From: a virus
Reading direction: 5' to 3' (one strand)
Length of the DNA stretch: 54,784 nucleotides
Virus record (IMG/VR): IMGVR_UViG_3300022932_000095
Coordinates: 1-54,784 of that record
In this document: piece after piece, positions 1 to 54,784 of the stretch
Position numbering within the stretch: position 1 is the first letter of the stretch
Layout of the letters: the number at the start of each line of letters is the position of its first letter
Program-made: the position numbers and the translations under genes
The notes under the pieces: model-generated
Told to the model about the DNA's origin: nothing
The model's database searches: none
Seen by the model: the letters and a program-made list of their open reading frames with translations, nothing else

Positions 1-2
1 AT

Positions 3-3000
3 AAAGATACCAGCTATCTGCAATCCGTTATTGCAGAACAGGGAATAACCACTATACATTTTGTGCCTTCTATGCTCGAAGTGTTTTTATTGAGCTGCGA
101 CCCACAATTGTGCAACGGGTTAAAGCGGGTACTATGCAGCGGGGAAGCCTTATTGTCTGACCAGGTGGCTTTATTTAAAAAAAGGCTTCCGGGTATTGAA
201 CTTCATAATTTATATGGCCCCACAGAAGCAGCAATTGATGTAACGTGCTGGACGGTACCTGATCAAACAGACCATATAAATAATGTACCTATTGGTAAAC
301 CCGTATATAATACACAACTATATATTCTGGACAAAGATGGCAATATCACTCCTGTTGGCGTAGCTGGCGAATTGCATATCGGCGGGGTGCAGGTTGCAAG
401 AGGTTATCTTAACAGGGATGTGCTGAATGCTGAAAAATTCATACAGCAATCATTTGCAGATACGGGATACAGCAGGATGTATAAAACAGGAGATCTGTGC
501 AGGTGGCTGCCTGATGGCAATATAGAATATGCAGGAAGACTGGACGACCAGGTAAAGATAAGAGGTTACCGGATAGAACTGGATGAAATCAGGAACGTGA
601 TACAACAGCACGGGCAGGTTAAGCAATGTGCAGTAATCGCAAGGAAACGTAGCGGCAACGAAAAAGAAATTCTCGCATATTATGTATCCAGACCTGGAAA
701 ATCATATCAGCAAAAAATTATATCCAGACATAAAGAAATTGGGACACCACAGGAAAGTACACTTGTAGAGCTGCCAAATGGCCTGGTCATGTATACTTAT
801 AATAAATCAGAGCTGCTGTTTTTGTATGATGAGATCTTTAAAGCAAATACTTATCTTAAAAACGGGATAACAATTGCAGATGGAGATTGTGTATTTGATG
901 TCGGGGCAAATTTGGGAATGTTCTCTGTTTTTTCTTCAATGGCAGCTAAAAATACCAGGATATATGCTTTTGAGCCATTGCCTCCAACATTCAATTTACT
1001 TCAGTTAAATACAGAGCTGTATGAAGGAACATTTACGGTGTTGCCTTTTGGTATTTCGAACAAAGAGGAAACTGTTTCTTTCAGGCATTATCAGAACGCA
1101 ACAATACTTTCAAGCCGGTATATGGATGAGGTGGATGTTGCCAATACGGTAAAGGAATTTATATATAATACTGAAGATATTGAAGAGGGAGATCTAAGTA
1201 AAGAAGGTATTGATCAACTGCTCGAAGAAAGACTGGTTGCCGAAAAATATGATTGTACCTTAAAAACTCTTTCTCAGGTTATTGCCGAACATAATATTCA
1301 GCAGATTGATTTGCTAAAGATTGATGTAGAAAAAGCAGAACTGGATGTACTGGGAGGTATTGAAGAAAGTGACTGGGCTAAAATAAAACAGCTGGTGCTG
1401 GAAGTGCATGACGATTCAGACGGTAGGCTTGATTATATCAGAAATTTATTATACAGCCACCATTATGATGTAGTAATTGAACAAAGTGCCAATATGGGCA
1501 GTGCACATATTTATGATGTATTTGCCATTTCAAAAAGCCGGGTAGCTCACTCTTCGGTAAACGCTGATTCGTTTACTATTGAACTGCCTGAATTTACGGT
1601 AAGAGGAAACCTGACTGAAAGTATCCGGCAGTATCTCGAAACACAATTGCCAGAGTATATGATCCCTGCATTTTTAATAGAATTGGAGGAACTTCCTTTA
1701 ACTTCTAATGGGAAATTAAACAGGAAAGTGCTTCCCGAGCCGGAACTATTTGTACTGGAAGATTATGTAGCTGCTTCAAATCCAACAGAAATAAAACTTT
1801 TGGAGATTTGGGCTTCCATTCTAAAAATTGATCCTAAGCAGATAAGTATACATGCCGATTTCATGATGCTGGGTGGACATTCTCTCAGTGCTACAAGGGT
1901 CGTTACTGCTATGCGGGAACAAATGCAATTGACATTGAATGTAAAGGACTTCTTTTTACATCCTACGATTGCTTCTATGGCGGTATATCTGAAAAAATTT
2001 GATACCGGACCTGTATTACCGCCTGTTACCGCTCATCAGATGAGCAGAAATATTCCATTGTCCTTTGCACAGGAACGGTTATGGTTTATCGACAGGTTGC
2101 AGGGAAGTGTGGCTTATCATATGCCTTTTGTGTTCAGGCTTAAAGGCGATGTTAATGTAGCTGTGCTGGAGGCTGGTTTTAAAGCTATTGTTGAGCGCCA
2201 TCAGGTATTGCGAACCGTACTTCAGGAAATTGAAGGAGAAATATACCAGGAGATAAAATCATCAGCTAACTGGAAAATGATTTACAGTGATGGTTTGCAG
2301 CAGGATGATAAGCAAGTTAAAAGCTATGTGCATGAGATAATCAATAAACCTTTTGATTTATCCGCTGATTATTTACTGCGGGCAAACATGGTTTCATTTC
2401 CTGGACAGGATTATCTTGTGATTATAGTCATGCATCATATTGTGTCAGATGGGTGGTCAATGTCTGTAATGGTCAAAGAGATGCTGGAACTTTATCATGG
2501 ATTTATAAATCAAAAAACATCCGTATTACCACCGCTGCCAATTCAATATTCAGATTATGCAATCTGGCAGCACATGCATCTTAAGGGAGACGCGATCAAC
2601 GGGCAACTTGAGTATTGGAAAAATCAACTCAGGGATGTAATACCACTATATCTGCCGTCGGATTTTTCAAGGCCTTCAGTTCAAAGCACCAAAGGTGCTA
2701 CAATTTATTTCAATCTGTCACAATCGATTACAGAAAAGTTAAACGCTTTATCACTTAAAGAAGGGGTGACCATGTTTATGACCACGCTTTCAGCATTTAA
2801 AGTACTTCTATATAAATATACTTATCAGGAAGATCTGTGTGTGGGAGTGGCACTGGCCAATCGTACACAAAGTGAAACAGAATCACTCATTGGTTTTTTT
2901 GTAAATGCCCTGGTCATAAGGAGTAAAATGAGCAAAAAAATGCCATTTAATGAGTTATTGCAACAGGTAAAAGCAGTTACATTGGAGGGATATGCGAATC

Positions 3001-3398
3001 AGGATATTCCTTTTGAAAAAGTGATTGAAGCAGTAGCTGGTAAAAGAGAGGTGGCAGGCAATCCATTAATACAAGTCATGTTTGTTTTACAAAACACACC
3101 TGAAATACCGGAGATTGAATTGGGGAATGTAAAGTTCACACCTGAAACCGTCGAAAATGTAACTTCTAAATTTGATCTGACCTGGGACATCGAGGAAACA
3201 AAAGATGGTATGCGTATCCGTGTAGAGTATTGTACTGATCTTTTCAGACAAGAAACAATACAGCGCATGATTTCTCACTATGAAAATATTCTTGCATCCA
3301 TTGTGGAAGATCCATCGGCGCCCATCAGGCTATTAAATATGATGAGCACTGAAGAAGAACAACAATTGATTTATGGCTTTAATGATACAGTAAAATAA
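3..3398 (+). CDS. NRPS, 5'-truncated: A(FkbM methyltransferase)-T-C module
   Basis: Partial non-ribosomal peptide synthetase; the reading frame is open from base 3 and enters from the left edge. Counting from codon 3: the C-terminal two thirds of an adenylation domain with core A5 YGPTEAA at about 71-77, A7 YKTGD at about 160 and A8 at about 175-195. A methyltransferase insert follows at about 230-510, with a SAM-binding motif FDVGANLGMF near 298 and KIDVEKAE near 439, typical of the FkbM family. Adenylation then resumes to A10 (NGKLNRK, about 569). A carrier domain has the phosphopantetheine serine in LGGHSL (about 623-628). A condensation domain has HHIVSDG at about 811-817. The protein activates one amino acid, probably methylates it, and condenses it. 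Substrate is not called because the code residues lie partly outside the window. It ends in the usual C-A linker, unusually with a stop. Confidence 0.93.
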   Translation, partial: KDTSYLQSVIAEQGITTIHFVPSMLEVFLLSCDPQLCNGLKRVLCSGEALLSDQVALFKKRLPGIELHNLYGPTEAAIDVTCWTVPDQTDHINNVPIGKPVYNTQLYILDKDGNITPVGVAGELHIGGVQVARGYLNRDVLNAEKFIQQSFADTGYSRMYKTGDLCRWLPDGNIEYAGRLDDQVKIRGYRIELDEIRNVIQQHGQVKQCAVIARKRSGNEKEILAYYVSRPGKSYQQKIISRHKEIGTPQESTLVELPNGLVMYTYNKSELLFLYDEIFKANTYLKNGITIADGDCVFDVGANLGMFSVFSSMAAKNTRIYAFEPLPPTFNLLQLNTELYEGTFTVLPFGISNKEETVSFRHYQNATILSSRYMDEVDVANTVKEFIYNTEDIEEGDLSKEGIDQLLEERLVAEKYDCTLKTLSQVIAEHNIQQIDLLKIDVEKAELDVLGGIEESDWAKIKQLVLEVHDDSDGRLDYIRNLLYSHHYDVVIEQSANMGSAHIYDVFAISKSRVAHSSVNADSFTIELPEFTVRGNLTESIRQYLETQLPEYMIPAFLIELEELPLTSNGKLNRKVLPEPELFVLEDYVAASNPTEIKLLEIWASILKIDPKQISIHADFMMLGGHSLSATRVVTAMREQMQLTLNVKDFFLHPTIASMAVYLKKFDTGPVLPPVTAHQMSRNIPLSFAQERLWFIDRLQGSVAYHMPFVFRLKGDVNVAVLEAGFKAIVERHQVLRTVLQEIEGEIYQEIKSSANWKMIYSDGLQQDDKQVKSYVHEIINKPFDLSADYLLRANMVSFPGQDYLVIIVMHHIVSDGWSMSVMVKEMLELYHGFINQKTSVLPPLPIQYSDYAIWQHMHLKGDAINGQLEYWKNQLRDVIPLYLPSDFSRPSVQSTKGATIYFNLSQSITEKLNALSLKEGVTMFMTTLSAFKVLLYKYTYQEDLCVGVALANRTQSETESLIGFFVNALVIRSKMSKKMPFNELLQQVKAVTLEGYANQDIPFEKVIEAVAGKREVAGNPLIQVMFVLQNTPEIPEIELGNVKFTPETVENVTSKFDLTWDIEETKDGMRIRVEYCTDLFRQETIQRMISHYENILASIVEDPSAPIRLLNMMSTEEEQQLIYGFNDTVK

Positions 3399-3407
3399 AA
3401 TCGGTCT

Positions 3408-4285
3408 ATGTCAGATAAAAACATGTCTATACCAGTAATTGATGATAATCAAATCTTCATTCAGTTGTTTGAGAAACAGGTGGCTCTTACACCGGGGAAT
3501 ATTGCCCTTGTGTCAGGAGGCGAATGTATTACATACCTTGAGTTAAATAATGCAGCTAATCGTCTTGGCCATTTTTTAAAGGCCAGAGCGGTTCAGGAAG
3601 AAAGCCTCGTACCTGTGTGCCTGCAGCGCTCTCCCCGGCTGCTGATCACTATACTGGCCATTTTAAAAACAGGTGCAGCTTATGTACCCGTTGATCCGGA
3701 ATATCCGGCAGATTACATCCGTTTTTTACTGGAAGATACCGGTTCGGAATTATTAATAACTGACCATTCGTATAGAGAACAGTTACAGCCATTTGTTAAA
3801 ACATGCATTGACTTAGATACATGTAGTGAAGCAATTGCTGCGGAGTCTGGTGAAAATGTAATGAATATGCTTACATCCGGCAATCTGGCCTATGTTATTT
3901 ATACTTCGGGTTCTACAGGTAAACCAAAAGGGGTAATGATAGAACATGGGAACCTGATGAATTACCTGGCTAACTGTATAAAGTATTATGTAGATAAAGA
4001 TGCAGCAGGCCCTGGAAGTTATTTAAACCTGCCGGGTACGTTTGATGCATCCGTCACTTCTATGTTTGTGCCTTTGTTAACGGGTACTTCAGTAGTACTG
4101 GCTCCGGCAGAAATTGCAGAAATGTTCAGAAACGGTTCATTCAGTCAGGATAAGGCATACCAGTTTTTAAAAATGACCCCCTCACATCTTCAATTGTTAA
4201 ATGAAGCAACCGGCAGCAGCAGACAGGGCTTGACTAAAAGACTTATACTTGGTGGGGAAGCCCTTCAGTATAGCCAGCTTAAATT
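3408..4285 (+). pseudogene. NRPS adenylation domain, cut off by the phage junction
   Basis: Start of a second NRPS reading frame, in the same frame as the gene before it and separated from it by one TAA and three codons. It contains the N-terminal half of an adenylation domain: A1/A2 region (LKTGAAYVPVDPEYP), A3 phosphate loop YTSGSTGKPKG around residue 170, the FDASVT substrate-pocket segment, and GGEAL just before the break. Homology to adenylation domains stops at about residue 293, exactly where the sequence becomes identical to the phage repeat at 54671. A chimeric tail of about 12 residues then ends at 4325. Without A5-A10 and a carrier domain it cannot work. Whether the break exists in the cell or only in the assembly is open. 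Confidence 0.85.
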
Positions 4286-4399
4286 TTTAGGTAACTATAT
4301 ACGAGTTGGTACAAATATAATATGAAAACCGGGTTAGATGCCCGGTTTTCAATGTTTAAAATACTTATATTTATGACATTTACATTATTAGGGTATAGG
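4286..4399 (+). repeat. 114-base direct repeat, left copy (phage join)
   Basis: Identical base for base to 54671-54784, where the window ends. The bases before the two copies differ (NRPS before this one, the capsid stop codon before the other). It contains the capsid terminator hairpin and the start of a small ORF, so it is phage sequence and not host att DNA. The match may continue beyond the window. Confidence 0.95.
4324..4350. terminator. Bidirectional terminator hairpin after the capsid gene
   Basis: Perfect 10-bp stem GAAAACCGGG / CCCGGTTTTC with a 7-base loop, ending in T residues. In the circular map it lies about 40 bases after the capsid stop codon, and it recurs at 54709-54735. 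It would end late transcription before the leftward cargo cassette. Confidence 0.8.
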
Positions 4400-4522
4400 A
4401 TTACTTTCAGAAAAGAGGATAAGAACTTAAGAAAAAGGCAATTAATGCTAAACGAAACATCCAGGATGATTTCGGAGTCGTTCAGAAAATTCAGAGAAGG
4501 TAAAAATAGTCTATCTCTATAA
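4352..4522 (+). CDS. Small protein with hydrophobic N-terminus
   Basis: 56-codon ORF placed directly after the capsid terminator. I start it at the ATG at 4352 because the ATG at 4322 lies inside the terminator stem; a further ATG at 4373 begins MTFT, resembling the start of the next small ORF. The N-terminal residues (MFKILIFMTFTLLGY) are hydrophobic and the rest is basic and probably helical. It resembles no family I know. Confidence 0.4.
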   Translation: MFKILIFMTFTLLGYRITFRKEDKNLRKRQLMLNETSRMISESFRKFREGKNSLSL

Positions 4523-4526
4523 TATT

Positions 4527-4658
4527 ATGACATTTAGAATATTCAACATATTAATCATCATTAGAAGATACCCTAGCAGTAAGCAACTAGCGGAGAACCA
4601 AAAAAGGCTTTTTGAATTAAAAAAAATGATATTCAGTCAGGGCTCGTCTCAGACATGA
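4527..4658 (+). CDS. Small basic protein, possible paralogue of its neighbour
   Basis: 43-residue ORF five bases after the preceding small ORF. It has the same plan: a short hydrophobic N-terminus (MTFRIFNILIII) and a basic helical tail. The MTFR/MTFT starts and similar layout suggest a duplicated pair. Function unknown. Confidence 0.35.
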   Translation: MTFRIFNILIIIRRYPSSKQLAENQKRLFELKKMIFSQGSSQT

Positions 4659-4664
4659 TTTTTC

Positions 4665-4690
4665 AAAAAAGCCGACACTTGGCCGGCTGT
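4665..4690 (-). terminator. Terminator for the leftward cargo operon
   Basis: On the minus strand a 5-bp stem AGCCG / CGGCT is followed by six T. It lies just past the stop codon of the beta-barrel-like gene. Confidence 0.6.
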
Positions 4691-4699
4691 TATTGTTGT

Positions 4700-5257
4700 C
4701 TAAAATCTATAACCCAAGCCAAATGTGGCTTTATTATAGTTGTCGTATCCTATGTTAATGCCTACGTGTTTTGTCGCACGCACGTCAATAAAACATCCGC
4801 CAAATAATTTCTCTGACTCATGATGGGATGTACTATACAATCCCATTATATTGTTGTATGCGTTTTTGTAATTTATCTTGGTGCTAGAGCCAAGTCTACC
4901 TCCAATAGCCACACGTCCAAGCCTGTACCCTAAAGAGGCGTAAACGCCACCATTATTAGACACGCCTGTTTCATACACATCCTCAGGGAATGGATCATAA
5001 ATAGTTCCGTTATAACTTTCTCCATAAGCTCCTTTGTTTTTTAACGGCAACATTAATCCTATCCCAAAAAGAAAACCATTGTTGAAGTTCTTGTCGCTGT
5101 TATTCAGCACCTCCAAGCCTATTTCCCCACCGAAATTAGACGCGGTTCCGTAAATGCCTGTTAATGAGAATTTAAATTGTTTTCTAGATTGAGCTTGCAA
5201 TTGAGTAACTGAGAAAATAGTGGTTGCTAGAAATAATATGTAGAATTTTCTGTTCAT
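4700..5257 (-). CDS. Secreted outer-membrane beta-barrel-like protein
   Basis: 185 residues from the ATG at 5257. An upstream in-frame ATG would add 13 residues in front of a clear signal peptide, so it is rejected. The signal peptide is MNRKFYILFLATTIFS followed by VTQLQAQ with a cleavage site after AQ. The mature part has alternating glycine- and aromatic-rich strands ending in GLGYRF, with a terminal phenylalanine as in outer-membrane barrels. It looks like a bacterial gene carried by the phage. It shares an AAATACGACAAAAA leader with the gene upstream. A role in surface alteration of infected cells is only a guess. Confidence 0.65.
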   Translation of the reverse strand: MNRKFYILFLATTIFSVTQLQAQSRKQFKFSLTGIYGTASNFGGEIGLEVLNNSDKNFNNGFLFGIGLMLPLKNKGAYGESYNGTIYDPFPEDVYETGVSNNGGVYASLGYRLGRVAIGGRLGSSTKINYKNAYNNIMGLYSTSHHESEKLFGGCFIDVRATKHVGINIGYDNYNKATFGLGYRF

Positions 5258-5259
5258 TG

Positions 5260-5277
5260 TTTTTGTCGTATTTAGGG
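5260..5277 (-). repeat. Shared start-codon leader AAATACGACAAAAA, copy 1
   Basis: On the minus strand CCCTAAATACGACAAAAAC ends two bases before the ATG at 5257. A near-identical leader precedes the ATG at 5856 (5857-5874), and a third variant without an adjacent gene lies at 6004-6017. It suggests common control or a duplicated leader in the cargo cassette. Confidence 0.5.
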
Positions 5278-5301
5278 TATATATAATTATTGTCAAATCA
5301 T

Positions 5302-5856
5302 CTAAAATGATTCTTGTTTGTATTTCATTGATTTTTTAAGCGAAGATATCATTAACTCACTCTGCTCTTTTATAGAGGCCAATATAACCCTGCTTATTCT
5401 CTTTGTATACATCTTCCTGTTTCCTGTTTTTTCTCCTAGGATATTACAAATTAATTCAGATGGCATAAAGTCGCCAATTACGTCCGAATTAAGAGCCATA
5501 TCGTATATTTTATACCTATATCTATTGTCTTTACATTCTATTTGAATAGTAATCATGTCACGACATGTATTTGTTCCGGTCATACTGTTATAGTAAACAG
5601 GTATAGATCCTTTGCCTATTATCTTTCCTTCCTCTTTATCTTCGTTCTGGATTACGTTTTTAGAGTTTTTAAACGAATCAATAAACCACTGTTTGCCGTT
5701 TTTATAAAGATCATCTTTACTCATTTCTGGCACATGAACCACTCCCTCATAAACTATATCGTTATCTTTGAATGGTAAGTTTATCCCAGACGTATCTTTT
5801 TGGGCATAAGAATTTGCAGCCATAAATATGCTGCATGTAATAACTAGAATTTTCAT
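5302..5856 (-). CDS. DUF4468-family secreted protein
   Basis: 184 residues with an N-terminal signal peptide (MKILVITCSIFMAANSYAQ). The pattern of SKDDLYKNGKQWFIDSFK, then EDKEEGKIIGKGS, then a strand-rich second half is that of DUF4468, a TBP-like-fold family I know from Bacteroidota. No enzymatic role is known to me. It precedes the beta-barrel-like gene by 44 bases in the same leftward unit. Both look like host-derived cargo in the phage late region. Confidence 0.75.
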   Translation of the reverse strand: MKILVITCSIFMAANSYAQKDTSGINLPFKDNDIVYEGVVHVPEMSKDDLYKNGKQWFIDSFKNSKNVIQNEDKEEGKIIGKGSIPVYYNSMTGTNTCRDMITIQIECKDNRYRYKIYDMALNSDVIGDFMPSELICNILGEKTGNRKMYTKRISRVILASIKEQSELMISSLKKSMKYKQESF

Positions 5857-5874
5857 TTTTTTGTCGTATTTGGG
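5857..5874 (-). repeat. Shared start-codon leader AAATACGACAAAAA, copy 2
   Basis: On the minus strand CCCAAATACGACAAAAAA directly precedes the ATG at 5856 of the DUF4468 gene. It matches the leader of the gene downstream. Confidence 0.5.
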
Positions 5875-5885
5875 TTTTAAATTAA

Positions 5886-6017
5886 ATGGCGTGGACTGAT
5901 ATATCTATATGCCACCCAGGGTTACGACGCCCCACCAAGACACAAAGAAACAGCCACGCCATGACAGCGTACTATTATGCTTTGTATTGTCTTGGTGCCT
6001 TTCTGTCGTAATTTGGG
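5886..6017 (-). other. Nested inverted repeats, possible structured leader RNA
   Basis: No gene lies in 5857-6049. Within it a long imperfect inverted repeat has arms 5915-5947 and 5980-6017: TTACGAC (5922-5928) with GTCGTAA (6005-6011), CACCAAGACA (5933-5942) with TGTCTTGGTG (5988-5997), and CAAAG with CTTTG. A further 9-bp pair, ATGGCGTGG (5886-5894) with CCACGCCAT (5954-5962), links the flank to the loop, giving a pseudoknot arrangement. Leftward transcription would place it in the 5' leader of the DUF4468 gene. A transposon end or recombination site is the alternative. Confidence 0.45.
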
Positions 6018-6049
6018 CAGCAATACTAAACGTAGTACTATATCTTAAC

Positions 6050-6160
6050 CTACTTATTAGGTTTTTCTTCTTTCACAGATGCTTTAATCACCTCGTTAAA
6101 AGATCCTTTTATTTTTAGCTTGTAATCATTCTTTTTTGGTTTTGGTTTATCTTTTTTCAT
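6050..6160 (-). CDS. Small basic protein in the transposase operon
   Basis: 36 residues with a lysine- and proline-rich start (MKKDKPKPKKNDYKLKIKG) followed by SFNEVIKASVKEEKP. I recall short basic proteins of this kind from Bacteroidota but cannot name a function. It is the last gene of the four-gene leftward unit containing the transposase. Confidence 0.5.
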   Translation of the reverse strand: MKKDKPKPKKNDYKLKIKGSFNEVIKASVKEEKPNK

Positions 6161-6224
6161 TCCTTAATTTTTCAAAGTTATTAAATATTCAGTATATTTA
6201 TCATTATGAAAAAATTAAAGATAT

Positions 6225-6473
6225 TTATTTACCGCTTAAAAGGTCTCCTAGGTCTAAATCCTTTAGTGATACGTATAGATCAGATAAAATTACCGATCGT
6301 GCTTTATCGGAAATCTCAGAAAACATCTTAGTGTTTTCTTCATAGCTTTGACCATTGTTGATGTTCTCAATAAGGAACGTATTTTGAGCTGTAATCGCTA
6401 TGTGCGTTTGTACAGTTAGGATAAGGATAGCTTTGATCGTATCCCTAAGTCCATTGATTTCTAGTTCTTCCAT
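6225..6473 (-). CDS. Hypothetical protein downstream of the transposase
   Basis: 82-residue, mainly helical protein without cysteines or an obvious membrane segment. Its start lies 27 bases after the transposase stop. It matches no family I recognise. Its position suggests it belongs with the transposase cassette. Confidence 0.55.
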   Translation of the reverse strand: MEELEINGLRDTIKAILILTVQTHIAITAQNTFLIENINNGQSYEENTKMFSEISDKARSVILSDLYVSLKDLDLGDLLSGK

Positions 6474-6500
6474 AATATTTTAGTTTTTGTTTAACTAAAC

Positions 6501-7493
6501 TTATGAAATTAATTGCTTATACGTAAGTCTACTGTTCGAATTTGATAACGCATCACAAAATCTTTCTGAATCAGACAAACCACGTGTATTGTAACGATAG
6601 GTGAACTCATGGCAATACCTGCTGAGGTGTTTTGAACTAGTAAAATGATATACGCCAATAATACCACGTTTCAGTAGACTCCAGAACCCCTCTATTGTGT
6701 TGGTATTGTCCTCTCCGACTGTTATGTAGTTTCCATTGGTGTGCTTGATGGATGTGTGGGTGAATTTTTTTGATAATCCCCTATATGAAGGGTAAGCATC
6801 GGTTACTATTTTTGTTTTAGACTGGACAGAAGAGTTTATTATAGATTCAATTGTGTATGATGATGTATCTTTTGCAACAGAACAATATACCTTGCCGTGT
6901 TTAATTACGACTTTTTCTTTGACTTTACGGCCTTTTATTACTTTGTGATCTCTTTCTATGTATTCAATCACCTGCTTTTGAGCTACGCCTACAACAGGGG
7001 TTTTGTCTGATGGGCTTCTACCCTGAGAGCCTTCTATTTTCTTATTATCATGCCTGTTTTTATTCTTTCCACCAATATAGGTTTCATCTACTTCAACTAC
7101 ACTATCCAGCATCTCAGGAGCATTGTTAACTAACATGTGTCTTATTCTGTGCAAGAGAAACCAGGCTGTTTTCTGGGTTATATTTAGGTCACGACTCAAC
7201 TGTAAACTTGATATACCCTTTTTATGAGAGGTAGCTAAATAAATAGCAGCAAACCAATACCTTAGAGGTATTTTTGTATTTTCAAATACAGTGCCAGTAG
7301 TCACCGTGAATTTTTTACGGCATCCTTTATCCTTGCATTTAAAACCCCTATTGGTTACGTAAGAGCCCACAGTACCACAATGAGGGCAGCAAGGAGAGGA
7401 ACCCCATCTTTGGTACGCCAGGTAATCCACACATGTTGGCTTTTCTTTGAAGTGGTCAAGTAAATGTATTAGGCTTTTAAAATTCGTTGTCAT
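6501..7493 (-). CDS. IS1595-family (ISXO2-like) transposase
   Basis: 330 residues, the usual size. An N-terminal zinc ribbon has two cysteine pairs: CPHCG near residue 35 and a second pair near residue 55 (CKDKGC). The ISXO2-like catalytic domain shows VDETYIGGK near 140 (first Asp), DAYPSYRGL near 236 (second Asp) and NTIEGFWSLLKRG near 268 (third residue Asn/Glu), as in the IS1595 group. It would cut and join DNA of its own element. It sits one base after a small ORF and 27 bases before another, inside the phage morphogenesis operon. No flanking terminal inverted repeats or target duplication were recognised, so a resident or domesticated gene is possible. Confidence 0.88.
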   Translation of the reverse strand: MTTNFKSLIHLLDHFKEKPTCVDYLAYQRWGSSPCCPHCGTVGSYVTNRGFKCKDKGCRKKFTVTTGTVFENTKIPLRYWFAAIYLATSHKKGISSLQLSRDLNITQKTAWFLLHRIRHMLVNNAPEMLDSVVEVDETYIGGKNKNRHDNKKIEGSQGRSPSDKTPVVGVAQKQVIEYIERDHKVIKGRKVKEKVVIKHGKVYCSVAKDTSSYTIESIINSSVQSKTKIVTDAYPSYRGLSKKFTHTSIKHTNGNYITVGEDNTNTIEGFWSLLKRGIIGVYHFTSSKHLSRYCHEFTYRYNTRGLSDSERFCDALSNSNSRLTYKQLIS

Positions 7494-7494
7494 A

Positions 7495-7662
7495 TTACCT
7501 CTGTCTTGATGCTTGTAATTCTATATTTTTACTTATCTTCTCTATGTGATCAGACAATATAACATCTGTACCATTGGTGTGGTTGTCTAAATGCTTCATT
7601 AGTATAATCAACCCGGTTAGTAGTCTGTACAGCTCTTTGTCGCTAAGTTTTATTACTTTCAT
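7495..7662 (-). CDS. Small helical protein before the transposase
   Basis: 55 residues beginning MKVIKLSDKELYRLLTGLI. Its stop codon is one base before the transposase ATG, indicating translational coupling. It is the first gene of the leftward transposase unit. No family recognised; an accessory or regulatory role for the transposase is a guess. Confidence 0.55.
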   Translation of the reverse strand: MKVIKLSDKELYRLLTGLIILMKHLDNHTNGTDVILSDHIEKISKNIELQASRQR

Positions 7663-7695
7663 ATCCAAATGTATTCATCATATTAATACTAAAAG

Positions 7696-7709
7696 TACGG
7701 TAAACCGTA
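7696..7709. promoter_or_regulatory. Palindrome in the divergent intergenic region
   Basis: TACGGTAAACCGTA is a palindrome with two central A. It lies between the divergent transposase unit (start 7662) and the head-tail operon (start 7795), where an operator would be expected. The remainder of 7663-7794 shows a weak promoter-like TACCTTTA at about 7783-7790. Confidence 0.3.
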
Positions 7710-7794
7710 AACACAAGTCCCATCACATATATAAATACCTAAAATTAAAAAATATACCTTTTGCACTTCGTAACATTATAGTTACCTTTAACAT

Positions 7795-7941
7795 ATGGAA
7801 GTGAAATATTTAAGACCACACAATGGAAATAATATAGGGGACACTGAAAATGTACCTGATGATATTGGTAAATATTTAATTGTTCCTGGAGTAGCTAAGG
7901 AAATTATCGACAAGAAACCAAAAGGGGGCCATAAAAAATAA
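7795..7941 (+). CDS. Small head-tail region protein
   Basis: 48 residues; pattern MEVKYLRPHNGNNIGD, then VPDDIGKYLIVPGVA. Short phage proteins with this pattern (basic start, G-x3-GD, then LI-x2-GVA) are common between capsid and connector genes, which is its place in the circular map. The TAA stop overlaps the next ATG (TAATG). The molecular role is not known to me. Confidence 0.7.
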   Translation: MEVKYLRPHNGNNIGDTENVPDDIGKYLIVPGVAKEIIDKKPKGGHKK

Positions 7942-8387
7942 TGGATGCTTTATCTGTCATATCTCTGGCTGATGCTAAAGAGTATTTAGTAGTTGATTTC
8001 CCTGATAAAGACAAGGAGATAACCAGGCACATAAAGTCTGCTGTAGCCATTGTTGAGAAATATACTGATTACAGACTTTATCAAAGAGAGATATCTTATT
8101 CCATTGGTAGATGTGGATATGATGAAATATATGACTACCCGATTTTATTCCCAAGTGATACGATTACCGAACAAAGAATTTTAAGTTCCATAGTCAGAGG
8201 TGTACCGGGATCAATAGTCACCGCAACAGTAGGATACTCGGATACAACGTTAATACCAGAAAACCTAATAGATGCCTGTTATAAAATAATAACATATCTA
8301 TTTGAGAATAAAGACGTATATGAGGCTGATTTACCATCTGATGTGCAATTGTTAATAAACCAATTTAGAAGAAACGCAACTATATAG
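7941..8387 (+). CDS. Head-tail connector protein (gp6-like)
   Basis: 148 residues. The N-terminus (ISLADAKEYLVVDFPDKDKEI, then a helix with VEKYTDYRLYQRE) is the helical pattern of HK97 gp6 / SPP1 gp15-type connectors, which form a ring under the portal. It overlaps the upstream small gene by one base and precedes the head closure gene by two bases. In the circular map it follows the capsid gene, the usual order. Confidence 0.82.
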   Translation: MDALSVISLADAKEYLVVDFPDKDKEITRHIKSAVAIVEKYTDYRLYQREISYSIGRCGYDEIYDYPILFPSDTITEQRILSSIVRGVPGSIVTATVGYSDTTLIPENLIDACYKIITYLFENKDVYEADLPSDVQLLINQFRRNATI

Positions 8388-8389
8388 CA

Positions 8390-9085
8390 ATGGCAAAACC
8401 TACAAAATCATTTGATAATAAATATCATTACGATAGTGGAAGGCTGAGGCATAAAGTACAGTGTTTAATTGACGTGGTGACTGATGATGGGTATGGTGGA
8501 TCTTTTGTTTCCAGCAGCCTAGTTATTCAAACTTGGGCAGGCAAAGAGGAGGTTAGTCAGTATACGCAATCAGGATTGAATGCAGGGCAAACACAATATA
8601 ATTACTATCAGTATTTCATCATCAGAAAGCGTAACGGGTTCACGCCAAGGAAGGATATTAATTTGGTTTTTGAAGGTAAATTGTACATTATACAGAGCGT
8701 AAAAGAGATGGACGATCCATGTAACTTCTTAAGGTTACTTTGTGTCGCCCAAGAGGATCAAATAATACTGAGTGGCATTATTTATGCTGGCGGGTCAACT
8801 TTTGTACCAATAGATGAGGCTGGAGTTAAGTCCCTGTCTTATAATTTCACCAATCAAAGTACTGATTTTACATTCAATACAGGTCTCAATAGAATATTTT
8901 CAATAGCGATGAAAAATGACAGGTCAATCATTAGTGTTTACGATCAAACATCTGACGAAGACGTCACCGGCCTTTACATCAAAGGCTCTCCAATTGTAAT
9001 TGATGGGCTTGAATACGATATATATACAATGCAGAATGCAGTAGAATTTACAACGGCACATAACCACAGAGTAAAATTATCATAA
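8390..9085 (+). CDS. Head closure protein with extra C-terminal domain
   Basis: 231 residues. About residues 10-125 fit the SPP1 gp16-like head closure/head-tail joining family: RLRHKVQCLIDVVTDDGYGG near the start, then an IRKRNGFTP strand and the IQSVKEMDD turn. These proteins seal the head and receive the tail. The remaining 100 residues are a strand-rich extension (VPIDEAGVKSLSYNFT) not normal for the family, perhaps a docking site for the fibre-like proteins encoded next. Stop and next start overlap (TAATG). Confidence 0.75.
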   Translation: MAKPTKSFDNKYHYDSGRLRHKVQCLIDVVTDDGYGGSFVSSSLVIQTWAGKEEVSQYTQSGLNAGQTQYNYYQYFIIRKRNGFTPRKDINLVFEGKLYIIQSVKEMDDPCNFLRLLCVAQEDQIILSGIIYAGGSTFVPIDEAGVKSLSYNFTNQSTDFTFNTGLNRIFSIAMKNDRSIISVYDQTSDEDVTGLYIKGSPIVIDGLEYDIYTMQNAVEFTTAHNHRVKLS

Positions 9086-9522
9086 TGGCAAAAGAGGTAT
9101 CAGAGCGCATAAAATTAAACAACCCCGGGAATATTGATTTCTGGTATGGGCCCTATGCAAGTTTGGCGACTGCAAACATAGTAGTACCTAAATCAGTAAG
9201 ACAAGGTAAAACCGTATGTATTATGGCTACTGAGTACTGGTGGAGATACGGAGTAGAGGATTCTGATTTAACGCTAAAAAATTCAGGCGCAACAGATATA
9301 TCAGCATTGGTGTTTAACGAAATTCCTTCTGGCTTAATTAACGCCACTAATACCGAGTATACGACTGCGTCTTCATTCATACCAGAAAGTGTAGTCGTAA
9401 AATCTAATGGGATGACATTAAAACCTATAGACGAATACGTTACAATAGGAGACAATAAAATACAATTAACATTTTCACCGCAAATAGGTGAATTAATATT
9501 AGTAGACTATATAAAGGTATAA
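9085..9522 (+). CDS. Fibre-like protein of the neck region
   Basis: 145 residues, strand-rich. The C-terminal 65 residues (EIPSGLINATNTEYTTASSF, then a segment ending LILVDY) match the C-terminal domain of the next protein, a fold frequent in phage fibre proteins. It is encoded between head closure and neck genes and probably decorates the head or neck. Confidence 0.6.
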   Translation: MAKEVSERIKLNNPGNIDFWYGPYASLATANIVVPKSVRQGKTVCIMATEYWWRYGVEDSDLTLKNSGATDISALVFNEIPSGLINATNTEYTTASSFIPESVVVKSNGMTLKPIDEYVTIGDNKIQLTFSPQIGELILVDYIKV

Positions 9523-9525
9523 AAA

Positions 9526-10353
9526 ATGGCATCATCACAAATAAGGACGCGTCAAATTGCTGACGGAGCGATAACAAAAGAGAAAATACCAGCTGGAGCA
9601 GGAGTAGAGACATCTAAACTAGCTGACGGATCGTTATTTATTAAAAGTGATGGTTCTGTGTCTATGACAGGCACATTTAACGCCGGTAACTTTAACTTTA
9701 GCAATCTATTACAGGCTACACAAGCGGGTCAGGCAGTTGAGTATACACAATTACAAACCGCTTTATCGAATCTTAATAGCATGTTTTCGAGCAAGCAACC
9801 AGTCAGAGCTGCCTCTACTGCTAATGTGACTATAGCAACCCCGGGAACAACGATAGATGGGGTAACGCTGACGTCAGGTGACCGAATATTGCTTAAAGAT
9901 CAAACGACACCATCTCAGAACGGTATTTATGTGTTTAACGGCTCTACTTCTGCGCTAACAAGATCGACAGATTTTGATCAATGGACAGAAATACCTGGAG
10001 CTACAATTCCTGTCACGGAGGGAACAGTCAATGCGGATATTATATACCTATCAACTGCAAATGGAGGTGGTACTATTGGGACTACAGCGATTACGTTTCA
10101 ATCAGTAGGAGTCTCAGCTGGATTGCAAAATTCAAATTTTGTAGATAAAGAAATACCATCCGGTGCAATTAATGGTAGCAACACCACTTATACGTTAGCA
10201 AATACACCGGTATTGGGATCTGAGCACCTTTATTTGAATGGTGTTTTACAGGAAAGTGGATCAGGTAACGACTATACAATTTCAGGCGCAACAATCACGA
10301 TGCTAACAGCAATGTTATCAGGTGAAAAAATTAGAGTTAGCTACAGAAAATAA
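9526..10353 (+). CDS. Fibre-like structural protein
   Basis: 275 residues. The N-terminal part (RTRQIADGAITKEKIPAG) is a common fibre motif. The middle (TPGTTIDGVTLTSGDRILLK, then QNGIYVFNGS) is a domain seen in many tail fibres. The C-terminus (EIPSGAINGSNTTYTLANTP) is the same domain that ends the preceding protein. It is probably an adhesion or decoration fibre. Confidence 0.72.
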   Translation: MASSQIRTRQIADGAITKEKIPAGAGVETSKLADGSLFIKSDGSVSMTGTFNAGNFNFSNLLQATQAGQAVEYTQLQTALSNLNSMFSSKQPVRAASTANVTIATPGTTIDGVTLTSGDRILLKDQTTPSQNGIYVFNGSTSALTRSTDFDQWTEIPGATIPVTEGTVNADIIYLSTANGGGTIGTTAITFQSVGVSAGLQNSNFVDKEIPSGAINGSNTTYTLANTPVLGSEHLYLNGVLQESGSGNDYTISGATITMLTAMLSGEKIRVSYRK

Positions 10354-10357
10354 GGCT

Positions 10358-11014
10358 ATGGCAGCGACAAAAGTAGGCGACAGACAACTAACAGATTTCT
10401 ATACAGCGCCTGGTGAATTTACAGGAGACGGGACGACCGTAAATACAGCTTTCTCTATTGGAATAGTACCAGTGTCAAAAGGGGGGACTGGTGCAACAGC
10501 CAATACGGGGACAGGGAGTAATGTGCTGTCGACAAGTCCAGCCCTGGTAACTCCAAATATCGGGGTTGCAACCGCATCCTCACTGAATATTACCGGACTT
10601 ACAGCCTCTCAGGCTGTATTAACTGATGGGAGTAAAAATCTCGTATCGGTAGGGGCAACAGGAAGCGGTAATGTGGTCAGGGCAACGTCACCAACTTTAG
10701 TGACTCCTGCATTAGGAGCTGCAACAGCTACAACGCCTACAGCTAAAGACAGTTCCACTAAAGTAGCAACTACAGCTTTCGTAGGAAAGCAATTTACTAT
10801 CACAGCAAATGGAACGGGGTCAGCTACCACTATTTCTATAGCCCATGGGGTAAGTGGCGTAACTACTGCTTCATCTGTCATTGCTATAGCGAATAACGCA
10901 GCATCAGCAGGAATAAGCTACGTTACAGTTGACGCTACAAATGTGAATATATTTTATGCTACTGCACCAGTCAGTGGCACAGCTAATCTTTTATACACTA
11001 TATCTATTAAATAA
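10358..11014 (+). CDS. Fibre-like protein with SKGGTGAT repeats
   Basis: 218 residues from the ATG at 10358, five bases after the preceding stop; an ATG at 10322 inside the upstream gene is rejected. Features typical of phage fibre shafts are visible: VSKGGTGAT, TGTGSNVLSTSPALVTPNIG, and its imperfect repeat TSPTLVTPALG, followed by KVATTAFV. The C-terminal 60 residues form a separate strand-rich tip. Likely trimeric; receptor not inferable. Confidence 0.72.
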   Translation: MAATKVGDRQLTDFYTAPGEFTGDGTTVNTAFSIGIVPVSKGGTGATANTGTGSNVLSTSPALVTPNIGVATASSLNITGLTASQAVLTDGSKNLVSVGATGSGNVVRATSPTLVTPALGAATATTPTAKDSSTKVATTAFVGKQFTITANGTGSATTISIAHGVSGVTTASSVIAIANNAASAGISYVTVDATNVNIFYATAPVSGTANLLYTISIK

Positions 11015-11475
11015 TGGGCACTAGCACAGCTTCGCAAACATTCGATACACTTTCAGATTTAAGGTCATCAACAGGAATCCCTAATGTCCAAGCCTTGCTT
11101 CTTGGCTTAAACGGTATAGCAGACGATAATGGCGGTATGTACAGATGGGACGCGCTAAACACATCAATAGACGACGGATTTAAAGTCGTTCAGGTGGCAG
11201 GGGTAGCAACAGGCAGATGGATGCGGGTTGGCAATAGCAATACTGTTAGGGGAACCGTCACATTTAGTGCTTTATCTTTGACTAGTTCTTATATGATAGC
11301 CCACGGGATTGGATTTATTCCGGCGCAAGTTTATATTCAGGCAAAATCTCCAAATGCAGCGGTTAATTCATGGGTTAACAATATTAACGCAACGACTTTT
11401 ACAGTTAACTTTGCTAGTGTTCCGGTTTTAGGCACAAATAACATCACGATAGACTGGCAAGCATTCAAGGTATGA
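11014..11475 (+). CDS. Fibre-associated protein
   Basis: 153 residues. The N-terminal half (TLSDLRSSTG, GMYRWDA, GVATGRWMRVG) is a module I know from phage fibre and tailspike proteins. The C-terminal half is strand-rich. The start overlaps the preceding stop (TAATG) and its own stop overlaps the next ATG, so the fibre genes form one translationally coupled run. Confidence 0.62.
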   Translation: MGTSTASQTFDTLSDLRSSTGIPNVQALLLGLNGIADDNGGMYRWDALNTSIDDGFKVVQVAGVATGRWMRVGNSNTVRGTVTFSALSLTSSYMIAHGIGFIPAQVYIQAKSPNAAVNSWVNNINATTFTVNFASVPVLGTNNITIDWQAFKV

Positions 11476-12023
11476 GAAAGCCAAGAAATATAGTTTATAG
11501 TTCTACACCTAAAACAGTCAGGGTTAACCTTGATAATACTAATCCGAATATAGCTACCTGGAACAACTGGAAGAGCGGGGATAGCACTAAGGTTTTATAC
11601 GATACGACAGGAGCCGTAACTACGATTAAATTCGTAGAGGTTGATTCTATAGTAATTACTTTTGACACTGGATATATAACTCATGCTGTTAACGACCCTG
11701 ATTTTCCAGACGGAGTTCTTAATACTACGGGATATACCGCCCTTTCTGATACTAAGGGTTTTGAGATAAGAGGATTAAACCCGTCTAAAACATACACTTT
11801 TTCTTTGGCAACATATCCAAATACATTTGATATAACTTATGGAAGGACAAACCACGTACTTAATGGCGTAACAAAAGTCGCTCTGAATACTACTGATGCA
11901 ATATACAAGAATGTATTTAGTGGAGTAAATCCTTCTGCTGGGGGCGTTGTGACGCTTACTGTAGGCGGTATAGACTCTAGCAATTATGGTTTTTTATCTG
12001 CAATGATTATACAAGAAAATTAA
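11472..12023 (+). CDS. Strand-rich structural protein, possibly carbohydrate-binding
   Basis: 183 residues, starting in ATGA overlap with the previous gene. Sequence is rich in beta strands with a fibronectin-like GFEIRGLNPSKTYTFSL segment. It ends with GFLSAMIIQ. A surface carbohydrate-binding role is plausible but not shown. It is the last member of the fibre cluster placed before the neck genes. Confidence 0.55.
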   Translation: MRKPRNIVYSSTPKTVRVNLDNTNPNIATWNNWKSGDSTKVLYDTTGAVTTIKFVEVDSIVITFDTGYITHAVNDPDFPDGVLNTTGYTALSDTKGFEIRGLNPSKTYTFSLATYPNTFDITYGRTNHVLNGVTKVALNTTDAIYKNVFSGVNPSAGGVVTLTVGGIDSSNYGFLSAMIIQEN

Positions 12024-12024
12024 T

Positions 12025-12447
12025 ATGCCTGTAAAAATAAAAGGACTTGGGAATTTAAGATCTCAGCTTAAAGGCTTAGAAAAAGAAGCTAAAGCAGCGG
12101 TGAATTCCGGCATACAAAAAACAGCTAGACTTATACTGGCAGACGCACTATCAAGGGTTCCTGTTGATAAAGGTAAATTAAGGGCTTCAATGGGAATAGA
12201 ATCTATACCTGATGAAATGATTGCTAAGATATACGCAGCAGCACTATATTCCCCTTATCAGGAATTCGGAGCTGGGGCTTTTACAGAAGTGCCTAGCGGA
12301 TACGAAGCATACGCAATGGAATTTTTTGTTGATGGTACAGGAACCACAAAACCACAGCCTTTTTTATTTCCTGCCCTATTCGCTAATCAAGAAAAATTAC
12401 TACCTTTGATAGAAGCTGAATTAGTGAAATTATTAAAAAATGGTTAA
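12025..12447 (+). CDS. HK97 gp10-like neck/tail completion protein
   Basis: 140 residues. The start (VKIKGLGNLRSQLKGLEKEA) and the VPVDKGKLRASMGIE segment followed by AALYSPYQEFGAG are characteristic of the HK97 gp10-like family. These proteins act in tail completion and head-tail joining. It overlaps the next gene by eight bases. Confidence 0.85.
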   Translation: MPVKIKGLGNLRSQLKGLEKEAKAAVNSGIQKTARLILADALSRVPVDKGKLRASMGIESIPDEMIAKIYAAALYSPYQEFGAGAFTEVPSGYEAYAMEFFVDGTGTTKPQPFLFPALFANQEKLLPLIEAELVKLLKNG

Positions 12448-12856
12448 TCCGGACAAGCACATTAGACAGGCATATATTGATATATGCAATGATTTTATCC
12501 CAACATGGGAGGCTGGCGTACCTAAAGATATAATTTCACCTCCAATCACGTATGCGTTAATATCAAATCAAACCAGAAACCCAACAGAAAGAAGTAAGTG
12601 CGGGTACGAATGGTCATGTAGCATCACTGTAGACATTAACCACGTTAGAAGATTAGGATATTTCGGATCGGCAATAGTTGATGATATTGAGGAGAAAATA
12701 ATTAATATTATAGAATCTGATCAGCTTGTGGTTCCCGGGTTTATAGTGAAAGAGTCAAGATTCATACAGTCGCAGCCATTAACAGCATCTGACTCAACCC
12801 AGACGATCACTAGAAAGGTTATAGTTTATGAACATTGGCTAAATAACATAGACTAA
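12440..12856 (+). CDS. Probable tail terminator protein
   Basis: 138 residues. Size, position after the gp10-like gene and the pattern of a central segment (WSCSITVDINHV) flanked by helices fit the tail terminator/tail completion proteins of siphophages. Sequence similarity is weak and the call rests largely on gene order. Confidence 0.55.
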   Translation: MVNPDKHIRQAYIDICNDFIPTWEAGVPKDIISPPITYALISNQTRNPTERSKCGYEWSCSITVDINHVRRLGYFGSAIVDDIEEKIINIIESDQLVVPGFIVKESRFIQSQPLTASDSTQTITRKVIVYEHWLNNID

Positions 12857-13299
12857 TGAGGAACACTGTAAATATAGATATAATCAACATTTACTATAAC
12901 GGTGTAACGTCTACTATTAAATCAGAATGCACTTTAGAGTACAAAAATAAAGCCATTAAAGGCTCGTGTATAATGTCAGGGGTTAATAAAGATTATATAC
13001 CAGGTAATATAAAATGGGGTGTATATGTTAAGAATTGGTCGCCAAACACTGTAAACGATAAGTATATAATAGATTCTTATGAAAATGGTGAGACCATGCT
13101 AGTTGAGCTTAAATCTTATGTAGATAACAGTATGGAAGTTGTATTTTCTGGGTACGTTCTTAAGCATCCTACAGGTAAATCAAATAGTGGTATTTATCTT
13201 AACGGCATTGGGGTTTTAAACAACGGAATTTGTCATATTGAAAATGTAATTAACAGCATGATTATAGAATCTGGTATGCCTTTACTTAAAGTACAATGA
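12856..13299 (+). CDS. Hypothetical tail-region protein
   Basis: 147 residues, mainly predicted beta strands; starts in TAATG overlap with the previous stop. Not recognised. Its place between the tail terminator and the tail tube gene is unusual for siphophages, where these are normally adjacent. A structural role is inferred from the operon only. Confidence 0.5.
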   Translation: MRNTVNIDIINIYYNGVTSTIKSECTLEYKNKAIKGSCIMSGVNKDYIPGNIKWGVYVKNWSPNTVNDKYIIDSYENGETMLVELKSYVDNSMEVVFSGYVLKHPTGKSNSGIYLNGIGVLNNGICHIENVINSMIIESGMPLLKVQ

Positions 13300-13658
13300 A
13301 CGGATCAGTATTCATAATAAACGAAAATGCGCTATATTGCAGTAATGACGCTGATATAACTACAGAAAGAGTATTGATTAAAAATGAGGAAGGTAAATCA
13401 ATATCATCTAAGCATACTGAAATAATAAGAGTCAATAATTTTATGATTATTAAAGGTGAATTAAGCAGAACCCAAAGTGTTTATTGTCAATTCATGTCCG
13501 AGGAAACAGATGAAGTCAAAACCTTTTCTGCTGATGTTTCTGCTTACACCGAAGATATGATAATATTAAATTTAAAAGCGTTAAATTTACATAATAAAGA
13601 GATAGCAGAAACAATTAAAAAAAAAATAAAGGAGGAAATAAGTAATGGCAGAAATTAA
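13296..13658 (+). CDS. Hypothetical tail-region protein
   Basis: 120 residues with strand-rich N-terminal two thirds and a lysine-rich helix at the C-terminus (ETIKKKIKEEISNG). Overlaps both neighbours (4 and 14 bases). Not recognised. Encoded just before the tail tube gene. Confidence 0.5.
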   Translation: MNGSVFIINENALYCSNDADITTERVLIKNEEGKSISSKHTEIIRVNNFMIIKGELSRTQSVYCQFMSEETDEVKTFSADVSAYTEDMIILNLKALNLHNKEIAETIKKKIKEEISNGRN

Positions 13659-14136
13659 TTCGGTTCCGGGTAGCGTAATAGGTATACGTTTAAAGGGTGT
13701 GGATGCATTAACACCGTCGGTATGGCTAAATTGCCAGGTCGACGCAACATTGGAAATATCAGTAGACACAGACGAAGATGATCCATGTAAACCATCGCCA
13801 ACAGACATAGGAACCTTAGGGGATATTCCGTGGGCTGAATTTACACCTAGCAAAAGAAACTGGAATATCAGTTTTTCTCAAAAATTAATGAGAAACAGCC
13901 TAGTTGCTTCAAATATTGATATATCTGATTTGATAATCACGGGCAAAGTATATGTTGAAGTAGAGTTTATGACCACGCCTGGACAAACAAAGAGCGATTA
14001 CGATTTTGTGTATTCAGGAACAGGTATATTAACCGGATTCACGCTTAATGCACCAGGTTCAGGGGCTTCAACATCTGATTCAACAATCCAGGGGACAGGC
14101 CCAATAACAAAAACAGTAGTACCCGTAACTTCATAG
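13645..14136 (+). CDS. Major tail tube protein
   Basis: 163 residues. The start (SVPGSVIGIRLKGVDALTP) and the WNISFSQKLMRNS strand, with a late variable loop and a STIQGTGPIT strand, fit the TP901-1-type tail tube fold. The same plan is seen in the protein at 19722. It would stack in rings around the tape measure protein. It is located between the terminator candidate and the assembly chaperone genes. Confidence 0.75.
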   Translation: MAEINSVPGSVIGIRLKGVDALTPSVWLNCQVDATLEISVDTDEDDPCKPSPTDIGTLGDIPWAEFTPSKRNWNISFSQKLMRNSLVASNIDISDLIITGKVYVEVEFMTTPGQTKSDYDFVYSGTGILTGFTLNAPGSGASTSDSTIQGTGPITKTVVPVTS

Positions 14137-14138
14137 TT

Positions 14139-14315
14139 ATGATTGAAATAAAGTCAATAAATCCATTCTCAGGGGGTTATATAGTGAATTATACTGTATC
14201 AACCCCATGCGGGTGTTCTTTATCCCGGCATTCTTTGTATATGAAGCAGGCGAATGAACCAACAAAGGAAGATGCATTAAAGATAATACAGCATGAACTT
14301 AGAAATAAAAGGTAA
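14139..14315 (+). CDS. Small tail-region protein
   Basis: 58 residues with MIEIKSINPFSGGYIVNYTV, then STPCGCSLSRHSLYMKQ and a helical end. Three bases after the tail tube stop and overlapping the chaperone gene by 23 bases. Not recognised; coding is supported by tight spacing. Confidence 0.5.
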   Translation: MIEIKSINPFSGGYIVNYTVSTPCGCSLSRHSLYMKQANEPTKEDALKIIQHELRNKR

Positions 14316-14688
14316 TAAATACCCTCTTGTATGGGGAATGGGTGCTATAGAAGAATATTGTGACATGTTAGATTGTGATATTACTGATATAGATGCGCAT
14401 TTAACGTCTGATAAGGTAATAACCAAAATAAAGGCAATGAATAGTCTTACCTTTTGCGCTCTTAAAAACGGTTGTGAAAATAATTACCCTAAGATTGATT
14501 TTGATATAACTATGCATGACTTACGGGTATGGCTGGATGTACAACCTCAGGAGATAGCTAACAGCATAATTGAGGACTGGAAAAAGTCTTACTATTTCGG
14601 TAAAACTATAGCGGAATACTTCTTCGGAGAAATACCAGAAGATAAAGACAAAAGGGTTTCTAAAAAAAAACCTCTCTTGGAAAAGTAA
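14293..14688 (+). CDS. Tail assembly chaperone, zero-frame product
   Basis: 131 residues, corresponding to the short form (gpG-like) that binds the tape measure protein during tail assembly. It starts MNLEIKGNKYPLVWGMGAIE. It ends in a run of nine A (14662-14670) followed by five more codons. A -1 slip there opens the frame into the next ORF. Position directly before the tape measure gene is diagnostic. Confidence 0.75.
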   Translation: MNLEIKGNKYPLVWGMGAIEEYCDMLDCDITDIDAHLTSDKVITKIKAMNSLTFCALKNGCENNYPKIDFDITMHDLRVWLDVQPQEIANSIIEDWKKSYYFGKTIAEYFFGEIPEDKDKRVSKKKPLLEK

Positions 14689-14993
14689 TATCGCTGTGTT
14701 ATGAAATGGGATTGAAACCATCAGAAGTAAACATGCTTACCATGAAGGAATTCAATCTGATGTTCACTGGATATCTAGCAAGGCAAGACAGGGAATGGAA
14801 CCGAACTAGGCACTTAATGAGTTATATCGCTAGTTTCGGTGGTATGGGTGCTAAAGATTTTGTAGACCCCAGAAGTATATGGGAATTACCTATAGATAGG
14901 GAGTATGAAAAGAAATATATAAAGACATTAAAACAATGTTTGGAATTAATTAACGAATTTGAAAAATCTATAAATGGCAAGATTAGAAATTGA
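14670..14993 (+). CDS. Tail assembly chaperone, -1 frameshift extension
   Basis: The -1 frame is open from the A9 run at 14662-14670 through to the stop at 14993. It reads TSLGKVISLCYEMGLKPSEV and continues into the acidic C-terminal part (LTMKEFNLMFTGYLARQD). An internal ATG at 14706 has no separate leader. The long form, as with lambda gpGT, would be made by programmed slippage on consecutive AAA codons. It overlaps the tape measure start by 20 bases. Confidence 0.7.
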   Translation, partial: TSLGKVISLCYEMGLKPSEVNMLTMKEFNLMFTGYLARQDREWNRTRHLMSYIASFGGMGAKDFVDPRSIWELPIDREYEKKYIKTLKQCLELINEFEKSINGKIRN

Positions 14994-17703
14994 GCTGGCA
15001 GCGGTTGGTTTTGACAAGGTAGGCGGGCAAATTAACAATATATCAAGAGGTCTTGACCCGTTAAATTCGTCTATAAAATCAGTTTCTCTGTCACTTGAAA
15101 AAGCGAACGCCAACTCCCTAGAATTAGAGAAAGAACTAAAAAATCTAGCCATTCAGTTTTCATCGGGGGCCATAACGGCAGAAAAGTACGCTAATGAGCA
15201 AAAAGACATAAGCCTGGCTTTGTCTAGCACGAGGTCAGCAGCTCAGGGCTATCAGGCACAGTTAACCAGTCTTAATTCAACTCTTTCAAGAGGTGTGACT
15301 CAGACTGACATAGCTGGAAATTCTGTAAAAAAATTAGCTGGTTATCATTCTGATTTTTCAAAAGGCATACGTAGTTCTAATGGGGTTGCGATAGAGTTTA
15401 ATAGGATAATACAAGATGCTCCGTTTGGAATTCAAGGTATAGGGAATAATATTCAGCAACTAACTGCTAACTATCAGCAATACGCCACTCAATTAAAGGC
15501 AATAGCAGCCGAACAAGGACAAACCGTTTCTACCACGCAAATATTAAAAGGGGCTTTTGGATCTATACTCAGCCCTCTGAACCTTTTAACTTTAGGGGTT
15601 TCAGCTGTAACCGCTGGTTGGACAGCATATACTATGTGGTCTCAAAAAAGTACTAAAGCTACAAAAGATTCAGAATCTGCTACTTTATCATATATAGACA
15701 CACTTAAAGGTGCTGCCAGAGCTCAACTAGAAGGGACTCAAAACGCACAAAAAGACCTAACAACATTAAATTTATTATACAGCGCATACCAAAATATAAA
15801 CATTCCGTTAAAAGAAAGGCGTTCTGCATATCGACAATTGCAACAAGAATACCCTGATTATTTCAAAAACATAGATTTTGAAAGAACTGCCAGCGAAAAA
15901 ACTAAAAAAGCCTACGACGATTTAACGGGTAGCATATTAGCTACTGCAAGGGCGAGGGCAGCAGCGAACTTAATTACTAAAAACTCAGAAAGGCAGTTAG
16001 AGAATGAAAACAAGAATATAGCAATACAAAAAAAGCTAGATGAAGCGAGTTTAAAGCTAAAGAAGACACTAGGTAACGTAGGTGAACTTTCCGCATTCGG
16101 CAATGCAGGTGTAGGAGCTGCCCAAGGACAGGGTGTCGCAGCCCTTAAAGCAAGGAGCGAACTGGTTACCGCGCCACTGTTAAAGAAGCAGAATGATTTA
16201 AGGACAGACAGTAATCTATTAACTCAGCAAAATTTACAGTTACAAAAATCAGTTAACTCAGAGATATCTAAAGGCGCTACTTTAATAGACTTAAGTAATT
16301 CGAAGTCAGAAAAAACAAAAAAACAACCAGTAAACAGGGTAGAGTCTATTGTATCTAAATCAGATAGAAGCGCTGCATTAGCCGGCTTAACTGATGCGGA
16401 TAAAGAAACAGAAACTATCCGTCAAAAGTATATATCCCTATACAATGATCTTTCTGTAAATGCAAAAAAATCAGCATCTGCAAGAGCTACTTATGAGTCT
16501 GATTTAGCCAATATACAGAAAAATGAGGCTATAGAGATTTCGGCTGTAATTTCAGCAGAAAATAAAAGAGTGGCTAATGAACTAGTTAGAATACAAAATG
16601 AATCAGGCGTTGTTATCTCTCAAAATAGAGAAAAAGAACTGGCTCAGGTTCAGAAGAATTATGACGAAGAAATATTAAAAGCCAGAGATTCATCTGACAT
16701 AATAGCCAAAATAAATGAAGTAAGATTTGCTAAGATAAACGAGATAAATGATAAATATGATTCCATAAGAGTAGAGAACGAATCAAAGCTTTATAGCAAA
16801 ATACAAGATATATCAGATAAGAATTTTACAGTAAACTTAAATTCATCCAAAAGAATAAGCGACAAAAACAAGGAGATTTTAAACGAAAGACTTAAGGATG
16901 TATCTGAATATTTTGACAAGCTAAGGAAGCTTAATACAAATGGGGATCTTGGACAAATAGTCTTAGGTGTGGCTGAGAGCGGAATAAAAGACAACATAAA
17001 AAGCAAAGAAAAGGCTTCTAATAATCCAGATAAAGAAGCCTCTATAAAGGTGATATCTGATCTAGCTAGTGGCTTTGGAACTAGGTTTTTCCAAACTTTG
17101 TCTTCTATAAACCAGCAAGCTGATGCGTCGTTCAGCAGTATAATCACAGAGCTAGGGTCATCTTTAGGCGGTATGCTGAATGACGTGTTTTCGACCCAAC
17201 TAAGCACTATACTTAAAAAACTCGTTGAAGGAACAGGAGTCAGCGCAACCCAGGCCGTAGCAGCACTTGCAGGAGTTGCAGGCGGGCTGGTATCAGGAAT
17301 AACACCTAAAACAAGTTATGCTGGTCAAGCAGCTGGCGGGGCTTTGACTGGAGCGGGAAGCGGTGCATTAATAGGTACCGGTTTCGGCCCTGCTGGCACA
17401 GTCATCGGTGCTATAGCCGGTGGCCTGATTGGAGCTATAGGAGGTATATTTGGAGCAAGCAAAGCAAGAAAACAAGAGGAGCTCCAAAGGAAGCAATTAG
17501 AGGAACAGCAAAAGCAAACTAAATTATTAGAAAGGCAAAATGCTTTGGCTTACACATCATCTATCATTGGTAGAATGACTACTGCTGGGGTGGTAACCGG
17601 TGTTGAGATTAATGAATTTGGGGCTGTAAGCACTAAAATAGCAGGCAACGACCTTGTTATACTGTTCGATAGAGTTGACACCGCCAGGAAAAGAGGAAGA
17701 TAG
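14974..17703 (+). CDS. Tail tape measure protein
   Basis: 909 residues, the second-longest phage ORF. N-terminal region MARLEIELAAVGFDKVGGQI and long helical, coiled-coil-rich stretches follow. A glycine/alanine-rich hydrophobic block lies near residues 780-830 (TGAGSGALIGTGFGPAG). No peptidase or lysozyme domain was seen. It sets tail length and enters the cell with the DNA. At roughly 1.5 angstrom per residue the tail would be about 135 nm, an inference from the known relation. Ends before a strong terminator. Confidence 0.88.
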   Translation: MARLEIELAAVGFDKVGGQINNISRGLDPLNSSIKSVSLSLEKANANSLELEKELKNLAIQFSSGAITAEKYANEQKDISLALSSTRSAAQGYQAQLTSLNSTLSRGVTQTDIAGNSVKKLAGYHSDFSKGIRSSNGVAIEFNRIIQDAPFGIQGIGNNIQQLTANYQQYATQLKAIAAEQGQTVSTTQILKGAFGSILSPLNLLTLGVSAVTAGWTAYTMWSQKSTKATKDSESATLSYIDTLKGAARAQLEGTQNAQKDLTTLNLLYSAYQNINIPLKERRSAYRQLQQEYPDYFKNIDFERTASEKTKKAYDDLTGSILATARARAAANLITKNSERQLENENKNIAIQKKLDEASLKLKKTLGNVGELSAFGNAGVGAAQGQGVAALKARSELVTAPLLKKQNDLRTDSNLLTQQNLQLQKSVNSEISKGATLIDLSNSKSEKTKKQPVNRVESIVSKSDRSAALAGLTDADKETETIRQKYISLYNDLSVNAKKSASARATYESDLANIQKNEAIEISAVISAENKRVANELVRIQNESGVVISQNREKELAQVQKNYDEEILKARDSSDIIAKINEVRFAKINEINDKYDSIRVENESKLYSKIQDISDKNFTVNLNSSKRISDKNKEILNERLKDVSEYFDKLRKLNTNGDLGQIVLGVAESGIKDNIKSKEKASNNPDKEASIKVISDLASGFGTRFFQTLSSINQQADASFSSIITELGSSLGGMLNDVFSTQLSTILKKLVEGTGVSATQAVAALAGVAGGLVSGITPKTSYAGQAAGGALTGAGSGALIGTGFGPAGTVIGAIAGGLIGAIGGIFGASKARKQEELQRKQLEEQQKQTKLLERQNALAYTSSIIGRMTTAGVVTGVEINEFGAVSTKIAGNDLVILFDRVDTARKRGR

Positions 17704-17719
17704 AAATACATCAATTTTT

Positions 17720-17755
17720 AAAACCTTGTTTAAGCTCACAAATAAACAGGGTTTT
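17720..17755 (+). terminator. Terminator after the tape measure gene
   Basis: 13-bp stem AAAACCTTGTTTA / TAAACAGGGTTTT with one T-G pair, a 10-base loop and following T. It separates the tape measure gene from the tail tip genes, so those may have their own or read-through transcription. Confidence 0.75.
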
Positions 17756-17775
17756 TATTTATATTTGCTTTTAAC

Positions 17776-19716
17776 ATGGGTGTAAAATACAGGGTTGCTT
17801 ATAGGGATTACTTTAATCAGGAGTGTAGGGTAGATATATATCCTAAGATTGAGTACACTGGAGACGTAATAATGTTAAGGGGCATAGAAGGACAAGCGTG
17901 TACGCTTGAAAGGGACTGTTCTGATGATCCAAATGAACCAATTATAAACACTAAAGCACTAATAAACGTATATCAAACAGAAGGGCTTCCTATTGACATA
18001 CAGGAGTTGCAACAGGCACAGGACAGAGATTTCATAGTTGAATCCTACATCAATAATAGCCTTGAATTTAAAGGCTTCCTGATACCAGATGGTATAAGAA
18101 GAATTTTTCAGGCTGCACCATTTGAACTAAACATGGTTGCTACTGATGGATTGATGTTATTAGATAACCTCAGGTACACCCATAACAATCTAACAGGCGG
18201 AAGATGTATTTTAAATTACTTTAGACAGATACTTTTTTCTGACAACAACCTAGGGTTGCCATTGCCTATCCAGTGGGTTAATGCGCTTAAAAATGCTAAC
18301 TTCCCTTTAGAGGACGATGTGTTTACCGGATCTTTAAGGTGGGCATCAAGAGGGGAGGGTTTTACAGATTATAACGGTAATGTTAAAACATGTCTTTACA
18401 TTCTTGAAAACATGCTTAGATCTATGCAATGCAGAATTGTACAGGACAAAGGGTTATGGAAAATAAAAAGAATAAACGACATAGTAACCGGTAGCTATGT
18501 TTACAGAGAAACTCCAGGCGTGCTAACTGGATTAGATGTGACGACTAGCGGGGTAGTAAGCGCGATTAAAACGATAGCAGGGAAGAATTACCCATCTGAT
18601 TACAGCTTCATTAATGAAGATGCCGAAATAACAGTAGCACCTCCACTAAACAGGGTAACCACTACATACGATCAGGATCAAAGAGATAACATACTACCTA
18701 ACGGTAATATGGATATTGTTTCATTTAGTCAACCTATATACTGGAATCTAACTGGCGGAACGAGTGGCTCTGTGGCAAGTTTTCAGTCCGTAGGTAGTTT
18801 AAGCAAGGCAGCGGGTCAGGCGGTTGAGGTAACGAATCCTGTGGGCGGTGGAGCGTGCAGATTTGAATTGGCAGATTTGTTTTTGCCTATTGACTCAGAT
18901 GTGCTATACACCTATATAAATGTAGGATTTAAATTTTCTATAATAAATGGAGCCACAATAGATCCGGATGGGTATATAGTTTGGGACTCTACGCCTTTTA
19001 CATTTAAATTAGTGTATTTTGCAGGAACTACAGCGTATTATCTCAATGAAAATGGATTCTGGGTCACTACTGAAACAAACATACAAATAACAGTGCCGAA
19101 ATTAAAGTTAAATGATGTGGCTCAAATAGATTTTAATGGTAAACAAGATATAATATTACCATTACCACAAATAATACCAATAGAGAAGGGAACAAACCCA
19201 TGTCTGTATCTTTCATTTAATATACCGGAGGGCCGTAAAGTCGTATTTGATGACATATATATAAATACAGATAACAATTCTGATGTATATGAAGCTTCAT
19301 ATGGAGGTGCAACGACGAATACAGCTAAAGAGGATTACTCGCTAAGAATCAGCTCGTCTCATAATGGTTTTTATGTATCCAATTTTATGACTAACTTTAG
19401 TCAGTCTGGGCAAGAGAAGTTTTTTATAGACGGTGATTTCACGGATACACTCACGGCTATAAATAGTCATTCTGTGATTAGAAATAGATATAAGTCATCT
19501 TTTATATTCAATGGATCTATTTATGGTCAATCGTATGAGTACGGTGAAATATATAATATACAAACGTTGGATAATAAAAATTTCTTACCCTTAAGAACGT
19601 CATGGAACACAGAAACAAATACTATAAACATGAGGTGCATTGAAGTGAGAAATGACAGTGTCAATATATATATGAAGCATTACGGTAAAAACGATCAGAC
19701 AGTTTTAAGTAACTAA
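17776..19716 (+). CDS. Tail tip / baseplate protein
   Basis: 646 residues. The N-terminal half (KYRVAYRDYFNQECRVDIYP onward) is strand-rich, as in distal tail proteins of Bacteroidota phages. Residues about 240-290 have the KGLWKIKRIND segment typical of tail hub regions, and the second half resembles a carbohydrate-binding jelly-roll. Its position after the tape measure gene supports a Dit/Tal-like hub. Exact equivalence to known proteins is not clear. Confidence 0.6.
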   Translation: MGVKYRVAYRDYFNQECRVDIYPKIEYTGDVIMLRGIEGQACTLERDCSDDPNEPIINTKALINVYQTEGLPIDIQELQQAQDRDFIVESYINNSLEFKGFLIPDGIRRIFQAAPFELNMVATDGLMLLDNLRYTHNNLTGGRCILNYFRQILFSDNNLGLPLPIQWVNALKNANFPLEDDVFTGSLRWASRGEGFTDYNGNVKTCLYILENMLRSMQCRIVQDKGLWKIKRINDIVTGSYVYRETPGVLTGLDVTTSGVVSAIKTIAGKNYPSDYSFINEDAEITVAPPLNRVTTTYDQDQRDNILPNGNMDIVSFSQPIYWNLTGGTSGSVASFQSVGSLSKAAGQAVEVTNPVGGGACRFELADLFLPIDSDVLYTYINVGFKFSIINGATIDPDGYIVWDSTPFTFKLVYFAGTTAYYLNENGFWVTTETNIQITVPKLKLNDVAQIDFNGKQDIILPLPQIIPIEKGTNPCLYLSFNIPEGRKVVFDDIYINTDNNSDVYEASYGGATTNTAKEDYSLRISSSHNGFYVSNFMTNFSQSGQEKFFIDGDFTDTLTAINSHSVIRNRYKSSFIFNGSIYGQSYEYGEIYNIQTLDNKNFLPLRTSWNTETNTINMRCIEVRNDSVNIYMKHYGKNDQTVLSN

Positions 19717-19721
19717 CAACT

Positions 19722-20231
19722 ATGGCAAAAAACATATTACCTGGAAATTTACTTGGGCTGGAGATAGACGGTAAGTTTATAGGTTGCGAGCTGTCTTGTG
19801 ATTTTAATTTTGAGACAGATCTTAGGCCGGCCTCCCCTGTCACTTCTGGTAGGTGGAAAGAAAGCATACCGGGAGTGAGATCTTGGTCTATATCTTTGAA
19901 CGCTAAAATGCTTATAAGACAATTAGATGGGATTAGTATAAACGCTGTTCTTAATGCATTCTTAACGGGTTCATTAATGAATGTAAGATATATGGTTACT
20001 GATCCGTCTTACCCCAATTTTGTCATATCAGGTAAAGCCTACGTGTTGAACGGGTCAATATCTGGATCAGCAGGCACTAAAGCAACATGGAGCACTACCC
20101 TTACAGGAAACGGGCCTTTCACAGTAGATGTAAATACAAATATAATTTATCTCTTAGCTACTGATGATGCTGGTCATACAATTATACAAGATGGAAATAA
20201 TAAATTAATACAAGATAAACATGGCAATTGA
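19722..20231 (+). CDS. Second tail-tube-like protein
   Basis: 169 residues. Start LPGNLLGLEIDGKFIGCELS, a SWSISLNAKMLIRQ strand and TTLTGNGPFTVD near the end mirror the plan of the tail tube protein at 13645. It may be a distal tube or hub adaptor ring. It overlaps the next gene by 11 bases. Confidence 0.6.
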   Translation: MAKNILPGNLLGLEIDGKFIGCELSCDFNFETDLRPASPVTSGRWKESIPGVRSWSISLNAKMLIRQLDGISINAVLNAFLTGSLMNVRYMVTDPSYPNFVISGKAYVLNGSISGSAGTKATWSTTLTGNGPFTVDVNTNIIYLLATDDAGHTIIQDGNNKLIQDKHGN

Positions 20232-22974
20232 TCCAACAATTACAGAAACCGTAATAATTCCAGAATTAGATACGGCAGCACTCGTACTAACTAATTACTT
20301 TGCTCATTCAACTACAAGTGGTAGCTTAAAAAAGGCAACCATAAACAGTTTGGCTATATTTTTAGCTCCATACGTATCTTCAATAGGTGCGAGTGGATTT
20401 ATACCGGTAACCAGCAGTACGCTACCAAACCCAACAACGGTAACTTCGGCTTATAGTATAGTTGGGGCTGGTACTTATACACAAACAACCGGTGATAGCT
20501 TAATTTTATCATCCCCGTTAAATGTAATATCCTGGAATGGGTCTACATGGAGTCTTGCAGAACAGATAACTATAGATTTAAATTTATATGCTAAAAAAAG
20601 CGATGTATTTAATGTTGTTCGATCAGCATCAGTCAATTTATTTAATAAAAATGCTGCAAAAAAAGGTTTTTATGTAGATCCTGACACGGGAGGGTTAATT
20701 CCTAATGCTGCATACTACTATTCAGAATACATACCTGTCACTGGTGGGCAGTCGTATGTAAAATTAGAGTTTCACGCCTGGTATGATGCCAATAATGTGT
20801 TTATATCCGGTGGGGTTACTCCTGGAGGAGCTTCTTTCGTTGCTCCTAGTAACGCGTCATATTTAAGGATGTCTGTGCATGAATCGTTAATAGACGGATG
20901 GCAGGTAGAAGCTGGAACGGCTAATACGCCTTACCAGGATTTCATATTGATAAACGGTTCTCAAATCAAAAAGAACACCCTTGCTTATGAAAAATTAATA
21001 TTCCAGCAATCAAAGAATTTATTTGACAAAGATACTGCCCTATTGGGGTATGTGATGAATCAATTTGGAACTCTTGGCGTTCCATCTCCTGATCCTTTAT
21101 ATTCTGTGTCTGACTTCATATTGGTAGATCAGCAAAAAACATATGTAATAAATCACCCGTCTTTTGTCACATTTTACTCTGACAGGAGTACGCCTTTAAT
21201 GGCAATAACAGTTAACGGGACAGCTCCATTGACGTTCTCTACTCCGCCTTTATGTAATTACGTTAGACTCAGTCCGCTTCCATATGATTCAGCAGATCAG
21301 GGCCCGTTCTCATTGTATGCATTCCAAATGGAATTAGGGTCTACCTCTACATCATATGAACCTTACTATAAATTTTCAGCCTCACAAGGTAAGGGTGCGG
21401 TCTTGTTGTCGTCGTATGGATTTGTTAAATCTACTAACCTGTTCAATAAAAAAACAGCTGTATCGGGTTACTACATATCGCCAACCACAGGCGGTCTTGT
21501 GGCTAATTCTGATTATTTTTTTAGCGACTACATACCTGTTAAGCCAAGCACTTCATATTCAAGTGTTAGTCTTCATGCTTTTTATGATGCAAACATGTTG
21601 TTTATATCTGGAGGTGCCCCGCCTACACCATCAACCGTGACTTCCCCATCCAATGCTGCCTATATAAGAATGAGCCCATATAAGACTCAGCTGGACAAAT
21701 GGCAGTTCCAAGAAGGGGCGACTAATACTGGATACGAACCGTTTGGGCTACTTATTGAAGCTGACAGGGTAAAATACGACGCAAATACAGGTACTTTAAC
21801 TACCCAATTGGTTGTGAAATCCGGGGGCACTGTAGGTGTAGATTGTGACTTTACAGACATAAAAACTGCACTTGACTCTATAGTAAATAACTCAAAAAAC
21901 AACCCTTACAGGATTTCAGTTAGAAACGGGGTCTATGATTTTAGTGGTCAGAGCTATAAGTATCTTGGTATTAAAAATTATGTTGAAATAGTTGGTCAAA
22001 CCAGAAGCGGAGTAAAAGTTATAAACAGAAAATCTTCTTATGACTTTTTTAATGCCGTTTTTGATGCAGAAGGGTATTCTAATAAAATAGAGTATGCGCT
22101 AATACAAAATATGACGCTCATATCTTATAATGGCAAAGGAGCGGTGCATATAGATACCGACTACAATCATCTTATAGACGGAGGCAGCATACATGTTGTT
22201 GATTGTGATCTAATTAACGAGAATACTTCTGGCATGGAAAATTATCAGGTTGCACTAGCTTGCGGTTTAGACTCAGGGCAGAGGGTTGTATGTAAAAATT
22301 TAAACTCAAATGGAATTTTATGGGCGCACAACAAAAACCATAGAGACGACAAAAGAGGTTTTGTATTTGAGCTATACAATTGCAGGATGCCATGGAATCA
22401 GATGTATGATGAATATAACTATAGCTATGATAAATTCATTATGCAAGGTTGTAGCCTAGAATACATCGATTTTGGACTAGATAACAGTCTTTCAACAAAA
22501 AGGTCATACACTGAATTTGCTATATCTGCCTTAATGACAGCTAATAATATAGGATACATTAAAGGCACAGATACAGCGTTGCCTGGGAATAGGTATGCGT
22601 TTTGGGATTCTGCTTTCGGAGGTAAATTCGGAATCAATGAAAGCAGTATACATATGTATTGTAAAAATACCTACGGGTCAACCATCAACAGAGATACTTT
22701 AGTTACAGGTGTTATAAATCAGACCAACGTTCAGCCGTGGTCTGATGGAGATTTCTTGTTCGGTCAAGCCCTCGACAATATTCCTTCTGGGGAATGGGGT
22801 ACAGTTCAGTATTCAGGAATTATTTTCGTTAACTCGAGCGGAGTTATATCTTTTAATGATAAGGTTACACTAAATTCATCAGGAAGAGCTGTAGTTGCAA
22901 CTGGGACAGACTTTATAGGGTATTCCATGAGCAGTGTCGTGTCAGATTCTACAATAAAAGTTAAGATTAAATAG
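20221..22974 (+). CDS. Tailspike/receptor-binding protein with beta-helix
   Basis: 917 residues. After an N-terminal attachment region there are three imperfect ~125-residue repeats beginning NLFNKNAAKKGFYV (about 140), NLFDKDTALLGYV (about 263) and NLFNKKTAVSGYY (about 403), each strand-rich with an F-L/YDAN motif. From about 535 a right-handed beta-helix of pectate-lyase type follows (GVDCDFTDIKTALDSIV), then a C-terminal tip. It is probably the receptor-binding depolymerase spike acting on a surface polysaccharide. Catalytic residues were not assigned. Confidence 0.72.
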   Translation: MAIDPTITETVIIPELDTAALVLTNYFAHSTTSGSLKKATINSLAIFLAPYVSSIGASGFIPVTSSTLPNPTTVTSAYSIVGAGTYTQTTGDSLILSSPLNVISWNGSTWSLAEQITIDLNLYAKKSDVFNVVRSASVNLFNKNAAKKGFYVDPDTGGLIPNAAYYYSEYIPVTGGQSYVKLEFHAWYDANNVFISGGVTPGGASFVAPSNASYLRMSVHESLIDGWQVEAGTANTPYQDFILINGSQIKKNTLAYEKLIFQQSKNLFDKDTALLGYVMNQFGTLGVPSPDPLYSVSDFILVDQQKTYVINHPSFVTFYSDRSTPLMAITVNGTAPLTFSTPPLCNYVRLSPLPYDSADQGPFSLYAFQMELGSTSTSYEPYYKFSASQGKGAVLLSSYGFVKSTNLFNKKTAVSGYYISPTTGGLVANSDYFFSDYIPVKPSTSYSSVSLHAFYDANMLFISGGAPPTPSTVTSPSNAAYIRMSPYKTQLDKWQFQEGATNTGYEPFGLLIEADRVKYDANTGTLTTQLVVKSGGTVGVDCDFTDIKTALDSIVNNSKNNPYRISVRNGVYDFSGQSYKYLGIKNYVEIVGQTRSGVKVINRKSSYDFFNAVFDAEGYSNKIEYALIQNMTLISYNGKGAVHIDTDYNHLIDGGSIHVVDCDLINENTSGMENYQVALACGLDSGQRVVCKNLNSNGILWAHNKNHRDDKRGFVFELYNCRMPWNQMYDEYNYSYDKFIMQGCSLEYIDFGLDNSLSTKRSYTEFAISALMTANNIGYIKGTDTALPGNRYAFWDSAFGGKFGINESSIHMYCKNTYGSTINRDTLVTGVINQTNVQPWSDGDFLFGQALDNIPSGEWGTVQYSGIIFVNSSGVISFNDKVTLNSSGRAVVATGTDFIGYSMSSVVSDSTIKVKIK

Positions 22975-22977
22975 AGT

Positions 22978-23016
22978 AATACCCCCGCATTCAATATAAT
23001 ATTTTGCGGGGGTATT
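22978..23016. terminator. Bidirectional terminator after the tailspike gene
   Basis: Perfect 12-bp stem AATACCCCCGCA / TGCGGGGGTATT, with T on both sides. It ends the tail operon and, on the other strand, the small leftward gene whose stop lies at 23017. Confidence 0.85.
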
Positions 23017-23172
23017 TTACTTAGGACTATATCTATAACTAGCCCCTGACATTTTGTTCCGAGTTTCTGTGCGACTTTCATCCCATTCTTGAGCTATTGT
23101 AATAGCCCTGTCAAATGCATATGCCAACATAATGAATAAAAACCATATTATCAAAAGTCTTCTATTTTTCAT
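23017..23172 (-). CDS. Small membrane protein, leftward
   Basis: 51 residues; one membrane segment near the N-terminus (LLIIWFLFIMLAYAF) then a charged tail. It is the only leftward gene between tail and lysis genes and ends exactly at the shared terminator. A lysis or exclusion role is possible but unsupported. Confidence 0.5.
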   Translation of the reverse strand: MKNRRLLIIWFLFIMLAYAFDRAITIAQEWDESRTETRNKMSGASYRYSPK

Positions 23173-23204
23173 TTTTTAATTGGATTATATTGTAAATTAT
23201 ACAT

Positions 23205-23309
23205 ATGGGGTACGGCTGGCAATGGACTCCAAAAAACACAACTAGATTTTCACCAAAATATTCACAAGAATCAGCTGTTACACTAACCCTTTTATTTGTA
23301 TTTTTATGA
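23205..23309 (+). CDS. Micro-ORF with hydrophobic C-terminus
   Basis: 34 residues: MGYGWQWTPKNTTRFSPKYS then a short hydrophobic end (TLTLLFVFL). Its stop overlaps the next micro-ORF start (ATGA). Not recognised. Confidence 0.35.
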   Translation: MGYGWQWTPKNTTRFSPKYSQESAVTLTLLFVFL

Positions 23310-23365
23310 ATCATTACGAACTCTATAATTACCATGAGCCTAATTTATACAAATTATGGTGGTAA
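23306..23365 (+). CDS. 19-residue micro-ORF
   Basis: MNHYELYNYHEPNLYKLWW; starts in ATGA overlap with the preceding micro-ORF. The coupling is the only evidence that it is translated. Confidence 0.25.
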   Translation: MNHYELYNYHEPNLYKLWW

Positions 23366-23402
23366 CATGTTATTGTAACTAAAACATTACAATTAATTTA
23401 AT

Positions 23403-23410
23403 TACATTTG
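23403..23410 (+). promoter_or_regulatory. Promoter -7 element before the lysis genes
   Basis: TACATTTG matches the TAnnTTTG element of Bacteroidota housekeeping promoters. No TTTG is seen at the -33 distance, so it may be weak or activator-dependent. Confidence 0.45.
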
Positions 23411-23436
23411 CTATACACCAATTTAATTAAAAATTT

Positions 23437-23493
23437 ATGCCAGATCCAGTTGTAACACCTCCTACTAAACCACCAGGTTCAGGAGTAAAATAA
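23437..23493 (+). CDS. 18-residue proline-rich micro-ORF
   Basis: MPDPVVTPPTKPPGSGVK, nine bases before the first lysis gene. It may be a real short peptide or a leader ORF. Confidence 0.3.
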   Translation: MPDPVVTPPTKPPGSGVK

Positions 23494-23501
23494 AAAAAAA
23501 C

Positions 23502-23858
23502 ATGAAGATAGCCGTTTTATTCACTTATGTTATGCTCTTCCTTGTACATCAAATGTTTGGTGATAACGGATATTTGTGGTCTGGATTCTATACAGTATTA
23601 CACTTATTGATGATATCAGCATTATGCAGGTTTGAGGCAGATAGCGTAAATAATGGGGAAGAAAAACGGCTATTTTTTAATTACATATCATACTTGTCAT
23701 TAGGGAACGCTGTATATGCATCTATTTGTTCTGTAAAAAATCATTTAGACGGTAAAGCTGGGGCTCAATGGGTCATATTCCATACTGATCTATCAGCTTG
23801 GGTTATAGGGTTAGGTTTTGGTATGTTTTTAGTGCATTTAGCTTTAAAAACGAAATGA
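23502..23858 (+). CDS. Membrane protein of the lysis region
   Basis: 118 residues with three to four hydrophobic segments (about 3-20, 25-42, 60-75, 90-115). Not assigned to a holin family. Its stop overlaps the next start (ATGA), and the four following genes include an endolysin, so a holin or holin-partner role is inferred from context. Confidence 0.55.
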   Translation: MKIAVLFTYVMLFLVHQMFGDNGYLWSGFYTVLHLLMISALCRFEADSVNNGEEKRLFFNYISYLSLGNAVYASICSVKNHLDGKAGAQWVIFHTDLSAWVIGLGFGMFLVHLALKTK

Positions 23859-24262
23859 GCTTAACTATGAAGATGCTTCTGGCTTATATAGACTTTTTCC
23901 TTGTGTATATCCTTATTACACCTTTAAATATGGGGTGGACTGCTTGGCTGTGGTACTCTCTTTGTGTCATACTTGCGTTTTCCTTGAGACTAGGGATAGA
24001 GTTTAATAAAAATAGATTGACATGGAAAAATGGCCTCGTTCAATCTATATATACAATAACCTGGTGTTTTTTTTCGGTACTGGTGTGGTATACATTTTTA
24101 CTTTATAAGAGTGGGTTTGAAATATATTTATTTGTAAATTCTTTATTTGCAGTATTTATTGTTGGTGAAGCCGAAAAGGTTTTTGAGAAAGGATTTAAAA
24201 GGTGGTTGTCAGAGAAAGTGGGCACGGTGCTTGCGACTCATAAACAGGAGGATAAACCATGA
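23855..24262 (+). CDS. Putative holin
   Basis: 135 residues from the ATG in the ATGA overlap; an earlier start inside the previous gene is rejected. Four hydrophobic segments and a charged C-terminal helix ending in KQEDKP fit larger holins of Bacteroidota phages. Function inferred from position before the endolysin. Confidence 0.55.
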   Translation: MSLTMKMLLAYIDFFLVYILITPLNMGWTAWLWYSLCVILAFSLRLGIEFNKNRLTWKNGLVQSIYTITWCFFSVLVWYTFLLYKSGFEIYLFVNSLFAVFIVGEAEKVFEKGFKRWLSEKVGTVLATHKQEDKP

Positions 24263-24624
24263 ACATACCACAAATAGCAGGATTTATATTGATATGCCTA
24301 ATGATAGGTATTGTTTTCTTAGGTACAAAGTTCGTATCTAAGGCTAGATATAAAGGTCACGGGATATATTACCTAACAATAAATGCATTTTTTAGAGGGC
24401 AAGACGACTACAAAGGATGGTTAAGAGAAAACAGGGTGTATCATTGGGTAATCATTCTTATCGTATCTCTTATACCCACAATATTATTGTTAATAGAGCC
24501 GTTCAGGCAAAATAAAATGCTAATAAGACCAGAAGCATCTGTTTTTATAAATGTTTTGCTATGGGTATCAGTATTTAAAACTTATAGATGGTTGTTTGAT
24601 AAAATAAATAAAACACATGACTAG
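24259..24624 (+). CDS. Membrane protein of the lysis region
   Basis: 121 residues, with a membrane segment at the N-terminus (AGFILICLMIGIVFLG), a soluble middle, and two more segments (about 66-84, 95-112). Overlaps both neighbours. No family recognised. Confidence 0.5.
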   Translation: MNIPQIAGFILICLMIGIVFLGTKFVSKARYKGHGIYYLTINAFFRGQDDYKGWLRENRVYHWVIILIVSLIPTILLLIEPFRQNKMLIRPEASVFINVLLWVSVFKTYRWLFDKINKTHD

Positions 24625-25156
24625 TATACCAGAAAAATATAAATGGCTTTTAAAAGAAGGTTCTCCGGCTCACATGGTAGAGGCTTTAAAGCACTACGGG
24701 ACATTAGAGATTGCCGGCAAAGGGAGCAACCCAAATATTATGAAGTGGGCTAAGGAGGTAGGTGTATTTGGATGGTACAATGATGATGATGTACCGTGGT
24801 GTGGGTTGTTTGTGGGGGTTTGTATGAAAAGAGCAACATGGCCGATAAAAACAGACCTGTTATCGGCTTTAAGTTGGGCAAACTTTGGAGATAAAGTTTC
24901 GAATGGGCAAGAAAGTTATTCAGATATACTAGTATTTGTAAGGCCGGGGGGAGGGCATGTTGGGTTTTACGTAGGAGAGAATGACCATGCTTTTCTTGTT
25001 TTAGGTGGAAATCAGTCTAATGCTGTATGCCTTGCATGGATTTCAAAGGACAGACTATTTGCTTGCAGAAGACCACACTGGAGATCTAGCCAACCGAATA
25101 ATGTCAGAAAGATATATTTATCGGAATCAGGAGAATTATCTAAAAACGAATCATAA
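24617..25156 (+). CDS. Endolysin, TIGR02594/CHAP-like peptidase
   Basis: 179 residues of cysteine-peptidase type: catalytic Cys in DDVPWCGLFVG (about 58), His in GGGHVGFYVG (about 114) and Asn/Gln in GGNQSN (about 133), as in NlpC/P60- and CHAP-like TIGR02594 proteins. It is expected to cut peptidoglycan peptide bonds. There is no signal peptide, so a holin is needed, matching the three membrane proteins encoded before it. Confidence 0.82.
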   Translation: MTSIPEKYKWLLKEGSPAHMVEALKHYGTLEIAGKGSNPNIMKWAKEVGVFGWYNDDDVPWCGLFVGVCMKRATWPIKTDLLSALSWANFGDKVSNGQESYSDILVFVRPGGGHVGFYVGENDHAFLVLGGNQSNAVCLAWISKDRLFACRRPHWRSSQPNNVRKIYLSESGELSKNES

Positions 25157-25174
25157 ACACTTAAATTAAAACAT

Positions 25175-25648
25175 ATGTCAACAGAAAAAACAGGAATCGG
25201 GAAACTATTATCAAAAATAGGATCTTTTTTTACAGGACTATTTGATGCAGCAGCAAGCACGTTTAACGACCTTGCGCCTGAAATTAAAGAATCCTTTGTT
25301 AAAGGCTCTAGCATCTTGAACCTTATCAATAAGTATGTGAACGAAACTCCAGATTTCATCATACAGGTTATACAAGATAAGTTTCCGGATGTTACACGCG
25401 AAAAGCTGTCAGCAGGACTGTACGAAGTCGCCACGGGGCTTAATATAGCTCAGGATTTAACTAAGGAAGATTTAGAGTCAACACTTAAAGCGATACAGCA
25501 ACATTTATCCAAATTAAAGGGGTCTTTCTGGGCTGGAGCCAGTGAGTTTGGAGCTAAGTTGTTAGCGTTTGCATTTGCTCCAGAAGGAACCAAGTGGGCA
25601 ACATTAAGCTCGCTAATGGAGTATGTATACCAGAAATATATTAAATAG
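25175..25648 (+). CDS. Hypothetical protein after the endolysin
   Basis: 157 residues, mostly amphipathic helices: N-terminal GKLLSKIGSFFTGLFDAAAS and a hydrophobic C-terminal patch (AGASEFGAKLLAFAFAP). The N-terminus resembles membrane-active helices. Last gene before a strong terminator; a lysis or membrane role is a guess. Confidence 0.5.
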   Translation: MSTEKTGIGKLLSKIGSFFTGLFDAAASTFNDLAPEIKESFVKGSSILNLINKYVNETPDFIIQVIQDKFPDVTREKLSAGLYEVATGLNIAQDLTKEDLESTLKAIQQHLSKLKGSFWAGASEFGAKLLAFAFAPEGTKWATLSSLMEYVYQKYIK

Positions 25649-25657
25649 ATTTACAGT

Positions 25658-25686
25658 ACACCCGACAAACATATGCTGTCGGGTGT
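25658..25686 (+). terminator. Terminator of the lysis operon
   Basis: Perfect 10-bp stem ACACCCGACA / TGTCGGGTGT followed by TGTTT. Confidence 0.8.
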
Positions 25687-25715
25687 TGTTTAGGTTAACT
25701 TTCATCTCTGAGGTT

Positions 25716-25817
25716 CTACAGATAGTTAGCTGCCTTTCTCACAGCGGGGCCGATTAAGTAAGCCAAGCAGAAGCACAGAGTACCTACAGCGATGAATATT
25801 AAAGTATCTTGTGTTAT
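25716..25817 (-). CDS. Possible small membrane protein without ATG
   Basis: The minus frame reads ITQDTLIFIAVGTLCFCLAY then LIGPAVRKAANYL, a typical one-span membrane protein. The only candidate start is ATA at 25817; a stop lies three codons upstream. Either a rare start codon is used, or an ATG was lost. Confidence 0.3.
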   Translation of the reverse strand: MTQDTLIFIAVGTLCFCLAYLIGPAVRKAANYL

Positions 25818-25823
25818 GTGGTT

Positions 25824-26432
25824 TCATGGTTGCTTAGTTGAGGTGGTTGATTTGAAATGAGAATTATAAATTGAATAAACAGGCACGGTTTCAGTTTTCC
25901 CTTCTTTTGATAGATTAACTTTTAAATGATCTATATTCTTTCCATACGTAGGTTTAATTATTCGACCGCTCATCTCCATATCAAACCCATTACCTCTTTT
26001 TGAATAGACAGTTCTATCTACTGATCTGACTCTGAAATATGAACTTATTTGATAAACACCTTTATACCCTTTAATATCTTTCCAAATTTCAACATTGATA
26101 TTTTCAGCAGGAGCAACCGGGATAAATTGGTTGGCGTACATTTCAGCGGCTTTGTTTATATAAGCGTCAAGAACTGCTGGAGAAATTTCAAAATCCCTTA
26201 ATAATTCAATCCATGAAACATACTTAGTGCCTATTAAGGTCTTATCCTTACACTCCTGCAAAGTCAGTTTACCTTTCTTCCCCTGCTCGATTAACCACTC
26301 GGTGTGTTTTGAAAACAACTCCAAAATGCTTTGAAATACAGGCTCTCCATGATCATTCTTAAACAGCCCAATGGCTGAAATATTAACTCCTACGGCTTTA
26401 CAAAAAGCCTTCTCTTGTTCGTGTTGTTCCAT
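25824..26432 (-). CDS. Phage protein fused to an orphan NUMOD4 domain
   Basis: 202 residues. About 1-105 are a helical domain with no family I know. About 108-185 are a NUMOD4 domain (EIWKDIKGYKGVYQISSY), normally the N-terminal part of HNH homing endonucleases. The HNH part is absent: the chain ends 17 residues after the VPVYS strand. It looks like a homing endonuclease that invaded a phage gene and then lost its nuclease. Last gene of the leftward early operon. Confidence 0.65.
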   Translation of the reverse strand: MEQHEQEKAFCKAVGVNISAIGLFKNDHGEPVFQSILELFSKHTEWLIEQGKKGKLTLQECKDKTLIGTKYVSWIELLRDFEISPAVLDAYINKAAEMYANQFIPVAPAENINVEIWKDIKGYKGVYQISSYFRVRSVDRTVYSKRGNGFDMEMSGRIIKPTYGKNIDHLKVNLSKEGKTETVPVYSIYNSHFKSTTSTKQP

Positions 26433-26434
26433 GA

Positions 26435-26641
26435 TTAAAATTGAGCGTCTCCCAGCGCGTTAAATTCAGACTCAGTCATGTAAACGGGGGTAATGGTAAA
26501 AAACACATCCTCCACTTTATCAGGTTCCCAATCGCCTAAATAGCCATCCATAATGTTTCATGCCTCTGTTAAGGTTTCGCAAACACAACTCATATCTCCG
26601 TTGTCCTCTAATTTGTAGTATAATTCTTTTTCTTCTTCCAT
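26435..26641 (-). pseudogene. Small gene split by an in-frame TGA
   Basis: A 68-codon frame, MEEEKELYYKLEDNGDMSC onward, carries TGA at codon 28 (26558-26560) and then continues in the same frame to codon 68. An ATG at codon 31 (26551) could start a separate 38-residue protein (MDGYLGDWEPDKVEDVFF). TGA ends many other genes here, so it is not read as sense in general. Either a nonsense mutation or a split gene. Confidence 0.45.
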
Positions 26642-26675
26642 ATCGTATTCGGCTATAGCTTGCCGTTAAGCTTTG

Positions 26676-26840
26676 TTAAGGGGTTAACAATGATTTAGCA
26701 AACTCTTCTATTTGAGGAGCTAAATGAGGTAAAGCTAACAGGACTATCATTTTTTCTTTGCCATACTCTTCGACCATGATTACACTTAATGGCTGATCAT
26801 TTTTTAGTATTTCAACTAATTCATCAGTATTTACATTCAT
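26676..26840 (-). CDS. Small early protein
   Basis: 54 residues: MNVNTDELVEILKNDQPLSV then a hydrophobic strand (KMIVLLALPHLAP) and an acidic helix. Preceded by an intercistronic hairpin. Not recognised. Confidence 0.5.
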   Translation of the reverse strand: MNVNTDELVEILKNDQPLSVIMVEEYGKEKMIVLLALPHLAPQIEEFAKSLLTP

Positions 26841-26852
26841 CTTTCTTCTATC

Positions 26853-26869
26853 CCGGCTATCCCTGCCGG
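26853..26869 (-). repeat. Intercistronic hairpin
   Basis: Stem CCGGC / GCCGG with a 7-base loop, between the stop of the 44-residue gene and the next ATG. One of a series of similar short hairpins placed just after stop codons in this operon (also 28799, 29068, 29281, 29673). Confidence 0.5.
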
Positions 26870-26876
26870 TGAGGGG

Positions 26877-27011
26877 TTAGTTCTTCTTTAGTTTATAAAT
26901 AATTCCTTTATGACTGTAGTACACATCGTACATCCTGCCTTTAATGCTAGTTGTAGCAATGTATTTTGGCTTAGGGTAGATCAGCATGAAGACTATTAAT
27001 AGTTTGATCAT
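26877..27011 (-). CDS. Small protein with hydrophobic N-terminus
   Basis: 44 residues from the ATG at 27011 (leader AACAACGCC, shared with the gene at 27420). Start MIKLLIVFMLIYPKPK suggests a membrane anchor or signal. The remaining residues are basic. Longer upstream starts would overlap the preceding gene. Confidence 0.5.
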   Translation of the reverse strand: MIKLLIVFMLIYPKPKYIATTSIKGRMYDVYYSHKGIIYKLKKN

Positions 27012-27018
27012 GGCGTTG

Positions 27019-27420
27019 TTAATAAATTGGTAGTAAATCTTTAACAATTGGCTTCCAATGGGAAGGACACATTGCATACCAATCACTTACGAATTTATCC
27101 CCATCAAACCGAAGACAATCATCTATTTCAAGTGATGAAAAATATACTTTAACAAATCCTGATTCTTTCGGCAAGTCGTCTTCACTTTCAATCTTAGTCC
27201 AACCGTTGTTTGTTTCAATGCCAGTAAGTGAAAGGGGTCTCCATCTTTCCCAATCTATACGGGACGGATGTTTTTCACATAGATCAGGTAAAACATTTAG
27301 ATTCAACGGTTCTACATATCTTATGTAACCATCTTCATCTATCTGATCTATTCTTATGCTATACCCAATGCTTCCAATTAACTTAATCCACTCCTCTTTT
27401 ATTTTATCTTGCTTTGTCAT
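27019..27420 (-). CDS. Early protein with DUF551-like C-terminus
   Basis: 133 residues. The C-terminal part (WTKIESEDDLPKESGFVKVY, then SDWYAMCPSHWKP) has the DUF551 pattern common in phage and prophage proteins of unknown function. The N-terminal 70 residues are acidic and unassigned. Start codon overlaps the stop of the next upstream gene. Confidence 0.6.
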   Translation of the reverse strand: MTKQDKIKEEWIKLIGSIGYSIRIDQIDEDGYIRYVEPLNLNVLPDLCEKHPSRIDWERWRPLSLTGIETNNGWTKIESEDDLPKESGFVKVYFSSLEIDDCLRFDGDKFVSDWYAMCPSHWKPIVKDLLPIY

Positions 27421-27659
27421 GGCGTTGTTATTTTTGTGCTTGGGATATTAAACAGCCTCATTAAATCAGATATGTCATCCATTGATTTGCATTTTTCAAC
27501 CGATATACTGTCGTTTAAACATCTTACCTCTGTATTTTCGCTAAGAGTATTATATACAATATGATGGGTGCATGATCCAGTATTTGTTATCCCGTATAAG
27601 GCCCACCCATACCGTTTAAAGCCCATTGTTTTCAGATCTTCCCCAGTTATAGTAGTCAT
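27417..27659 (-). CDS. Hypothetical early protein
   Basis: 80 residues starting MTTITGEDLKTMGFKRYGWAL; ATGA-type overlap with the gene downstream. No motif recognised. Confidence 0.5.
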   Translation of the reverse strand: MTTITGEDLKTMGFKRYGWALYGITNTGSCTHHIVYNTLSENTEVRCLNDSISVEKCKSMDDISDLMRLFNIPSTKITTP

Positions 27660-27661
27660 AA

Positions 27662-27907
27662 TTATTTTGCGTTTAGTAGTGTTCTAATTTTACTTAACAA
27701 TTCATTACTTGATCCAGTTGAAGCAAAAATCTTATGTAGGTATTCAATCTGTAGTTTAGCTTCTCCCAACGCCTCAATAAGCGGGGATGTGTGCTCGTTT
27801 TTATACTCTTCCATGGCTTGTTTAACATCTGATTCATGGACATATGAAGGATATCCTGGTCTCATTCTTGGAAGACTGTTAACTACTTCTTTTGCTGTCT
27901 TTTTCAT
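27662..27907 (-). CDS. Hypothetical helical early protein
   Basis: 81 residues, N-terminal MKKTAKEVVNSLPRMRPGYP and a coiled-coil-like second half (LIEALGEAKLQIEYLHKIFA). Not recognised. Overlaps the upstream gene by four bases. Confidence 0.5.
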   Translation of the reverse strand: MKKTAKEVVNSLPRMRPGYPSYVHESDVKQAMEEYKNEHTSPLIEALGEAKLQIEYLHKIFASTGSSNELLSKIRTLLNAK

Positions 27908-28131
27908 TGTCTTGATTTTGAATCTCCTATGTCTTCTGTTATATGATCAATAATATTTAATGAATTCCATTCATCCGGAATATCCCTCGTTAAACTGTTA
28001 CCTCCGCAAGCCCGCCAGTCTTCGCCTTGCCACCATAAGAATTTCCAGTGTGTTTTTTTTTCAAGCACATAGCACCACTTACAGAAAAACTCATTATACC
28101 ATTTTACAATTCTATATTCTGTCTTTTTCAT
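27904..28131 (-). CDS. Hypothetical aromatic-rich early protein
   Basis: 75 residues with many tryptophans (YRIVKWYNEFFCKWCYVL, HWKFLWWQGEDWRACGG). I recall short phage proteins of this type but know no function. Its ATG overlaps the stop of the gene upstream (ATGA). Confidence 0.5.
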   Translation of the reverse strand: MKKTEYRIVKWYNEFFCKWCYVLEKKTHWKFLWWQGEDWRACGGNSLTRDIPDEWNSLNIIDHITEDIGDSKSRQ

Positions 28132-28266
28132 AACTTTTTTCTAACTTTTTTCCAATGATCTGACCCTTCAGGAGTACATTCCCATATAAACGCTATCGAC
28201 AATGCTTCACGTTGATCTGACTTTATATGATTCTGAAACACGGTCTGCTTGTTTTAAGTCTTTCAT
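28128..28266 (-). pseudogene. Small early gene, probably frameshifted
   Basis: The ATG at 28266 opens a frame (MKDLKQADRV) that stops after 18 codons. A +1 frame starting at GTG 28241 reads VFQNHIKSDQREALSIAFIW then ECTPEGSDHWKKV to a TGA overlapping the next ATG. The FIW-x2-TPEG-x2-HW pattern resembles a phage protein end I have seen before, so the two parts look like one gene broken by a small indel. The GTG-started 37-residue form might still be made. Confidence 0.4.
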
Positions 28267-28460
28267 AATTGATCAGAGATTACAAAACATTTTTCAGTAG
28301 CCCAGTGTTTGCGTGGAATATCCTCTGAACCAAACACCACATCATCAATAGAAGCAGTTTCAGCTAAATTATAAGCATAATCATCATTAACCTGGTTAAT
28401 TATTACGTCCATATCTTCCGGAGCGTTTTCGAGTGCTTTTTTTAATTCTTTTACAGTCAT
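28263..28460 (-). CDS. Small conserved-type early protein
   Basis: 65 residues beginning MTVKELKKALENAPEDMDVII, a pattern common in short phage proteins of unknown function. Acidic. One base from its upstream neighbour. Confidence 0.5.
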   Translation of the reverse strand: MTVKELKKALENAPEDMDVIINQVNDDYAYNLAETASIDDVVFGSEDIPRKHWATEKCFVISDQL

Positions 28461-28461
28461 A

Positions 28462-28782
28462 TTATTTGTTTTTTAATCGTGAACTCCTTACGCTTAACTC
28501 CCATTCGAAACAATTTCTTTCAAACTTTATATAAAGCTCACATCCGTTGTTAATTTCCTGTTGTAATTGTTTTTTGGAATAAAAACATAACATTACTGTC
28601 GCCCCCGACATTCCTGTTTCATCTTTATATTTCAATAAAATATTCTGCCTAGCTGCTCCACCTTCATACTGATCATTTGTATATCTAGTGGCGTATATTT
28701 GGCTTACTTCAAGACCAGATTCTGTTCTATCTAAAATTTCGTTGATCTTTTCGGTCATATATTTTTCAGTTACCCTCGCCAT
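28462..28782 (-). CDS. Hypothetical early protein
   Basis: 106 residues, N-terminal helix (VTEKYMTEKINEILDRTESG) then strands and a basic end. Not recognised. Confidence 0.5.
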   Translation of the reverse strand: MARVTEKYMTEKINEILDRTESGLEVSQIYATRYTNDQYEGGAARQNILLKYKDETGMSGATVMLCFYSKKQLQQEINNGCELYIKFERNCFEWELSVRSSRLKNK

Positions 28783-28798
28783 CCTACTTGTTATTTAT

Positions 28799-28809
28799 CC
28801 CTCTTAGGG
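28799..28809 (-). repeat. Intercistronic hairpin
   Basis: Stem CCCT / AGGG with a 3-base loop, upstream of the gene starting at 28782. Member of the intercistronic hairpin series of this operon. Confidence 0.4.
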
Positions 28810-28855
28810 GGTGGTTAATCTTCTAATATAAACTGCATGGTGTATTGCCTTCTAC

Positions 28856-29053
28856 CTATCTTAGTTTGTCTGCAAGTTTTGATATAACCTTGTAGGCATG
28901 ATTACAGGCCTTCAAGTATGCTGCCTCATCCTCAATAGACATTCCGGATTGCTCGTAATCTTCTTCAGTCCAGCCTGCTTCTGGATGGCTACGAATAAAT
29001 TCAGCAGCATTTTCAAAAGCAAAAATTCTAAGTTCCCTAGTTTTGTCAGTCAT
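28856..29053 (-). CDS. Hypothetical helical early protein
   Basis: 65 residues, helical and acidic (RIFAFENAAEFIRSHPEAG, SIEDEAAYLKACNHAYKV). Not recognised. Confidence 0.5.
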   Translation of the reverse strand: MTDKTRELRIFAFENAAEFIRSHPEAGWTEEDYEQSGMSIEDEAAYLKACNHAYKVISKLADKLR

Positions 29054-29067
29054 GATCTTGTTTTTAC

Positions 29068-29079
29068 CCCTTTGCAGGG
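29068..29079 (-). repeat. Intercistronic hairpin
   Basis: Stem CCCT / AGGG with a 4-base loop, seven bases after the stop of the 59-residue gene (29086) and before the ATG at 29053. Confidence 0.45.
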
Positions 29080-29085
29080 AGTGAG

Positions 29086-29265
29086 TTAATCGTTATATGA
29101 TTGATCTTCGTCTACAGCCTGCTTTGCCGTATAACCATCTTGATAATAGGATTCAATCCATTCATCCAACATTTCGTTAGATACTTCATGTTCTATTAAT
29201 TTAGCGTAGGCTTGCACTTCACCCCACCATTTTGTTTCTTCTGAAATTTGCTCTATTGTCTTCAT
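29086..29265 (-). CDS. Small acidic early protein
   Basis: 59 residues: MKTIEQISEETKWWGEVQAY, then a helix (MLDEWIESYYQDGYTA). Placed between two intercistronic hairpins. Not recognised. Confidence 0.5.
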   Translation of the reverse strand: MKTIEQISEETKWWGEVQAYAKLIEHEVSNEMLDEWIESYYQDGYTAKQAVDEDQSYND

Positions 29266-29280
29266 TCTATTTATTTTAAT

Positions 29281-29294
29281 CCTGCATTGGCAGG
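29281..29294 (-). repeat. Intercistronic hairpin
   Basis: Perfect stem CCTGC / GCAGG with a 4-base loop, seven bases after the stop at 29302. Confidence 0.5.
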
Positions 29295-29301
29295 GAGTTA
29301 G

Positions 29302-29658
29302 TTAAGGGATTAGTTCAATTTCAGTCAAATTCCAATACCTGTGAACTGATAGAGTATTATTGATAATTACCGCTGTTGATTCAAATTCTATTGCCTTAAT
29401 TGAATCGTATACAGAATCTGTGTCGTCTCCGATTTCATCTTGGTGCATAGACGAGATATTATCGGCAAGCAGATCTTTAAGGTATTCTGAATCTACCAGT
29501 GTCGATTGTGATTCCTTATCTGCCAGTATTATCTTTTTGTCATTATTAAAATCATCAGGAGACAGGTCTTCAATATCCATAAGTGATTGCCATTCTCTTT
29601 CATCGTACCCGCATTTTATATATCCTTGTTCTAATGCTTCTTTAATTGTTAGTTTCAT
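29302..29658 (-). CDS. Hypothetical acidic early protein
   Basis: 118 residues. Start MKLTIKEALEQGYIKCGYDE; strongly acidic middle (DIEDLSPDDFNNDKK). Not recognised. Acidic small early proteins of phages often target host enzymes, but nothing here identifies a target. Confidence 0.5.
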   Translation of the reverse strand: MKLTIKEALEQGYIKCGYDEREWQSLMDIEDLSPDDFNNDKKIILADKESQSTLVDSEYLKDLLADNISSMHQDEIGDDTDSVYDSIKAIEFESTAVIINNTLSVHRYWNLTEIELIP

Positions 29659-29672
29659 CTTCTTTTATTTTA

Positions 29673-29685
29673 GCCCTGTATGGGC
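29673..29685 (-). repeat. Intercistronic hairpin
   Basis: Perfect stem GCCC / GGGC with a 5-base loop, seven bases after the stop at 29692. Confidence 0.45.
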
Positions 29686-29691
29686 GATTAG

Positions 29692-29916
29692 TTAATCACA
29701 GTATGATCTATGGCAATGAGGGCATCCAGTTATAAGTTGCTTGCCAGCTTTTTCAATTGTTATACCATATTCATGATCATCTTTAGTCTTTTTATCGTAT
29801 ATGTTCATTCTGCACGCCCAGCAATTACCATCATGTGGGGCGAAATGAGGATTTCCAGTTGTTTCCGAATATTCCTTTTGTGCTTTAATAGCTTTTTGTT
29901 TGTCGTACTGTTCCAT
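29692..29916 (-). CDS. Small zinc-binding early protein
   Basis: 74 residues with two CxxC pairs (CWACRMN near 32 and CPHCHRSYCD near 65), expected to bind one zinc ion. Between them the sequence has HNH-like traits (DDHEYGITIEKAG) but no full HNH motif. Function unknown. Confidence 0.55.
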   Translation of the reverse strand: MEQYDKQKAIKAQKEYSETTGNPHFAPHDGNCWACRMNIYDKKTKDDHEYGITIEKAGKQLITGCPHCHRSYCD

Positions 29917-29948
29917 TTCCTTATTTGTTATCAGCTATTCGGGGTTAG

Positions 29949-30125
29949 TTATCTTTCTTTGATTATTGAATAAACTGTGGGTATAGTTATTTTATAAGAC
30001 TTAGCGATGTCAGCTACAATTGCCCACCTTTTGCCGTATAAAGCAACTTCTTCTTTATATCTTTCTTTAATTTTAGCGTTTCTGTCAAGTCTCCGCCTTT
30101 GTGATTCTGTTATTTTCTTTTCCAT
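29949..30125 (-). CDS. Small helix-turn-helix protein, first leftward gene
   Basis: 58 residues from the ATG at 30125, six codons inside a longer frame. A basic N-terminus (KKITESQRRRLDRNAKIKE) is followed by an HTH-like segment (VADIAKSYKITIPTVYSIIK). Being the first gene of the leftward early operon, it may control the divergent promoters at 30126-30256. Confidence 0.6.
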   Translation of the reverse strand: MEKKITESQRRRLDRNAKIKERYKEEVALYGKRWAIVADIAKSYKITIPTVYSIIKER

Positions 30126-30129
30126 ACGA

Positions 30130-30148
30130 CAAATATAAAACAAATATC
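30130..30148 (-). promoter_or_regulatory. Leftward early promoter elements
   Basis: On the minus strand TATATTTG (30137-30130) and GATATTTG (30148-30141) match TAnnTTTG closely. They precede the first leftward gene by 5 and 16 bases. A -33 TTTG was not found at the right spacing. Confidence 0.45.
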
Positions 30149-30192
30149 AATACGTTGTATATAAAATGTGATAAAAAAAAATATAAAATAAA

Positions 30193-30224
30193 TTTGTATT
30201 ATAAATATATTATGTACATCTTTG
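30193..30224 (+). promoter_or_regulatory. Rightward early promoter
   Basis: TTTG (30193-30196), 20 bases, then CATCTTTG (30217-30224), one base off TAnnTTTG. It precedes the stem-loop leader of the gene at 30257. Confidence 0.5.
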
Positions 30225-30229
30225 AAGTG

Positions 30230-30247
30230 TCGGAGCAAACAAGCCGA
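30230..30247 (+). promoter_or_regulatory. 5' leader stem-loop with CAAACAAG loop, copy 1
   Basis: TCGG (30230-30233) pairs with CCGA (30244-30247) around a 10-base loop AGCAAACAAG, ten bases before ATG 30257. The same leader with two compensating base-pair changes is at 43109-43126. Confidence 0.55.
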
Positions 30248-30256
30248 TTTAAGATT

Positions 30257-30376
30257 ATGAAAAATCAAAGAATCCACATAGTAATCAACATGAACGCATC
30301 ACAGGCTAAATTGACTGGGTCTGTGTCAGCATCAGTAAGACGTTTAAATGCTTCAATTATTAAATCAGGTAAATAA
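30257..30376 (+). CDS. Small basic protein, first rightward early gene
   Basis: 39 residues beginning MKNQRIHIVINMNASQAKL, basic. It starts at the ATG after the leader stem-loop. Not recognised. The first codons (ATGAAAAATCAAA) equal those of the gene at 44181, which has a similar leader. Confidence 0.5.
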   Translation: MKNQRIHIVINMNASQAKLTGSVSASVRRLNASIIKSGK

Positions 30377-30377
30377 G

Positions 30378-30671
30378 ATGAAAACAAATGTAGGCAACAA
30401 AAAGAGTCATATTATGAATTCTTTAAGTGAAAAAGAAAAAACTGGTATTTCTGAAATCGTAAGGCTAGGGGTGTTGATTCCTGGAGCAAAAATAAGTTTG
30501 AATTTAGAAGTAAAAAATATAACTGTTTATGATCTTAAGGTAAAAAATGGAAAGTATAGCGATGATTACCTATTCCATTTTGACGCCTGGTTTAGCGGGA
30601 ATACAGATAAACTTTACCAATGCATTGACTCACTTACAAAATATATTTCAGATAATGGGCTGCTTAAATAG
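30378..30671 (+). CDS. Hypothetical early protein
   Basis: 97 residues from the ATG one base after the previous stop. Pattern ISEIVRLGVLIPGAKISLNL, then FHFDAWFSGNTDKLYQCIDS. Not recognised. Confidence 0.5.
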   Translation: MKTNVGNKKSHIMNSLSEKEKTGISEIVRLGVLIPGAKISLNLEVKNITVYDLKVKNGKYSDDYLFHFDAWFSGNTDKLYQCIDSLTKYISDNGLLK

Positions 30672-30756
30672 ATATAAATGGTTTCTTAGGATAACTATTT
30701 TTGCCGGGACAGTAGCGGTTATTTTAACAATTATATACTTTACAATAACAAAATGA
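30655..30756 (+). CDS. Small membrane protein
   Basis: 33 residues, basic start (MGCLNRYKWFLR) and one membrane span (ITIFAGTVAVILTIIYF). Overlaps both neighbours (ATGA at its end), supporting translation. Confidence 0.45.
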   Translation: MGCLNRYKWFLRITIFAGTVAVILTIIYFTITK

Positions 30757-31568
30757 AAAAACACAAATTACTCGAAAAAGCAATGCAGGACTATCCCGCT
30801 GGAACTAAGTTTAAGCACATTAATGGAGATGATGTAATCACGTCAAATGGTATATTCAAAATTTATCACGGACTCAAAGTTGCACTTTATAATGAATCCG
30901 GAGATTATGTTTTTAACAGCGAAAAATGGGCAACAATCATCCCTGAAAAACCAGAATCAATCCTTACCGGGAAATGCGCAATACAAATTAACAATGATCG
31001 TGAGTTTAAGTTACTGATGGAGCATTATGAGAGTAAGGGGTGGAAGTGTATTAATCGCCTTGAACATAACGAAGTTGACTATATGAAGGAATCATGGGCA
31101 TATCACGACTTTTTTGGTCATGCGTCTGATGAGTGGAGATCGAGCAACGGGTACAAAATAATCCCCTTCTCCGATTTCGCATCTGAGGTGGGTATTAAAG
31201 TCCCTGTATTCATTATGACCTCTGAGGATGGAGTTGACCTATATGAGGGAGATAAATATTATGTAGCCTCTAAATATAAAAAATGTGGGCTAGTATTACC
31301 AGATACAATTGAAACCGATCACCCTGTTTTAATGTTCCCATCCACAAACAAGGCTTTCTCCACCAAAGAAGCAGCAGAAAATTGGATAGCTGAACATAAT
31401 AAACCTAAGGAGATAACAGTTCAGTTGTTCAATAAATATCATTCGGCTAAAATAAGTAAAGGCTGGGTTTCTATTAGAGTTGGAAAGGGTTTGCACGTTA
31501 CTACTACTGTATTTAAACCATCTGATATAGAAGAAATGTATACAGCCATTAAATCCCTACAGCCATGA
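30753..31568 (+). CDS. Hypothetical early protein
   Basis: 271 residues with an internal segment KLLEKAMQDYPAGTKFKH at the N-terminus that I associate with short phage proteins, repeated in style at 150-230. It seems to be two or three small modules in tandem. No enzyme motif. ATGA overlaps at both ends. Confidence 0.5.
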   Translation: MKKHKLLEKAMQDYPAGTKFKHINGDDVITSNGIFKIYHGLKVALYNESGDYVFNSEKWATIIPEKPESILTGKCAIQINNDREFKLLMEHYESKGWKCINRLEHNEVDYMKESWAYHDFFGHASDEWRSSNGYKIIPFSDFASEVGIKVPVFIMTSEDGVDLYEGDKYYVASKYKKCGLVLPDTIETDHPVLMFPSTNKAFSTKEAAENWIAEHNKPKEITVQLFNKYHSAKISKGWVSIRVGKGLHVTTTVFKPSDIEEMYTAIKSLQP

Positions 31569-31846
31569 GCATGCCGATTATATACTACTGGATAGGTTTT
31601 ATGGTATTTTGGGTTATGATTGCCAGTTTACTAATGCTATTGGCCTCTTTGTCATGGTATACCTTGATTGGATTGATAGAAAAAGAATGGGTTTGCTTCT
31701 ACATCAAAGGCGAGTCAAAAAGCACAATCATTCTCAGGCTGAGTTATAGGATGCTAATTGTGCCAATAGAACAAAAGCGTTGGATTTTAATGTATAGGCT
31801 AAGAAATATAAAATATGCAAACAGAAATAGAGGAAGACAAAGTTAA
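31565..31846 (+). CDS. Small membrane protein
   Basis: 93 residues, two membrane spans (about 5-25 and 28-50) and a basic C-terminus (RNIKYANRNRGRQ). Not recognised. Confidence 0.45.
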   Translation: MSMPIIYYWIGFMVFWVMIASLLMLLASLSWYTLIGLIEKEWVCFYIKGESKSTIILRLSYRMLIVPIEQKRWILMYRLRNIKYANRNRGRQS

Positions 31847-31991
31847 AATAAGGAATGTTTTTGATAGCCTTAAAGACATTTCAAATGTTGCATTCAAAAC
31901 AGATAAAGGTAAAGAGATCCAGCAAGGACTATTGGATGCATGGATCATAATAAAACCTTATTTGATTACAATGGCTAAAGAATTGAAATAA
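31815..31991 (+). CDS. Small acidic protein before the recombination genes
   Basis: 58 residues: MQTEIEEDKVKIRNVFDSLK and a hydrophobic C-terminal helix. Stop overlaps the next ATG (TAATG). Confidence 0.5.
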   Translation: MQTEIEEDKVKIRNVFDSLKDISNVAFKTDKGKEIQQGLLDAWIIIKPYLITMAKELK

Positions 31992-32527
31992 TGGCAAAAG
32001 AAACGAATATAGATTGTAGAAAATACAGGAAGTCTACTCACTTGGCAGCTGCCGATCTAGACGCTATGTATGTAGAGGGGAAGCCTTTAATTTTTACAAT
32101 AAAAGAAGTATGGTATGACACTAAGGTAGATGTATCTGGAGAGAAAACAGACGGATATTTCTGCTCATTCAAGGAGCCAATAAAAGACATGGTTATCAAT
32201 TCAACAAACAGAAAAGTAATAGCTGGTTTTGCAAGGAAAAAAGGGTTTAATGAAATTGACTGCTGGAATATAGGTAATTGGAATGGTATAAGAATAGAGT
32301 TTTTTGTTTTGAGGGACATTAAAGCTTTCGGAAAGGTGCAAGACGGAATAAGGATAAAGCCAATGCAGCCGGAAGAAAAAAAGAAGCCTATATTTTCAGA
32401 GGCTAACTTTGAAAAGGCAAATATAGCAAATGCGAATATTGAAACCATTGAAAAAGCATATCAACTAACAGAAGAAGTAAAACAACAATACTTAAAATAT
32501 GTATCAGACAACAGCCTCACTTCATAG
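31991..32527 (+). CDS. Putative DNA-binding recombination partner
   Basis: 178 residues, strand-rich with an acidic/basic start (IDCRKYRKSTHLAAADLDAM). It overlaps the YqaJ exonuclease gene by 29 bases. The place suggests an exonuclease partner or single-strand binding-like role, but no family is clear from the sequence. Confidence 0.5.
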   Translation: MAKETNIDCRKYRKSTHLAAADLDAMYVEGKPLIFTIKEVWYDTKVDVSGEKTDGYFCSFKEPIKDMVINSTNRKVIAGFARKKGFNEIDCWNIGNWNGIRIEFFVLRDIKAFGKVQDGIRIKPMQPEEKKKPIFSEANFEKANIANANIETIEKAYQLTEEVKQQYLKYVSDNSLTS

Positions 32528-33152
32528 TAATCACCCGCAAAGATCACCAGAATGGCACACTGAAAGGATAGGCAAATTCACGAGCAGCAAAGCATCGGTA
32601 CTTTTGGGAGAAAAGGGGCTTGGCGAAATGGGAAAAACATACGCGTTGCAATTAGCGGTAGATATTGTGGAAGGAATTGATTACGACGCAAGAGAATCTT
32701 CTATGACGTGGGACATGAAAAATGGTATTGAAACTGAACCTTTTGCGTTCGATAAGTTTAAACACCTTAAATCCTTGGATTTCATAGACGTGGTTAATTG
32801 CGGGTTTTTTACCCTTAATAAAGATGTAGGAGGTAGTCCTGATGGTCTGGTGGGCAATGATGCTGTACTGGAAATTAAATGCCCTAAATCAGACACATTC
32901 TTTAAATTGGTTAAAACACTAGAGATAGATAAGGCTCACTATAACCAGGTTCAACATCAAATGTGGGTTTCTGGCAAAGAGAGGGCTTATTATTTCAATT
33001 ACGTCTTACACATAGGGGTGGAAAAGTGGCACGAAATAATTATACAAAGGGACGAAAAGGTGATCGATCTGTTAAAGAAAAGGACTATTGAAGCGATTGA
33101 AATAAGAAACGATTATATAGAAGTTTTAAAAAAGAATAGGCAGTATAAATAA
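32499..33152 (+). CDS. YqaJ-type (lambda exonuclease-like) exonuclease
   Basis: 217 residues. N-terminal RSPEWHTERIGKFTSSKASV and catalytic core GSPDGLVG (Asp, about 112) with LEIKCPKS (Glu and Lys, about 125) are the YqaJ pattern; YNQVQHQMWVSG (about 148) adds the conserved Gln. A 5'-3' exonuclease making single strands for recombination is expected. No RecT- or Erf-type annealase was recognised. Confidence 0.9.
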   Translation: MYQTTASLHSNHPQRSPEWHTERIGKFTSSKASVLLGEKGLGEMGKTYALQLAVDIVEGIDYDARESSMTWDMKNGIETEPFAFDKFKHLKSLDFIDVVNCGFFTLNKDVGGSPDGLVGNDAVLEIKCPKSDTFFKLVKTLEIDKAHYNQVQHQMWVSGKERAYYFNYVLHIGVEKWHEIIIQRDEKVIDLLKKRTIEAIEIRNDYIEVLKKNRQYK

Positions 33153-33162
33153 AACCCCGTAA

Positions 33163-33209
33163 TCCATACCGGAATAGAATAGTATGGAGTAAATTAATAT
33201 AATTCTATT
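33163..33209 (+). ncRNA. Candidate H-type pseudoknot after yqaJ
   Basis: Two perfect interleaved stems: TCCATAC (33163-33169) with GTATGGA (33182-33188), and AATAGAAT (33173-33180) with ATTCTATT (33202-33209). Loops of 3, 1 and 13 bases fit an H-type pseudoknot. It lies between the stop codon and the terminator at 33219. The AAAACCCCGTAA just before it also follows the stop of the gene ending at 43420. Confidence 0.5.
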
Positions 33210-33218
33210 GACTTAATT

Positions 33219-33243
33219 AGCCCCTAAATATTGGGGCTTTTTT
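33219..33243 (+). terminator. Terminator after the exonuclease gene
   Basis: Stem AGCCCC / GGGGCT with an 8-base loop and six T. Confidence 0.85.
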
Positions 33244-33258
33244 ATTTATTTTAAAATA

Positions 33259-33292
33259 AATACGCGTATTATAAATAATAGTTGTATATTTG
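33259..33292 (+). promoter_or_regulatory. Promoter with palindromic operator candidate
   Basis: TATATTTG (33285-33292) matches the -7 element; the -33 region has no TTTG but instead the palindrome AATACGCGTATT (33259-33270). The same palindrome core occurs at the promoter at 45007. ATATC (33294-33298) can pair with GATAT (33313-33317), which covers the start codon. Confidence 0.5.
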
Positions 33293-33315
33293 AATATCAA
33301 ACTAAAACAAAGGAT

Positions 33316-33426
33316 ATGAACTTAGGATCACACGGTAACAAATCGCAATTCGGTAAGGCTACACCTTATCTCATAACAGCTTTTATAGCTCTTATAGTTA
33401 TTATGTTTTATTGCTCAAAATTATAA
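33316..33426 (+). CDS. Small membrane protein
   Basis: 36 residues, one membrane span (PYLITAFIALIVIMFYC). First gene after the 33285 promoter; the next ATG follows one base after the stop. Confidence 0.5.
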   Translation: MNLGSHGNKSQFGKATPYLITAFIALIVIMFYCSKL

Positions 33427-33427
33427 C

Positions 33428-33616
33428 ATGGAAGGTACAAAAAAAAGAAACGACTGGAAAAAACAGATGACAGATCTTGAATTAGGATCTGACTTCACTG
33501 ATAGCTCTGAACACTACGGATCACTTAGGGCAATGCGCTCTAAACTTAAATCAGATGGATACATGTTCACATTTAAAATAGGTAAAGGGTTGATTACAGT
33601 TAAACGTGTAAAGTAA
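33428..33616 (+). CDS. Small basic protein
   Basis: 62 residues: KKRNDWKKQMTDLELGSDF, then HYGSLRAMRSKLKSDGYMF and GLITVKRVK. Basic with a winged-helix-like end, so DNA binding is possible. Not recognised. Confidence 0.5.
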   Translation: MEGTKKRNDWKKQMTDLELGSDFTDSSEHYGSLRAMRSKLKSDGYMFTFKIGKGLITVKRVK

Positions 33617-33969
33617 TGAGCGAAAAAATAGCCGAATGGAAAAATACATTTATTATTGAAAATGTACACTCAATGACAGACAAATCCATATCAAGAGCCA
33701 TAGCGGTTAGTCAGGGGTATGTTCAACGAGTCAGGTTGTCTGCTGGAATAAAAAGGAATATTAATATTAATGATCCAGATAGAAAGGAGACTATTGTAAA
33801 AATGCTTGAAGATTACTGGTGTAATTATACATCATTTGAAATATTATCAATGAGATATAGCATGAACACCGGAACCATATCTAAGTATATACAACTACTT
33901 TTTAAGCTTCCTGTGAATAAAGAAACTAAAACAATCACTTTAAAATCAAAAATATGGGAAAACAGTTAA
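33616..33969 (+). CDS. Putative helix-turn-helix protein
   Basis: 117 residues. Two HTH-like segments are visible (TDKSISRAIAVSQGYVQRVR about 22-41; TSFEILSMRYSMNTGTISKY about 75-94). Likely a small DNA-binding protein of the replication region. Start overlaps the previous stop. Confidence 0.55.
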   Translation: MSEKIAEWKNTFIIENVHSMTDKSISRAIAVSQGYVQRVRLSAGIKRNININDPDRKETIVKMLEDYWCNYTSFEILSMRYSMNTGTISKYIQLLFKLPVNKETKTITLKSKIWENS

Positions 33970-34178
33970 TGGCAGAAAAGATGCTGGAATTAACCGCATC
34001 AGCGGGATACAGAAAGGCAATCAAAGAGATGAATGCTCTGCAAAGGAATTTTAGCTCTCAACGCTTCATTTACCTACACGCCCCAAGTCAGCAAACTCAA
34101 GACTTATTGCGTGACCAGGGGTTTAAGGTAGAAAGGACGTCAGTAAAGGATTATATCCAGTTTAAAATAAGTTGGTAA
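33969..34178 (+). CDS. Hypothetical protein
   Basis: 69 residues from the ATG in a TAATG overlap; a start at 33954 is also possible. MAEKMLELTASAGYRKAIKE then FIYLHAPSQQTQDLLRDQG. Not recognised. Confidence 0.5.
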   Translation: MAEKMLELTASAGYRKAIKEMNALQRNFSSQRFIYLHAPSQQTQDLLRDQGFKVERTSVKDYIQFKISW

Positions 34179-34678
34179 TGACTCGCAAAGTAAAACAAAA
34201 AGAATTCGACATACCAGAATCAGTATGCTTATTCAACAAAAACGAAATAGAATACATCAACCAGGCTAGTAAATCCATACCTTATAGGGTTGATGTTCAG
34301 AAAGCCGAAATACTGGTTCCGCCTGATCATATAGAACAGGCAGGGGACAACTTACACGTAAGACATCTGGTCACTAAATTTGCTTTTGCAGTACAGACAA
34401 CAATAGGAGCTGAATACATGCCATATAAGGAGTTTAATCCTGTTATGAGTATAAAACCTCACAAGAAAGAAATTAATGCAACAGGAGTCTTAGAAATAGG
34501 TATAGGCTTTGAATTTAAAGACACCAGGGATTATAATAAAACAAAAAGGATATTTTCTGATAAAGGCAAAGATTGGGTGATACAGCACCTCAACGATATG
34601 AGGCCCAACTACCCTGTTAGCAAGATAAGCTTTGATATTATGATGAAAGATAAATTATACCTGCCATGCCAAGGGTAA
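34178..34678 (+). CDS. Hypothetical protein of the replication region
   Basis: 166 residues from the ATG in a TAATG overlap (the TTG at 34172 is less likely). Mixed alpha/beta, no motif recognised. Overlaps the next gene by 13 bases. Confidence 0.5.
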   Translation: MTRKVKQKEFDIPESVCLFNKNEIEYINQASKSIPYRVDVQKAEILVPPDHIEQAGDNLHVRHLVTKFAFAVQTTIGAEYMPYKEFNPVMSIKPHKKEINATGVLEIGIGFEFKDTRDYNKTKRIFSDKGKDWVIQHLNDMRPNYPVSKISFDIMMKDKLYLPCQG

Positions 34679-35193
34679 CATTGTCAGTTGAGGAGGCTCT
34701 ACGAAGGGTGAAAGAAAGGTCAAAAAAGTCAAACGCAACATCGAAGGCTAAACGTGACGCTGAAAGAGCTTTAGGGATACCAGCAAAGAAACGGCCTTTA
34801 TCGGATACTGAAAAAGAAAACAATCGGATAAGAGTTAGGCAGTGGCGTGAGAAACAGAAACTCCTTAAACCACCCAGAATAAAAATGACTCGCGAGGAAT
34901 GGTTAATGGCTAAACGATTAGCTGCAAGGAGACAATACCAAAACAGGATACTTAAACAAGGCAAAACATATAAACCTAATAAAATGGAAAAAGTATTAAA
35001 GTCGCGTCCAGCAAACAGAATCAGCGAAAAAGTAATTAAACCGGTGAAAGACGACATGTTAAAACAACCTGTGTGTTTGATAAAAGCTGATGATTCAGGA
35101 AAAGTTAAAATTCAATTGGACGCCAAAACATGGGTTATGGCTTTGCCAGGTGCAGATGTAAACGCTTTAAGGAGGAAGTATTTAGGATTATGA
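34666..35193 (+). CDS. Basic, helical DNA-associated protein
   Basis: 175 residues, very rich in Arg and Lys (EEALRRVKERSKKSNATSKA, RIRVRQWREKQKLLKP, AARRQYQNR). Long charged helices and a small folded C-terminus suggest nucleic-acid binding. No family recognised. Confidence 0.5.
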   Translation: MPRVTLSVEEALRRVKERSKKSNATSKAKRDAERALGIPAKKRPLSDTEKENNRIRVRQWREKQKLLKPPRIKMTREEWLMAKRLAARRQYQNRILKQGKTYKPNKMEKVLKSRPANRISEKVIKPVKDDMLKQPVCLIKADDSGKVKIQLDAKTWVMALPGADVNALRRKYLGL

Positions 35194-35333
35194 AAGAAGC
35201 CGGAGTCACATTATTGATATATTTATTTGGGGTTACAATTATGGTAAATAGTTTTGGTATAATTCAACTTACTTTTGCCACCATATTATGGGCTTTTTTA
35301 TCGCCTTTTATAGCTAAAAAACTTTTAAGATAA
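35190..35333 (+). CDS. Small membrane protein
   Basis: 47 residues with two membrane spans (VTLLIYLFGVTIMVN; LTFATILWAFLSPFI). Start in ATGA overlap with the preceding gene. Confidence 0.5.
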   Translation: MKEAGVTLLIYLFGVTIMVNSFGIIQLTFATILWAFLSPFIAKKLLR

Positions 35334-35337
35334 AAAT

Positions 35338-35730
35338 ATGAAACCACAAGAATTAAGAATTGGGAATTTAGTCTACTTAGTATTAGAAAATAGCCCGAAT
35401 ATAAAAGAACAGCATATCGTAGAGCCGACAACTTTAATGATGCTAACAGGGGAAGTCAACAGCAAAGGTACTTATTTAGATCCAATACCCTTAACAGAAG
35501 AATGGTTGTTAAAATTTGGGTTTGAATATAATATCAAACGATATTATCATCCAACAACAATGCTATTTGAACTATTTAATGTGTCTGCTTTGCATGGCGG
35601 GTTCAAGATCATAGCCGGGAGAAAAGAAAAGAATATTATACTTCAAATATCACACCCAATTAAACACGTCCACCAATTACAAAACATTTACTTTGCACTT
35701 ACCGGAGAAGAATTAATAATTAAGGAATGA
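35338..35730 (+). CDS. Conserved phage protein, paralogue of 48174
   Basis: 130 residues: QELRIGNLVYL at the start, LTEEWLLKFGF in the middle, VHQLQNIYFALTGEEL at the end. The gene at 48174-48572 carries the same three motifs. I know this pattern from Bacteroidota phages but not its function. Confidence 0.65.
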   Translation: MKPQELRIGNLVYLVLENSPNIKEQHIVEPTTLMMLTGEVNSKGTYLDPIPLTEEWLLKFGFEYNIKRYYHPTTMLFELFNVSALHGGFKIIAGRKEKNIILQISHPIKHVHQLQNIYFALTGEELIIKE

Positions 35731-35888
35731 TATTCAAAAAAGAAAATAGTCCTCATGTAACTATACTAGTGGATTTAGAGATCGGACAAAAATTTATGAT
35801 TGACGAATGGGGGCCGGCACTGAATGGAAAAATATGTACTATAGAAGACATAAGGTTGTGCTCAGGGAGTTATTTTAAAAAAATATGA
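35727..35888 (+). CDS. Small hypothetical protein
   Basis: 53 residues, MIFKKENSPHVTILVDLEIG then KFMIDEWGPALNGKIC; starts in ATGA overlap. Looks like a truncated or stand-alone member of a short phage family. Confidence 0.45.
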   Translation: MIFKKENSPHVTILVDLEIGQKFMIDEWGPALNGKICTIEDIRLCSGSYFKKI

Positions 35889-35917
35889 ATAAATAATGGT
35901 ATATTTATAAACCATCC

Positions 35918-36010
35918 GGTTTGCGCCATAGAGTTGGTAATAAAAAAGAAATTTAAATGCCTTGTTGGCTGAGTAGGAAAGCGCAAATTCTGAAAGGTCG
36001 ACAAGGCATT
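35918..36010 (+). ncRNA. Candidate structured RNA with tRNA D-arm-like part
   Basis: A perfect 10-bp stem AATGCCTTGT (35956-35965) / ACAAGGCATT (36001-36010) encloses a small arm GCT / AGC with loop GAGTAGGAA, like a tRNA D arm. TTTGCGC (35920-35926), outside the stem, matches GCGCAAA (35981-35987) inside its loop, giving a pseudoknot arrangement. No anticodon or T arm is formed, so it is not a normal tRNA. It ends 20 bases before the next gene and could be its leader. Confidence 0.5.
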
Positions 36011-36030
36011 GTTGTTTTAATTCGGTTTAT

Positions 36031-36348
36031 ATGGAATTATTGCTACCTCATCAGTGCCATGTCTGCGGAGTGGAAGATGAAGCAAAATTAGTGTACGCAG
36101 GGCCACACGTTAAACAAGTCTGCAATGCTTGCGATACCTATGTTAAGTTTATCAGCAAATCTTTTATACCAGATATCAGGGAGGTAAAGCTTCGAATATG
36201 GTCAATTACACAGGACACATCTTATATTGAGGCAGCTAAAGAATCATGTTCATTCGTTGAAAATCTAAACGGTTTAGATGGAAAAATGATGTACTGGAGA
36301 TTATATATTAAAATAAGAGAAATGGAGGATAAGGATGATAAATCTTAG
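36031..36348 (+). CDS. Zinc-finger protein before the helicase
   Basis: 105 residues with two CxxC pairs near the N-terminus (CHVCGVEDE about 9; CNACDTYVK about 31), probably binding one zinc ion. The rest is helical. It overlaps the helicase gene by 14 bases, suggesting a partner in replication or transcription. Confidence 0.6.
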   Translation: MELLLPHQCHVCGVEDEAKLVYAGPHVKQVCNACDTYVKFISKSFIPDIREVKLRIWSITQDTSYIEAAKESCSFVENLNGLDGKMMYWRLYIKIREMEDKDDKS

Positions 36349-37771
36349 ACCTTATCAATCAGAGTCTATACTTCAACTGAGGTCTGGTTTTGCCAGTGGA
36401 CATAAAAGGCAAGTACTTTGTCTTCCAACCGGAGCAGGTAAAACGGTTGTATTTTCTGATATGGTTCGCATGGCATCAGAAAAAGGGACTGTGACTATAG
36501 TCCTGACAGATAGAACTGAACTATTTAAGCAGACTATAAAATCACTTGGAAAAGTAGGTGTATCTGTTGAAGAAATTAGCCCTGAAAAAAAGAATATATA
36601 CGATGAGGCCACAATTTACCTTGCAATGGTGGAAACCCTTAAAAGAAGAAAAAACATAAAAATAAACCCAGGTCTTATTATTATAGACGAAGCGCATAAA
36701 GGCAACTTTACTTCCATTTTAGAAAAATATCCTGATGCAAGGGTAATTGGTGCTACAGCTACACCAGAAGGAAAGCATTTTTTTAGGTATTATAGTAGCA
36801 TAGTACAGAATATAGATATCCCCGACTTGGTAGATCAAGGATTTTTATGTGATTGCAAGCCATTCCAGATGCAGGATGATTTTTCTGATTTAGAAATTAA
36901 AGCAGGAGAATACACTGATAATTCATTAATGGGACATTTTGACAAACCGCAGCTTTATGACGGAGTAATTTCTGAATGGTTAAGGTTGTCTCCGGGCACA
37001 AAAACAATATGTTTTAATGTAAACATAAAGCACACAATAAAAACACATGAAGCCTTTTTGCAAGCTGGAATAAGTAGTGAGTATGTCACAAGTAAAACCC
37101 CTAAAAATGACAGAAATAGGATTTTAAAAGCGTTCGCTGATGGTCATTTCAAAGTGTTGAACAATTGCGGGATACTCACTACTGGATATGATGAACCAAG
37201 TATTGAAACCGTGATAATGAACAGGGCTACTAAATCATTGCCTTTATTTCTACAGTGTGCAGGACGAGGGAGCAGGCTGTATGGAGGTAAAAAAACATTT
37301 ACTTTACTTGATTTCGGAATGAACCATAACAGGCATGGTATGTGGAATGAACCCCGCGAATGGGAATTGAAGCCACCAAAAAAGAAGGTAGAAGGAGTCG
37401 CTCCTGTAAAGTCTTGCCCTAATAAAGATTGCGGATGCATGGTCGCAGCTTCTGCTGTAAAATGTAAGTTTTGCGGTTATATATTCCCTCTTAAAGAATA
37501 TGAACTACAAAGTGGGGTAATGGTTGAGGTGACAAAGAAAATTCCTAATCATCTTAAAGGTAAGCGTATTTCAGAGTTGTCTATAAATGATCTTATCGAG
37601 CTAGAAAATAGCAAAATTTATAAGGCATCATTTATCTGGAGAGTTATAAGATCTTTTGGGGAAGATGCTGTATTAATTTACCAGGGCTTAAAAGGGCATT
37701 CTAAGGGGTGGGCTCACAGACAAATACAGGACTTGGAAAATTCTAATTACACCGATTACAGGATAAAATAA
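36335..37771 (+). CDS. SF2 DEAH-type helicase
   Basis: 478 residues. Walker A PTGAGKT (about 32), DEAH (about 117), motif III GATATP (about 140) and motif VI QCAGRGSR (about 325) place it with ResIII/SSL2-like helicases. A C-terminal zinc finger (CPNKDCGC about 370, CKFCGY about 386) is followed by about 85 further residues. It likely unwinds phage DNA. One base before the primase-helicase gene. Confidence 0.9.
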   Translation: MINLRPYQSESILQLRSGFASGHKRQVLCLPTGAGKTVVFSDMVRMASEKGTVTIVLTDRTELFKQTIKSLGKVGVSVEEISPEKKNIYDEATIYLAMVETLKRRKNIKINPGLIIIDEAHKGNFTSILEKYPDARVIGATATPEGKHFFRYYSSIVQNIDIPDLVDQGFLCDCKPFQMQDDFSDLEIKAGEYTDNSLMGHFDKPQLYDGVISEWLRLSPGTKTICFNVNIKHTIKTHEAFLQAGISSEYVTSKTPKNDRNRILKAFADGHFKVLNNCGILTTGYDEPSIETVIMNRATKSLPLFLQCAGRGSRLYGGKKTFTLLDFGMNHNRHGMWNEPREWELKPPKKKVEGVAPVKSCPNKDCGCMVAASAVKCKFCGYIFPLKEYELQSGVMVEVTKKIPNHLKGKRISELSINDLIELENSKIYKASFIWRVIRSFGEDAVLIYQGLKGHSKGWAHRQIQDLENSNYTDYRIK

Positions 37772-37772
37772 C

Positions 37773-39962
37773 ATGAACATATCTATATTCAATTCCCTTC
37801 CAAAAAAGGGAGAGCCACACGTATCGTCTGATAAGATTACTATAACAGAGTTTCTAAACTGCGTCAAATATGGTAAATGGAAAAACAAAGTAGAACAGAT
37901 AAGGGTAGAGCAGGAAAAAACAAAAAGAGATCAATTAAAAAGGGGCCTGCCAAGCGTTACAATATCGGGGACTTTTATCGAAAGAGACCAGGATAAATTA
38001 ATACAGCACAGCGGATTTATATGTATGGATATTGATTACTTCACGGATAAAAGTGAATTATTAAATGATCCTTATACGTATTCCATTTTTAAAAGCGCAT
38101 CAGGGGCCGGGCTTGCTATTCTTGTTAAAGTCAACCCTGAAAAGCATTCAGAATCATTCAAATGGATGCAGAATTACTATTATCAATCTTTTGGTATTAA
38201 GGTGGACAGCGCGCCACAAAATATAGCTAGTTTACGTTTTGCTTCTTATGACCCTAATTTAGTTGTAAACGAAAAATCTAAAATAAGCAGGACTCTTGTT
38301 GATAAACCTAGAAAAATTCATTCTTTACCAATTGTTTTGCCCGGAGATATAGTAGGGGAAATGATCGTTGAATGTGTAAATCTGGGTCATAATATTGCTA
38401 GTGATTATGATAGTTACATGAAATTGGGATTTGCTATTGCTGATGGATTCGGAGAAAATGGACGTGACTGGTTTTTATCATTGTGTTCGGTTTCTGAAAA
38501 GTTTGACAGTAGGCACGCTAACAAGCAATACGATATTTCATTAAAGGGCAATAAAGCAGGTATAACCGTAGGCACTCTTTACTGGATGTTAAAGCAGGTT
38601 GGTATACACGCCCCTCAACAAAGTAACCAGGCTATCCATGTGGCTGCAATGGGTAAGAAATCAGGTAGAAGTCCTGAGGCTGTTAAAAGGCAACTTGTGG
38701 ATATGCAGGGGATAGATGAAAAGAAGGCAGAGGAATTAGTGAATGAGGTTTTTAAAAGGAATGACATTTCTATAAAATCAGCAGCAAGCGACCCTGAACA
38801 ACTCATACAGGCTCTCACTGAATGGATACAACAAAACCACCCTATGAGAGTCAATCAGATAACGAAGATGATTGAAGAAAATGGAAGCGATGTAAATAAA
38901 GCGAGGATAAACTCCATATACTTACGAGCTAGAATGTTTTTCAACACAAAGGATATTACAAAAGATCTTTGTGAGTCATATATTTTTTCTGATTTCATTA
39001 CCAGCTTTAACCCAATAACTGAATATATAGAGAAAAATTTACACCGCAAAAGCAGTGGTAATATATCTATGCTATCTGAATCTATAAGATCAGAAACGCC
39101 AATGAAAGAAGTTTTCATTCGTAAGTGGGTGATTAGTCTGATTGCAGCTTATGATGGTCACCCAGTTAGATCTGTACTGGCATTGGTTGGGGGTCAAAAT
39201 AGCGGTAAAACAGAATGGTTCAGGCGATTATTGCCGAATACTTTAAAAAAATATTACGCTGAATCTAAGCTAGATGCAGGAAAAGACGATGATATATTGA
39301 TGTGTCAAAAGCTGATAGTTATGGATGATGAGATGGGAGGTAAAAGCAAGCAGGACGAAAAGAGATTTAAGGAATTAACATCTAAGGCTGTATTTTCTTT
39401 ACGAGCTCCCTATGGAGCTTACAACGAGGACTTTAAACGACTTGCGGTATTATGTGGCACGTCTAACGATCCAGAGGTAATAAATGACCCTACAGGCAAT
39501 ACCAGGATATTACCTGTAGAGGTATTATCTATTAATCACGAGCTTTTTAATTCAATTGACAAAAATGAGTTATTTATGGAGGCTTACAGGGCATACGAAT
39601 CAGGCGAAGAATGGAAACTTACCAATGAAGAGTTGCTAGACCTTGAATCCGTAGGTCACAATTTTGAAAGCACTTCATCAGAAAGAGAATTGATACTTAA
39701 ATTTTTCAGTCCTGCTACGCCTGGCAAGTTTTCAGAATGGCTAACCACCACCGAAATTAAAGATGTTCTTGAAACAAATACTAAACAAAAAATCATGGGG
39801 ACAAAAAAATTAGGAGCAGAGTTGAGGTCTATTTTTGGTAAAAGTGTAAGTAAAAAAATTGGAGGAATACCTCTTTATAGATATGAGGTAGTACGTTACA
39901 GGTCTTATGAAATTGACCCTAAAACCGCTAAAAACTCTGATAATGAGGATGTTAAGTTTTAG
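37773..39962 (+). CDS. VirE-type primase-helicase
   Basis: 729 residues. About 45-170 fit the BT4734/VirE N-terminal domain (FICMDIDYF, then FKSASGAGLAILVKVNP), probably the priming part. The middle is a PriCT-2-like linker region. About 460-620 form the VirE ATPase of the SF3/D5 type with Walker A GGQNSGKTEWF and Walker B LIVMDDEM. The C-terminal 100 residues look like a winged helix. Expected to be the main replication protein; the candidate origin lies directly downstream. Confidence 0.85.
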   Translation: MNISIFNSLPKKGEPHVSSDKITITEFLNCVKYGKWKNKVEQIRVEQEKTKRDQLKRGLPSVTISGTFIERDQDKLIQHSGFICMDIDYFTDKSELLNDPYTYSIFKSASGAGLAILVKVNPEKHSESFKWMQNYYYQSFGIKVDSAPQNIASLRFASYDPNLVVNEKSKISRTLVDKPRKIHSLPIVLPGDIVGEMIVECVNLGHNIASDYDSYMKLGFAIADGFGENGRDWFLSLCSVSEKFDSRHANKQYDISLKGNKAGITVGTLYWMLKQVGIHAPQQSNQAIHVAAMGKKSGRSPEAVKRQLVDMQGIDEKKAEELVNEVFKRNDISIKSAASDPEQLIQALTEWIQQNHPMRVNQITKMIEENGSDVNKARINSIYLRARMFFNTKDITKDLCESYIFSDFITSFNPITEYIEKNLHRKSSGNISMLSESIRSETPMKEVFIRKWVISLIAAYDGHPVRSVLALVGGQNSGKTEWFRRLLPNTLKKYYAESKLDAGKDDDILMCQKLIVMDDEMGGKSKQDEKRFKELTSKAVFSLRAPYGAYNEDFKRLAVLCGTSNDPEVINDPTGNTRILPVEVLSINHELFNSIDKNELFMEAYRAYESGEEWKLTNEELLDLESVGHNFESTSSERELILKFFSPATPGKFSEWLTTTEIKDVLETNTKQKIMGTKKLGAELRSIFGKSVSKKIGGIPLYRYEVVRYRSYEIDPKTAKNSDNEDVKF

Positions 39963-40191
39963 ACACGAGGTAGTAAGTAGTGAGGTAGTATCGATTTTAC
40001 TTGGCGATTCCTTCGTAAAGAATTAAGTTTAATAATTTTCATACAGTACTTACCTATATACTAAACTCTTAATACTTATTCTTACTACCTTACTACTTTT
40101 ATTAAAAAACAATACTAGGACTACTATAAACAACGATTTATGGTAGTATAATTAACCTACTACCTACATACTACCCTTACTACTACTAAAA
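39963..40191. other. Candidate replication origin with iterons
   Basis: 229 bases without a gene, AT-rich. The 7-mer GGTAGTA occurs at 39969, 39984 and 40142, and its complement TACTACC at 40083, 40158 and 40169, plus related TACTACTAC near 40180. Such clustered repeats beside a primase-helicase gene are typical of phage origins. No terminator or promoter was recognised in it. Confidence 0.55.
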
Positions 40192-40536
40192 ATGGAAAAA
40201 AGAGAAAAATCAGAAATTAAAGCTCAAAGTGATGCATTTGTAAACCTTTGGAATAACAGACCAGATTTGAGGGGAAGAATATTTGCAATAAACAACAACA
40301 GCGAAAATGCTATAAAGGGTGCTTTTAATAAAGCTATGGGTGTTTTGCCTGGAGTAAGTGATATGGCGTTTGTAAAAGCGTCAGGATTAATATTGTGGAT
40401 TGAATGGAAGACGTCTACAGGCACACAAAGTGCACATCAAATAGAATGGCAGAAATTGGTGGAGTTACTAGGGCATGAATATGTAGTTGTAAGAAGTGAG
40501 GCAGAGTTTTTAACGCAAATTAAAAATAATGAATAA
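40192..40536 (+). CDS. VRR-NUC nuclease
   Basis: 114 residues, the size of a stand-alone VRR-NUC domain. Motifs: GVLPGVSDMAF (Asp, about 60), LWIEWKT (Glu-x-Lys, about 72) and QSAHQIEW (Gln, about 82). These PD-(D/E)XK nucleases cut branched DNA and commonly accompany VirE-type primases in phages. Confidence 0.88.
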   Translation: MEKREKSEIKAQSDAFVNLWNNRPDLRGRIFAINNNSENAIKGAFNKAMGVLPGVSDMAFVKASGLILWIEWKTSTGTQSAHQIEWQKLVELLGHEYVVVRSEAEFLTQIKNNE

Positions 40537-40750
40537 CATCATAAAAAATAACGGTGAGTATATGGTGACACAATTCACAGGAGATAACGGAACATGGAAT
40601 ATGGTATGCAGCGAATGCATTAGGGACTCTGCGCTAGAATGTAAAGATACATTCAAAAACACTAAAACAGGAGAGAGAATTACAGCCACAAGATTAACAG
40701 TTTTAAAGCAAGCTGAATCTGGACAAATTTACTTTAGCGAATATATTTGA
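40529..40750 (+). CDS. Hypothetical protein
   Basis: 73 residues, overlaps the VRR-NUC gene by eight bases. It contains a single Cys-x2-Cys (CSECIRDSAL). Not recognised. Confidence 0.5.
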   Translation: MNNIIKNNGEYMVTQFTGDNGTWNMVCSECIRDSALECKDTFKNTKTGERITATRLTVLKQAESGQIYFSEYI

Positions 40751-40753
40751 GTT

Positions 40754-40921
40754 ATGAACCCAAGACACGAAAAACATAAACCTCATTTGGTTAAGCAGTA
40801 TAAGGCACAAATAAACAGAATCGAAAAGTGTGTATATTGGGCTCTAATTTTATTTATAGGATGCACAAATGATCATATGAGCGTCTTAGGAACATTTTTT
40901 TCTAACAGATTCAAAAAATAG
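40754..40921 (+). CDS. Small membrane protein
   Basis: 55 residues: basic N-terminus and one hydrophobic span (VYWALILFIGC). It ends inside the promoter of the terminase gene. Confidence 0.45.
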   Translation: MNPRHEKHKPHLVKQYKAQINRIEKCVYWALILFIGCTNDHMSVLGTFFSNRFKK

Positions 40922-40925
40922 TTTG

Positions 40926-40933
40926 TATATTTG
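40926..40933 (+). promoter_or_regulatory. Promoter -7 element of the terminase operon
   Basis: TATATTTG, an exact TAnnTTTG match, 18 bases before the ATG at 40952. No TTTG at -33 was found; the region there is T-rich. Confidence 0.55.
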
Positions 40934-40951
40934 TGGTTGACAATAATTAAC

Positions 40952-41458
40952 ATGACTGAATTACAAAGAAGGTTTGCGGACAGGTATTTTGAGACACTAA
41001 ATGGCTCACAATCAGCTATATATGCAGGGTACTCTGAGGCTACATCTAGGCAAAAAGCATGTGAATTATTAAACGATCCGGAAATAGAGGCATACATATC
41101 TGCTCTAAAGGCAGAATATGCTGAAAAATCAGGGATAAGTAAGATGCGTGTATTAGATGAGTACCGTAAAATTGCATTCTCTGATGTTAGGAATGTTTTA
41201 ACCGTTGATGGTGGACTCAAAAGCATAGATGATATAGACGACGATACGTCCGGTGCAATTGCCTCTATAGAATCATTTGACGAAGTAGACAGATCAGGGG
41301 AGAGGTTGGGTACAAATAGAAAGATAAAATTGCATGATAAATTAAGAGCATTAGAAGCCCTGTCTAAGCACTTGGGATTATTTGAGAAGGATAACGATCA
41401 AAAGAAAAATCAAGCAACAGTAACAATATTTGAGCTGCCTGATAATGGCAGAAAGTAA
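40952..41458 (+). CDS. Terminase small subunit
   Basis: 168 residues from the ATG downstream of the -7 element; a TTG seven codons earlier lies within the promoter and is rejected. MTELQRRFADRYFETLNGSQ, SAIYAGYSEATSRQKACELL and PEIEAYISALKAE form the helical DNA-recognition domain of the Terminase_2 family. It recognises the packaging site, so a cos or pac site is expected near here. It is followed by the large subunit. Confidence 0.9.
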   Translation: MTELQRRFADRYFETLNGSQSAIYAGYSEATSRQKACELLNDPEIEAYISALKAEYAEKSGISKMRVLDEYRKIAFSDVRNVLTVDGGLKSIDDIDDDTSGAIASIESFDEVDRSGERLGTNRKIKLHDKLRALEALSKHLGLFEKDNDQKKNQATVTIFELPDNGRK

Positions 41459-41503
41459 CTGACCGGATGAAGACCGGCAAGTGGGTAAGAGGCCACAAAA
41501 ATT

Positions 41504-41529
41504 AGCTATCTTTGCGGATAGCTTTTTTT
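41504..41529 (+). terminator. Terminator hairpin abutting the large terminase start
   Basis: Stem AGCTATC / GATAGCT with a 6-base loop and seven T, ending at the base before ATG 41530. It may act as an attenuator between the terminase genes. Confidence 0.65.
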
Positions 41530-43041
41530 ATGCAGGAACAAATAAAAAGGATTAGACCCCAAGACGGGTATCAATTAGAGTTTGCATCTTCTTCTGCTGA
41601 TATATGTATTGGGGGTGGGGCAGCCGGAGTAGGGAAAACGTTTTCATTGCTATTGGAGCCTATAAGACATAAAGATGTCGACGGGTTTGGATCTGTGATA
41701 TTCAGAAGAACAAACCCGCAAATAAGAAACGAGGGTGGTCTATGGGACACATCAATGGGACTTTATAATTTATTAGGCGCAACCCCAAGACAAAGCAATT
41801 TAGAGTGGATTTTTGAAAAATCAAAACTTAAATTCTCACACCTAGAGTACGAAAAAAATATATACGACTGGCAGGGGTCTCAGATACCATTCATAGGATT
41901 TGATGAGCTTACCCATTTCACAAAAAAAATGTTTTTTTATTTATTAACCCGTAACAGATCTGTATGCGGTGTAAATCCATACGTTAGAGCGACATGCAAT
42001 CCTGATCCGGATAGTTGGGTAGCAGAGTTCATATCTTGGTGGATTGACCAGGAAACAGGGTATGCAATCCCAGAAAGAAGGGGTAAATTAAGGTATCTTA
42101 TTGTTGATGGTGATAATTATTTATGGGGGGATAGCAAAGCAGAGGTTATAGAAAAAGGATGGCATATTATAGGGGAGGTCGTTGAAAGATCTGGGATCGA
42201 CCCAAACGAATTTGTAAAATCTGTGACATTTATAGGTGGCAGTATTTACGACAATAAAGAGTTGTTAAAAGAAAATCCGGCGTATTTAGGGAACCTGCTA
42301 GCGCAAGACAAAGATGTTCAGGCAGCTCTATTACATTCTAATTGGAAAGTTGTGTTGTCTGATAATGATATATACGATTACCCTTCGTTTTTAGGCATGT
42401 TTAACAACTTATACGAAATAGAAAAAGAAGAACGATATATAACAGCGGATATAGCATTGGAGGGCTCTAATAAGTTTATAATAGGCGGATGGGAAGGAAA
42501 AGAGTTGATAGCAATAAAAGTAATAGATAAATCCAACGGAAAGCAGGTTGTTGACGCAATAACCGGTATGGCAAAAGACATAAAATGTCAGAATAAAAAT
42601 ATATGTTATGACAATGACGGTGTGGGCGGGTTTGTCGAAGGATTCATACCTGGGGCTATACCTTTTCACAATGGAGGTTCCGCTATGCCAGATCCAGAAT
42701 CTGTTAATGATAAAAAAACACCAGAAAGATATGAGCACATAAAGGCTCAATGCTATTATAGATCAGGGAAAGCAGTACAAAGAGGAGAATATAAAGTTTC
42801 AGAAACAGTATATAATTCAATGTATGATGATAAAATGACAATAAGGCAACGTTTCATGCATGAAAGAAAGGCTATAAAAAAAGACAAACTAGATCAGGAC
42901 GGAAAATTATGCTTGATAAAAAAGGGGGCTATGAAAGCTAAGCTAAATGGGGACTCTCCTGATTTAATGGATATGTTTATGATGCGGGAAAGATTTGAAT
43001 TAGAGAAAAAAGCTAAAGAACTATCATTCGGATGGGATTAA
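41530..43041 (+). CDS. Terminase large subunit
   Basis: 503 residues from ATG 41530; a TTG at 41512 is in the hairpin. ATPase: Walker A GGAAGVGKT (about 33-41) and Walker B QIPFIGFDELTHF (about 120). RNase H-like nuclease: Asp in YITADIALEGS (about 302), Asp in CYDNDGVGG (about 360) and Asp in the DSPDLMDMF end (about 480). It translocates and cuts DNA at the portal. Type not assigned, so headful versus cos cleavage is open. Confidence 0.93.
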   Translation: MQEQIKRIRPQDGYQLEFASSSADICIGGGAAGVGKTFSLLLEPIRHKDVDGFGSVIFRRTNPQIRNEGGLWDTSMGLYNLLGATPRQSNLEWIFEKSKLKFSHLEYEKNIYDWQGSQIPFIGFDELTHFTKKMFFYLLTRNRSVCGVNPYVRATCNPDPDSWVAEFISWWIDQETGYAIPERRGKLRYLIVDGDNYLWGDSKAEVIEKGWHIIGEVVERSGIDPNEFVKSVTFIGGSIYDNKELLKENPAYLGNLLAQDKDVQAALLHSNWKVVLSDNDIYDYPSFLGMFNNLYEIEKEERYITADIALEGSNKFIIGGWEGKELIAIKVIDKSNGKQVVDAITGMAKDIKCQNKNICYDNDGVGGFVEGFIPGAIPFHNGGSAMPDPESVNDKKTPERYEHIKAQCYYRSGKAVQRGEYKVSETVYNSMYDDKMTIRQRFMHERKAIKKDKLDQDGKLCLIKKGAMKAKLNGDSPDLMDMFMMRERFELEKKAKELSFGWD

Positions 43042-43073
43042 TTGTCATAGTAAGGTAATATATAGCCGTATTA

Positions 43074-43104
43074 TTTGCGCCCACAGTTATTATATGTATG
43101 TTTG
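43074..43104 (+). promoter_or_regulatory. Promoter TTTG-N19-TATGTTTG
   Basis: TTTG (43074-43077), 19 bases, TATGTTTG (43097-43104): a full match to the Bacteroidota consensus. It shows that the ATG at 43106 is too close to be the start, so the ATG at 43136 is used. Confidence 0.7.
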
Positions 43105-43108
43105 AATG

Positions 43109-43126
43109 CCGAATCAAACAAGTCGG
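43109..43126 (+). promoter_or_regulatory. 5' leader stem-loop with CAAACAAG loop, copy 2
   Basis: CCGA (43109-43112) pairs with TCGG (43123-43126) around ATCAAACAAG, ten bases before ATG 43136. Compared with the copy at 30230, the outer and inner base pairs are both exchanged while the loop core is kept. Confidence 0.55.
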
Positions 43127-43135
43127 TGTAAGTTT

Positions 43136-43420
43136 ATGGAACTAAATAAATTAGGGAAAAAGAGTAAAGGCGTAAAGTATTTTAGCCTGAACGCTCAAAA
43201 CGAATTAGGGTATACCGTTAAATGTTCGAACGCCAGGGTGAGATACACCTTCAACAATATAAATGAAATAGAATGGACGCATCAAGGCGTAAAGGTATAC
43301 ATGAGCTCTAAGCATCATACAATGGAATTCGAGAGTTATGATTTGTCGATGTGGCACAACGTCACTATTGCACCAGCGGAAAAAGTGGCCGTGTATTTAT
43401 TGGATACACATAGAAAGTAA
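43136..43420 (+). CDS. Small accessory protein
   Basis: 94 residues beginning MELNKLGKKSKGVKYFSLNA; strand-rich. First gene of the small accessory block after the terminase. Not recognised. Confidence 0.5.
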   Translation: MELNKLGKKSKGVKYFSLNAQNELGYTVKCSNARVRYTFNNINEIEWTHQGVKVYMSSKHHTMEFESYDLSMWHNVTIAPAEKVAVYLLDTHRK

Positions 43421-43484
43421 AACTAAAACCCCGTAACGTTTGCTATGGTGTTTTGTCATAATAATGTCATATGGTTAAATATTA

Positions 43485-43515
43485 TTTGTGGGTGCAATAA
43501 ATATTATTACCTTTA
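43485..43515 (+). promoter_or_regulatory. Promoter TTTG-N19-TACCTTTA
   Basis: TTTG (43485-43488), 19 bases, TACCTTTA (43508-43515), close to consensus. The stretch ATTATTACCTTTACA is nearly repeated at the promoter at 45026. It drives the small gene at 43550. Confidence 0.6.
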
Positions 43516-43549
43516 CATCATCGGCAACGAACAATTAAAAATAACGATT

Positions 43550-43690
43550 ATGAAAACTCAAACAGGAATCATCACTTATAAAAACTACACTGAGAAAGTT
43601 ACAATAGATAATAATTTTGATACTCAAGCATTGTACGATATAATGAAAAACGACCCTGATTTCGTAAGCTTTAAAATTGAGGAGGCATAG
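43550..43690 (+). CDS. Small accessory protein
   Basis: 46 residues, MKTQTGIITYKNYTEKVTID then acidic; starts downstream of the promoter at 43508, not at the earlier ATG at 43445 which precedes it. Not recognised. Confidence 0.5.
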   Translation: MKTQTGIITYKNYTEKVTIDNNFDTQALYDIMKNDPDFVSFKIEEA

Positions 43691-43692
43691 AG

Positions 43693-43971
43693 ATGACACG
43701 TAAAGAAATTCAAAAACAAATCAATAAAGCTCAGGACATAAAAAAGTTTTCTGAAAGCCTTATCGAAGAAAAGGCTTTGCCACCGGAAGAAAGGCGCAAA
43801 ATATCGGTATTGGACAAAGAGATAATGAAAGCATGTGAGCAGTATAATTCTATATATGATAAACTCACTAAAGATGCAGCGCGTAACGATTGGACTATAT
43901 TCGATTTCGAAGTAAACGATTATTTCGATTTCGAAACATTTGATTCTGATGTCGCTTACTTAAAAGACTAA
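43693..43971 (+). CDS. Small acidic accessory protein
   Basis: 92 residues, helical N-terminal part (KEIQKQINKAQDIKKFSESL) and a very acidic, Phe/Asp-rich C-terminus (FDFEVNDYFDFETFDSD). Such acidic tails can mimic DNA, but nothing more supports that here. Confidence 0.5.
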   Translation: MTRKEIQKQINKAQDIKKFSESLIEEKALPPEERRKISVLDKEIMKACEQYNSIYDKLTKDAARNDWTIFDFEVNDYFDFETFDSDVAYLKD

Positions 43972-43974
43972 ATT

Positions 43975-44076
43975 ATGAAAAAGGTATTTAAAGATATACT
44001 TATATGCTTACACCCGTTATTATTAATAGCGTATATAATCATAGTCTTGCATGTATTAAAGCTATACAATTTTTAA
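43975..44076 (+). CDS. Small membrane protein
   Basis: 33 residues, almost entirely one membrane span (LICLHPLLLIAYIIIVLHVL). Three bases after the preceding stop. Confidence 0.45.
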   Translation: MKKVFKDILICLHPLLLIAYIIIVLHVLKLYNF

Positions 44077-44092
44077 ATTACACAGCCCCATA

Positions 44093-44143
44093 ATGGTTCG
44101 CCGAATAATCGCCTCGCATAGAAATATGCGAGGATTTGGCGGT
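44093..44143 (+). ncRNA. Duplicated hairpin RNA element, copy 1
   Basis: Outer stem TCGCCGAAT (44098-44106) / ATTTGGCGG (44134-44142), inner stem CCTCGCAT (44112-44119) / ATGCGAGG (44126-44133), 5-base bulge only on the 5' side. Copy 2 at 44619-44672 keeps both stems with base-pair substitutions. It lies just before a GCCCC-TTCG-GGGGC hairpin (44152-44165) and the gene at 44181. Confidence 0.65.
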
Positions 44144-44144
44144 G

Positions 44145-44165
44145 CAAACAAGCCCCTTCGGGGGC
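44145..44165 (+). promoter_or_regulatory. CAAACAAG motif and UUCG hairpin in a 5' leader
   Basis: CAAACAAG (44145-44152) adjoins a perfect GCCCC / GGGGC stem closed by TTCG (44152-44165), 15 bases before ATG 44181. The leader then reads TATAAGTTATG as in the other two CAAACAAG leaders. Confidence 0.5.
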
Positions 44166-44180
44166 ATTAAAATATAAGTT

Positions 44181-44387
44181 ATGAAAAATCAAACATCAAT
44201 AGTTCATTTTGAAAATAGTAGAAACGGATTAATTTCGGTAGGTTATGCTCTTGACGGTAACCAGTTTTCAGGGTATTACATTGCAAGATATTTAGGTGGT
44301 AAATTGATCGGTTTCCAGGGCACGACTTCATCTAAAGGCAAGAAACCATTTATGAGGATGCCTAAGCAATTTATAGTTAACAATTAA
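44181..44387 (+). CDS. Small accessory protein
   Basis: 68 residues: MKNQTSIVHFENSRNGLISV, strand-rich, basic C-terminus. Its leader holds copy 1 of the duplicated hairpin. Not recognised. Confidence 0.5.
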   Translation: MKNQTSIVHFENSRNGLISVGYALDGNQFSGYYIARYLGGKLIGFQGTTSSKGKKPFMRMPKQFIVNN

Positions 44388-44397
44388 TAATATCATT

Positions 44398-44604
44398 ATG
44401 AAACTCAAAATTACATCACAACCAACCTACGATCTTTTAGTTTCGAGAGGACACGGAGTTCCCAGAACAGATAATAATGACATACAAGACGGTTGGATAG
44501 TTGGTAAAAGATATTTAGTTAAACCAACTAATGAGCGAGAGCCATTAAAAGTACGTTGTACGCAAGATTGCCCTTATCATCTACAGGTAGTACACGAAGA
44601 TTAA
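44398..44604 (+). CDS. Small accessory protein
   Basis: 68 residues: MKLKITSQPTYDLLVSRGHG, then WIVGKRYLVKPTN. Strand-rich, perhaps an SH3-like barrel. Not recognised. Confidence 0.45.
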   Translation: MKLKITSQPTYDLLVSRGHGVPRTDNNDIQDGWIVGKRYLVKPTNEREPLKVRCTQDCPYHLQVVHED

Positions 44605-44618
44605 AAATAACCTCTAAC

Positions 44619-44672
44619 ATGGTTCCGCTGAATACAACCGCCTCGCATATTACTATGCGGGGATTTGGCGGT
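44619..44672 (+). ncRNA. Duplicated hairpin RNA element, copy 2
   Basis: Outer stem CCGCTGAAT (44625-44633) / ATTTGGCGG (44663-44671), inner stem CCTCGCATA (44641-44649) / TATGCGGGG (44654-44662), 7-base 5' bulge. Relative to copy 1, C-G becomes T-G in the outer stem, T-G becomes C-G at its base, and T-A becomes T-G in the inner stem. It is 17 bases before the gene at 44689. Confidence 0.65.
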
Positions 44673-44688
44673 AAAAAATCTATAGATC

Positions 44689-44805
44689 ATGGAAAAATAT
44701 CATTCAGAAATACAAAACACTTTAGACAACACGATCCTAAGCGTGACAATTACATTCTTAATAGCCGGTATATCCTTGGCAATTTCAATAGCGTTTATTT
44801 TATAA
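44689..44805 (+). CDS. Small membrane protein
   Basis: 38 residues; polar start (MEKYHSEIQNTLDNTIL) and one membrane span (VTITFLIAGISLAISIAFIL). Directly after hairpin copy 2. Confidence 0.45.
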   Translation: MEKYHSEIQNTLDNTILSVTITFLIAGISLAISIAFIL

Positions 44806-44807
44806 CA

Positions 44808-44966
44808 ATGGAAGAAAAGACTAAAAGACCAGTAGGCGCACCAAAAAAGGCCCCGACGTTTAAACCCTCATTACGTTGCCGTGTGGATACCTGGAGAACA
44901 TTGCAGTCGAAATACCCGAAGCAACTTAATGCTATGTTTAATGCCTGGCTTGAAAGCTTAAAGTAA
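44808..44966 (+). CDS. Small basic DNA-binding-type protein
   Basis: 52 residues. An AT-hook-like start (KRPVGAPKKAP) is followed by a strand and two helices (SLRCRVDTWRTLQSKYPKQL), resembling ribbon-helix-helix repressors. It could regulate nearby promoters, for example the palindromic one at 45007. Longer upstream frame is rejected because it would run through the hairpin. Confidence 0.5.
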   Translation: MEEKTKRPVGAPKKAPTFKPSLRCRVDTWRTLQSKYPKQLNAMFNAWLESLK

Positions 44967-45002
44967 CATATCTTTTACAATTAAAAATATTTTAAAATAC
45001 CT

Positions 45003-45033
45003 CTTGATAATACGCGTATTATTATTACCTTTA
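45003..45033 (+). promoter_or_regulatory. Promoter with 16-bp palindrome between its elements
   Basis: CTTG (45003-45006), 19 bases, TACCTTTA (45026-45033). Within the spacer lies the perfect 16-bp palindrome ATAATACGCGTATTAT (45007-45022), whose core also lies at the promoter at 33285. Downstream, ATCAG (45038-45042) can pair with CTGAT (45054-45058) around a loop with CAAACAAA. Confidence 0.6.
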
Positions 45034-45066
45034 CACCATCAGACACAAACAAACTGATTATGTATT

Positions 45067-45357
45067 ATGAAAACAAGACTTTTTAAAATCGCGCATTCAA
45101 TTAAAGGCCATTATGCTACGTTCTCAGAAGCTTTAACCGCAGCATGGAAAGTAATTAAGCTTATGTTGAAATTAAAGTCTGGAACAGCCTCATTCGCCTT
45201 TAAAAAGGTAGATGGATCAATTAGAAAAGCAATAGGTACGCTGAAAGACGTTCCGGCTTCAAAAGGAGTTAAAGCAACTAACTATGGGCAGTTTATATAC
45301 TTCGATATAGAGGCTAATGATTTCAGATCTGCTAAAGTTGAAAATTTAATATTTTAA
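45067..45357 (+). CDS. DUF2693/SH3-like small protein
   Basis: 96 residues. The second half (ASFAFKKVDGSIRKAIGTLK, then FIYFDIEANDFRSAKVENLI) has the pattern of small SH3/WYL-like proteins (DUF2693) frequent in Bacteroidota mobile elements. Role unknown; regulation by ligand or protein binding has been supposed for the fold. Confidence 0.6.
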   Translation: MKTRLFKIAHSIKGHYATFSEALTAAWKVIKLMLKLKSGTASFAFKKVDGSIRKAIGTLKDVPASKGVKATNYGQFIYFDIEANDFRSAKVENLIF

Positions 45358-45379
45358 CACTAAATTGTGGTATTTGAAA

Positions 45380-45621
45380 CCAACGGTGAATCTGTTTTGT
45401 TGCGTGTATCATAACAGAACGGGCATATGATTGGGTTCGAATCCCTAAACGTTGGCAAAAGCCCTTGTGAAGTACTGGTGTCGTTAATGCTTTCAAAGGG
45501 CAATTATAAACGAGTCGGCATACGGAGAAGTAAGGTGCCCTGTATTAACAGGGCAGTATTATAGTAAAACATGAGAGCGTTTAATTGAGATAGGTGTTGC
45601 TGGATGGCGCACCTATTTTTT
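45380..45621 (+). ncRNA. Structured non-coding region with tRNA-like T arm
   Basis: About 240 bases without an ORF, holding several stems in a row: CCAACG (45380-45385) / CGTTGG (45450-45455) enclosing TCTGTT / AACAGA and a canonical T arm GGGTTCGAATCCC (45433-45445); GCCCTT-TGAAG (45461-45472) / its partner ending at 45501; TGCCCTGT / ACAGGGCA (45536-45555); and a terminal stem with T6. The first part looks like a tRNA without D arm and with a 16-base middle loop. It ends just upstream of the portal gene. Confidence 0.55.
45590..45621 (+). terminator. Terminator before the portal gene
   Basis: Stem ATAGGTG / CACCTAT (45590-45596, 45610-45616) followed by six T. Confidence 0.8.
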
Positions 45622-45623
45622 GT

Positions 45624-45655
45624 TTTGTCTTTGTGTAACAAATCAGTTACATTTG
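45624..45655 (+). promoter_or_regulatory. Portal operon promoter TTTG-N20-TACATTTG
   Basis: TTTG (45624-45627), 20 bases, TACATTTG (45648-45655), an exact consensus match. The -7 element ends only three bases before ATG 45659, so the mRNA would be leaderless or nearly so. Confidence 0.7.
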
Positions 45656-45658
45656 TTT

Positions 45659-47008
45659 ATGAACTTAATAGAATCAATATTCTCATCAGCAATTAGCAAG
45701 CGGGTTAATGAAGTAATTGCAGAAAAACAATCTACCACATTTGCCAATGCTATGACTTCTATTAATATTGGTCTCAATGAATCTTTACCTACTATAAATC
45801 CTGACGCAGCGGACTACTATCAAACATTTAAGACTATTGGGGCTGTTTATGAAGTTACCGATGCGATAACAAAGAAGGTTATATCATGTCCAGTAGTAGC
45901 ATACAAAGTAAAAAACAAAAAGAAGTTACAACAATCAAAAACACTCGAAAAGATAGACCCAGTCCAGTCTTATTTACTGAAATTACAAGCTGTTGAGGAA
46001 GTTGATGTGCCTGGATTGCAAGATATGCTTACTATGGGCAGAGCAAACCCATATCAGACTGGTTCTCAATTTATATGGACAACTGTACTGTCTCTATTGC
46101 TTGGAGGTAATACATACGTCCACCCGTTAAAGGCTGGCAAAAAAGTTAAAGAACTATACTGCTTCCCTAATATGTCTATCGATGCTGATCCTGATGATTT
46201 AATGGATCCAATTAGGGGGTACACGTTATTAACCTCTGATAGAACTAAGTTTGATAAAGACGAAATACAGCACTTTAAAACAGGAACTCCGGCCCCTGTT
46301 GATAGGAGGATGGAATATCTGTATGGAGTATCACCATTAAGGGCTTATTTAGAATCACTAAGATCTATTAAAGAAGGGAAAGAGCAATCCAGTAAACAAG
46401 CTAAGAACGGAGGAGTGTTTGGTGTACTATCTCCACGTGACAAGGAAGACAATCTATCTACTGACTCAAAAAAGCAGTTAAAAGAAAAAATGATTGAAGC
46501 CAGGAGAAGCAATGATGAATTAGCTAGGGTATTCCCGTCGTCTATATCGTTATCTTGGCAGAATATAGGACTTCCAGCATCAGATCTTCAATTGCTGGAG
46601 TTAGTAGGTGCAAGTGAAAAAGACGTATATAGAGCTTATCATTGGCCTTTAAATTTCCATGATCAGTCAGGTAACACCTTTAGCAATCAAGGTATGGCAA
46701 CAAAACAAGCTATATATGATGCTGTGGCTCCTATATGTGACATGTTAGGCGAGTCATTCACCCATATATTAGGCGAAGGATACGGATTTGACTATATAGA
46801 ATGGGACTACACTCAGTTACCAGAGATGGCTGTCGATATGAAGGCTGTAGCAGAATACCTTGGTGCACTACCTAAAGGTGTACTAACATACAACGAAATG
46901 AGGTCTGCAATAAGGTATGGAGAAAAAACAGAAGCCTACATGAATGAGCATTATGTAGACTCCGGTTTAATAACTCTGAAAAGTGCTTATGAAGGATTGA
47001 CTAGTTAA
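45659..47008 (+). CDS. Portal protein
   Basis: 449 residues from ATG 45659 (an earlier start at 45620 lies in the terminator and promoter). Portal family features: NVGL-like start replaced by MNLIESIFSSAISKRVNEVI, a VTDAITKKVISCPVVAYKV strand, NTYVHPLKAGKKVKELYCFP, and YGVSPLRAYLESLRSI, a hallmark of HK97-type portals. It forms the dodecameric DNA gate at the head vertex. Ends four bases from the convergent glycosyltransferase gene. Confidence 0.9.
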   Translation: MNLIESIFSSAISKRVNEVIAEKQSTTFANAMTSINIGLNESLPTINPDAADYYQTFKTIGAVYEVTDAITKKVISCPVVAYKVKNKKKLQQSKTLEKIDPVQSYLLKLQAVEEVDVPGLQDMLTMGRANPYQTGSQFIWTTVLSLLLGGNTYVHPLKAGKKVKELYCFPNMSIDADPDDLMDPIRGYTLLTSDRTKFDKDEIQHFKTGTPAPVDRRMEYLYGVSPLRAYLESLRSIKEGKEQSSKQAKNGGVFGVLSPRDKEDNLSTDSKKQLKEKMIEARRSNDELARVFPSSISLSWQNIGLPASDLQLLELVGASEKDVYRAYHWPLNFHDQSGNTFSNQGMATKQAIYDAVAPICDMLGESFTHILGEGYGFDYIEWDYTQLPEMAVDMKAVAEYLGALPKGVLTYNEMRSAIRYGEKTEAYMNEHYVDSGLITLKSAYEGLTS

Positions 47009-47012
47009 TCGG

Positions 47013-47681
47013 CTACGTCCTGAATTCTATAAACTCCTTACTATTCGCCTGTGACATAAAATAATCATATCCAGACTTTAGATTCTCTTGCATTTCTTCT
47101 TCTGTAAAACTTCGTTGTATTGCATTGTGTTCATCCATTGAGTATATTAATTTATCAGAATCAACAACATCTATAAATGGATGTGGAATAAGTCCTGCAT
47201 TATATATCCTTTGGCTCATTGATGTGTGTTCATATTTGTTATGAAATTTAACATCGAAACCGCCTATCGTATCTATGCAATGTCTTGTGTACATCATTGC
47301 AAATCCGTTACTAATTCTATGATACGATATATTATTTTCAATTCTTATAGACGGATAGAAAGTTCTACATAGGTGCTGTTGTTTAGATTCCAAGTAAGGC
47401 AAGTGCCAATTTTCGCATAAAGGAAATGAATCATCATCAAAAAGCCAAAATATATCACAACCAGATTCGTGCATCAATTTTAAACATGAGTTTTTTGATG
47501 AAGCAATACCTTTACTATACTCATTCCTTAAATCAGGGTCACAATATAGAATGTCACTTCCGTCGTCAACTACGAATATCTTGCTATTAATAGGCTGATG
47601 CATAAAATGATACTCAATACACTTATTAAATGCACTTTCTCTATTCTTAGTTGTTATGGCTATGCCTATATATGGATCCAT
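47013..47681 (-). CDS. GT2-like glycosyltransferase
   Basis: 222 residues, GT-A fold: start GIAITTKNRESAFNKCIEYH, nucleotide-binding VVDDGSD (about 38) and a metal-binding DDD in LFDDDSF (about 82), then IGGFD (about 140). Substrate unknown. Last gene of the leftward cassette, overlapping the HNH gene by 16 bases. It could modify the cell surface or a phage structural protein. Confidence 0.7.
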   Translation of the reverse strand: MDPYIGIAITTKNRESAFNKCIEYHFMHQPINSKIFVVDDGSDILYCDPDLRNEYSKGIASSKNSCLKLMHESGCDIFWLFDDDSFPLCENWHLPYLESKQQHLCRTFYPSIRIENNISYHRISNGFAMMYTRHCIDTIGGFDVKFHNKYEHTSMSQRIYNAGLIPHPFIDVVDSDKLIYSMDEHNAIQRSFTEEEMQENLKSGYDYFMSQANSKEFIEFRT

Positions 47682-48181
47682 GATTTCCCTTTCTTTATAT
47701 AATATACGCTGGTTTTGGTGACAAAATATATAGAGGCTATATAAGATACAGAGTGACCTTCTGAAATCATTTTTCTAATATTAATCACATCAGAAGCACA
47801 CAGCTTACTTCTTGGATTGTCGGATCCCTTATTTGATTTTATACCACTCCTGAAAGAGTGATTTACGTTTTCCTCTCTAGTACACCATGAGAGGTTATTT
47901 AATTTATTGTTATTTACATCACTATCTATATGGTTTACCTCTGGCTTACCTAGTTCATTTAATAAAAAAGACATAGCTACTAACCTATGTACTAAGAATT
48001 GTTTATTACTACCGTTGCTATATAATCTAACAGAATGGTAGCCTCTTGGCATTATCAAATGCTTTAATAACCTTGATCTGACTACGCCTAATCTGGGCAG
48101 GCTTTTTATGTTTCCGTAATCACTAACCTGATAAAGACCTTCATATCCAATTACATCTTTCCATATTTCGTTACTATCCAT
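47666..48181 (-). CDS. NUMOD4-HNH homing endonuclease
   Basis: 171 residues: NUMOD4 (EIWKDVIGYEGLYQVSDYG, about 5-50), HNH_3 core (HRLVAMSF, then NHIDSDVNNNKLNNLSW, about 65-110), and a C-terminal HTH (SDVINIRKMISEGHSVSYI). A free-standing homing endonuclease that cuts related phage genomes lacking it. The overlaps with both neighbours suggest a well-settled insertion. Confidence 0.9.
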   Translation of the reverse strand: MDSNEIWKDVIGYEGLYQVSDYGNIKSLPRLGVVRSRLLKHLIMPRGYHSVRLYSNGSNKQFLVHRLVAMSFLLNELGKPEVNHIDSDVNNNKLNNLSWCTREENVNHSFRSGIKSNKGSDNPRSKLCASDVINIRKMISEGHSVSYIASIYFVTKTSVYYIKKGKSWIHI

Positions 48182-48572
48182 TTTTCACCTCCAGTTCTTG
48201 GCCTGTAAGACAGAAGTATAAGTTTTGCAATTGATGGACGTATTGAATATCTAAATTCAACTGGTGCTCACTATATTGATCGACAATATAAACCCATGGT
48301 TTAACACCTGTAACAACATGAAAATTTTCAGTAGGATGATCGAAATACCCTGTTTTTTCTCCAGAAGAATTTAAGAAAGCGAAAAAACCAAAATGCAACA
48401 ACCATTCATCTGTTATAGGCACTGGGGAAAGTTCATCTAAAGTGAATTCGTCACTATGACTAACCATAGTGACATAACCATGAGCGCCGTCTATTAAATC
48501 AACAATACCAATTGAGTTAAACCACCAATTAAATTTTATTATATTCCCGATTCTTAATTCTTGTATATTCAT
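48174..48572 (-). CDS. Conserved phage protein, paralogue of 35338
   Basis: 132 residues: QELRIGNIIKF, ITDEWLLHFGF and VHQLQNLYFCLTGQEL match the three motifs of the gene at 35338. Function unknown. Overlaps the HNH gene by eight bases. Confidence 0.65.
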   Translation of the reverse strand: MNIQELRIGNIIKFNWWFNSIGIVDLIDGAHGYVTMVSHSDEFTLDELSPVPITDEWLLHFGFFAFLNSSGEKTGYFDHPTENFHVVTGVKPWVYIVDQYSEHQLNLDIQYVHQLQNLYFCLTGQELEVKNG

Positions 48573-48602
48573 ATGTTGCCAATTATTTTATAGGGATATT
48601 TA

Positions 48603-48788
48603 TCATATTTGACCCTGTATTTTAATGCCGTTTTTATGAGCTATAGAGAAGAGGCGATTCTGAATATCATGAATATCTCTTGCTGTCTCCTGTTCATCGG
48701 CTGGATGTTTGTCGGTTATAGAGACAATAGTGTTCCAAAGATCGACAGTCAAATCCATTGCCTTATTTAATTCTTGTTCATTTTTCAT
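48603..48788 (-). CDS. Small helical protein
   Basis: 61 residues: NEQELNKAMDLTVDLWNTIV and a conserved-looking HPADEQETARDIHDIQNR segment, helical. Not recognised beyond being a common type of small phage protein. Confidence 0.5.
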   Translation of the reverse strand: MKNEQELNKAMDLTVDLWNTIVSITDKHPADEQETARDIHDIQNRLFSIAHKNGIKIQGQI

Positions 48789-48818
48789 ATTTCTAATATT
48801 AATTTATACAAATTTAGT

Positions 48819-48992
48819 TTATTGATTTTTTAATAAAAACTCAGCTATATGATGTGATATGTATCCTACGCACGTTCCAACTATGAACGCCATTAATAAG
48901 CTACCATTTTGCTTTATTGCCGGATGAATTAAAAACATTGTCACAAATAATATTGACAACGACAATGATAAGTGCTCTATTCTGTTTTTCAT
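48819..48992 (-). CDS. Small membrane protein
   Basis: 57 residues with two membrane spans (LSLSLSILFVTMFLIHP; LLMAFIVGTCVGYIS). Followed upstream by a second, similarly built protein; the pair looks like a duplication or two subunits. Confidence 0.5.
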   Translation of the reverse strand: MKNRIEHLSLSLSILFVTMFLIHPAIKQNGSLLMAFIVGTCVGYISHHIAEFLLKNQ

Positions 48993-48996
48993 AATG

Positions 48997-49164
48997 TTAA
49001 TATTTATTAATGTATTTTGCTATTCGAAATGACATATGAAACAATACCGCTCCAACTAAAAACTTAGTCAATAGTCCGCCTATATGGTTAACATCCATAT
49101 AATATAAAATAATCATCAAAATGACATGGATAAGGATTACGTAAAAGATATGGTATTGTTTCAT
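48997..49164 (-). CDS. Small membrane protein
   Basis: 55 residues with two membrane spans (IFYVILIHVILMIILYYM; LTKFLVGAVLFHMSF). Four bases from the next gene of the same kind. Confidence 0.5.
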   Translation of the reverse strand: MKQYHIFYVILIHVILMIILYYMDVNHIGGLLTKFLVGAVLFHMSFRIAKYINKY

Positions 49165-49188
49165 AATTCAAACTTAATCAATTAACAT

Positions 49189-49476
49189 TTACTGTTTTGT
49201 AACATTGTCGTTGCCTGGTTCATAATATTCAATGTATGCTTCTACATTTCGATCCTTGACTTTTATTTTGACAGGGCCCATGTGGAGAATCACCTTTCCG
49301 TCAAGGGACAAATACCGAACTGCATTGTCGTTGTCTTGACTCATACTTACCCTGCTAAGTAAACCAAAATAATCATCTGATTTACAGTCGAAACCGTTCT
49401 TTAATAGACATGTTTCTATTACTTGTTGCATTCCGTCTTTGATGTTTACGTCTACATCTATTGTTAATTTTGCCAT
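49189..49476 (-). CDS. Hypothetical protein
   Basis: 95 residues, strand-helix pattern (LTIDVDVNIKDGMQQVIETC; KVILHMGPVKIKVKDRNVEA). Not recognised. One base from the large glycosyltransferase gene. Confidence 0.45.
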   Translation of the reverse strand: MAKLTIDVDVNIKDGMQQVIETCLLKNGFDCKSDDYFGLLSRVSMSQDNDNAVRYLSLDGKVILHMGPVKIKVKDRNVEAYIEYYEPGNDNVTKQ

Positions 49477-49477
49477 A

Positions 49478-50788
49478 TTATATTTGTTTTAATCTCCATT
49501 GTTTAAAGGCTGGGTTGTCGTGAAACAAATTCCTTCCATATTTATTATTGAATCTGTCACAGTGCGCCCAAGTCAAATTATCTCTTTCTTCTTGGTTGGC
49601 TCTATTTAAAGTCTCAGACCCAAGATGTGTAACGAATGAATTGACAACAAGCATTGGATCAACACCTAGCTCAGAACACTTCTCAATAGTGCTGTTGTCG
49701 GCGAACCAGAACGGGAAACATTCATCAAATCCGCCTATTTCATCAAACAAGCATCGCTTTATCATAAAGGCCCACCCGCTGAAATTTCTTCCACATTTGA
49801 CTCCTATTTCATTTTCAGTTATACATTTTTGCCTGTAATCATTGGGGCATTTAGGAGATACAAGTGGATATCCAGCAATAAGTAACTGATGAAGCCACCC
49901 GCTGTGAAACACTAAATCATTGTTACATATCATTATCCACTCAGCAGACCCTTTACGTGCTCCTATGTTTGAAAATTGGTTGTAGTTGAAGGGGCAATCT
50001 ATGTAATGCGTTGTAGCGTTTCTATAATTTTCTATCTCTGTGTTCTGCTCGATAACGATAATATTTACCGGCAAAGAATTAGCTCCAGCCAAGCATGAGT
50101 TTATAGCATTCTGAGTCATCCTGTACATTCTTGCATCTTTTGCGAACGATAAAAACACAATATCTACTACAGGAGTCTGATTTCTTACTCTGATGTTCGG
50201 AGACAAATGAGCTTGTGTCTCTGTTGTATCCGAATTAAAGTCATAAAAATATAAAACCTTATCAATTACGAATTCAGTCTTTAGATTCGGTAAAAGCAGC
50301 TTACTATATGCAGAATCTTCACCATATGCTATACCGGGGAAACTTGACTTTAATGATACTTCTCTCTTAATGCAAGGTATGTGATTGGGTATTCTATAAT
50401 AAGCTTCATCGGTATTGTAATCACGGTTAAACTCTTTACTGTAGTAGCAAGGCTTTGGATCTCCACCATTAAGCGATACCATGGCCGTGAAAGATACGCA
50501 GTCTGCATCCGAATGAGTGGCATCAAGTAGCGATTTAATATAATCATCACTTATCCTATCATCATCATCAACAAAGGCAATATATTTCCCCTGTGCAATG
50601 TCAACCATTTTATTTCTTTTTTCGCCCAGGGTAATTTTCTTGTTGTCTGTTAAGATAATAATCTCAACTTGATTCTGATCGAACTCTGACAGAGAATTGT
50701 ATTGACTAAATATTTGTTCTTGTATTTTAGGCAAGAACGTGTTGTATCTGGTATGTGTTGAAGGTATTAATATAGATAGTTTTATCAT
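49478..50788 (-). CDS. Glycosyltransferase with two GT-A domains
   Basis: 436 residues. Domain 1 (about 1-190): LSILIPSTHTRY, and FVDDDDRISDDYI with the DxD motif. Domain 2 (about 205-430): VDIVFLSFAKDARM, ICNNDLVFHSGWL, then FDEIGGFDECFPFWFADN. Both are of GT2 type, so it could add two sugars in turn. Substrate is not inferable. Its place in the late region, opposite to the structural genes, suggests separate expression and a cell-surface or virion modification role. Confidence 0.78.
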   Translation of the reverse strand: MIKLSILIPSTHTRYNTFLPKIQEQIFSQYNSLSEFDQNQVEIIILTDNKKITLGEKRNKMVDIAQGKYIAFVDDDDRISDDYIKSLLDATHSDADCVSFTAMVSLNGGDPKPCYYSKEFNRDYNTDEAYYRIPNHIPCIKREVSLKSSFPGIAYGEDSAYSKLLLPNLKTEFVIDKVLYFYDFNSDTTETQAHLSPNIRVRNQTPVVDIVFLSFAKDARMYRMTQNAINSCLAGANSLPVNIIVIEQNTEIENYRNATTHYIDCPFNYNQFSNIGARKGSAEWIMICNNDLVFHSGWLHQLLIAGYPLVSPKCPNDYRQKCITENEIGVKCGRNFSGWAFMIKRCLFDEIGGFDECFPFWFADNSTIEKCSELGVDPMLVVNSFVTHLGSETLNRANQEERDNLTWAHCDRFNNKYGRNLFHDNPAFKQWRLKQI

Positions 50789-50793
50789 TTCAA

Positions 50794-51120
50794 TTAAGAT
50801 GTCTTACTTGCGTGAATATCGTTGTGGTTTCCTCCTGTGTCAGTCGTGAAAATGTTAAATACACCTCTTAACACAACATCCTCCTCTGACTTTAAGCATA
50901 ATCCTATAATTTTTCTACCTAGTAATTCCGCTAAAGGAGAACCAAAAACATATTTAGTATTATCCCTGTTATTTTCTTTTTCCTGTTCAACCAGCCCTAT
51001 TAACCGGACAATTTCGTAGTGATGATAGTTTATGTGAGATAATATTTGGTTCCCAACAGCACGATGTAAAAGCTTCCTATGTTTTGATATTTCCTGATTT
51101 AGTTCTTGAATGGTTTTCAT
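50794..51120 (-). CDS. Hypothetical helical protein
   Basis: 108 residues: MKTIQELNQEISKHRKLLHR helix, then a polar C-terminus (TDTGGNHNDIHAS). Overlaps the zinc-ribbon gene by four bases. Not recognised. Confidence 0.5.
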   Translation of the reverse strand: MKTIQELNQEISKHRKLLHRAVGNQILSHINYHHYEIVRLIGLVEQEKENNRDNTKYVFGSPLAELLGRKIIGLCLKSEEDVVLRGVFNIFTTDTGGNHNDIHASKTS

Positions 51121-51377
51121 TTCTTCTTTTTTATGTTACTAACATCAACAACATGAGTACCTGGATGATGGTTATAGACTATTTTCTTGTTTTTATTATT
51201 AGGGTCTAACTTCTTGCCTTTAGATTCGTGCCCTATATGATTGCAGTTACAATCTGGACAATGATATGCAACAAGACGACGGCCTCCTAATTTGTTCATG
51301 CTTACTGCTGCCCTTCCTGCTTCCTCTTTGGTGTCGTATTTAGTTTTACCTGAACATTGGTTTTCGGATCTTATCAT
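51117..51377 (-). CDS. Small zinc-ribbon protein
   Basis: 86 residues. CSGKTKYDTKEEAGRAA followed by YHCPDCNCNHIGH resembles small zinc proteins common in phages, with a lysine-rich tail (SKGKKLDPNNKNKK). Probably nucleic-acid binding. Confidence 0.55.
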   Translation of the reverse strand: MIRSENQCSGKTKYDTKEEAGRAAVSMNKLGGRRLVAYHCPDCNCNHIGHESKGKKLDPNNKNKKIVYNHHPGTHVVDVSNIKKKK

Positions 51378-51550
51378 TTCGGTTTATATATTTTGAATAT
51401 CCACGAGGATGAATCGTATTCGTAATTATTTTCTATGCAGAATAGTATAAGAGCGTCACGAATATCATCAGAAGATGCTATGGTTTTAAAAATATAATCA
51501 TTAGAAATACTAAAGCATTCGCTAATTTTCAGGATATAGCCATCAGTCAT
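51374..51550 (-). CDS. Small hypothetical protein
   Basis: 58 residues from ATG 51550: MTDGYILKISECFSISNDYI, then LILFCIENNYEYDS. The frame is open 16 codons further upstream without an ATG, so an ATA or TTA start or a lost start is possible. Its stop overlaps the next ATG. Confidence 0.45.
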   Translation of the reverse strand: MTDGYILKISECFSISNDYIFKTIASSDDIRDALILFCIENNYEYDSSSWIFKIYKPK

Positions 51551-51594
51551 AGTCCTTTTCAGCCGAATTTTTATTTTGTCTTCATCTTCTATTT

Positions 51595-51939
51595 TTAATT
51601 ACATCTAGTAAAATAAATACTTTCTGGAATATTGATACCCAACGCACAATCATTCTTAACTCCAGTTTCATTTATTGAAGTCAATTTATCCACTTCGATC
51701 CAATTCCTGGCTGTTAAAGGTAAGTTTGACGCATACATATCATGGTATGAAGCCATGCAATTAGATATTACAGAACCAAATTCTCTATGCATCCTTTCTC
51801 TGAAATAATACACCTGTTTATTCCTTTCTTCTGCCATCATAATTTCATGTTTCTTTTTTGAAGTTACATCTTTCACATTACTTTTCTGTAATTTGTAAGA
51901 CCCATAAACCACTACTAAGACTAAAAAAACTTGTATCAT
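51595..51939 (-). CDS. Membrane-anchored protein
   Basis: 114 residues: N-terminal membrane anchor (IQVFLVLVVVYGSYKL), then a helical charged region and a soluble end. Not recognised. Confidence 0.5.
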   Translation of the reverse strand: MIQVFLVLVVVYGSYKLQKSNVKDVTSKKKHEIMMAEERNKQVYYFRERMHREFGSVISNCMASYHDMYASNLPLTARNWIEVDKLTSINETGVKNDCALGINIPESIYFTRCN

Positions 51940-51944
51940 ATAAA

Positions 51945-52136
51945 TTAATTTAAATCTATTAAACCCAACATTGTAGCTTTACACTCATTCTTATTCGGCA
52001 GCCTACCATATCTTAAGTAGAATTTATTAAGACCGCTATAACTTATATTATTTGATGATACGAATAATGATATTGATTCCTCGCTCATTGAAGTTATTCT
52101 TTTTATTTCTGATATTAAATATTCGAATTCTATCAT
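51945..52136 (-). CDS. Small hypothetical protein
   Basis: 63 residues: MIEFEYLISEIKRITSMSEE, then an LRYGRLPNKNECKATMLGLI segment. Not recognised. Two bases after the regulator gene. Confidence 0.5.
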   Translation of the reverse strand: MIEFEYLISEIKRITSMSEESISLFVSSNNISYSGLNKFYLRYGRLPNKNECKATMLGLIDLN

Positions 52137-52137
52137 G

Positions 52138-52335
52138 TTATTGGATTTTTTTCCATATTTCCACTCTGTTTATTTCGTAGCCGAATTTTTTCATAAAACG
52201 TTCTATAGTCTGCCATTTAGCTGCTCCAGACTCAATGTTGCGTATCGTATGGGTATACGTGCTCTGTGGCATACCGGCCTCTATGTAAGGCTTAGTCCTA
52301 CCTTTTATTTCGCTTAATGCCTCTTTTAAAACCAT
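52138..52335 (-). CDS. XRE-type regulator, first gene of the cassette
   Basis: 65 residues from ATG 52335. HTH pattern of the XRE/Cro group (LSEIKGRTKPYIEAGMPQST, then IRNIESGAAKWQTIERFMKK). As first gene of the leftward cassette, opposite the protease promoter, it may repress its own operon and possibly others. Confidence 0.65.
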   Translation of the reverse strand: MVLKEALSEIKGRTKPYIEAGMPQSTYTHTIRNIESGAAKWQTIERFMKKFGYEINRVEIWKKIQ

Positions 52336-52418
52336 GAAACAAATGTGCATTTAAATATTTAAATATGCAAATAATTTATTTGTATCATTTTTGTTACGTT
52401 ATGCGTACTTTTACCACA

Positions 52419-52550
52419 ATGAAGCAATCAAAGGAAAAAACAGAGGCAGAAAAAACAATTGAAAAGTTGAAAGAAAAGTCTTTACCTAAAGAGGCTCAGG
52501 AGGCTATCCGTAAAAAACAAGTCTACATAAACAGAGAGGTAAACAAATGA
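52419..52550 (+). CDS. Small charged protein before the protease
   Basis: 43 residues, strongly charged helix (KQSKEKTEAEKTIEKLKEKS, then EAQEAIRKK). The stop overlaps the protease ATG (ATGA). A scaffold-like role is possible from context only. Confidence 0.5.
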   Translation: MKQSKEKTEAEKTIEKLKEKSLPKEAQEAIRKKQVYINREVNK

Positions 52551-53374
52551 TATTCTGTAAAGAACTAGGTAAATCTTTCGACACCAAAGAATTGATGTTT
52601 AAGGAGATTAAAAAAAATCTACCTGAAATTATTCGTTTAAAAAAAGAACAGGTTTACGAATCCAGGAATAAAGGTGTTGGAGTCTCTTTACATATACTAG
52701 ATAACTCTAAGTTAGCTACATCTACAGGAAAGGTAAGTTTTGAAACTGATGACGATCATTATTATATAGCAGTAAACACCTGTTTAGTTTTAGACTCTCA
52801 TGGTGACCTGCATGACGAAAATTGCTGGAATGATAGCGTAGTAACTGAGCAAGGTAAAAATTACCTGGTTTTAGACCACGTTCTATCTGTATTAAATACA
52901 GTTGTTAAAAAGGCTTACATAGAGCAGTTTGTGGCGACTATACCCTTTGCCTCAGTTGGTAAAAATTACACAGGTGACACACAAGCGTTGATATATAAGT
53001 TCAGAAAGGACTCTGTTATAAATCAAATAGCTAAAGACTGGTTAGAATCAAATGACGACATAGAGGCTTCTGTTAGAATGATGTATGATGACATTGAATT
53101 TGCACTGGATAGTAACGATCCAGATTATAGGGACTTAAAAACCTTGTATGATTCGTATTTCCCAAAGATAGCTAACAGCTCTGATTTTGAGTATATACCA
53201 TACTTTTTCATTGTAAAAAAAGCAACAAACGTTCGTGAAAGCTCACTGGTTCTTGCAGGCAGTAACCCGGCAACAGGGCCGATAATCATAACTATACCGG
53301 AAGAACAGAAAAATATTGACCCGCTACAGAGCAGTCAAAAACAAAAATCAAATTTTTACACACTTATTCATTAA
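52547..53374 (+). CDS. Prohead protease (HK97 U35-like)
   Basis: 275 residues. Between portal and capsid genes, with SHGDLHDENCWNDSVV, a His in VLDHVLSVL (about 122), a candidate Ser in IEASVRMMYDD (about 180) and the ESSLVLAGSNPAT strand (about 235), which parallels the E-x-S-V-x5-P/NP-A signature of HK97-type proteases. It would trim the capsid N-terminus during maturation. Divergent, so the catalytic residues are tentative. Confidence 0.7.
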   Translation: MIFCKELGKSFDTKELMFKEIKKNLPEIIRLKKEQVYESRNKGVGVSLHILDNSKLATSTGKVSFETDDDHYYIAVNTCLVLDSHGDLHDENCWNDSVVTEQGKNYLVLDHVLSVLNTVVKKAYIEQFVATIPFASVGKNYTGDTQALIYKFRKDSVINQIAKDWLESNDDIEASVRMMYDDIEFALDSNDPDYRDLKTLYDSYFPKIANSSDFEYIPYFFIVKKATNVRESSLVLAGSNPATGPIIITIPEEQKNIDPLQSSQKQKSNFYTLIH

Positions 53375-53377
53375 AAA

Positions 53378-54670
53378 ATGGACTTGAAAAACTTCAAAGT
53401 GCTTTCTAAAGACCAATACGACGCTCTGTCAGAAAGGGAACAAGTAAAGTACGAAATTCAACTTGAATCCTTTAAGGAGCAAGAACAATTAAGAATCGCC
53501 AAAGAAGCTGCCACATCAGCAGTAGAAGCGGTTAGAGCAGATCTAATTAAAGAAAATAAAGACTTATTAGAGCAGCTTACAAAAGATAACGCAGATAAAC
53601 TGAAAGAACTTTCTGAAAAGCACAAGCTTGACATGGAAGAATTGGAAGTTGCTTTAAAGCGAAATAAGATTGCAGACATCGGTAATCGTATGAAAGGTTT
53701 TTCTGAGCATATCGTTGAAAAACTTTCTACAGAGGATGGTGAAAACATGCTCAAGAGCTTTTTCAAAGGACAGCGTGAGGCTTTAAACCTTGATGTAGAT
53801 GCAGATGCTCTAAAAGCTCCAATTAGCGTACCGGCTGGTTCTGTTGCTCCAGAGTTCTTGCCTATTGTTGGGCCTGGTCACGATGATATTCATGCAAGAA
53901 ATGCTATTCCCGTATTCCCTACTATAGCGGATGTTGTTAAATTTGTTCAATTCACTACTACGAATCCTACAGCTGGATTTGCTACAGTTGGAGTGGGGCA
54001 AGCTAAACCCGAATTAGCATATGTGTCTGCTTTAAGAGAGGCACCTGTTCGTAAAATTGCAGGTTGGCTGGATATTCCTGACGAGGTTATGGACGATGTT
54101 GCCGGATTCAGAGCGTGGATCGCGTACGAGCTTCCAAAAGCCTATCTAGATGCAGAAGATTACATGTTCTTTAAAGGTTCAGGTACTGGAATTAATATTC
54201 TAGGGTTATGGACTCAGGCGGGTACTCAAACTTTACCTTTCGGATCGGTAACAGACTTATCTAATGAGTGGGATAAATTAATGGCTGCCATTACTGAGAT
54301 TAGAACCAAAAAGCGTGCTACATCAGCAGCTTTTGTATCGCCCTTATTCTATATGGAATTATGGATTAACAAGGGTACTGGTTCAGGAGAATATACTTAC
54401 CCTATCGTTATGGGTGACAATGGTGTGCTTTACGTAGGCGGAGTTCCGATCTACTGGAGTAATGTTTTTGTTAACTATGAGGGCTTGGTTGGTGATTTCG
54501 CTAGAGGCGCATCAATCCACCAACGTAAAGCAATGAACATTGCTTATTCTGCTGAGAACAAAGATAACTTTATTACAAATATTGTTACTATCCGTTTAGA
54601 GGGTCGTGTTGCGTTAGCAATCAGAGTTCCTGAGGCTTTCTTAAGATTAAGAGACACGCTTACCTCTTAA
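53378..54670 (+). CDS. HK97-type major capsid protein
   Basis: 430 residues. About 1-145 are a charged coiled-coil, the delta/scaffold domain (VKYEIQLESFKEQEQLRIAK). The HK97 fold follows: VGPGHDDIHARNAIPVFPTI, LDIPDEVMDDVAGFRAWIAY, TKKRATSAAFVSPLFYMELW and VGDFARGASIHQRKAMNIAY. The protease upstream would remove the delta domain. The stop codon is the last base triplet before the 114-base repeat. Confidence 0.93.
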   Translation: MDLKNFKVLSKDQYDALSEREQVKYEIQLESFKEQEQLRIAKEAATSAVEAVRADLIKENKDLLEQLTKDNADKLKELSEKHKLDMEELEVALKRNKIADIGNRMKGFSEHIVEKLSTEDGENMLKSFFKGQREALNLDVDADALKAPISVPAGSVAPEFLPIVGPGHDDIHARNAIPVFPTIADVVKFVQFTTTNPTAGFATVGVGQAKPELAYVSALREAPVRKIAGWLDIPDEVMDDVAGFRAWIAYELPKAYLDAEDYMFFKGSGTGINILGLWTQAGTQTLPFGSVTDLSNEWDKLMAAITEIRTKKRATSAAFVSPLFYMELWINKGTGSGEYTYPIVMGDNGVLYVGGVPIYWSNVFVNYEGLVGDFARGASIHQRKAMNIAYSAENKDNFITNIVTIRLEGRVALAIRVPEAFLRLRDTLTS

Positions 54671-54784
54671 TTTAGGTAACTATATACGAGTTGGTACAAA
54701 TATAATATGAAAACCGGGTTAGATGCCCGGTTTTCAATGTTTAAAATACTTATATTTATGACATTTACATTATTAGGGTATAGG
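54671..54784 (+). repeat. 114-base direct repeat, right copy
   Basis: Identical to 4286-4399 and running to the window end. It contains the second copy of the capsid terminator (stem 54709-54718 / 54726-54735) and the start of the small ORF seen at 4352. Confidence 0.95.

Follow-up and report, generated by a model that had tools for sequence, protein, structure and literature searches.

Does a Bacteroidota phage mark several of its mRNAs with one and the same RNA structure? The question is raised by an IMG/VR virus record of 54,784 bases, analysed here over its whole length (the window). Sigma-A promoters of the TAnnTTTG type, a BT4734-like primase, a terminase and a portal are the marks of a Bacteroidota phage in this record, TAnnTTTG being the sigma-A promoter consensus (PMC7366714). 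No deposited phage proved to be related to the window at the nucleotide level, and a covariance-model search of the whole window against Rfam returned nothing at E ≤ 1. The original prediction had grouped five leaders of this phage into one family of stem-loops with a CAAACAA loop.

Three hairpin leaders in the window

Of these five leaders, three (at 30230, 43109 and 45038; leaders 1, 2 and 3 in Table 1) are present as described and form a family. All of them have a sigma-A (TAnnTTTR) promoter, a stem of 4-5 bp and a CAAACAAR loop, and in each CAAACAA is separated from the ATG by exactly 14 nt. As predicted, the stem arms are swapped and yet paired, with TCGG/CCGA at 30230 and CCGA/TCGG at 43109. 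RNAfold gives leader 1 the same fold as proposed (-4.3 kcal/mol), and yields -4.7 kcal/mol for leader 2, whose hairpin reaches 43108-43127 with an added G.U pair, and -2.3 kcal/mol for leader 3. The 39-aa ORF behind leader 1 is homologous to a small ORF behind the hairpin of another phage, G003 (phmmer E about 1e-5), and no relatives of the 94-aa protein behind leader 2 were found in IMG/VR. The product of the 58-aa divergent gene opposite leader 1 has no Pfam match and, by appearance, looks like a DNA-binding HTH protein.

Table 1. Coordinates of the three hairpin leaders and their neighbouring genes in the window
Feature	Position	Strand	Evidence
Small divergent gene opposite leader 1, 58 aa	29949..30125	-	
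Leader 1, promoter-like -7 element CATCTTTG	30217..30224	+	sequence
Leader 1, hairpin with outer G.U pair, GTCGG-AGCAAACAAG-CCGAT	30229..30248	+	RNAfold, covariation over 8 leaders
Leader 1, hairpin core TCGG-AGCAAACAAG-CCGA	30230-30247	+	sequence
39-aa ORF behind leader 1, ATG 30257	30257..30376	+	
Terminase large subunit, directly upstream of leader 2	41512..43041	+	
Leader 2, -7 promoter element TATGTTTG, TTG -33 element upstream	43097..43104	+	
Leader 2, hairpin CCGA-ATCAAACAAG-TCGG	43109..43126	+	RNAfold, covariation
94-aa ORF behind leader 2, ATG 43136	43136..43420	+	
Leader 3, promoter-like -7 element TACCTTTA, TTG upstream	45026..45033	+	
Leader 3, hairpin ATCAG-ACACAAACAAA-CTGAT	45038..45058	+	RNAfold, comparison with G003
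WYL_2 protein (PF10902, Sm-like SH3 fold) behind leader 3, ATG 45067	45067..45357	+	Pfam E 1.8e-18

Members in other phages

The prediction hinged on further covarying examples in other phages. Six were found in IMG/VR phages and Bacteroidota genomes (G001, G002, L242, G003, G007 and a prophage of genome G618), and four of the five stem pairs carry compensatory changes. The family thus has only nine members, the three window leaders plus six from other phages, and several of them are related by descent. A first IMG/VR pattern combined TTTG with a short stem and the loop. Of the 37 stretches that it matched, two lie behind a TAnnTTTG box and before an ATG, namely G001 (= L005) and G002 (= L033); the remaining stretches are almost all coding. 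When IMG/VR was scanned with a stem-blind pattern (TANNTTTGAA-N8-CAAACAAG), G001 and G002 were the only promoter-leader matches, and both carry the stem, with 4 and 3 stem positions paired, respectively. Among the 63 other distinct matches, examined in the same register, one pairs 4/4 and six pair 3/4. L242 came from a scan permitting covarying stems. G003 was found among relatives of the WYL_2 protein by its promoter, A/C-rich motif and ATG, with no stem required. A covariance model (R1) trained on seven leaders, which scores its training sequence leader 1 at 43.6 bits (30217-30248), recovered two unseen members, in G007 (E 0.0015) and in the G618 prophage (E 6.8e-5). G007 has two adjacent related leaders.

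About 1,190 Bacteroidota genomes were searched, with strict filters that may miss weak matches and with a partly overlapping family-level search, and the G618 prophage was the one convincing member. None of five isolated Bacteroidota phages (phi10:1, RAP44, 6H, laban6-1 and TCUEAP2) has a member. Thus, the element is a rare phage feature. In 395 sampled Bacteroidota genomes the model matches were below the chance expectation at the E-value used and lay almost all in coding DNA, and a pattern scan of genome contigs for chromosomal members gave five matches, none of them a convincing leader.

Two leaders of the predicted five were dropped, together with some look-alikes. At 44145 CAAACAAG is present, but there is neither a promoter nor a matching stem; the site sits in an intercistronic terminator-like element, just after a terminator-like hairpin rich in GC (CGCC-TCGCATAGAAATATGCGAG-GATTT-GGCGG) that lies between two genes, and its ATG is 29 nt away. 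A site in G006 that resembles 44145 is a codon run of a lipoprotein signal peptide. The ATATC/GATAT stem at 33294-33317 is real, but its loop lacks CAAACAA, the stem overlaps the start codon and the covariance model gives E 0.6 in 0.9 Mb. Another candidate at 43500, having an ATCG/CGAT stem and a long loop, reached a model E of only 2.2. The TAAG-n-TTATG end, which had also been proposed as a common feature, does not characterize the family either, as other members do not keep the end letters and keep the spacing instead.

Stem, loop and spacing

Stem cells are paired in 94.3% of cases in the seven-leader alignment and 92.5% in the eight-leader alignment, compared with 0-44% in slid-register controls. 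Over eight leaders, four of the five stem pairs change on both sides (8 cells), as U-A/C-G/U.G, G-C/A-U, G-C/A-U and A-U/G-C/G.U, and the fifth pair is always C-G. For example, the G003 leader has the same promoter type as leader 3 and differs from it by an A-U to G-C compensation in the stem. All stem changes are transitions, with Y/R kept. The covariation score was reached by none of 500 shuffles (8 leaders), and flank shuffling within the nine leaders gave a mean total stem score of 41 against the observed 110, with 0 of 20,000 as high; these P values overstate the case because several members share descent and some were picked by stem-containing patterns. For the members found without regard to the stem, the individual flank-shuffle probabilities are 0.011 (G001), 0.038 (G002) and 0.076 (G003). 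By energy alone every leader folds into the stem, weakly (-1.1 to -6.1 kcal/mol), and only one hairpin stands out in energy above shuffled sequences. In the orthologous WYL_2 leaders L151 and L154, CAAACAAA is kept without a stem, indicating that the stem is not always needed. The compensatory changes and the recovery of the unseen G007 and G618 members in the right genomic setting are the features of a conserved structured cis-acting RNA motif. The RNA nature of the hairpin is well supported. We regard this small covarying 5'-leader hairpin family of Bacteroidota phages as real, and it lies outside every family tested.

By itself, CAAACAA shows no enrichment in the window (14 occurrences against an expected 14.8); the unusual feature is the combination of promoter, stem, loop and ATG. 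We found 23 hairpins around CAAACAR (at least 4 bp with two G-C pairs) in 24 phage records of about 0.85 Mb, of which nine lie behind a promoter and all of these nine before an ATG, a count that reflects specificity of context and not frequency, because several of the 24 phages were chosen for having the element. Other heptamers of the same composition gave none, save a single AAAACAC case and hairpins that overlap the sites already counted. The distance from TTTR to CAAACA is 10-12 nt. Between CAAACAN and the ATG, seven of the nine members have 14 nt, G001 has 16 and G618 has 12. With these spacings the reading frames differ, so a shared peptide cannot account for the leader.

Genomic setting

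The hairpin lies mostly between recombination/packaging genes and structural genes. In G001, G002 and G618, recombination/replication genes are followed by a Holliday junction resolvase (assigned to phrog_1770 by a test on G001 and L242). Next come a small regulator-like gene in divergent orientation, the promoter with the hairpin, and small genes. A terminase and a portal come after the small genes in G001 and G618, and the G002 record ends before this point. The L242 hairpin is found directly after the resolvase gene, those of window 43109, G003 and G007 directly after the terminase gene, and that of window 30230 at a divergent promoter opening the rightward region. Eight families account for the genes that come first after the nine leaders, with window 30230 and G003 as the sole related pair, indicating that the common unit is the leader and not the gene. 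In G001, G002 and G618 the first gene is followed immediately by a GC-rich terminator-like hairpin; this is not so at the three window leaders.

Alternative explanations

A rather unlikely explanation is that the stem alone matters, as a 5'-terminal hairpin that blocks pyrophosphohydrolase/endonuclease-dependent decay, the loop being kept since A/C-rich leaders are favoured. The stem begins 4-6 nt after TTTR, the expected transcript start, and the same phages also have stemless leaders with CAAACAA(A). The stabilizing 5'-terminal stem-loops of E. coli ompA and the T7 gene 10 leader are likewise placed at or near the 5' end, there of abundant mRNAs, and followed by an unpaired initiation region. 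However, the stem of the CAAACAA hairpin is far weaker than these, with marginal energies, there is no SD sequence, and the loop letters (CAAACAA is invariant) are better kept than the stem, whereas a purely protective hairpin needs neither a particular loop nor a fixed AUG spacing. We consider it unlikely that the element acts as DNA, namely as an operator or initiation-region site at +1 to +20 bound by a phage regulator. Such a site would overlap the transcript start as the hairpin does, four of the nine members (window 30230, G001, G002 and G618) are at divergent promoters with small regulator-like genes, and the YCGR repeats are palindromic in DNA. On the other hand, the stem letters vary while the pairing and the asymmetric loop stay, which is the opposite of an operator, and the window half-sites (TCGG/CCGA, CCGA/TCGG and TCAG/CTGA) lack the conservation of operator half-sites. 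Moreover, G001, G002 and G618 have separate phage-specific repeats (TATAGAA.., TTGTACAA and TGTACA) upstream of the -7 box, which, judged by eye, look like the regulator's operators. Double changes that keep the pairing around an invariant asymmetric loop thus argue for RNA rather than a DNA operator.

It is quite unlikely that the leader is a mobile promoter-leader cassette without structural function, spread by recombination, in which the stem is a relic of common descent. The similar leader lengths and promoter sequences, the homologous first ORFs in window 30230 and G003, and the pair of leaders in G007 are consistent with such a cassette, but shared ancestry does not generate matching substitutions on both sides of four of the five pairs while slid controls stay near zero, and eight first-gene families follow the nine leaders. 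An antitermination leader, in which the hairpin is loaded on RNA polymerase and reads through late-operon terminators, appears improbable. As in lambda boxB/nut and HK022 put, a small leader hairpin heads a phage operon, here at a fitting late-operon location, and terminator-like hairpins follow in three phages (G001, G002 and G618, right behind the first gene). Unlike in those systems, the stem-loop geometry is different and no boxA-like sequence was seen by eye in the CAAACAA leaders of about 30 nt; the first genes of the window leaders have no terminator directly behind them, no obvious N/Q/put-like factor was recognized, and the AUG spacing should be irrelevant to antitermination. Least credible, and very nearly negligible, is a coding role, in which a conserved N-terminal peptide (SEQTxRFxIM in several members) is read from the hairpin. 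The ATG frame reads SEQT(S/N)R in window 30230, G003 and L242 and PNQTSR in window 43109 and G002, but spacings of 16 nt in G001 and 12 nt in G618 shift the frame, an in-frame TGA interrupts it in window 45038, and in G002 a TGA lies shortly upstream and a start codon is missing. The frame differences largely refute this coding reading.

Proposed function

We propose, with about even confidence, that the CAAACAA hairpin is a cis-acting 5'-terminal RNA element on phage, mainly late, mRNAs that acts after transcription, probably at translation initiation. It probably works like known phage leader hairpins. Phage translational operators include the MS2/R17 coat operator and the T4 gene 32 and RegA sites. 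Like these, the element is a short hairpin near a phage start codon with a conserved loop and a paired, variable stem; unlike these, it lies entirely ahead of the AUG and at the predicted 5' end of the transcript, its hosts are SD-less, and several genes of one phage can carry it. A sigma-A promoter (TTG...TAnnTTTR) would start transcription at a predicted position 4-6 nt downstream, so that the transcript would begin at or within 1-2 nt of the 4-5 bp hairpin, whose loop would display NNCAAACAAR. The stem ends about 9-10 nt before the AUG, and the hairpin spans about -30 to -11.

In SD-less Bacteroidota mRNAs, adenines at -14 to -11 are proposed to contact bS1, and folding within the -20 to +20 interval tends to reduce initiation (PMC6847099). 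Since the stem covers these proposed bS1-contact positions, where structure usually reduces initiation, the likeliest role is translation initiation control. As in the Bacteroidota A-rich initiation region (PMC6847099), an A-rich stretch precedes the AUG, with A at -3 and -6 in several members, but the -14 to -11 positions, unpaired in that region, here belong to the 3' arm of the stem, and the adenine-rich run has shifted to about -21 to -15, in the loop. The structured element may replace the usual unpaired -14 to -11 region, with the A-rich loop contacted by the ribosome (e.g. bS1) or by an RNA-binding factor of phage or host origin. The 5'-terminal hairpin may also slow 5'-end-dependent decay.

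The prediction of a common post-transcriptional signal, perhaps bound by an RNA-binding protein, is borne out in its RNA-structure part by the six covarying members. Its protein part did not fare as well: G001 has no WYL_2, which excludes this protein as a universal partner. The partial stretches of G002, L242 and G618 did not yield WYL_2 either, and no other common candidate appeared. It is tempting to consider WYL_2 as a putative partner in the window, G003 and G007. Both the mechanism and the binding partner are what we infer. The literature searched contained nothing relevant on Bacteroidota phage leaders or antitermination, and no description of this hairpin family.

Start-site choice without a Shine-Dalgarno sequence is an open problem in Bacteroidota, where phage late-gene control is also little known. 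A covarying leader with a near-fixed AUG spacing, practically absent from host genes, is a mutable handle on both questions. It is possible, although we hold this only tentatively, that the 5'-terminal CAAACAA hairpin is a phage-specific signal through which late mRNAs gain preferential or factor-dependent initiation on the ribosomes of Bacteroidota, in place of a Shine-Dalgarno sequence, across unrelated phages. If it enhances translation, the leader would be an expression part for Bacteroidota hosts.

Other elements noted besides the hairpin leaders

In three phages, proteins of about 40 aa from one family stand behind leaders of this kind; the leader ahead of the gene in L158, a stretch from another phage, has no hairpin. 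A second leader, reading TATTGTACAAAACAAAG/ATAATATA in G001, is common to the hairpin phages G001 and G002, and the gene behind it encodes a LuxR-like early regulator (MLTA...), relatives of which are carried by Flavobacterium phages 6H and laban6-1. The window also contains a stretch of about 60 bases twice, each copy behind a different gene.

Coordinates of the additional features
Feature	Location	Strand	Remark
~40-aa protein family	window 30257-30376
	L150 (phage stretch) near 9860
	L158 near 3320
Second leader	L138 (G001) 13920	(-)
	L139 (G002) 13320	(-)
Intercistronic element	window 44070-44180, 44620-44690		GC-rich terminator-like hairpin
	G001 near 42015	(-)	same
	G002 near 1290	(-)	same
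	G009 (L188; another phage) 3995	(+)	same
Repeated/inverted motifs	L138 around 2640-2760		by eye
	L139 around 1790-1860		by eye
	L317 (apparently the G618 prophage) around 1531-1600		by eye
~60-base repeat	window 4255-4325, 54640-54704		TGAAAACCGGGCATCTAACCCGGTTTTCATATTATATTTGTACC...

In the intercistronic elements, the hairpin and a short T run are followed by (G)GYGGTGC..GGC or similar ahead of the next gene. CGCCTCGCATA...TATGCG occurs in both window copies, as does an outer pairing of CGCC with GGCG. These elements are possibly read-through terminators or processing sites.

The phage-specific motifs TATAGAA, TTGTACAA and TGTACA (L138, L139 and L317) sit between the hairpin promoter and a divergent, regulator-like small gene. 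They are likely operators for the product of that gene.

What the first reader, a model, noticed from the sequence alone, without database searches (positions are those of the whole stretch)
44093..44672. Two-copy hairpin RNA with covarying stems
Copies of 51 and 54 bases, 526 bases apart, keep an outer 9-bp stem, an inner 8-9-bp stem, a one-sided bulge and the strand ATTTGGCGG, while loops, bulge length and several pairs differ in ways that keep pairing (T-G to C-G, C-G to T-G, T-A to T-G). Each is just upstream of a small gene. Selection on RNA structure is the simplest explanation, and I recognise no described family.
Basis: partly seen in the sequence, partly recalled or inferred. Interest (0 to 1): 0.75.

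Follow-up and report, generated by a model that had tools for sequence, protein, structure and literature searches.

The report
Phage hairpin RNA ahead of genes
Two matching RNA hairpins in this phage belong to an undescribed family that many otherwise unrelated phages place just before the start of small genes, so it is probably a shared, phage-borne signal for cutting or translating multi-gene messages.

Summary
Both copies (44098-44143 and 44625-44672) fold as described (z -4.2 and -3.3). "Two-copy" understates it. Pattern and covariance-model searches found about 90 distinct members in viral contigs and one Pedobacter prophage, often 2-6 per phage, all on the coding strand. The shape is: outer stem, UUU-containing bulge, inner GC stem, loop, then GGYGGUANAAAC and a start codon 12-49 nt on.

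An unbiased scan using only the 3' strand recovered 42 distinct sites. In 41, GGGG sits in an upstream hairpin, and inner pairs 5-8 use all four Watson-Crick types. Shuffle controls support covariation. A co-directional ORF follows 52 of 55 elements, against 31% of random positions.

No Rfam family matches. None of 395 Bacteroidota genomes holds the exact 3' motif. Carrier phages share no common gene and mostly lack Shine-Dalgarno sites, so a host factor is likely.

Best reading: an intercistronic mRNA punctuation element, placed like T7 RNase III sites and gene-associated like mycobacteriophage SAS/ESAS. The RNA family is well supported. Processing versus translational control is inferred only.

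The parts
44098..44143 (+). Hairpin element copy 1: outer stem 44098-44106/44134-44142, 5' bulge 44107-44111, inner stem 44112-44120/44125-44133, GAAA loop 44121-44124
   Evidence: covariance model R1 53.1 bits, R2 46.0 bits
44625..44672 (+). Hairpin element copy 2: outer stem 44625-44633/44663-44671, 5' bulge 44634-44640, inner stem 44641-44649/44654-44662, TTAC loop 44650-44653
   Evidence: R1 57.6 bits, R2 52.2 bits
44125..44150 (+). Conserved 3' strand of copy 1: TATGCGAGG-ATTT-GGCGG-TGCAAACA (family consensus GGGG-N-TTT-GGYGG-TANAAAC)
   Evidence: alignments A1-A4
44654..44679 (+). Conserved 3' strand of copy 2: TATGCGGGG-ATTT-GGCGG-TAAAAAAT
   Evidence: alignments A1-A4
44152..44165 (+). 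Second small hairpin GCCCC-TTCG-GGGGC between copy 1 and the next start codon; not part of the family consensus, though the Pedobacter relative also has a second small hairpin there
   Evidence: sequence
44181..44387 (+). Small gene after copy 1 (68 aa, no family match)
44689..44805 (+). Small gene after copy 2 (38 aa, hydrophobic C-terminal half, no family match)
43975..44076 (+). Small ORF (33 aa) whose stop lies 21 nt before copy 1
   Evidence: mechanical ORF
44398..44604 (+). Small gene (68 aa) whose stop lies 20 nt before copy 2
43485..43515 (+). Promoter-like TTTG-N19-TACCTTTA; its repeat (45004-45033) marks the far end, so both hairpins probably lie inside one transcription unit
   Evidence: sequence, repeat D4; match to the Bacteroidota promoter consensus is from own knowledge, not tested

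Best explanation
A cis-acting RNA hairpin family, carried by phages, that punctuates polycistronic phage mRNA between genes. Shown: the RNA fold, its covariation, its strict orientation, its place between a stop codon and the next start codon, several copies per phage, and absence of the exact motif from sampled Bacteroidota chromosomes. Inferred: a conserved host factor recognises the inner hairpin plus the near-invariant UUU bulge and the UANAAAC tail. I think the most likely outcome is endonucleolytic processing (RNase III- or RNase E/G-type) at the 3' bulge, as at T7 early-mRNA sites. That would leave the upstream message with a protective 3' hairpin and give the downstream gene its own unstructured A-rich leader. 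That a cis-acting mRNA element of the downstream gene is involved: about 0.9. That the act is processing: about 0.4 to 0.45.
For: Fold and stability. Members were recovered with only the 3' strand as bait: 42 distinct, 41 with GGGG in an upstream hairpin, 38 with an outer stem, 38 with an ATG-ORF within 60 nt; inner pairs 5-8 use all four Watson-Crick types. Covariation scores exceed all 500 shuffles, and own 5'/3' partners fold better than swapped partners in 300 of 300 trials. 52/55 precede a co-directional ORF against 31% at random. The upstream stop usually lies 1-39 nt before the outer stem and the upstream gene is co-directional in 52/55. Spacing to the start is almost never below 12-14 nt, about the upstream footprint of an initiating ribosome. 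Several copies per phage on one strand. Carriers share no common gene, which points to a host factor.
Against: No transcript, cleavage or expression data exist here. RNase III has little sequence specificity, so the near-constant UUU and UANAAAC are not fully explained by it. Spacing to the start codon varies (12-49 nt). The constancy of GGGG and UUU is partly imposed by search patterns. Some members (e.g. L213:1187) have a poorly paired outer stem.
Confidence: 0.45

Rival explanations
1. A translation-initiation element: the hairpin and UANAAAC tail sit against the 5' edge of the initiating ribosome and, through a host or phage factor, raise or gate translation of the following gene in hosts that do not use Shine-Dalgarno pairing.
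For: Floor of 12-14 nt and a cluster at 14-17 nt (17 of 51) between element and ATG. Shine-Dalgarno motifs in carrier phages are at background in nearly all records; Bacteroidia ribosomes hide the anti-SD (PMC9976891, abstract). Constant unpaired nucleotides suggest specific recognition.
Against: Spacing otherwise ranges up to 49 nt. Shuffling the element barely changes predicted openness of the start region (0.670 vs 0.656, 33 of 51 higher), so simple insulation is not supported. No notable complementarity to one Bacteroidota 16S rRNA.
Confidence: 0.33
2. A weak intrinsic terminator or attenuator between genes: the GC hairpin plus a short T-run pauses or partly terminates RNA polymerase.
For: The inner hairpin resembles host terminators of the form AAAGCCCCGC...GCGGGGCTTTTTT found by the same model in Bacteroidota chromosomes. 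It lies soon after stop codons.
Against: The T-run is only 3-4 long and is followed by GG. Outer-stem covariation lies 3' of the T-run and would be lost at termination. A start codon follows closely in nearly all cases and the flanking genes are co-directional.
Confidence: 0.1
3. A DNA-level element: mobile palindrome, recombination linker at gene boundaries, or a hairpin promoter of the N4 type.
For: Some inner hairpins are identical between phages in different gene contexts (for example GCCCCGCCACTACCAAGTGTGCGGGG in L007 and L340:2627), so shuffling at these borders has probably happened.
Against: T.G pairs dominate one inner pair (26 of 40; 14 U.G against 1 U-A), a sign of RNA wobble. One orientation relative to genes. 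No gene is common to the carriers.
Confidence: 0.07

Closest known systems
Bacteriophage T7 (and SP82) early-mRNA RNase III sites (own knowledge; no paper found in the library)
   Same: Several hairpins per phage, between co-directional genes, one-sided bulge or internal loop, each just before a gene
   Different: Different sequence and hosts; here GGGG-N-UUU-GGYGG-UANAAAC is shared across unrelated phages; cleavage not shown
Start-associated sequences (SAS/ESAS) of cluster K mycobacteriophages (PMC3203893)
   Same: Repeated, one orientation, upstream of start codons of a subset of non-structural genes, in unusually wide gaps, absent from the host, associated with genes of different families
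   Different: SAS is a 13-bp Shine-Dalgarno-containing motif typically 3-7 bp from the start codon, and its authors found little support for RNA pairing in the ESAS repeats; here RNA pairing is supported and no SD is present
Hairpin at the tail/lysis border of many mycobacteriophages (Brocalys, Yorick, Courthouse, Aggie, Purky)
   Same: CCCCGCCACC-loop-GGTG-C-GCGGGG with a 1-nt bulge like some members here, between a stop codon and the next start
   Different: No outer GGYGG stem; followed by an SD-like GAAAGG; only 23.6 bits with R2; treated as convergent
Bacteroidota intrinsic terminators
   Same: Inner hairpin sequence CCCCGC/GCGGGG
   Different: Long T-run, no conserved GGYGG strand beyond it, not tied to a following start codon

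Membership tests
Any Rfam 15 family | Covariance-model score above the family's gathering threshold | tested here: not met
   No match in the window or in 11 contigs with typical members; at relaxed E-value none overlapped the elements
This hairpin family (models R1/R2) | Inner hairpin, TTT bulge, GGYGG outer strand, TANAAAC tail, co-directional start within ~50 nt | tested here: met
   Window copies 57.6 and 53.1 bits with R1 and 52.2 and 46.0 with R2; both helped train the models, but independent members were found with the 3' motif alone
T7-type RNase III processing site | Intercistronic hairpin with one-sided bulge in a polycistronic message | tested here: met
   co-transcription itself is inferred
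T7-type RNase III processing site | Cleavage by RNase III at the site | not testable with these tools
   needs RNA from infection
SAS/ESAS | 13-bp GGGATAGGAGCCC within a few nt of the start codon | tested here: not met
   sequence of all members
Intrinsic terminator | GC hairpin followed by a long T-run | tested here: not met
   TTT or TTTT then mostly GG, against host terminators
REP or mobile DNA palindrome | Placement regardless of transcription direction | tested here: not met
   52/55 directional
GUCCY-hairpin and other Bacteroidetes candidate RNAs not in Rfam (PMC2864571, PMC8040213) | Match to the published alignment | not tested
   GUCCY-hairpin is listed without an Rfam accession in PMC2864571; supplements could not be read

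The most novel reading that the evidence does not exclude
Unrelated phages of hosts without Shine-Dalgarno initiation share a common RNA signal, a hairpin with a UUU bulge and UANAAAC tail, that recruits one conserved host factor to start or boost translation gene by gene: a bacterial analogue of a viral ribosome-recruiting element.
Probability: 0.15. Interest if true: 0.88.

Novelty: new variant of a known kind. Interest (0 to 1): 0.62.

Why it matters
It is a strongly supported, undescribed structured-RNA family that several phage lineages place before small genes of unknown function in genomes without Shine-Dalgarno sites. If it is a processing or translation signal, it shows how such phages set the output of single genes within an operon, gives a handle for finding the host factor, and offers a way to predict true starts of tiny phage genes.

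Tried and rejected
Rfam, strict and relaxed: nothing. DNA similarity of the region to phage and plasmid collections: none. The genome contigs pattern scan gave 49 hits; only the Pedobacter prophage is an evident member, the rest read as chance or unrelated matches. R2 hits in 395 Bacteroidota genomes outside that prophage: the 21 top loci inspected are mostly ordinary terminators, some coding. Two tRNA-end hits of an early pattern (L125, L128) were set aside as terminators after tRNA genes on the other strand. Mycobacteriophage hairpins looked homologous at first (E 2e-3) but lack the outer stem and carry SD-like motifs. 16S rRNA complementarity is not above shuffles. Start-site insulation: negligible. 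A shared trans-acting phage gene: none; the commonest family occurs in 10 of 30 records. Bacteroidota promoter motif as a host marker: not clearly enriched.

Full report
Each has a GC-rich inner stem, an outer stem formed with ATTTGGCGG, a one-sided bulge, and a small ORF after it. Both fold well below shuffled sequences. The differences between the two copies are all one-sided and keep pairing, so two copies alone do not prove covariation.

Relatives. A pattern scan of viral contigs for GCGRGGATTTGGCGG returned many chance coding matches, but also a clear group of intergenic hairpins just before start codons. Fourteen members gave model R1. Searching whole phage records with R1 found further copies clustered on one strand, for example six in about 4.3 kb of G004. 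Twenty-five members gave R2 with inner and outer stems. Later scans used CCCCGC...GCGGGGNTTTNNNNGTANAAA and finally only the 3' strand GGGGNTTTGGYGGTANAAAC (61 stretches). My rough chance estimate for the last is about three; it depends on an assumed collection size.

Proof of RNA structure. The last scan is the cleanest test because it demands no hairpin. Of 42 distinct sites, 41 have GGGG paired in an upstream hairpin, mostly of quite different sequence, 38 pair the outer GGYGG, and 38 have an ATG-ORF within 60 nt. Inner pairs 5 to 8 use all four Watson-Crick types. On A2 and A3, double-sided changes, percentage paired and the covariation score exceed every shuffle and the slid controls. On A4, cells with double changes were 37 against 8.8 in shuffles. 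Outer strands fold better with their own partners than with swapped ones, 0 of 300. Relatedness inflates such counts, and the models were trained on pattern-selected members. Still, G.U pairs are common, as expected for RNA rather than a DNA palindrome.

Anatomy. 5'-outer strand (often CCACC or CCGCC), CCY plus a variable stem with some 1-nt bulges, loop (often GNRA-like or CTGARAYAAA), variable stem plus RGGG, then N-UUU, GGYGG, UANAAAC, then 12-49 nt to the start codon. In the window copies and the Pedobacter copy the outer strand lies further upstream (9-bp stem, one mismatch in Pedobacter, 5' bulge of 5, 7 and 13 nt), with a weaker alternative next to the inner stem.

Setting. Mechanical ORFs place 52 of 55 elements 1-45 nt before a co-directional start, against 31% of random positions and 6 of 55 on the other strand. 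The upstream stop is usually 1-39 nt before the outer stem, and the upstream gene is co-directional in 52 of 55. Apart from two elements that abut an ATG, none is closer than 12-14 nt to the start. Downstream genes are small and mostly without known family. Carrier phages fall into several lineages; no gene is common to them, the widest family being in 10 of 30 records. Shine-Dalgarno motifs are at background in nearly all carriers, the Pedobacter prophage being an exception at 0.27 against 0.06. Hosts other than Pedobacter were not established. In the window, both copies lie between terminase (41512-43041) and portal (45620-47008) genes, in a run of tiny ORFs flanked by two near-identical promoter-like repeats.

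Distribution. The exact 3' motif is absent from 395 Bacteroidota genomes. R2 finds the two Pedobacter prophage copies there; the other top loci are mostly terminators, with some coding sequence. Rfam has no match. Cultured phage genomes gave only a mycobacteriophage look-alike that lacks the outer stem.

Mechanism. A cis-acting mRNA element of the downstream gene is well supported by orientation and placement. Which act it performs is inferred. The T7-like setting, the 3' bulge and the lack of a fixed distance to the start favour processing. The spacing floor, the SD-less genomes and the constant unpaired bases favour translational control. A terminator is disfavoured because the T-run is short and the covarying outer stem lies beyond it. 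DNA-level roles are disfavoured by G.U pairs and direction, although identical hairpins in different phages suggest that gene borders have been shuffled at these elements.

Noticed in passing
window 43485-43515 and 45004-45033: Two near-identical promoter-like repeats (TTTG/CTTG-N19-TACCTTTA plus shared downstream bases) flank the run of tiny genes that holds both hairpins.
   Followed up: partly
window 43550-43690 and 44181-44387: Two small genes begin alike (MKTQTGIITYKN / MKNQTSIVHFEN, repeat D2), perhaps paralogues; only the second has the hairpin.
   Followed up: no
L225:1501-1544 and L255-L258: Many mycobacteriophages of several clusters share a conserved hairpin (CCCCGCCACC-loop-GGTG-C-GCGGGG) near the tail/lysis border, mostly right before the lysis cassette.
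   Followed up: partly
L213, L214, L340: In three related phages the order of small genes differs while hairpins stay at gene borders; the gene MKRYFTYQ has its own hairpin in L340 but follows another hairpin-bearing gene in L213 and L214.
   Followed up: partly
L279, L260, L356, L348 elements: A subgroup has a conserved 10-nt loop CTGARAYAAA under different closing pairs, possibly a recognition loop.
   Followed up: no
L125:12938-12971 and L128:115-158: The complement of the motif also arises where a tRNA 3' end runs into a terminator, a trap for pattern searches.
   Followed up: partly

Follow-up and report, generated by a model that had tools for sequence, protein, structure and literature searches.

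Between the WYL_2 and portal genes of an uncultivated, Bacteroidota-type tailed phage lies a stretch of about 260 nt that contains no plausible ORF, raising the question of what kind of RNA, if any, it specifies. The phage is represented by IMG/VR virus record IMGVR_UViG_3300022932_000095, which was analyzed over 54,784 nt (hereafter the window). The original prediction regarded the gap as possibly encoding a new non-coding RNA with a tRNA-like domain. All the stems that it named are present in the sequence, and its non-coding and tRNA-like character holds, whereas its status as a new RNA is doubtful: the element is probably tRNA-derived and not newly invented. Among the roles it proposed, tRNA mimicry is the most likely functional reading, while a packaging function similar to that of phi29 is unsupported. 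The explanation preferred here, with a probability of roughly 0.4, is that the element is a tRNA-derived RNA that no longer decodes and has been kept as a tRNA mimic.

Anatomy of the element upstream of the portal gene

Only 22 nt separate the stop codon of the WYL_2/SH3 beta-barrel phage protein gene (45067..45357, plus strand; PF10902, Pfam E 1.8e-18; PHROG 1086) from the tRNA-like part of the element (45380..45457, plus strand). Downstream, the portal protein gene (45659..47008, plus strand; PHROG 12, E 7e-34) is taken to start at ATG 45659, the mechanical ORF beginning at 45620. The small and large terminase subunits are encoded at 40931-43041 (large subunit gene terL, 41512-43041) and the major head protein at 53378-54670. 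Strong mosaicism is evident in the terminase, which is 92% identical to that of phage G007, and the portal, which is only ~62% identical to its G007 counterpart and closer to other phages. Elsewhere in the window, positions 3408-7493 carry an AMP-binding enzyme, a DUF4468 protein and an IS1595-family transposase, possibly host-derived cargo or a transposon insertion, and NUMOD4 homing-endonuclease-type genes occur at 25824-26432 and 47666-48181 (minus strand), the second of which (NUMOD4/HNH_3) overlaps a glycosyltransferase gene just downstream of the portal gene.

The tRNA-like part was delineated by reading the sequence, by folding, by motif search and by alignment to the tRNA-Trp of a portal relative, L003. 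The T arm and acceptor-like stem of the original prediction are both confirmed on the plus strand. The T arm occupies 45431-45447, and its core GGGTTCGAATCCC (GGG-UUCGAAU-CCC), an exact match at 45433..45445, is unique in the window even when two mismatches are allowed; its 7-nt loop fits TTCRANY exactly. The acceptor-like stem is formed by 6-bp pairing of CCAACG with CGTTGG (45380-45385/45450-45455), and the 3' end of this part reads G-C-A, as is typical of tRNA. In the standard tRNA register, the 7+5 bp acceptor/T helix comprises 45381-45387/45448-45454 and 45431-45435/45443-45447, with 10 of the 12 pairs formed and mismatches at G6.A67 in the acceptor and T50.T64 in the T stem. The 5' acceptor strand is 43 nt from the T stem, compared with 41 nt in a standard tRNA.

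The decoding half is altogether different. Neither a D arm with a GG loop nor an anticodon arm with a 5-bp stem and 7-nt loop is found in sequence and fold; a single long hairpin (45386-45426, plus strand) stands in their place. The original prediction had drawn a 6-bp stem with a 16-base loop here; that stem exists, although the region folds better as a 12-bp hairpin with three further pairs, about 15 bp in all. Its judgment that this is not a normal tRNA is corroborated by the search programs: RF00005 gives no match to the tRNA-like part up to E 10 (queries of 1 kb and 91 nt), no Rfam family reaches its gathering threshold in the window, and ARAGORN calls neither a tRNA nor a tmRNA. A tmRNA was rejected on these two program results and on the distance between the acceptor strands, which are only 64 nt apart.

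The combination of a T arm with a 6-bp acceptor at tRNA spacing exceeds chance, being reproduced in only 2 of 20,000 shuffles of the gap and expected 0.03 times per window. Folding energy is unremarkable apart from the terminator stem, with fold z values of -2.6 for the whole region and -1.6 for the tRNA-like part; it was rejected as proof of a non-coding RNA because equally strong folding occurs in many other 240-nt segments of the window, most of them coding. The fold also depends on where the RNA starts. When it begins at 45380, the tRNA-like fold is the minimum free energy (MFE) structure, whereas a 5' end upstream of ~45371 allows a competing long hairpin (45371-45382/45431-45442) that hides the T arm; formation of the tRNA-like fold would thus require the RNA to start, or to be cleaved, near 45380.

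Three further structures follow on the plus strand. A hairpin closed by GCCCUU..AAGGGC (45461..45501; 6+6 bp with an internal loop, MFE -14.0, z -2.54) precedes a stem domain closed by UAAACG/CGUUUA (45507..45583; MFE -21.0, z -2.89) that encloses an inner hairpin GCCCUG/CAGGGC (45536-45555). No homologues of these 3' domains were found in any locus searched, and a covariance model built from them yielded chance-level matches only (E 0.01-0.03, equal to those on the reverse strand of the window itself). The terminator placed before the portal promoter by the original prediction is likewise recovered as an intrinsic terminator-like structure (45589..45621), with a stem at 45589-45615 (z -4.21) followed by T6 at 45616-45621; a strict terminator scan missed the stem because of its single bulge. 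Immediately downstream lies a Bacteroidota-type portal promoter (45623..45655, plus strand; -33 TTTTG, N20, -7 TACATTTG), whose block is 82% identical over 39 nt to the sequence before the portal gene of G002/L005, and a TAnnTTT-like box occurs upstream of the portal gene in most relatives. The -7 box ends 3 nt short of the ATG, and comparable boxes lie near the start of the portal gene in most relatives, so the portal may be translated from an mRNA with little or no leader.

The same site in portal relatives

Portal relatives were collected from IMG/VR (n=13, 54-76% identity), none being found in GTDB genomes, and were compared with the window as a set of 14 phages. A tRNA or tRNA-like element precedes the portal gene in three of them. 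The original prediction had named an intact tRNA in relatives, of which the element would be a decayed remnant, as a finding that would refute it, and this is partly borne out: L003 carries an intact tRNA-Trp(CCA) of 59.8 bits at the same site, between the terminase and the portal promoter. In L032, two tRNA-like genes with T arms at 4735 and 4854 lie directly before the terminator and portal promoter. The first has a perfect T arm and acceptor and no canonical anticodon arm, RF00005 scoring 36 bits on its long non-canonical middle, and the second has a perfect T arm and 6 of 7 acceptor pairs. The remaining 11 relatives have ORFs or other sequence there, with no tRNA or tRNA-like element. The terL-portal gap is therefore a variable cargo site, at which tRNAs and odd tRNAs are gained and lost.

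The element itself is known from one sequence only, with no close homologue. DNA searches of the phages and fetched loci matched nothing beyond promoter and terminator letters, and the structural pattern CCAACG .. T arm .. CGTTGG was absent from IMG/VR. Among the nine phage tRNAs of the group, it aligns best to the L003 tRNA-Trp (z 4.6); with the T arm held fixed, the alignment falls to z 1.5 (19/300). In the 13 nt 3' of the T arm, 8 positions match the L003 tRNA-Trp (p 0.0025 per comparison, uncorrected), and the T50.T64 mismatch is common to both. If the two are homologous, 5 of the 12 acceptor/T pairs have changed on both sides yet still pair, two have changed on one side and one has broken, which suggests that this helix persisted when a new structure took the place of the decoding half. 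Homology to the L003 tRNA-Trp is suggestive, not proven, from these comparisons. Given the intact tRNA-Trp at the L003 site, derivation from some tRNA is nevertheless likely, in preference to a newly invented RNA.

Candidate explanations for the element

Since relatives carry normal or misshapen tRNAs at this site, the element is most likely a tRNA that stopped decoding, leaving maintenance or decay to be weighed. Maintenance as a tRNA mimic is somewhat more likely, a decaying tRNA being nearly as likely, and the claim that the element still serves a function is accordingly tentative, at rather less than even odds. Decay would mean that a Trp-like phage tRNA gene, as in L003, was stripped of its D and anticodon arms and is now drifting, with the hairpins downstream of it representing an incidental spacer and the old tRNA terminator; this reading as a whole is a serious possibility. 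The intact L003 gene at the same site, to which the element aligns best, and the variability of the terL-portal gap as a cargo site both agree with it, as does the silence of RF00005. The two mismatches in the 12-bp helix and the lost D arm also fit decay and were counted against function. Apart from these mismatches, one in the T stem and one in the acceptor, the element would fit a maintained class of non-decoding tRNA-like RNAs with intact acceptor and T arm and a non-canonical anticodon arm. Drift accounts less readily for an acceptor/T half that still pairs though about half its bases differ from L003, and for the replacement of the lost half by a long hairpin, not by random sequence. Moreover, non-canonical tRNA-like genes of related phages (described in the next section) have perfect helices and covariation, so that losing the decoding half does not necessarily mark a gene as dead.

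Under the preferred reading, the maintained mimic would be a short non-coding extension at the end of the WYL_2 transcript or the product of a weak promoter of its own, and transcription would stop ahead of the portal unit. Trimming by host RNase P at ~45380/45381 and by RNase Z near 45455 is proposed because both enzymes read the acceptor/T-arm helix. The product would then occupy or decoy a host factor that reads tRNA, with no role in translation; candidate targets include a processing or CCA-adding enzyme, EF-Tu, a synthetase or a tRNA-targeting defence enzyme.

Considerably less probable is an unrelated non-coding RNA, either an sRNA or a 3'-UTR RNA of WYL_2, whose likeness to a T arm is accidental and whose active fold is the hairpin 45371-45442. 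Such an RNA would account for that hairpin being the MFE structure when the transcript starts upstream, and GGTTCGAATCC-like motifs are short; it sits poorly with the rarity of a T arm and acceptor at tRNA spacing among shuffles (2/20,000) and with the tRNA or tRNA-like genes that two relatives have at the same site. It is improbable that the gap is simply untranslated DNA whose only relevant features are the WYL_2 unit's terminator and the portal promoter. These two are indeed the best-supported features and the fold z of the rest is ordinary, but the tRNA signature and the synteny with tRNAs would be left unexplained.

An attP core usually consists of a T arm and the 3' acceptor strand, and the presence of both could reflect a host tRNA 3' end that serves the phage in integration. 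This origin is very improbable: the 5' acceptor strand is present too, at tRNA spacing, the T50.T64 mismatch would be unfavourable at the 3' end of a host tRNA, and no integrase was found among the window ORFs tested. Least credible of all is a role in packaging, whether as a phi29-like RNA or as a component of the packaging apparatus. Nothing speaks for it except the position between terminase and portal; against it count the variability of the site, the absence of any tRNA or tRNA-like element from it in 11 of 14 phages, and the fact that none of the other phages compared has the 3' domains.

Non-canonical tRNA-like genes in related phages

A wider survey covered the loci of 80 terminase relatives and 80 WYL_2 protein relatives (1.72 Mb), with a strict tRNA-like element defined by a 5-bp T arm and an acceptor with at least 6/7 pairs. 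It returned 46 strict elements, compared with 0.67 in Markov sequence, and 38 of these also had a strict D arm, compared with none in Markov sequence. Half of the 28 distinct elements with intact D, T and acceptor arms have no 5-bp/7-nt anticodon arm, a frequency that holds for these phages only because the loci were picked by protein relationship and not at random. The reverse arrangement, intact D and anticodon arms with no T loop, was not encountered (all six elements with both arms had one), a small number obtained with different scan rules. ARAGORN misses most of these non-canonical genes. RF00005 scores most of the odd elements other than the window element at 14-54 bits, which identifies them as tRNA family members with a non-standard decoding loop; the window element is more extreme.

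Bacteroides prophage groups carry tRNA-like genes in the early operon, where they follow a WYL_2/SH3 gene; their acceptor, D and T arms are all intact, and their anticodon loops are non-canonical, at 4 to ~16 nt. Representative members are L146:5426-5506, L160:5426-5507 and L142:5450-5521, with relatives in L151, L153, L154, L156 and L185; in L161, L165, L169, L172, L175, L182 and L200; and in L152 and L178. The copy in phage BS-TP2 (L200:3045-3126) was left out of its GenBank annotation. In group 1, whose loops measure 5, 9 or 10 nt, five pairs have changed on both sides, four of them in the anticodon stem, and sequence covariation thus indicates that this stem is maintained; in group 2, three pairs have changed on both sides, a count reached by 9 of 500 shuffles. 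Another phage carries four tRNA-like genes (L091:9778-10430, minus strand), three of which have a common acceptor AGTCGGG and a near-identical D arm, with utterly different decoding domains of ~20, 51 and 89 nt.

These genes in the L032, L046, L091, L142, L146 and L160 groups resemble the window element in keeping the acceptor and T arm while the decoding domain is rebuilt. They differ in that most still have a D arm and are recognized by RF00005, and those of the Bacteroides groups sit in the early operon, whereas the window element sits before the portal gene. It is conceivable, if rather speculative, that an unrecognised set of RNAs is widespread among Bacteroidota phages and includes the window element, namely non-decoding tRNA mimics under selection that keep the acceptor/T-arm half and have either remodelled the decoding half or done away with it. 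Such mimics would probably act on host enzymes that handle or target tRNA.

Several known systems offer partial parallels. Phage tRNA genes such as tRNA-Trp(CCA) in L003 and G007 share with the window element the L003 site, the T loop, the 3' end and the helix spacing, but the window element lacks their D arm, 7-nt anticodon loop, and RF00005 or ARAGORN call. The stable RNAs C and D of phage T4 are non-tRNA RNAs co-located with a phage tRNA cluster, a likeness of location beside phage tRNAs. Altered anticodon loops in phage tRNAs have been proposed as a means of escaping anticodon nucleases (van den Berg et al. 2023, PMC10264068), and there too the decoding loop of a phage tRNA gene differs from that of the host; those tRNAs still have an anticodon that can be used and are believed to function in translation, whereas the window element has lost the whole decoding half. 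D-armless tRNAs known from mitochondria (reviewed in PMC7609411) share the absence of the D arm, although they decode and retain an anticodon arm, which the window element lacks. In lysogeny, phage tRNAs complement disrupted host tRNAs (PMC10865867). The open-access library that was searched describes anticodon-loop variants and tRNA-dependent lysogeny, and yielded no account of such a mimic class or of phage tRNA-like genes that lack a decoding domain.

Discussion of phage tRNAs usually casts them as decoders or as substitutes for host tRNAs that have been cleaved. Should many of the "tRNAs" in phages of one host phylum be unable to decode normally while covariation preserves their acceptor, T and often D arms, some of the phage tRNA pool must have another task, for example imitating or decoying enzymes that read tRNA. 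One of the Bacteroides-prophage members belongs to a cultured phage, and these members are open to direct testing.

Other unusual tRNA-like genes also came to light. A tRNA-Leu-like gene (L013:1501-1650; G004:21807-21956, minus strand) has ~50 nt inserted in its anticodon loop with the TGACT..AGTCA stem kept, and a 198-nt tRNA-Val-like element (L004:217-414), called by ARAGORN only with a long intron, combines a perfect T arm and acceptor with a subsequent terminator-like stem. Two initiator-like tRNAs with a C1:A72 type acceptor (L101:54-120 and L105:1603-1670) have the loop TTGACTT, corresponding to a GAC anticodon with T at position 37.
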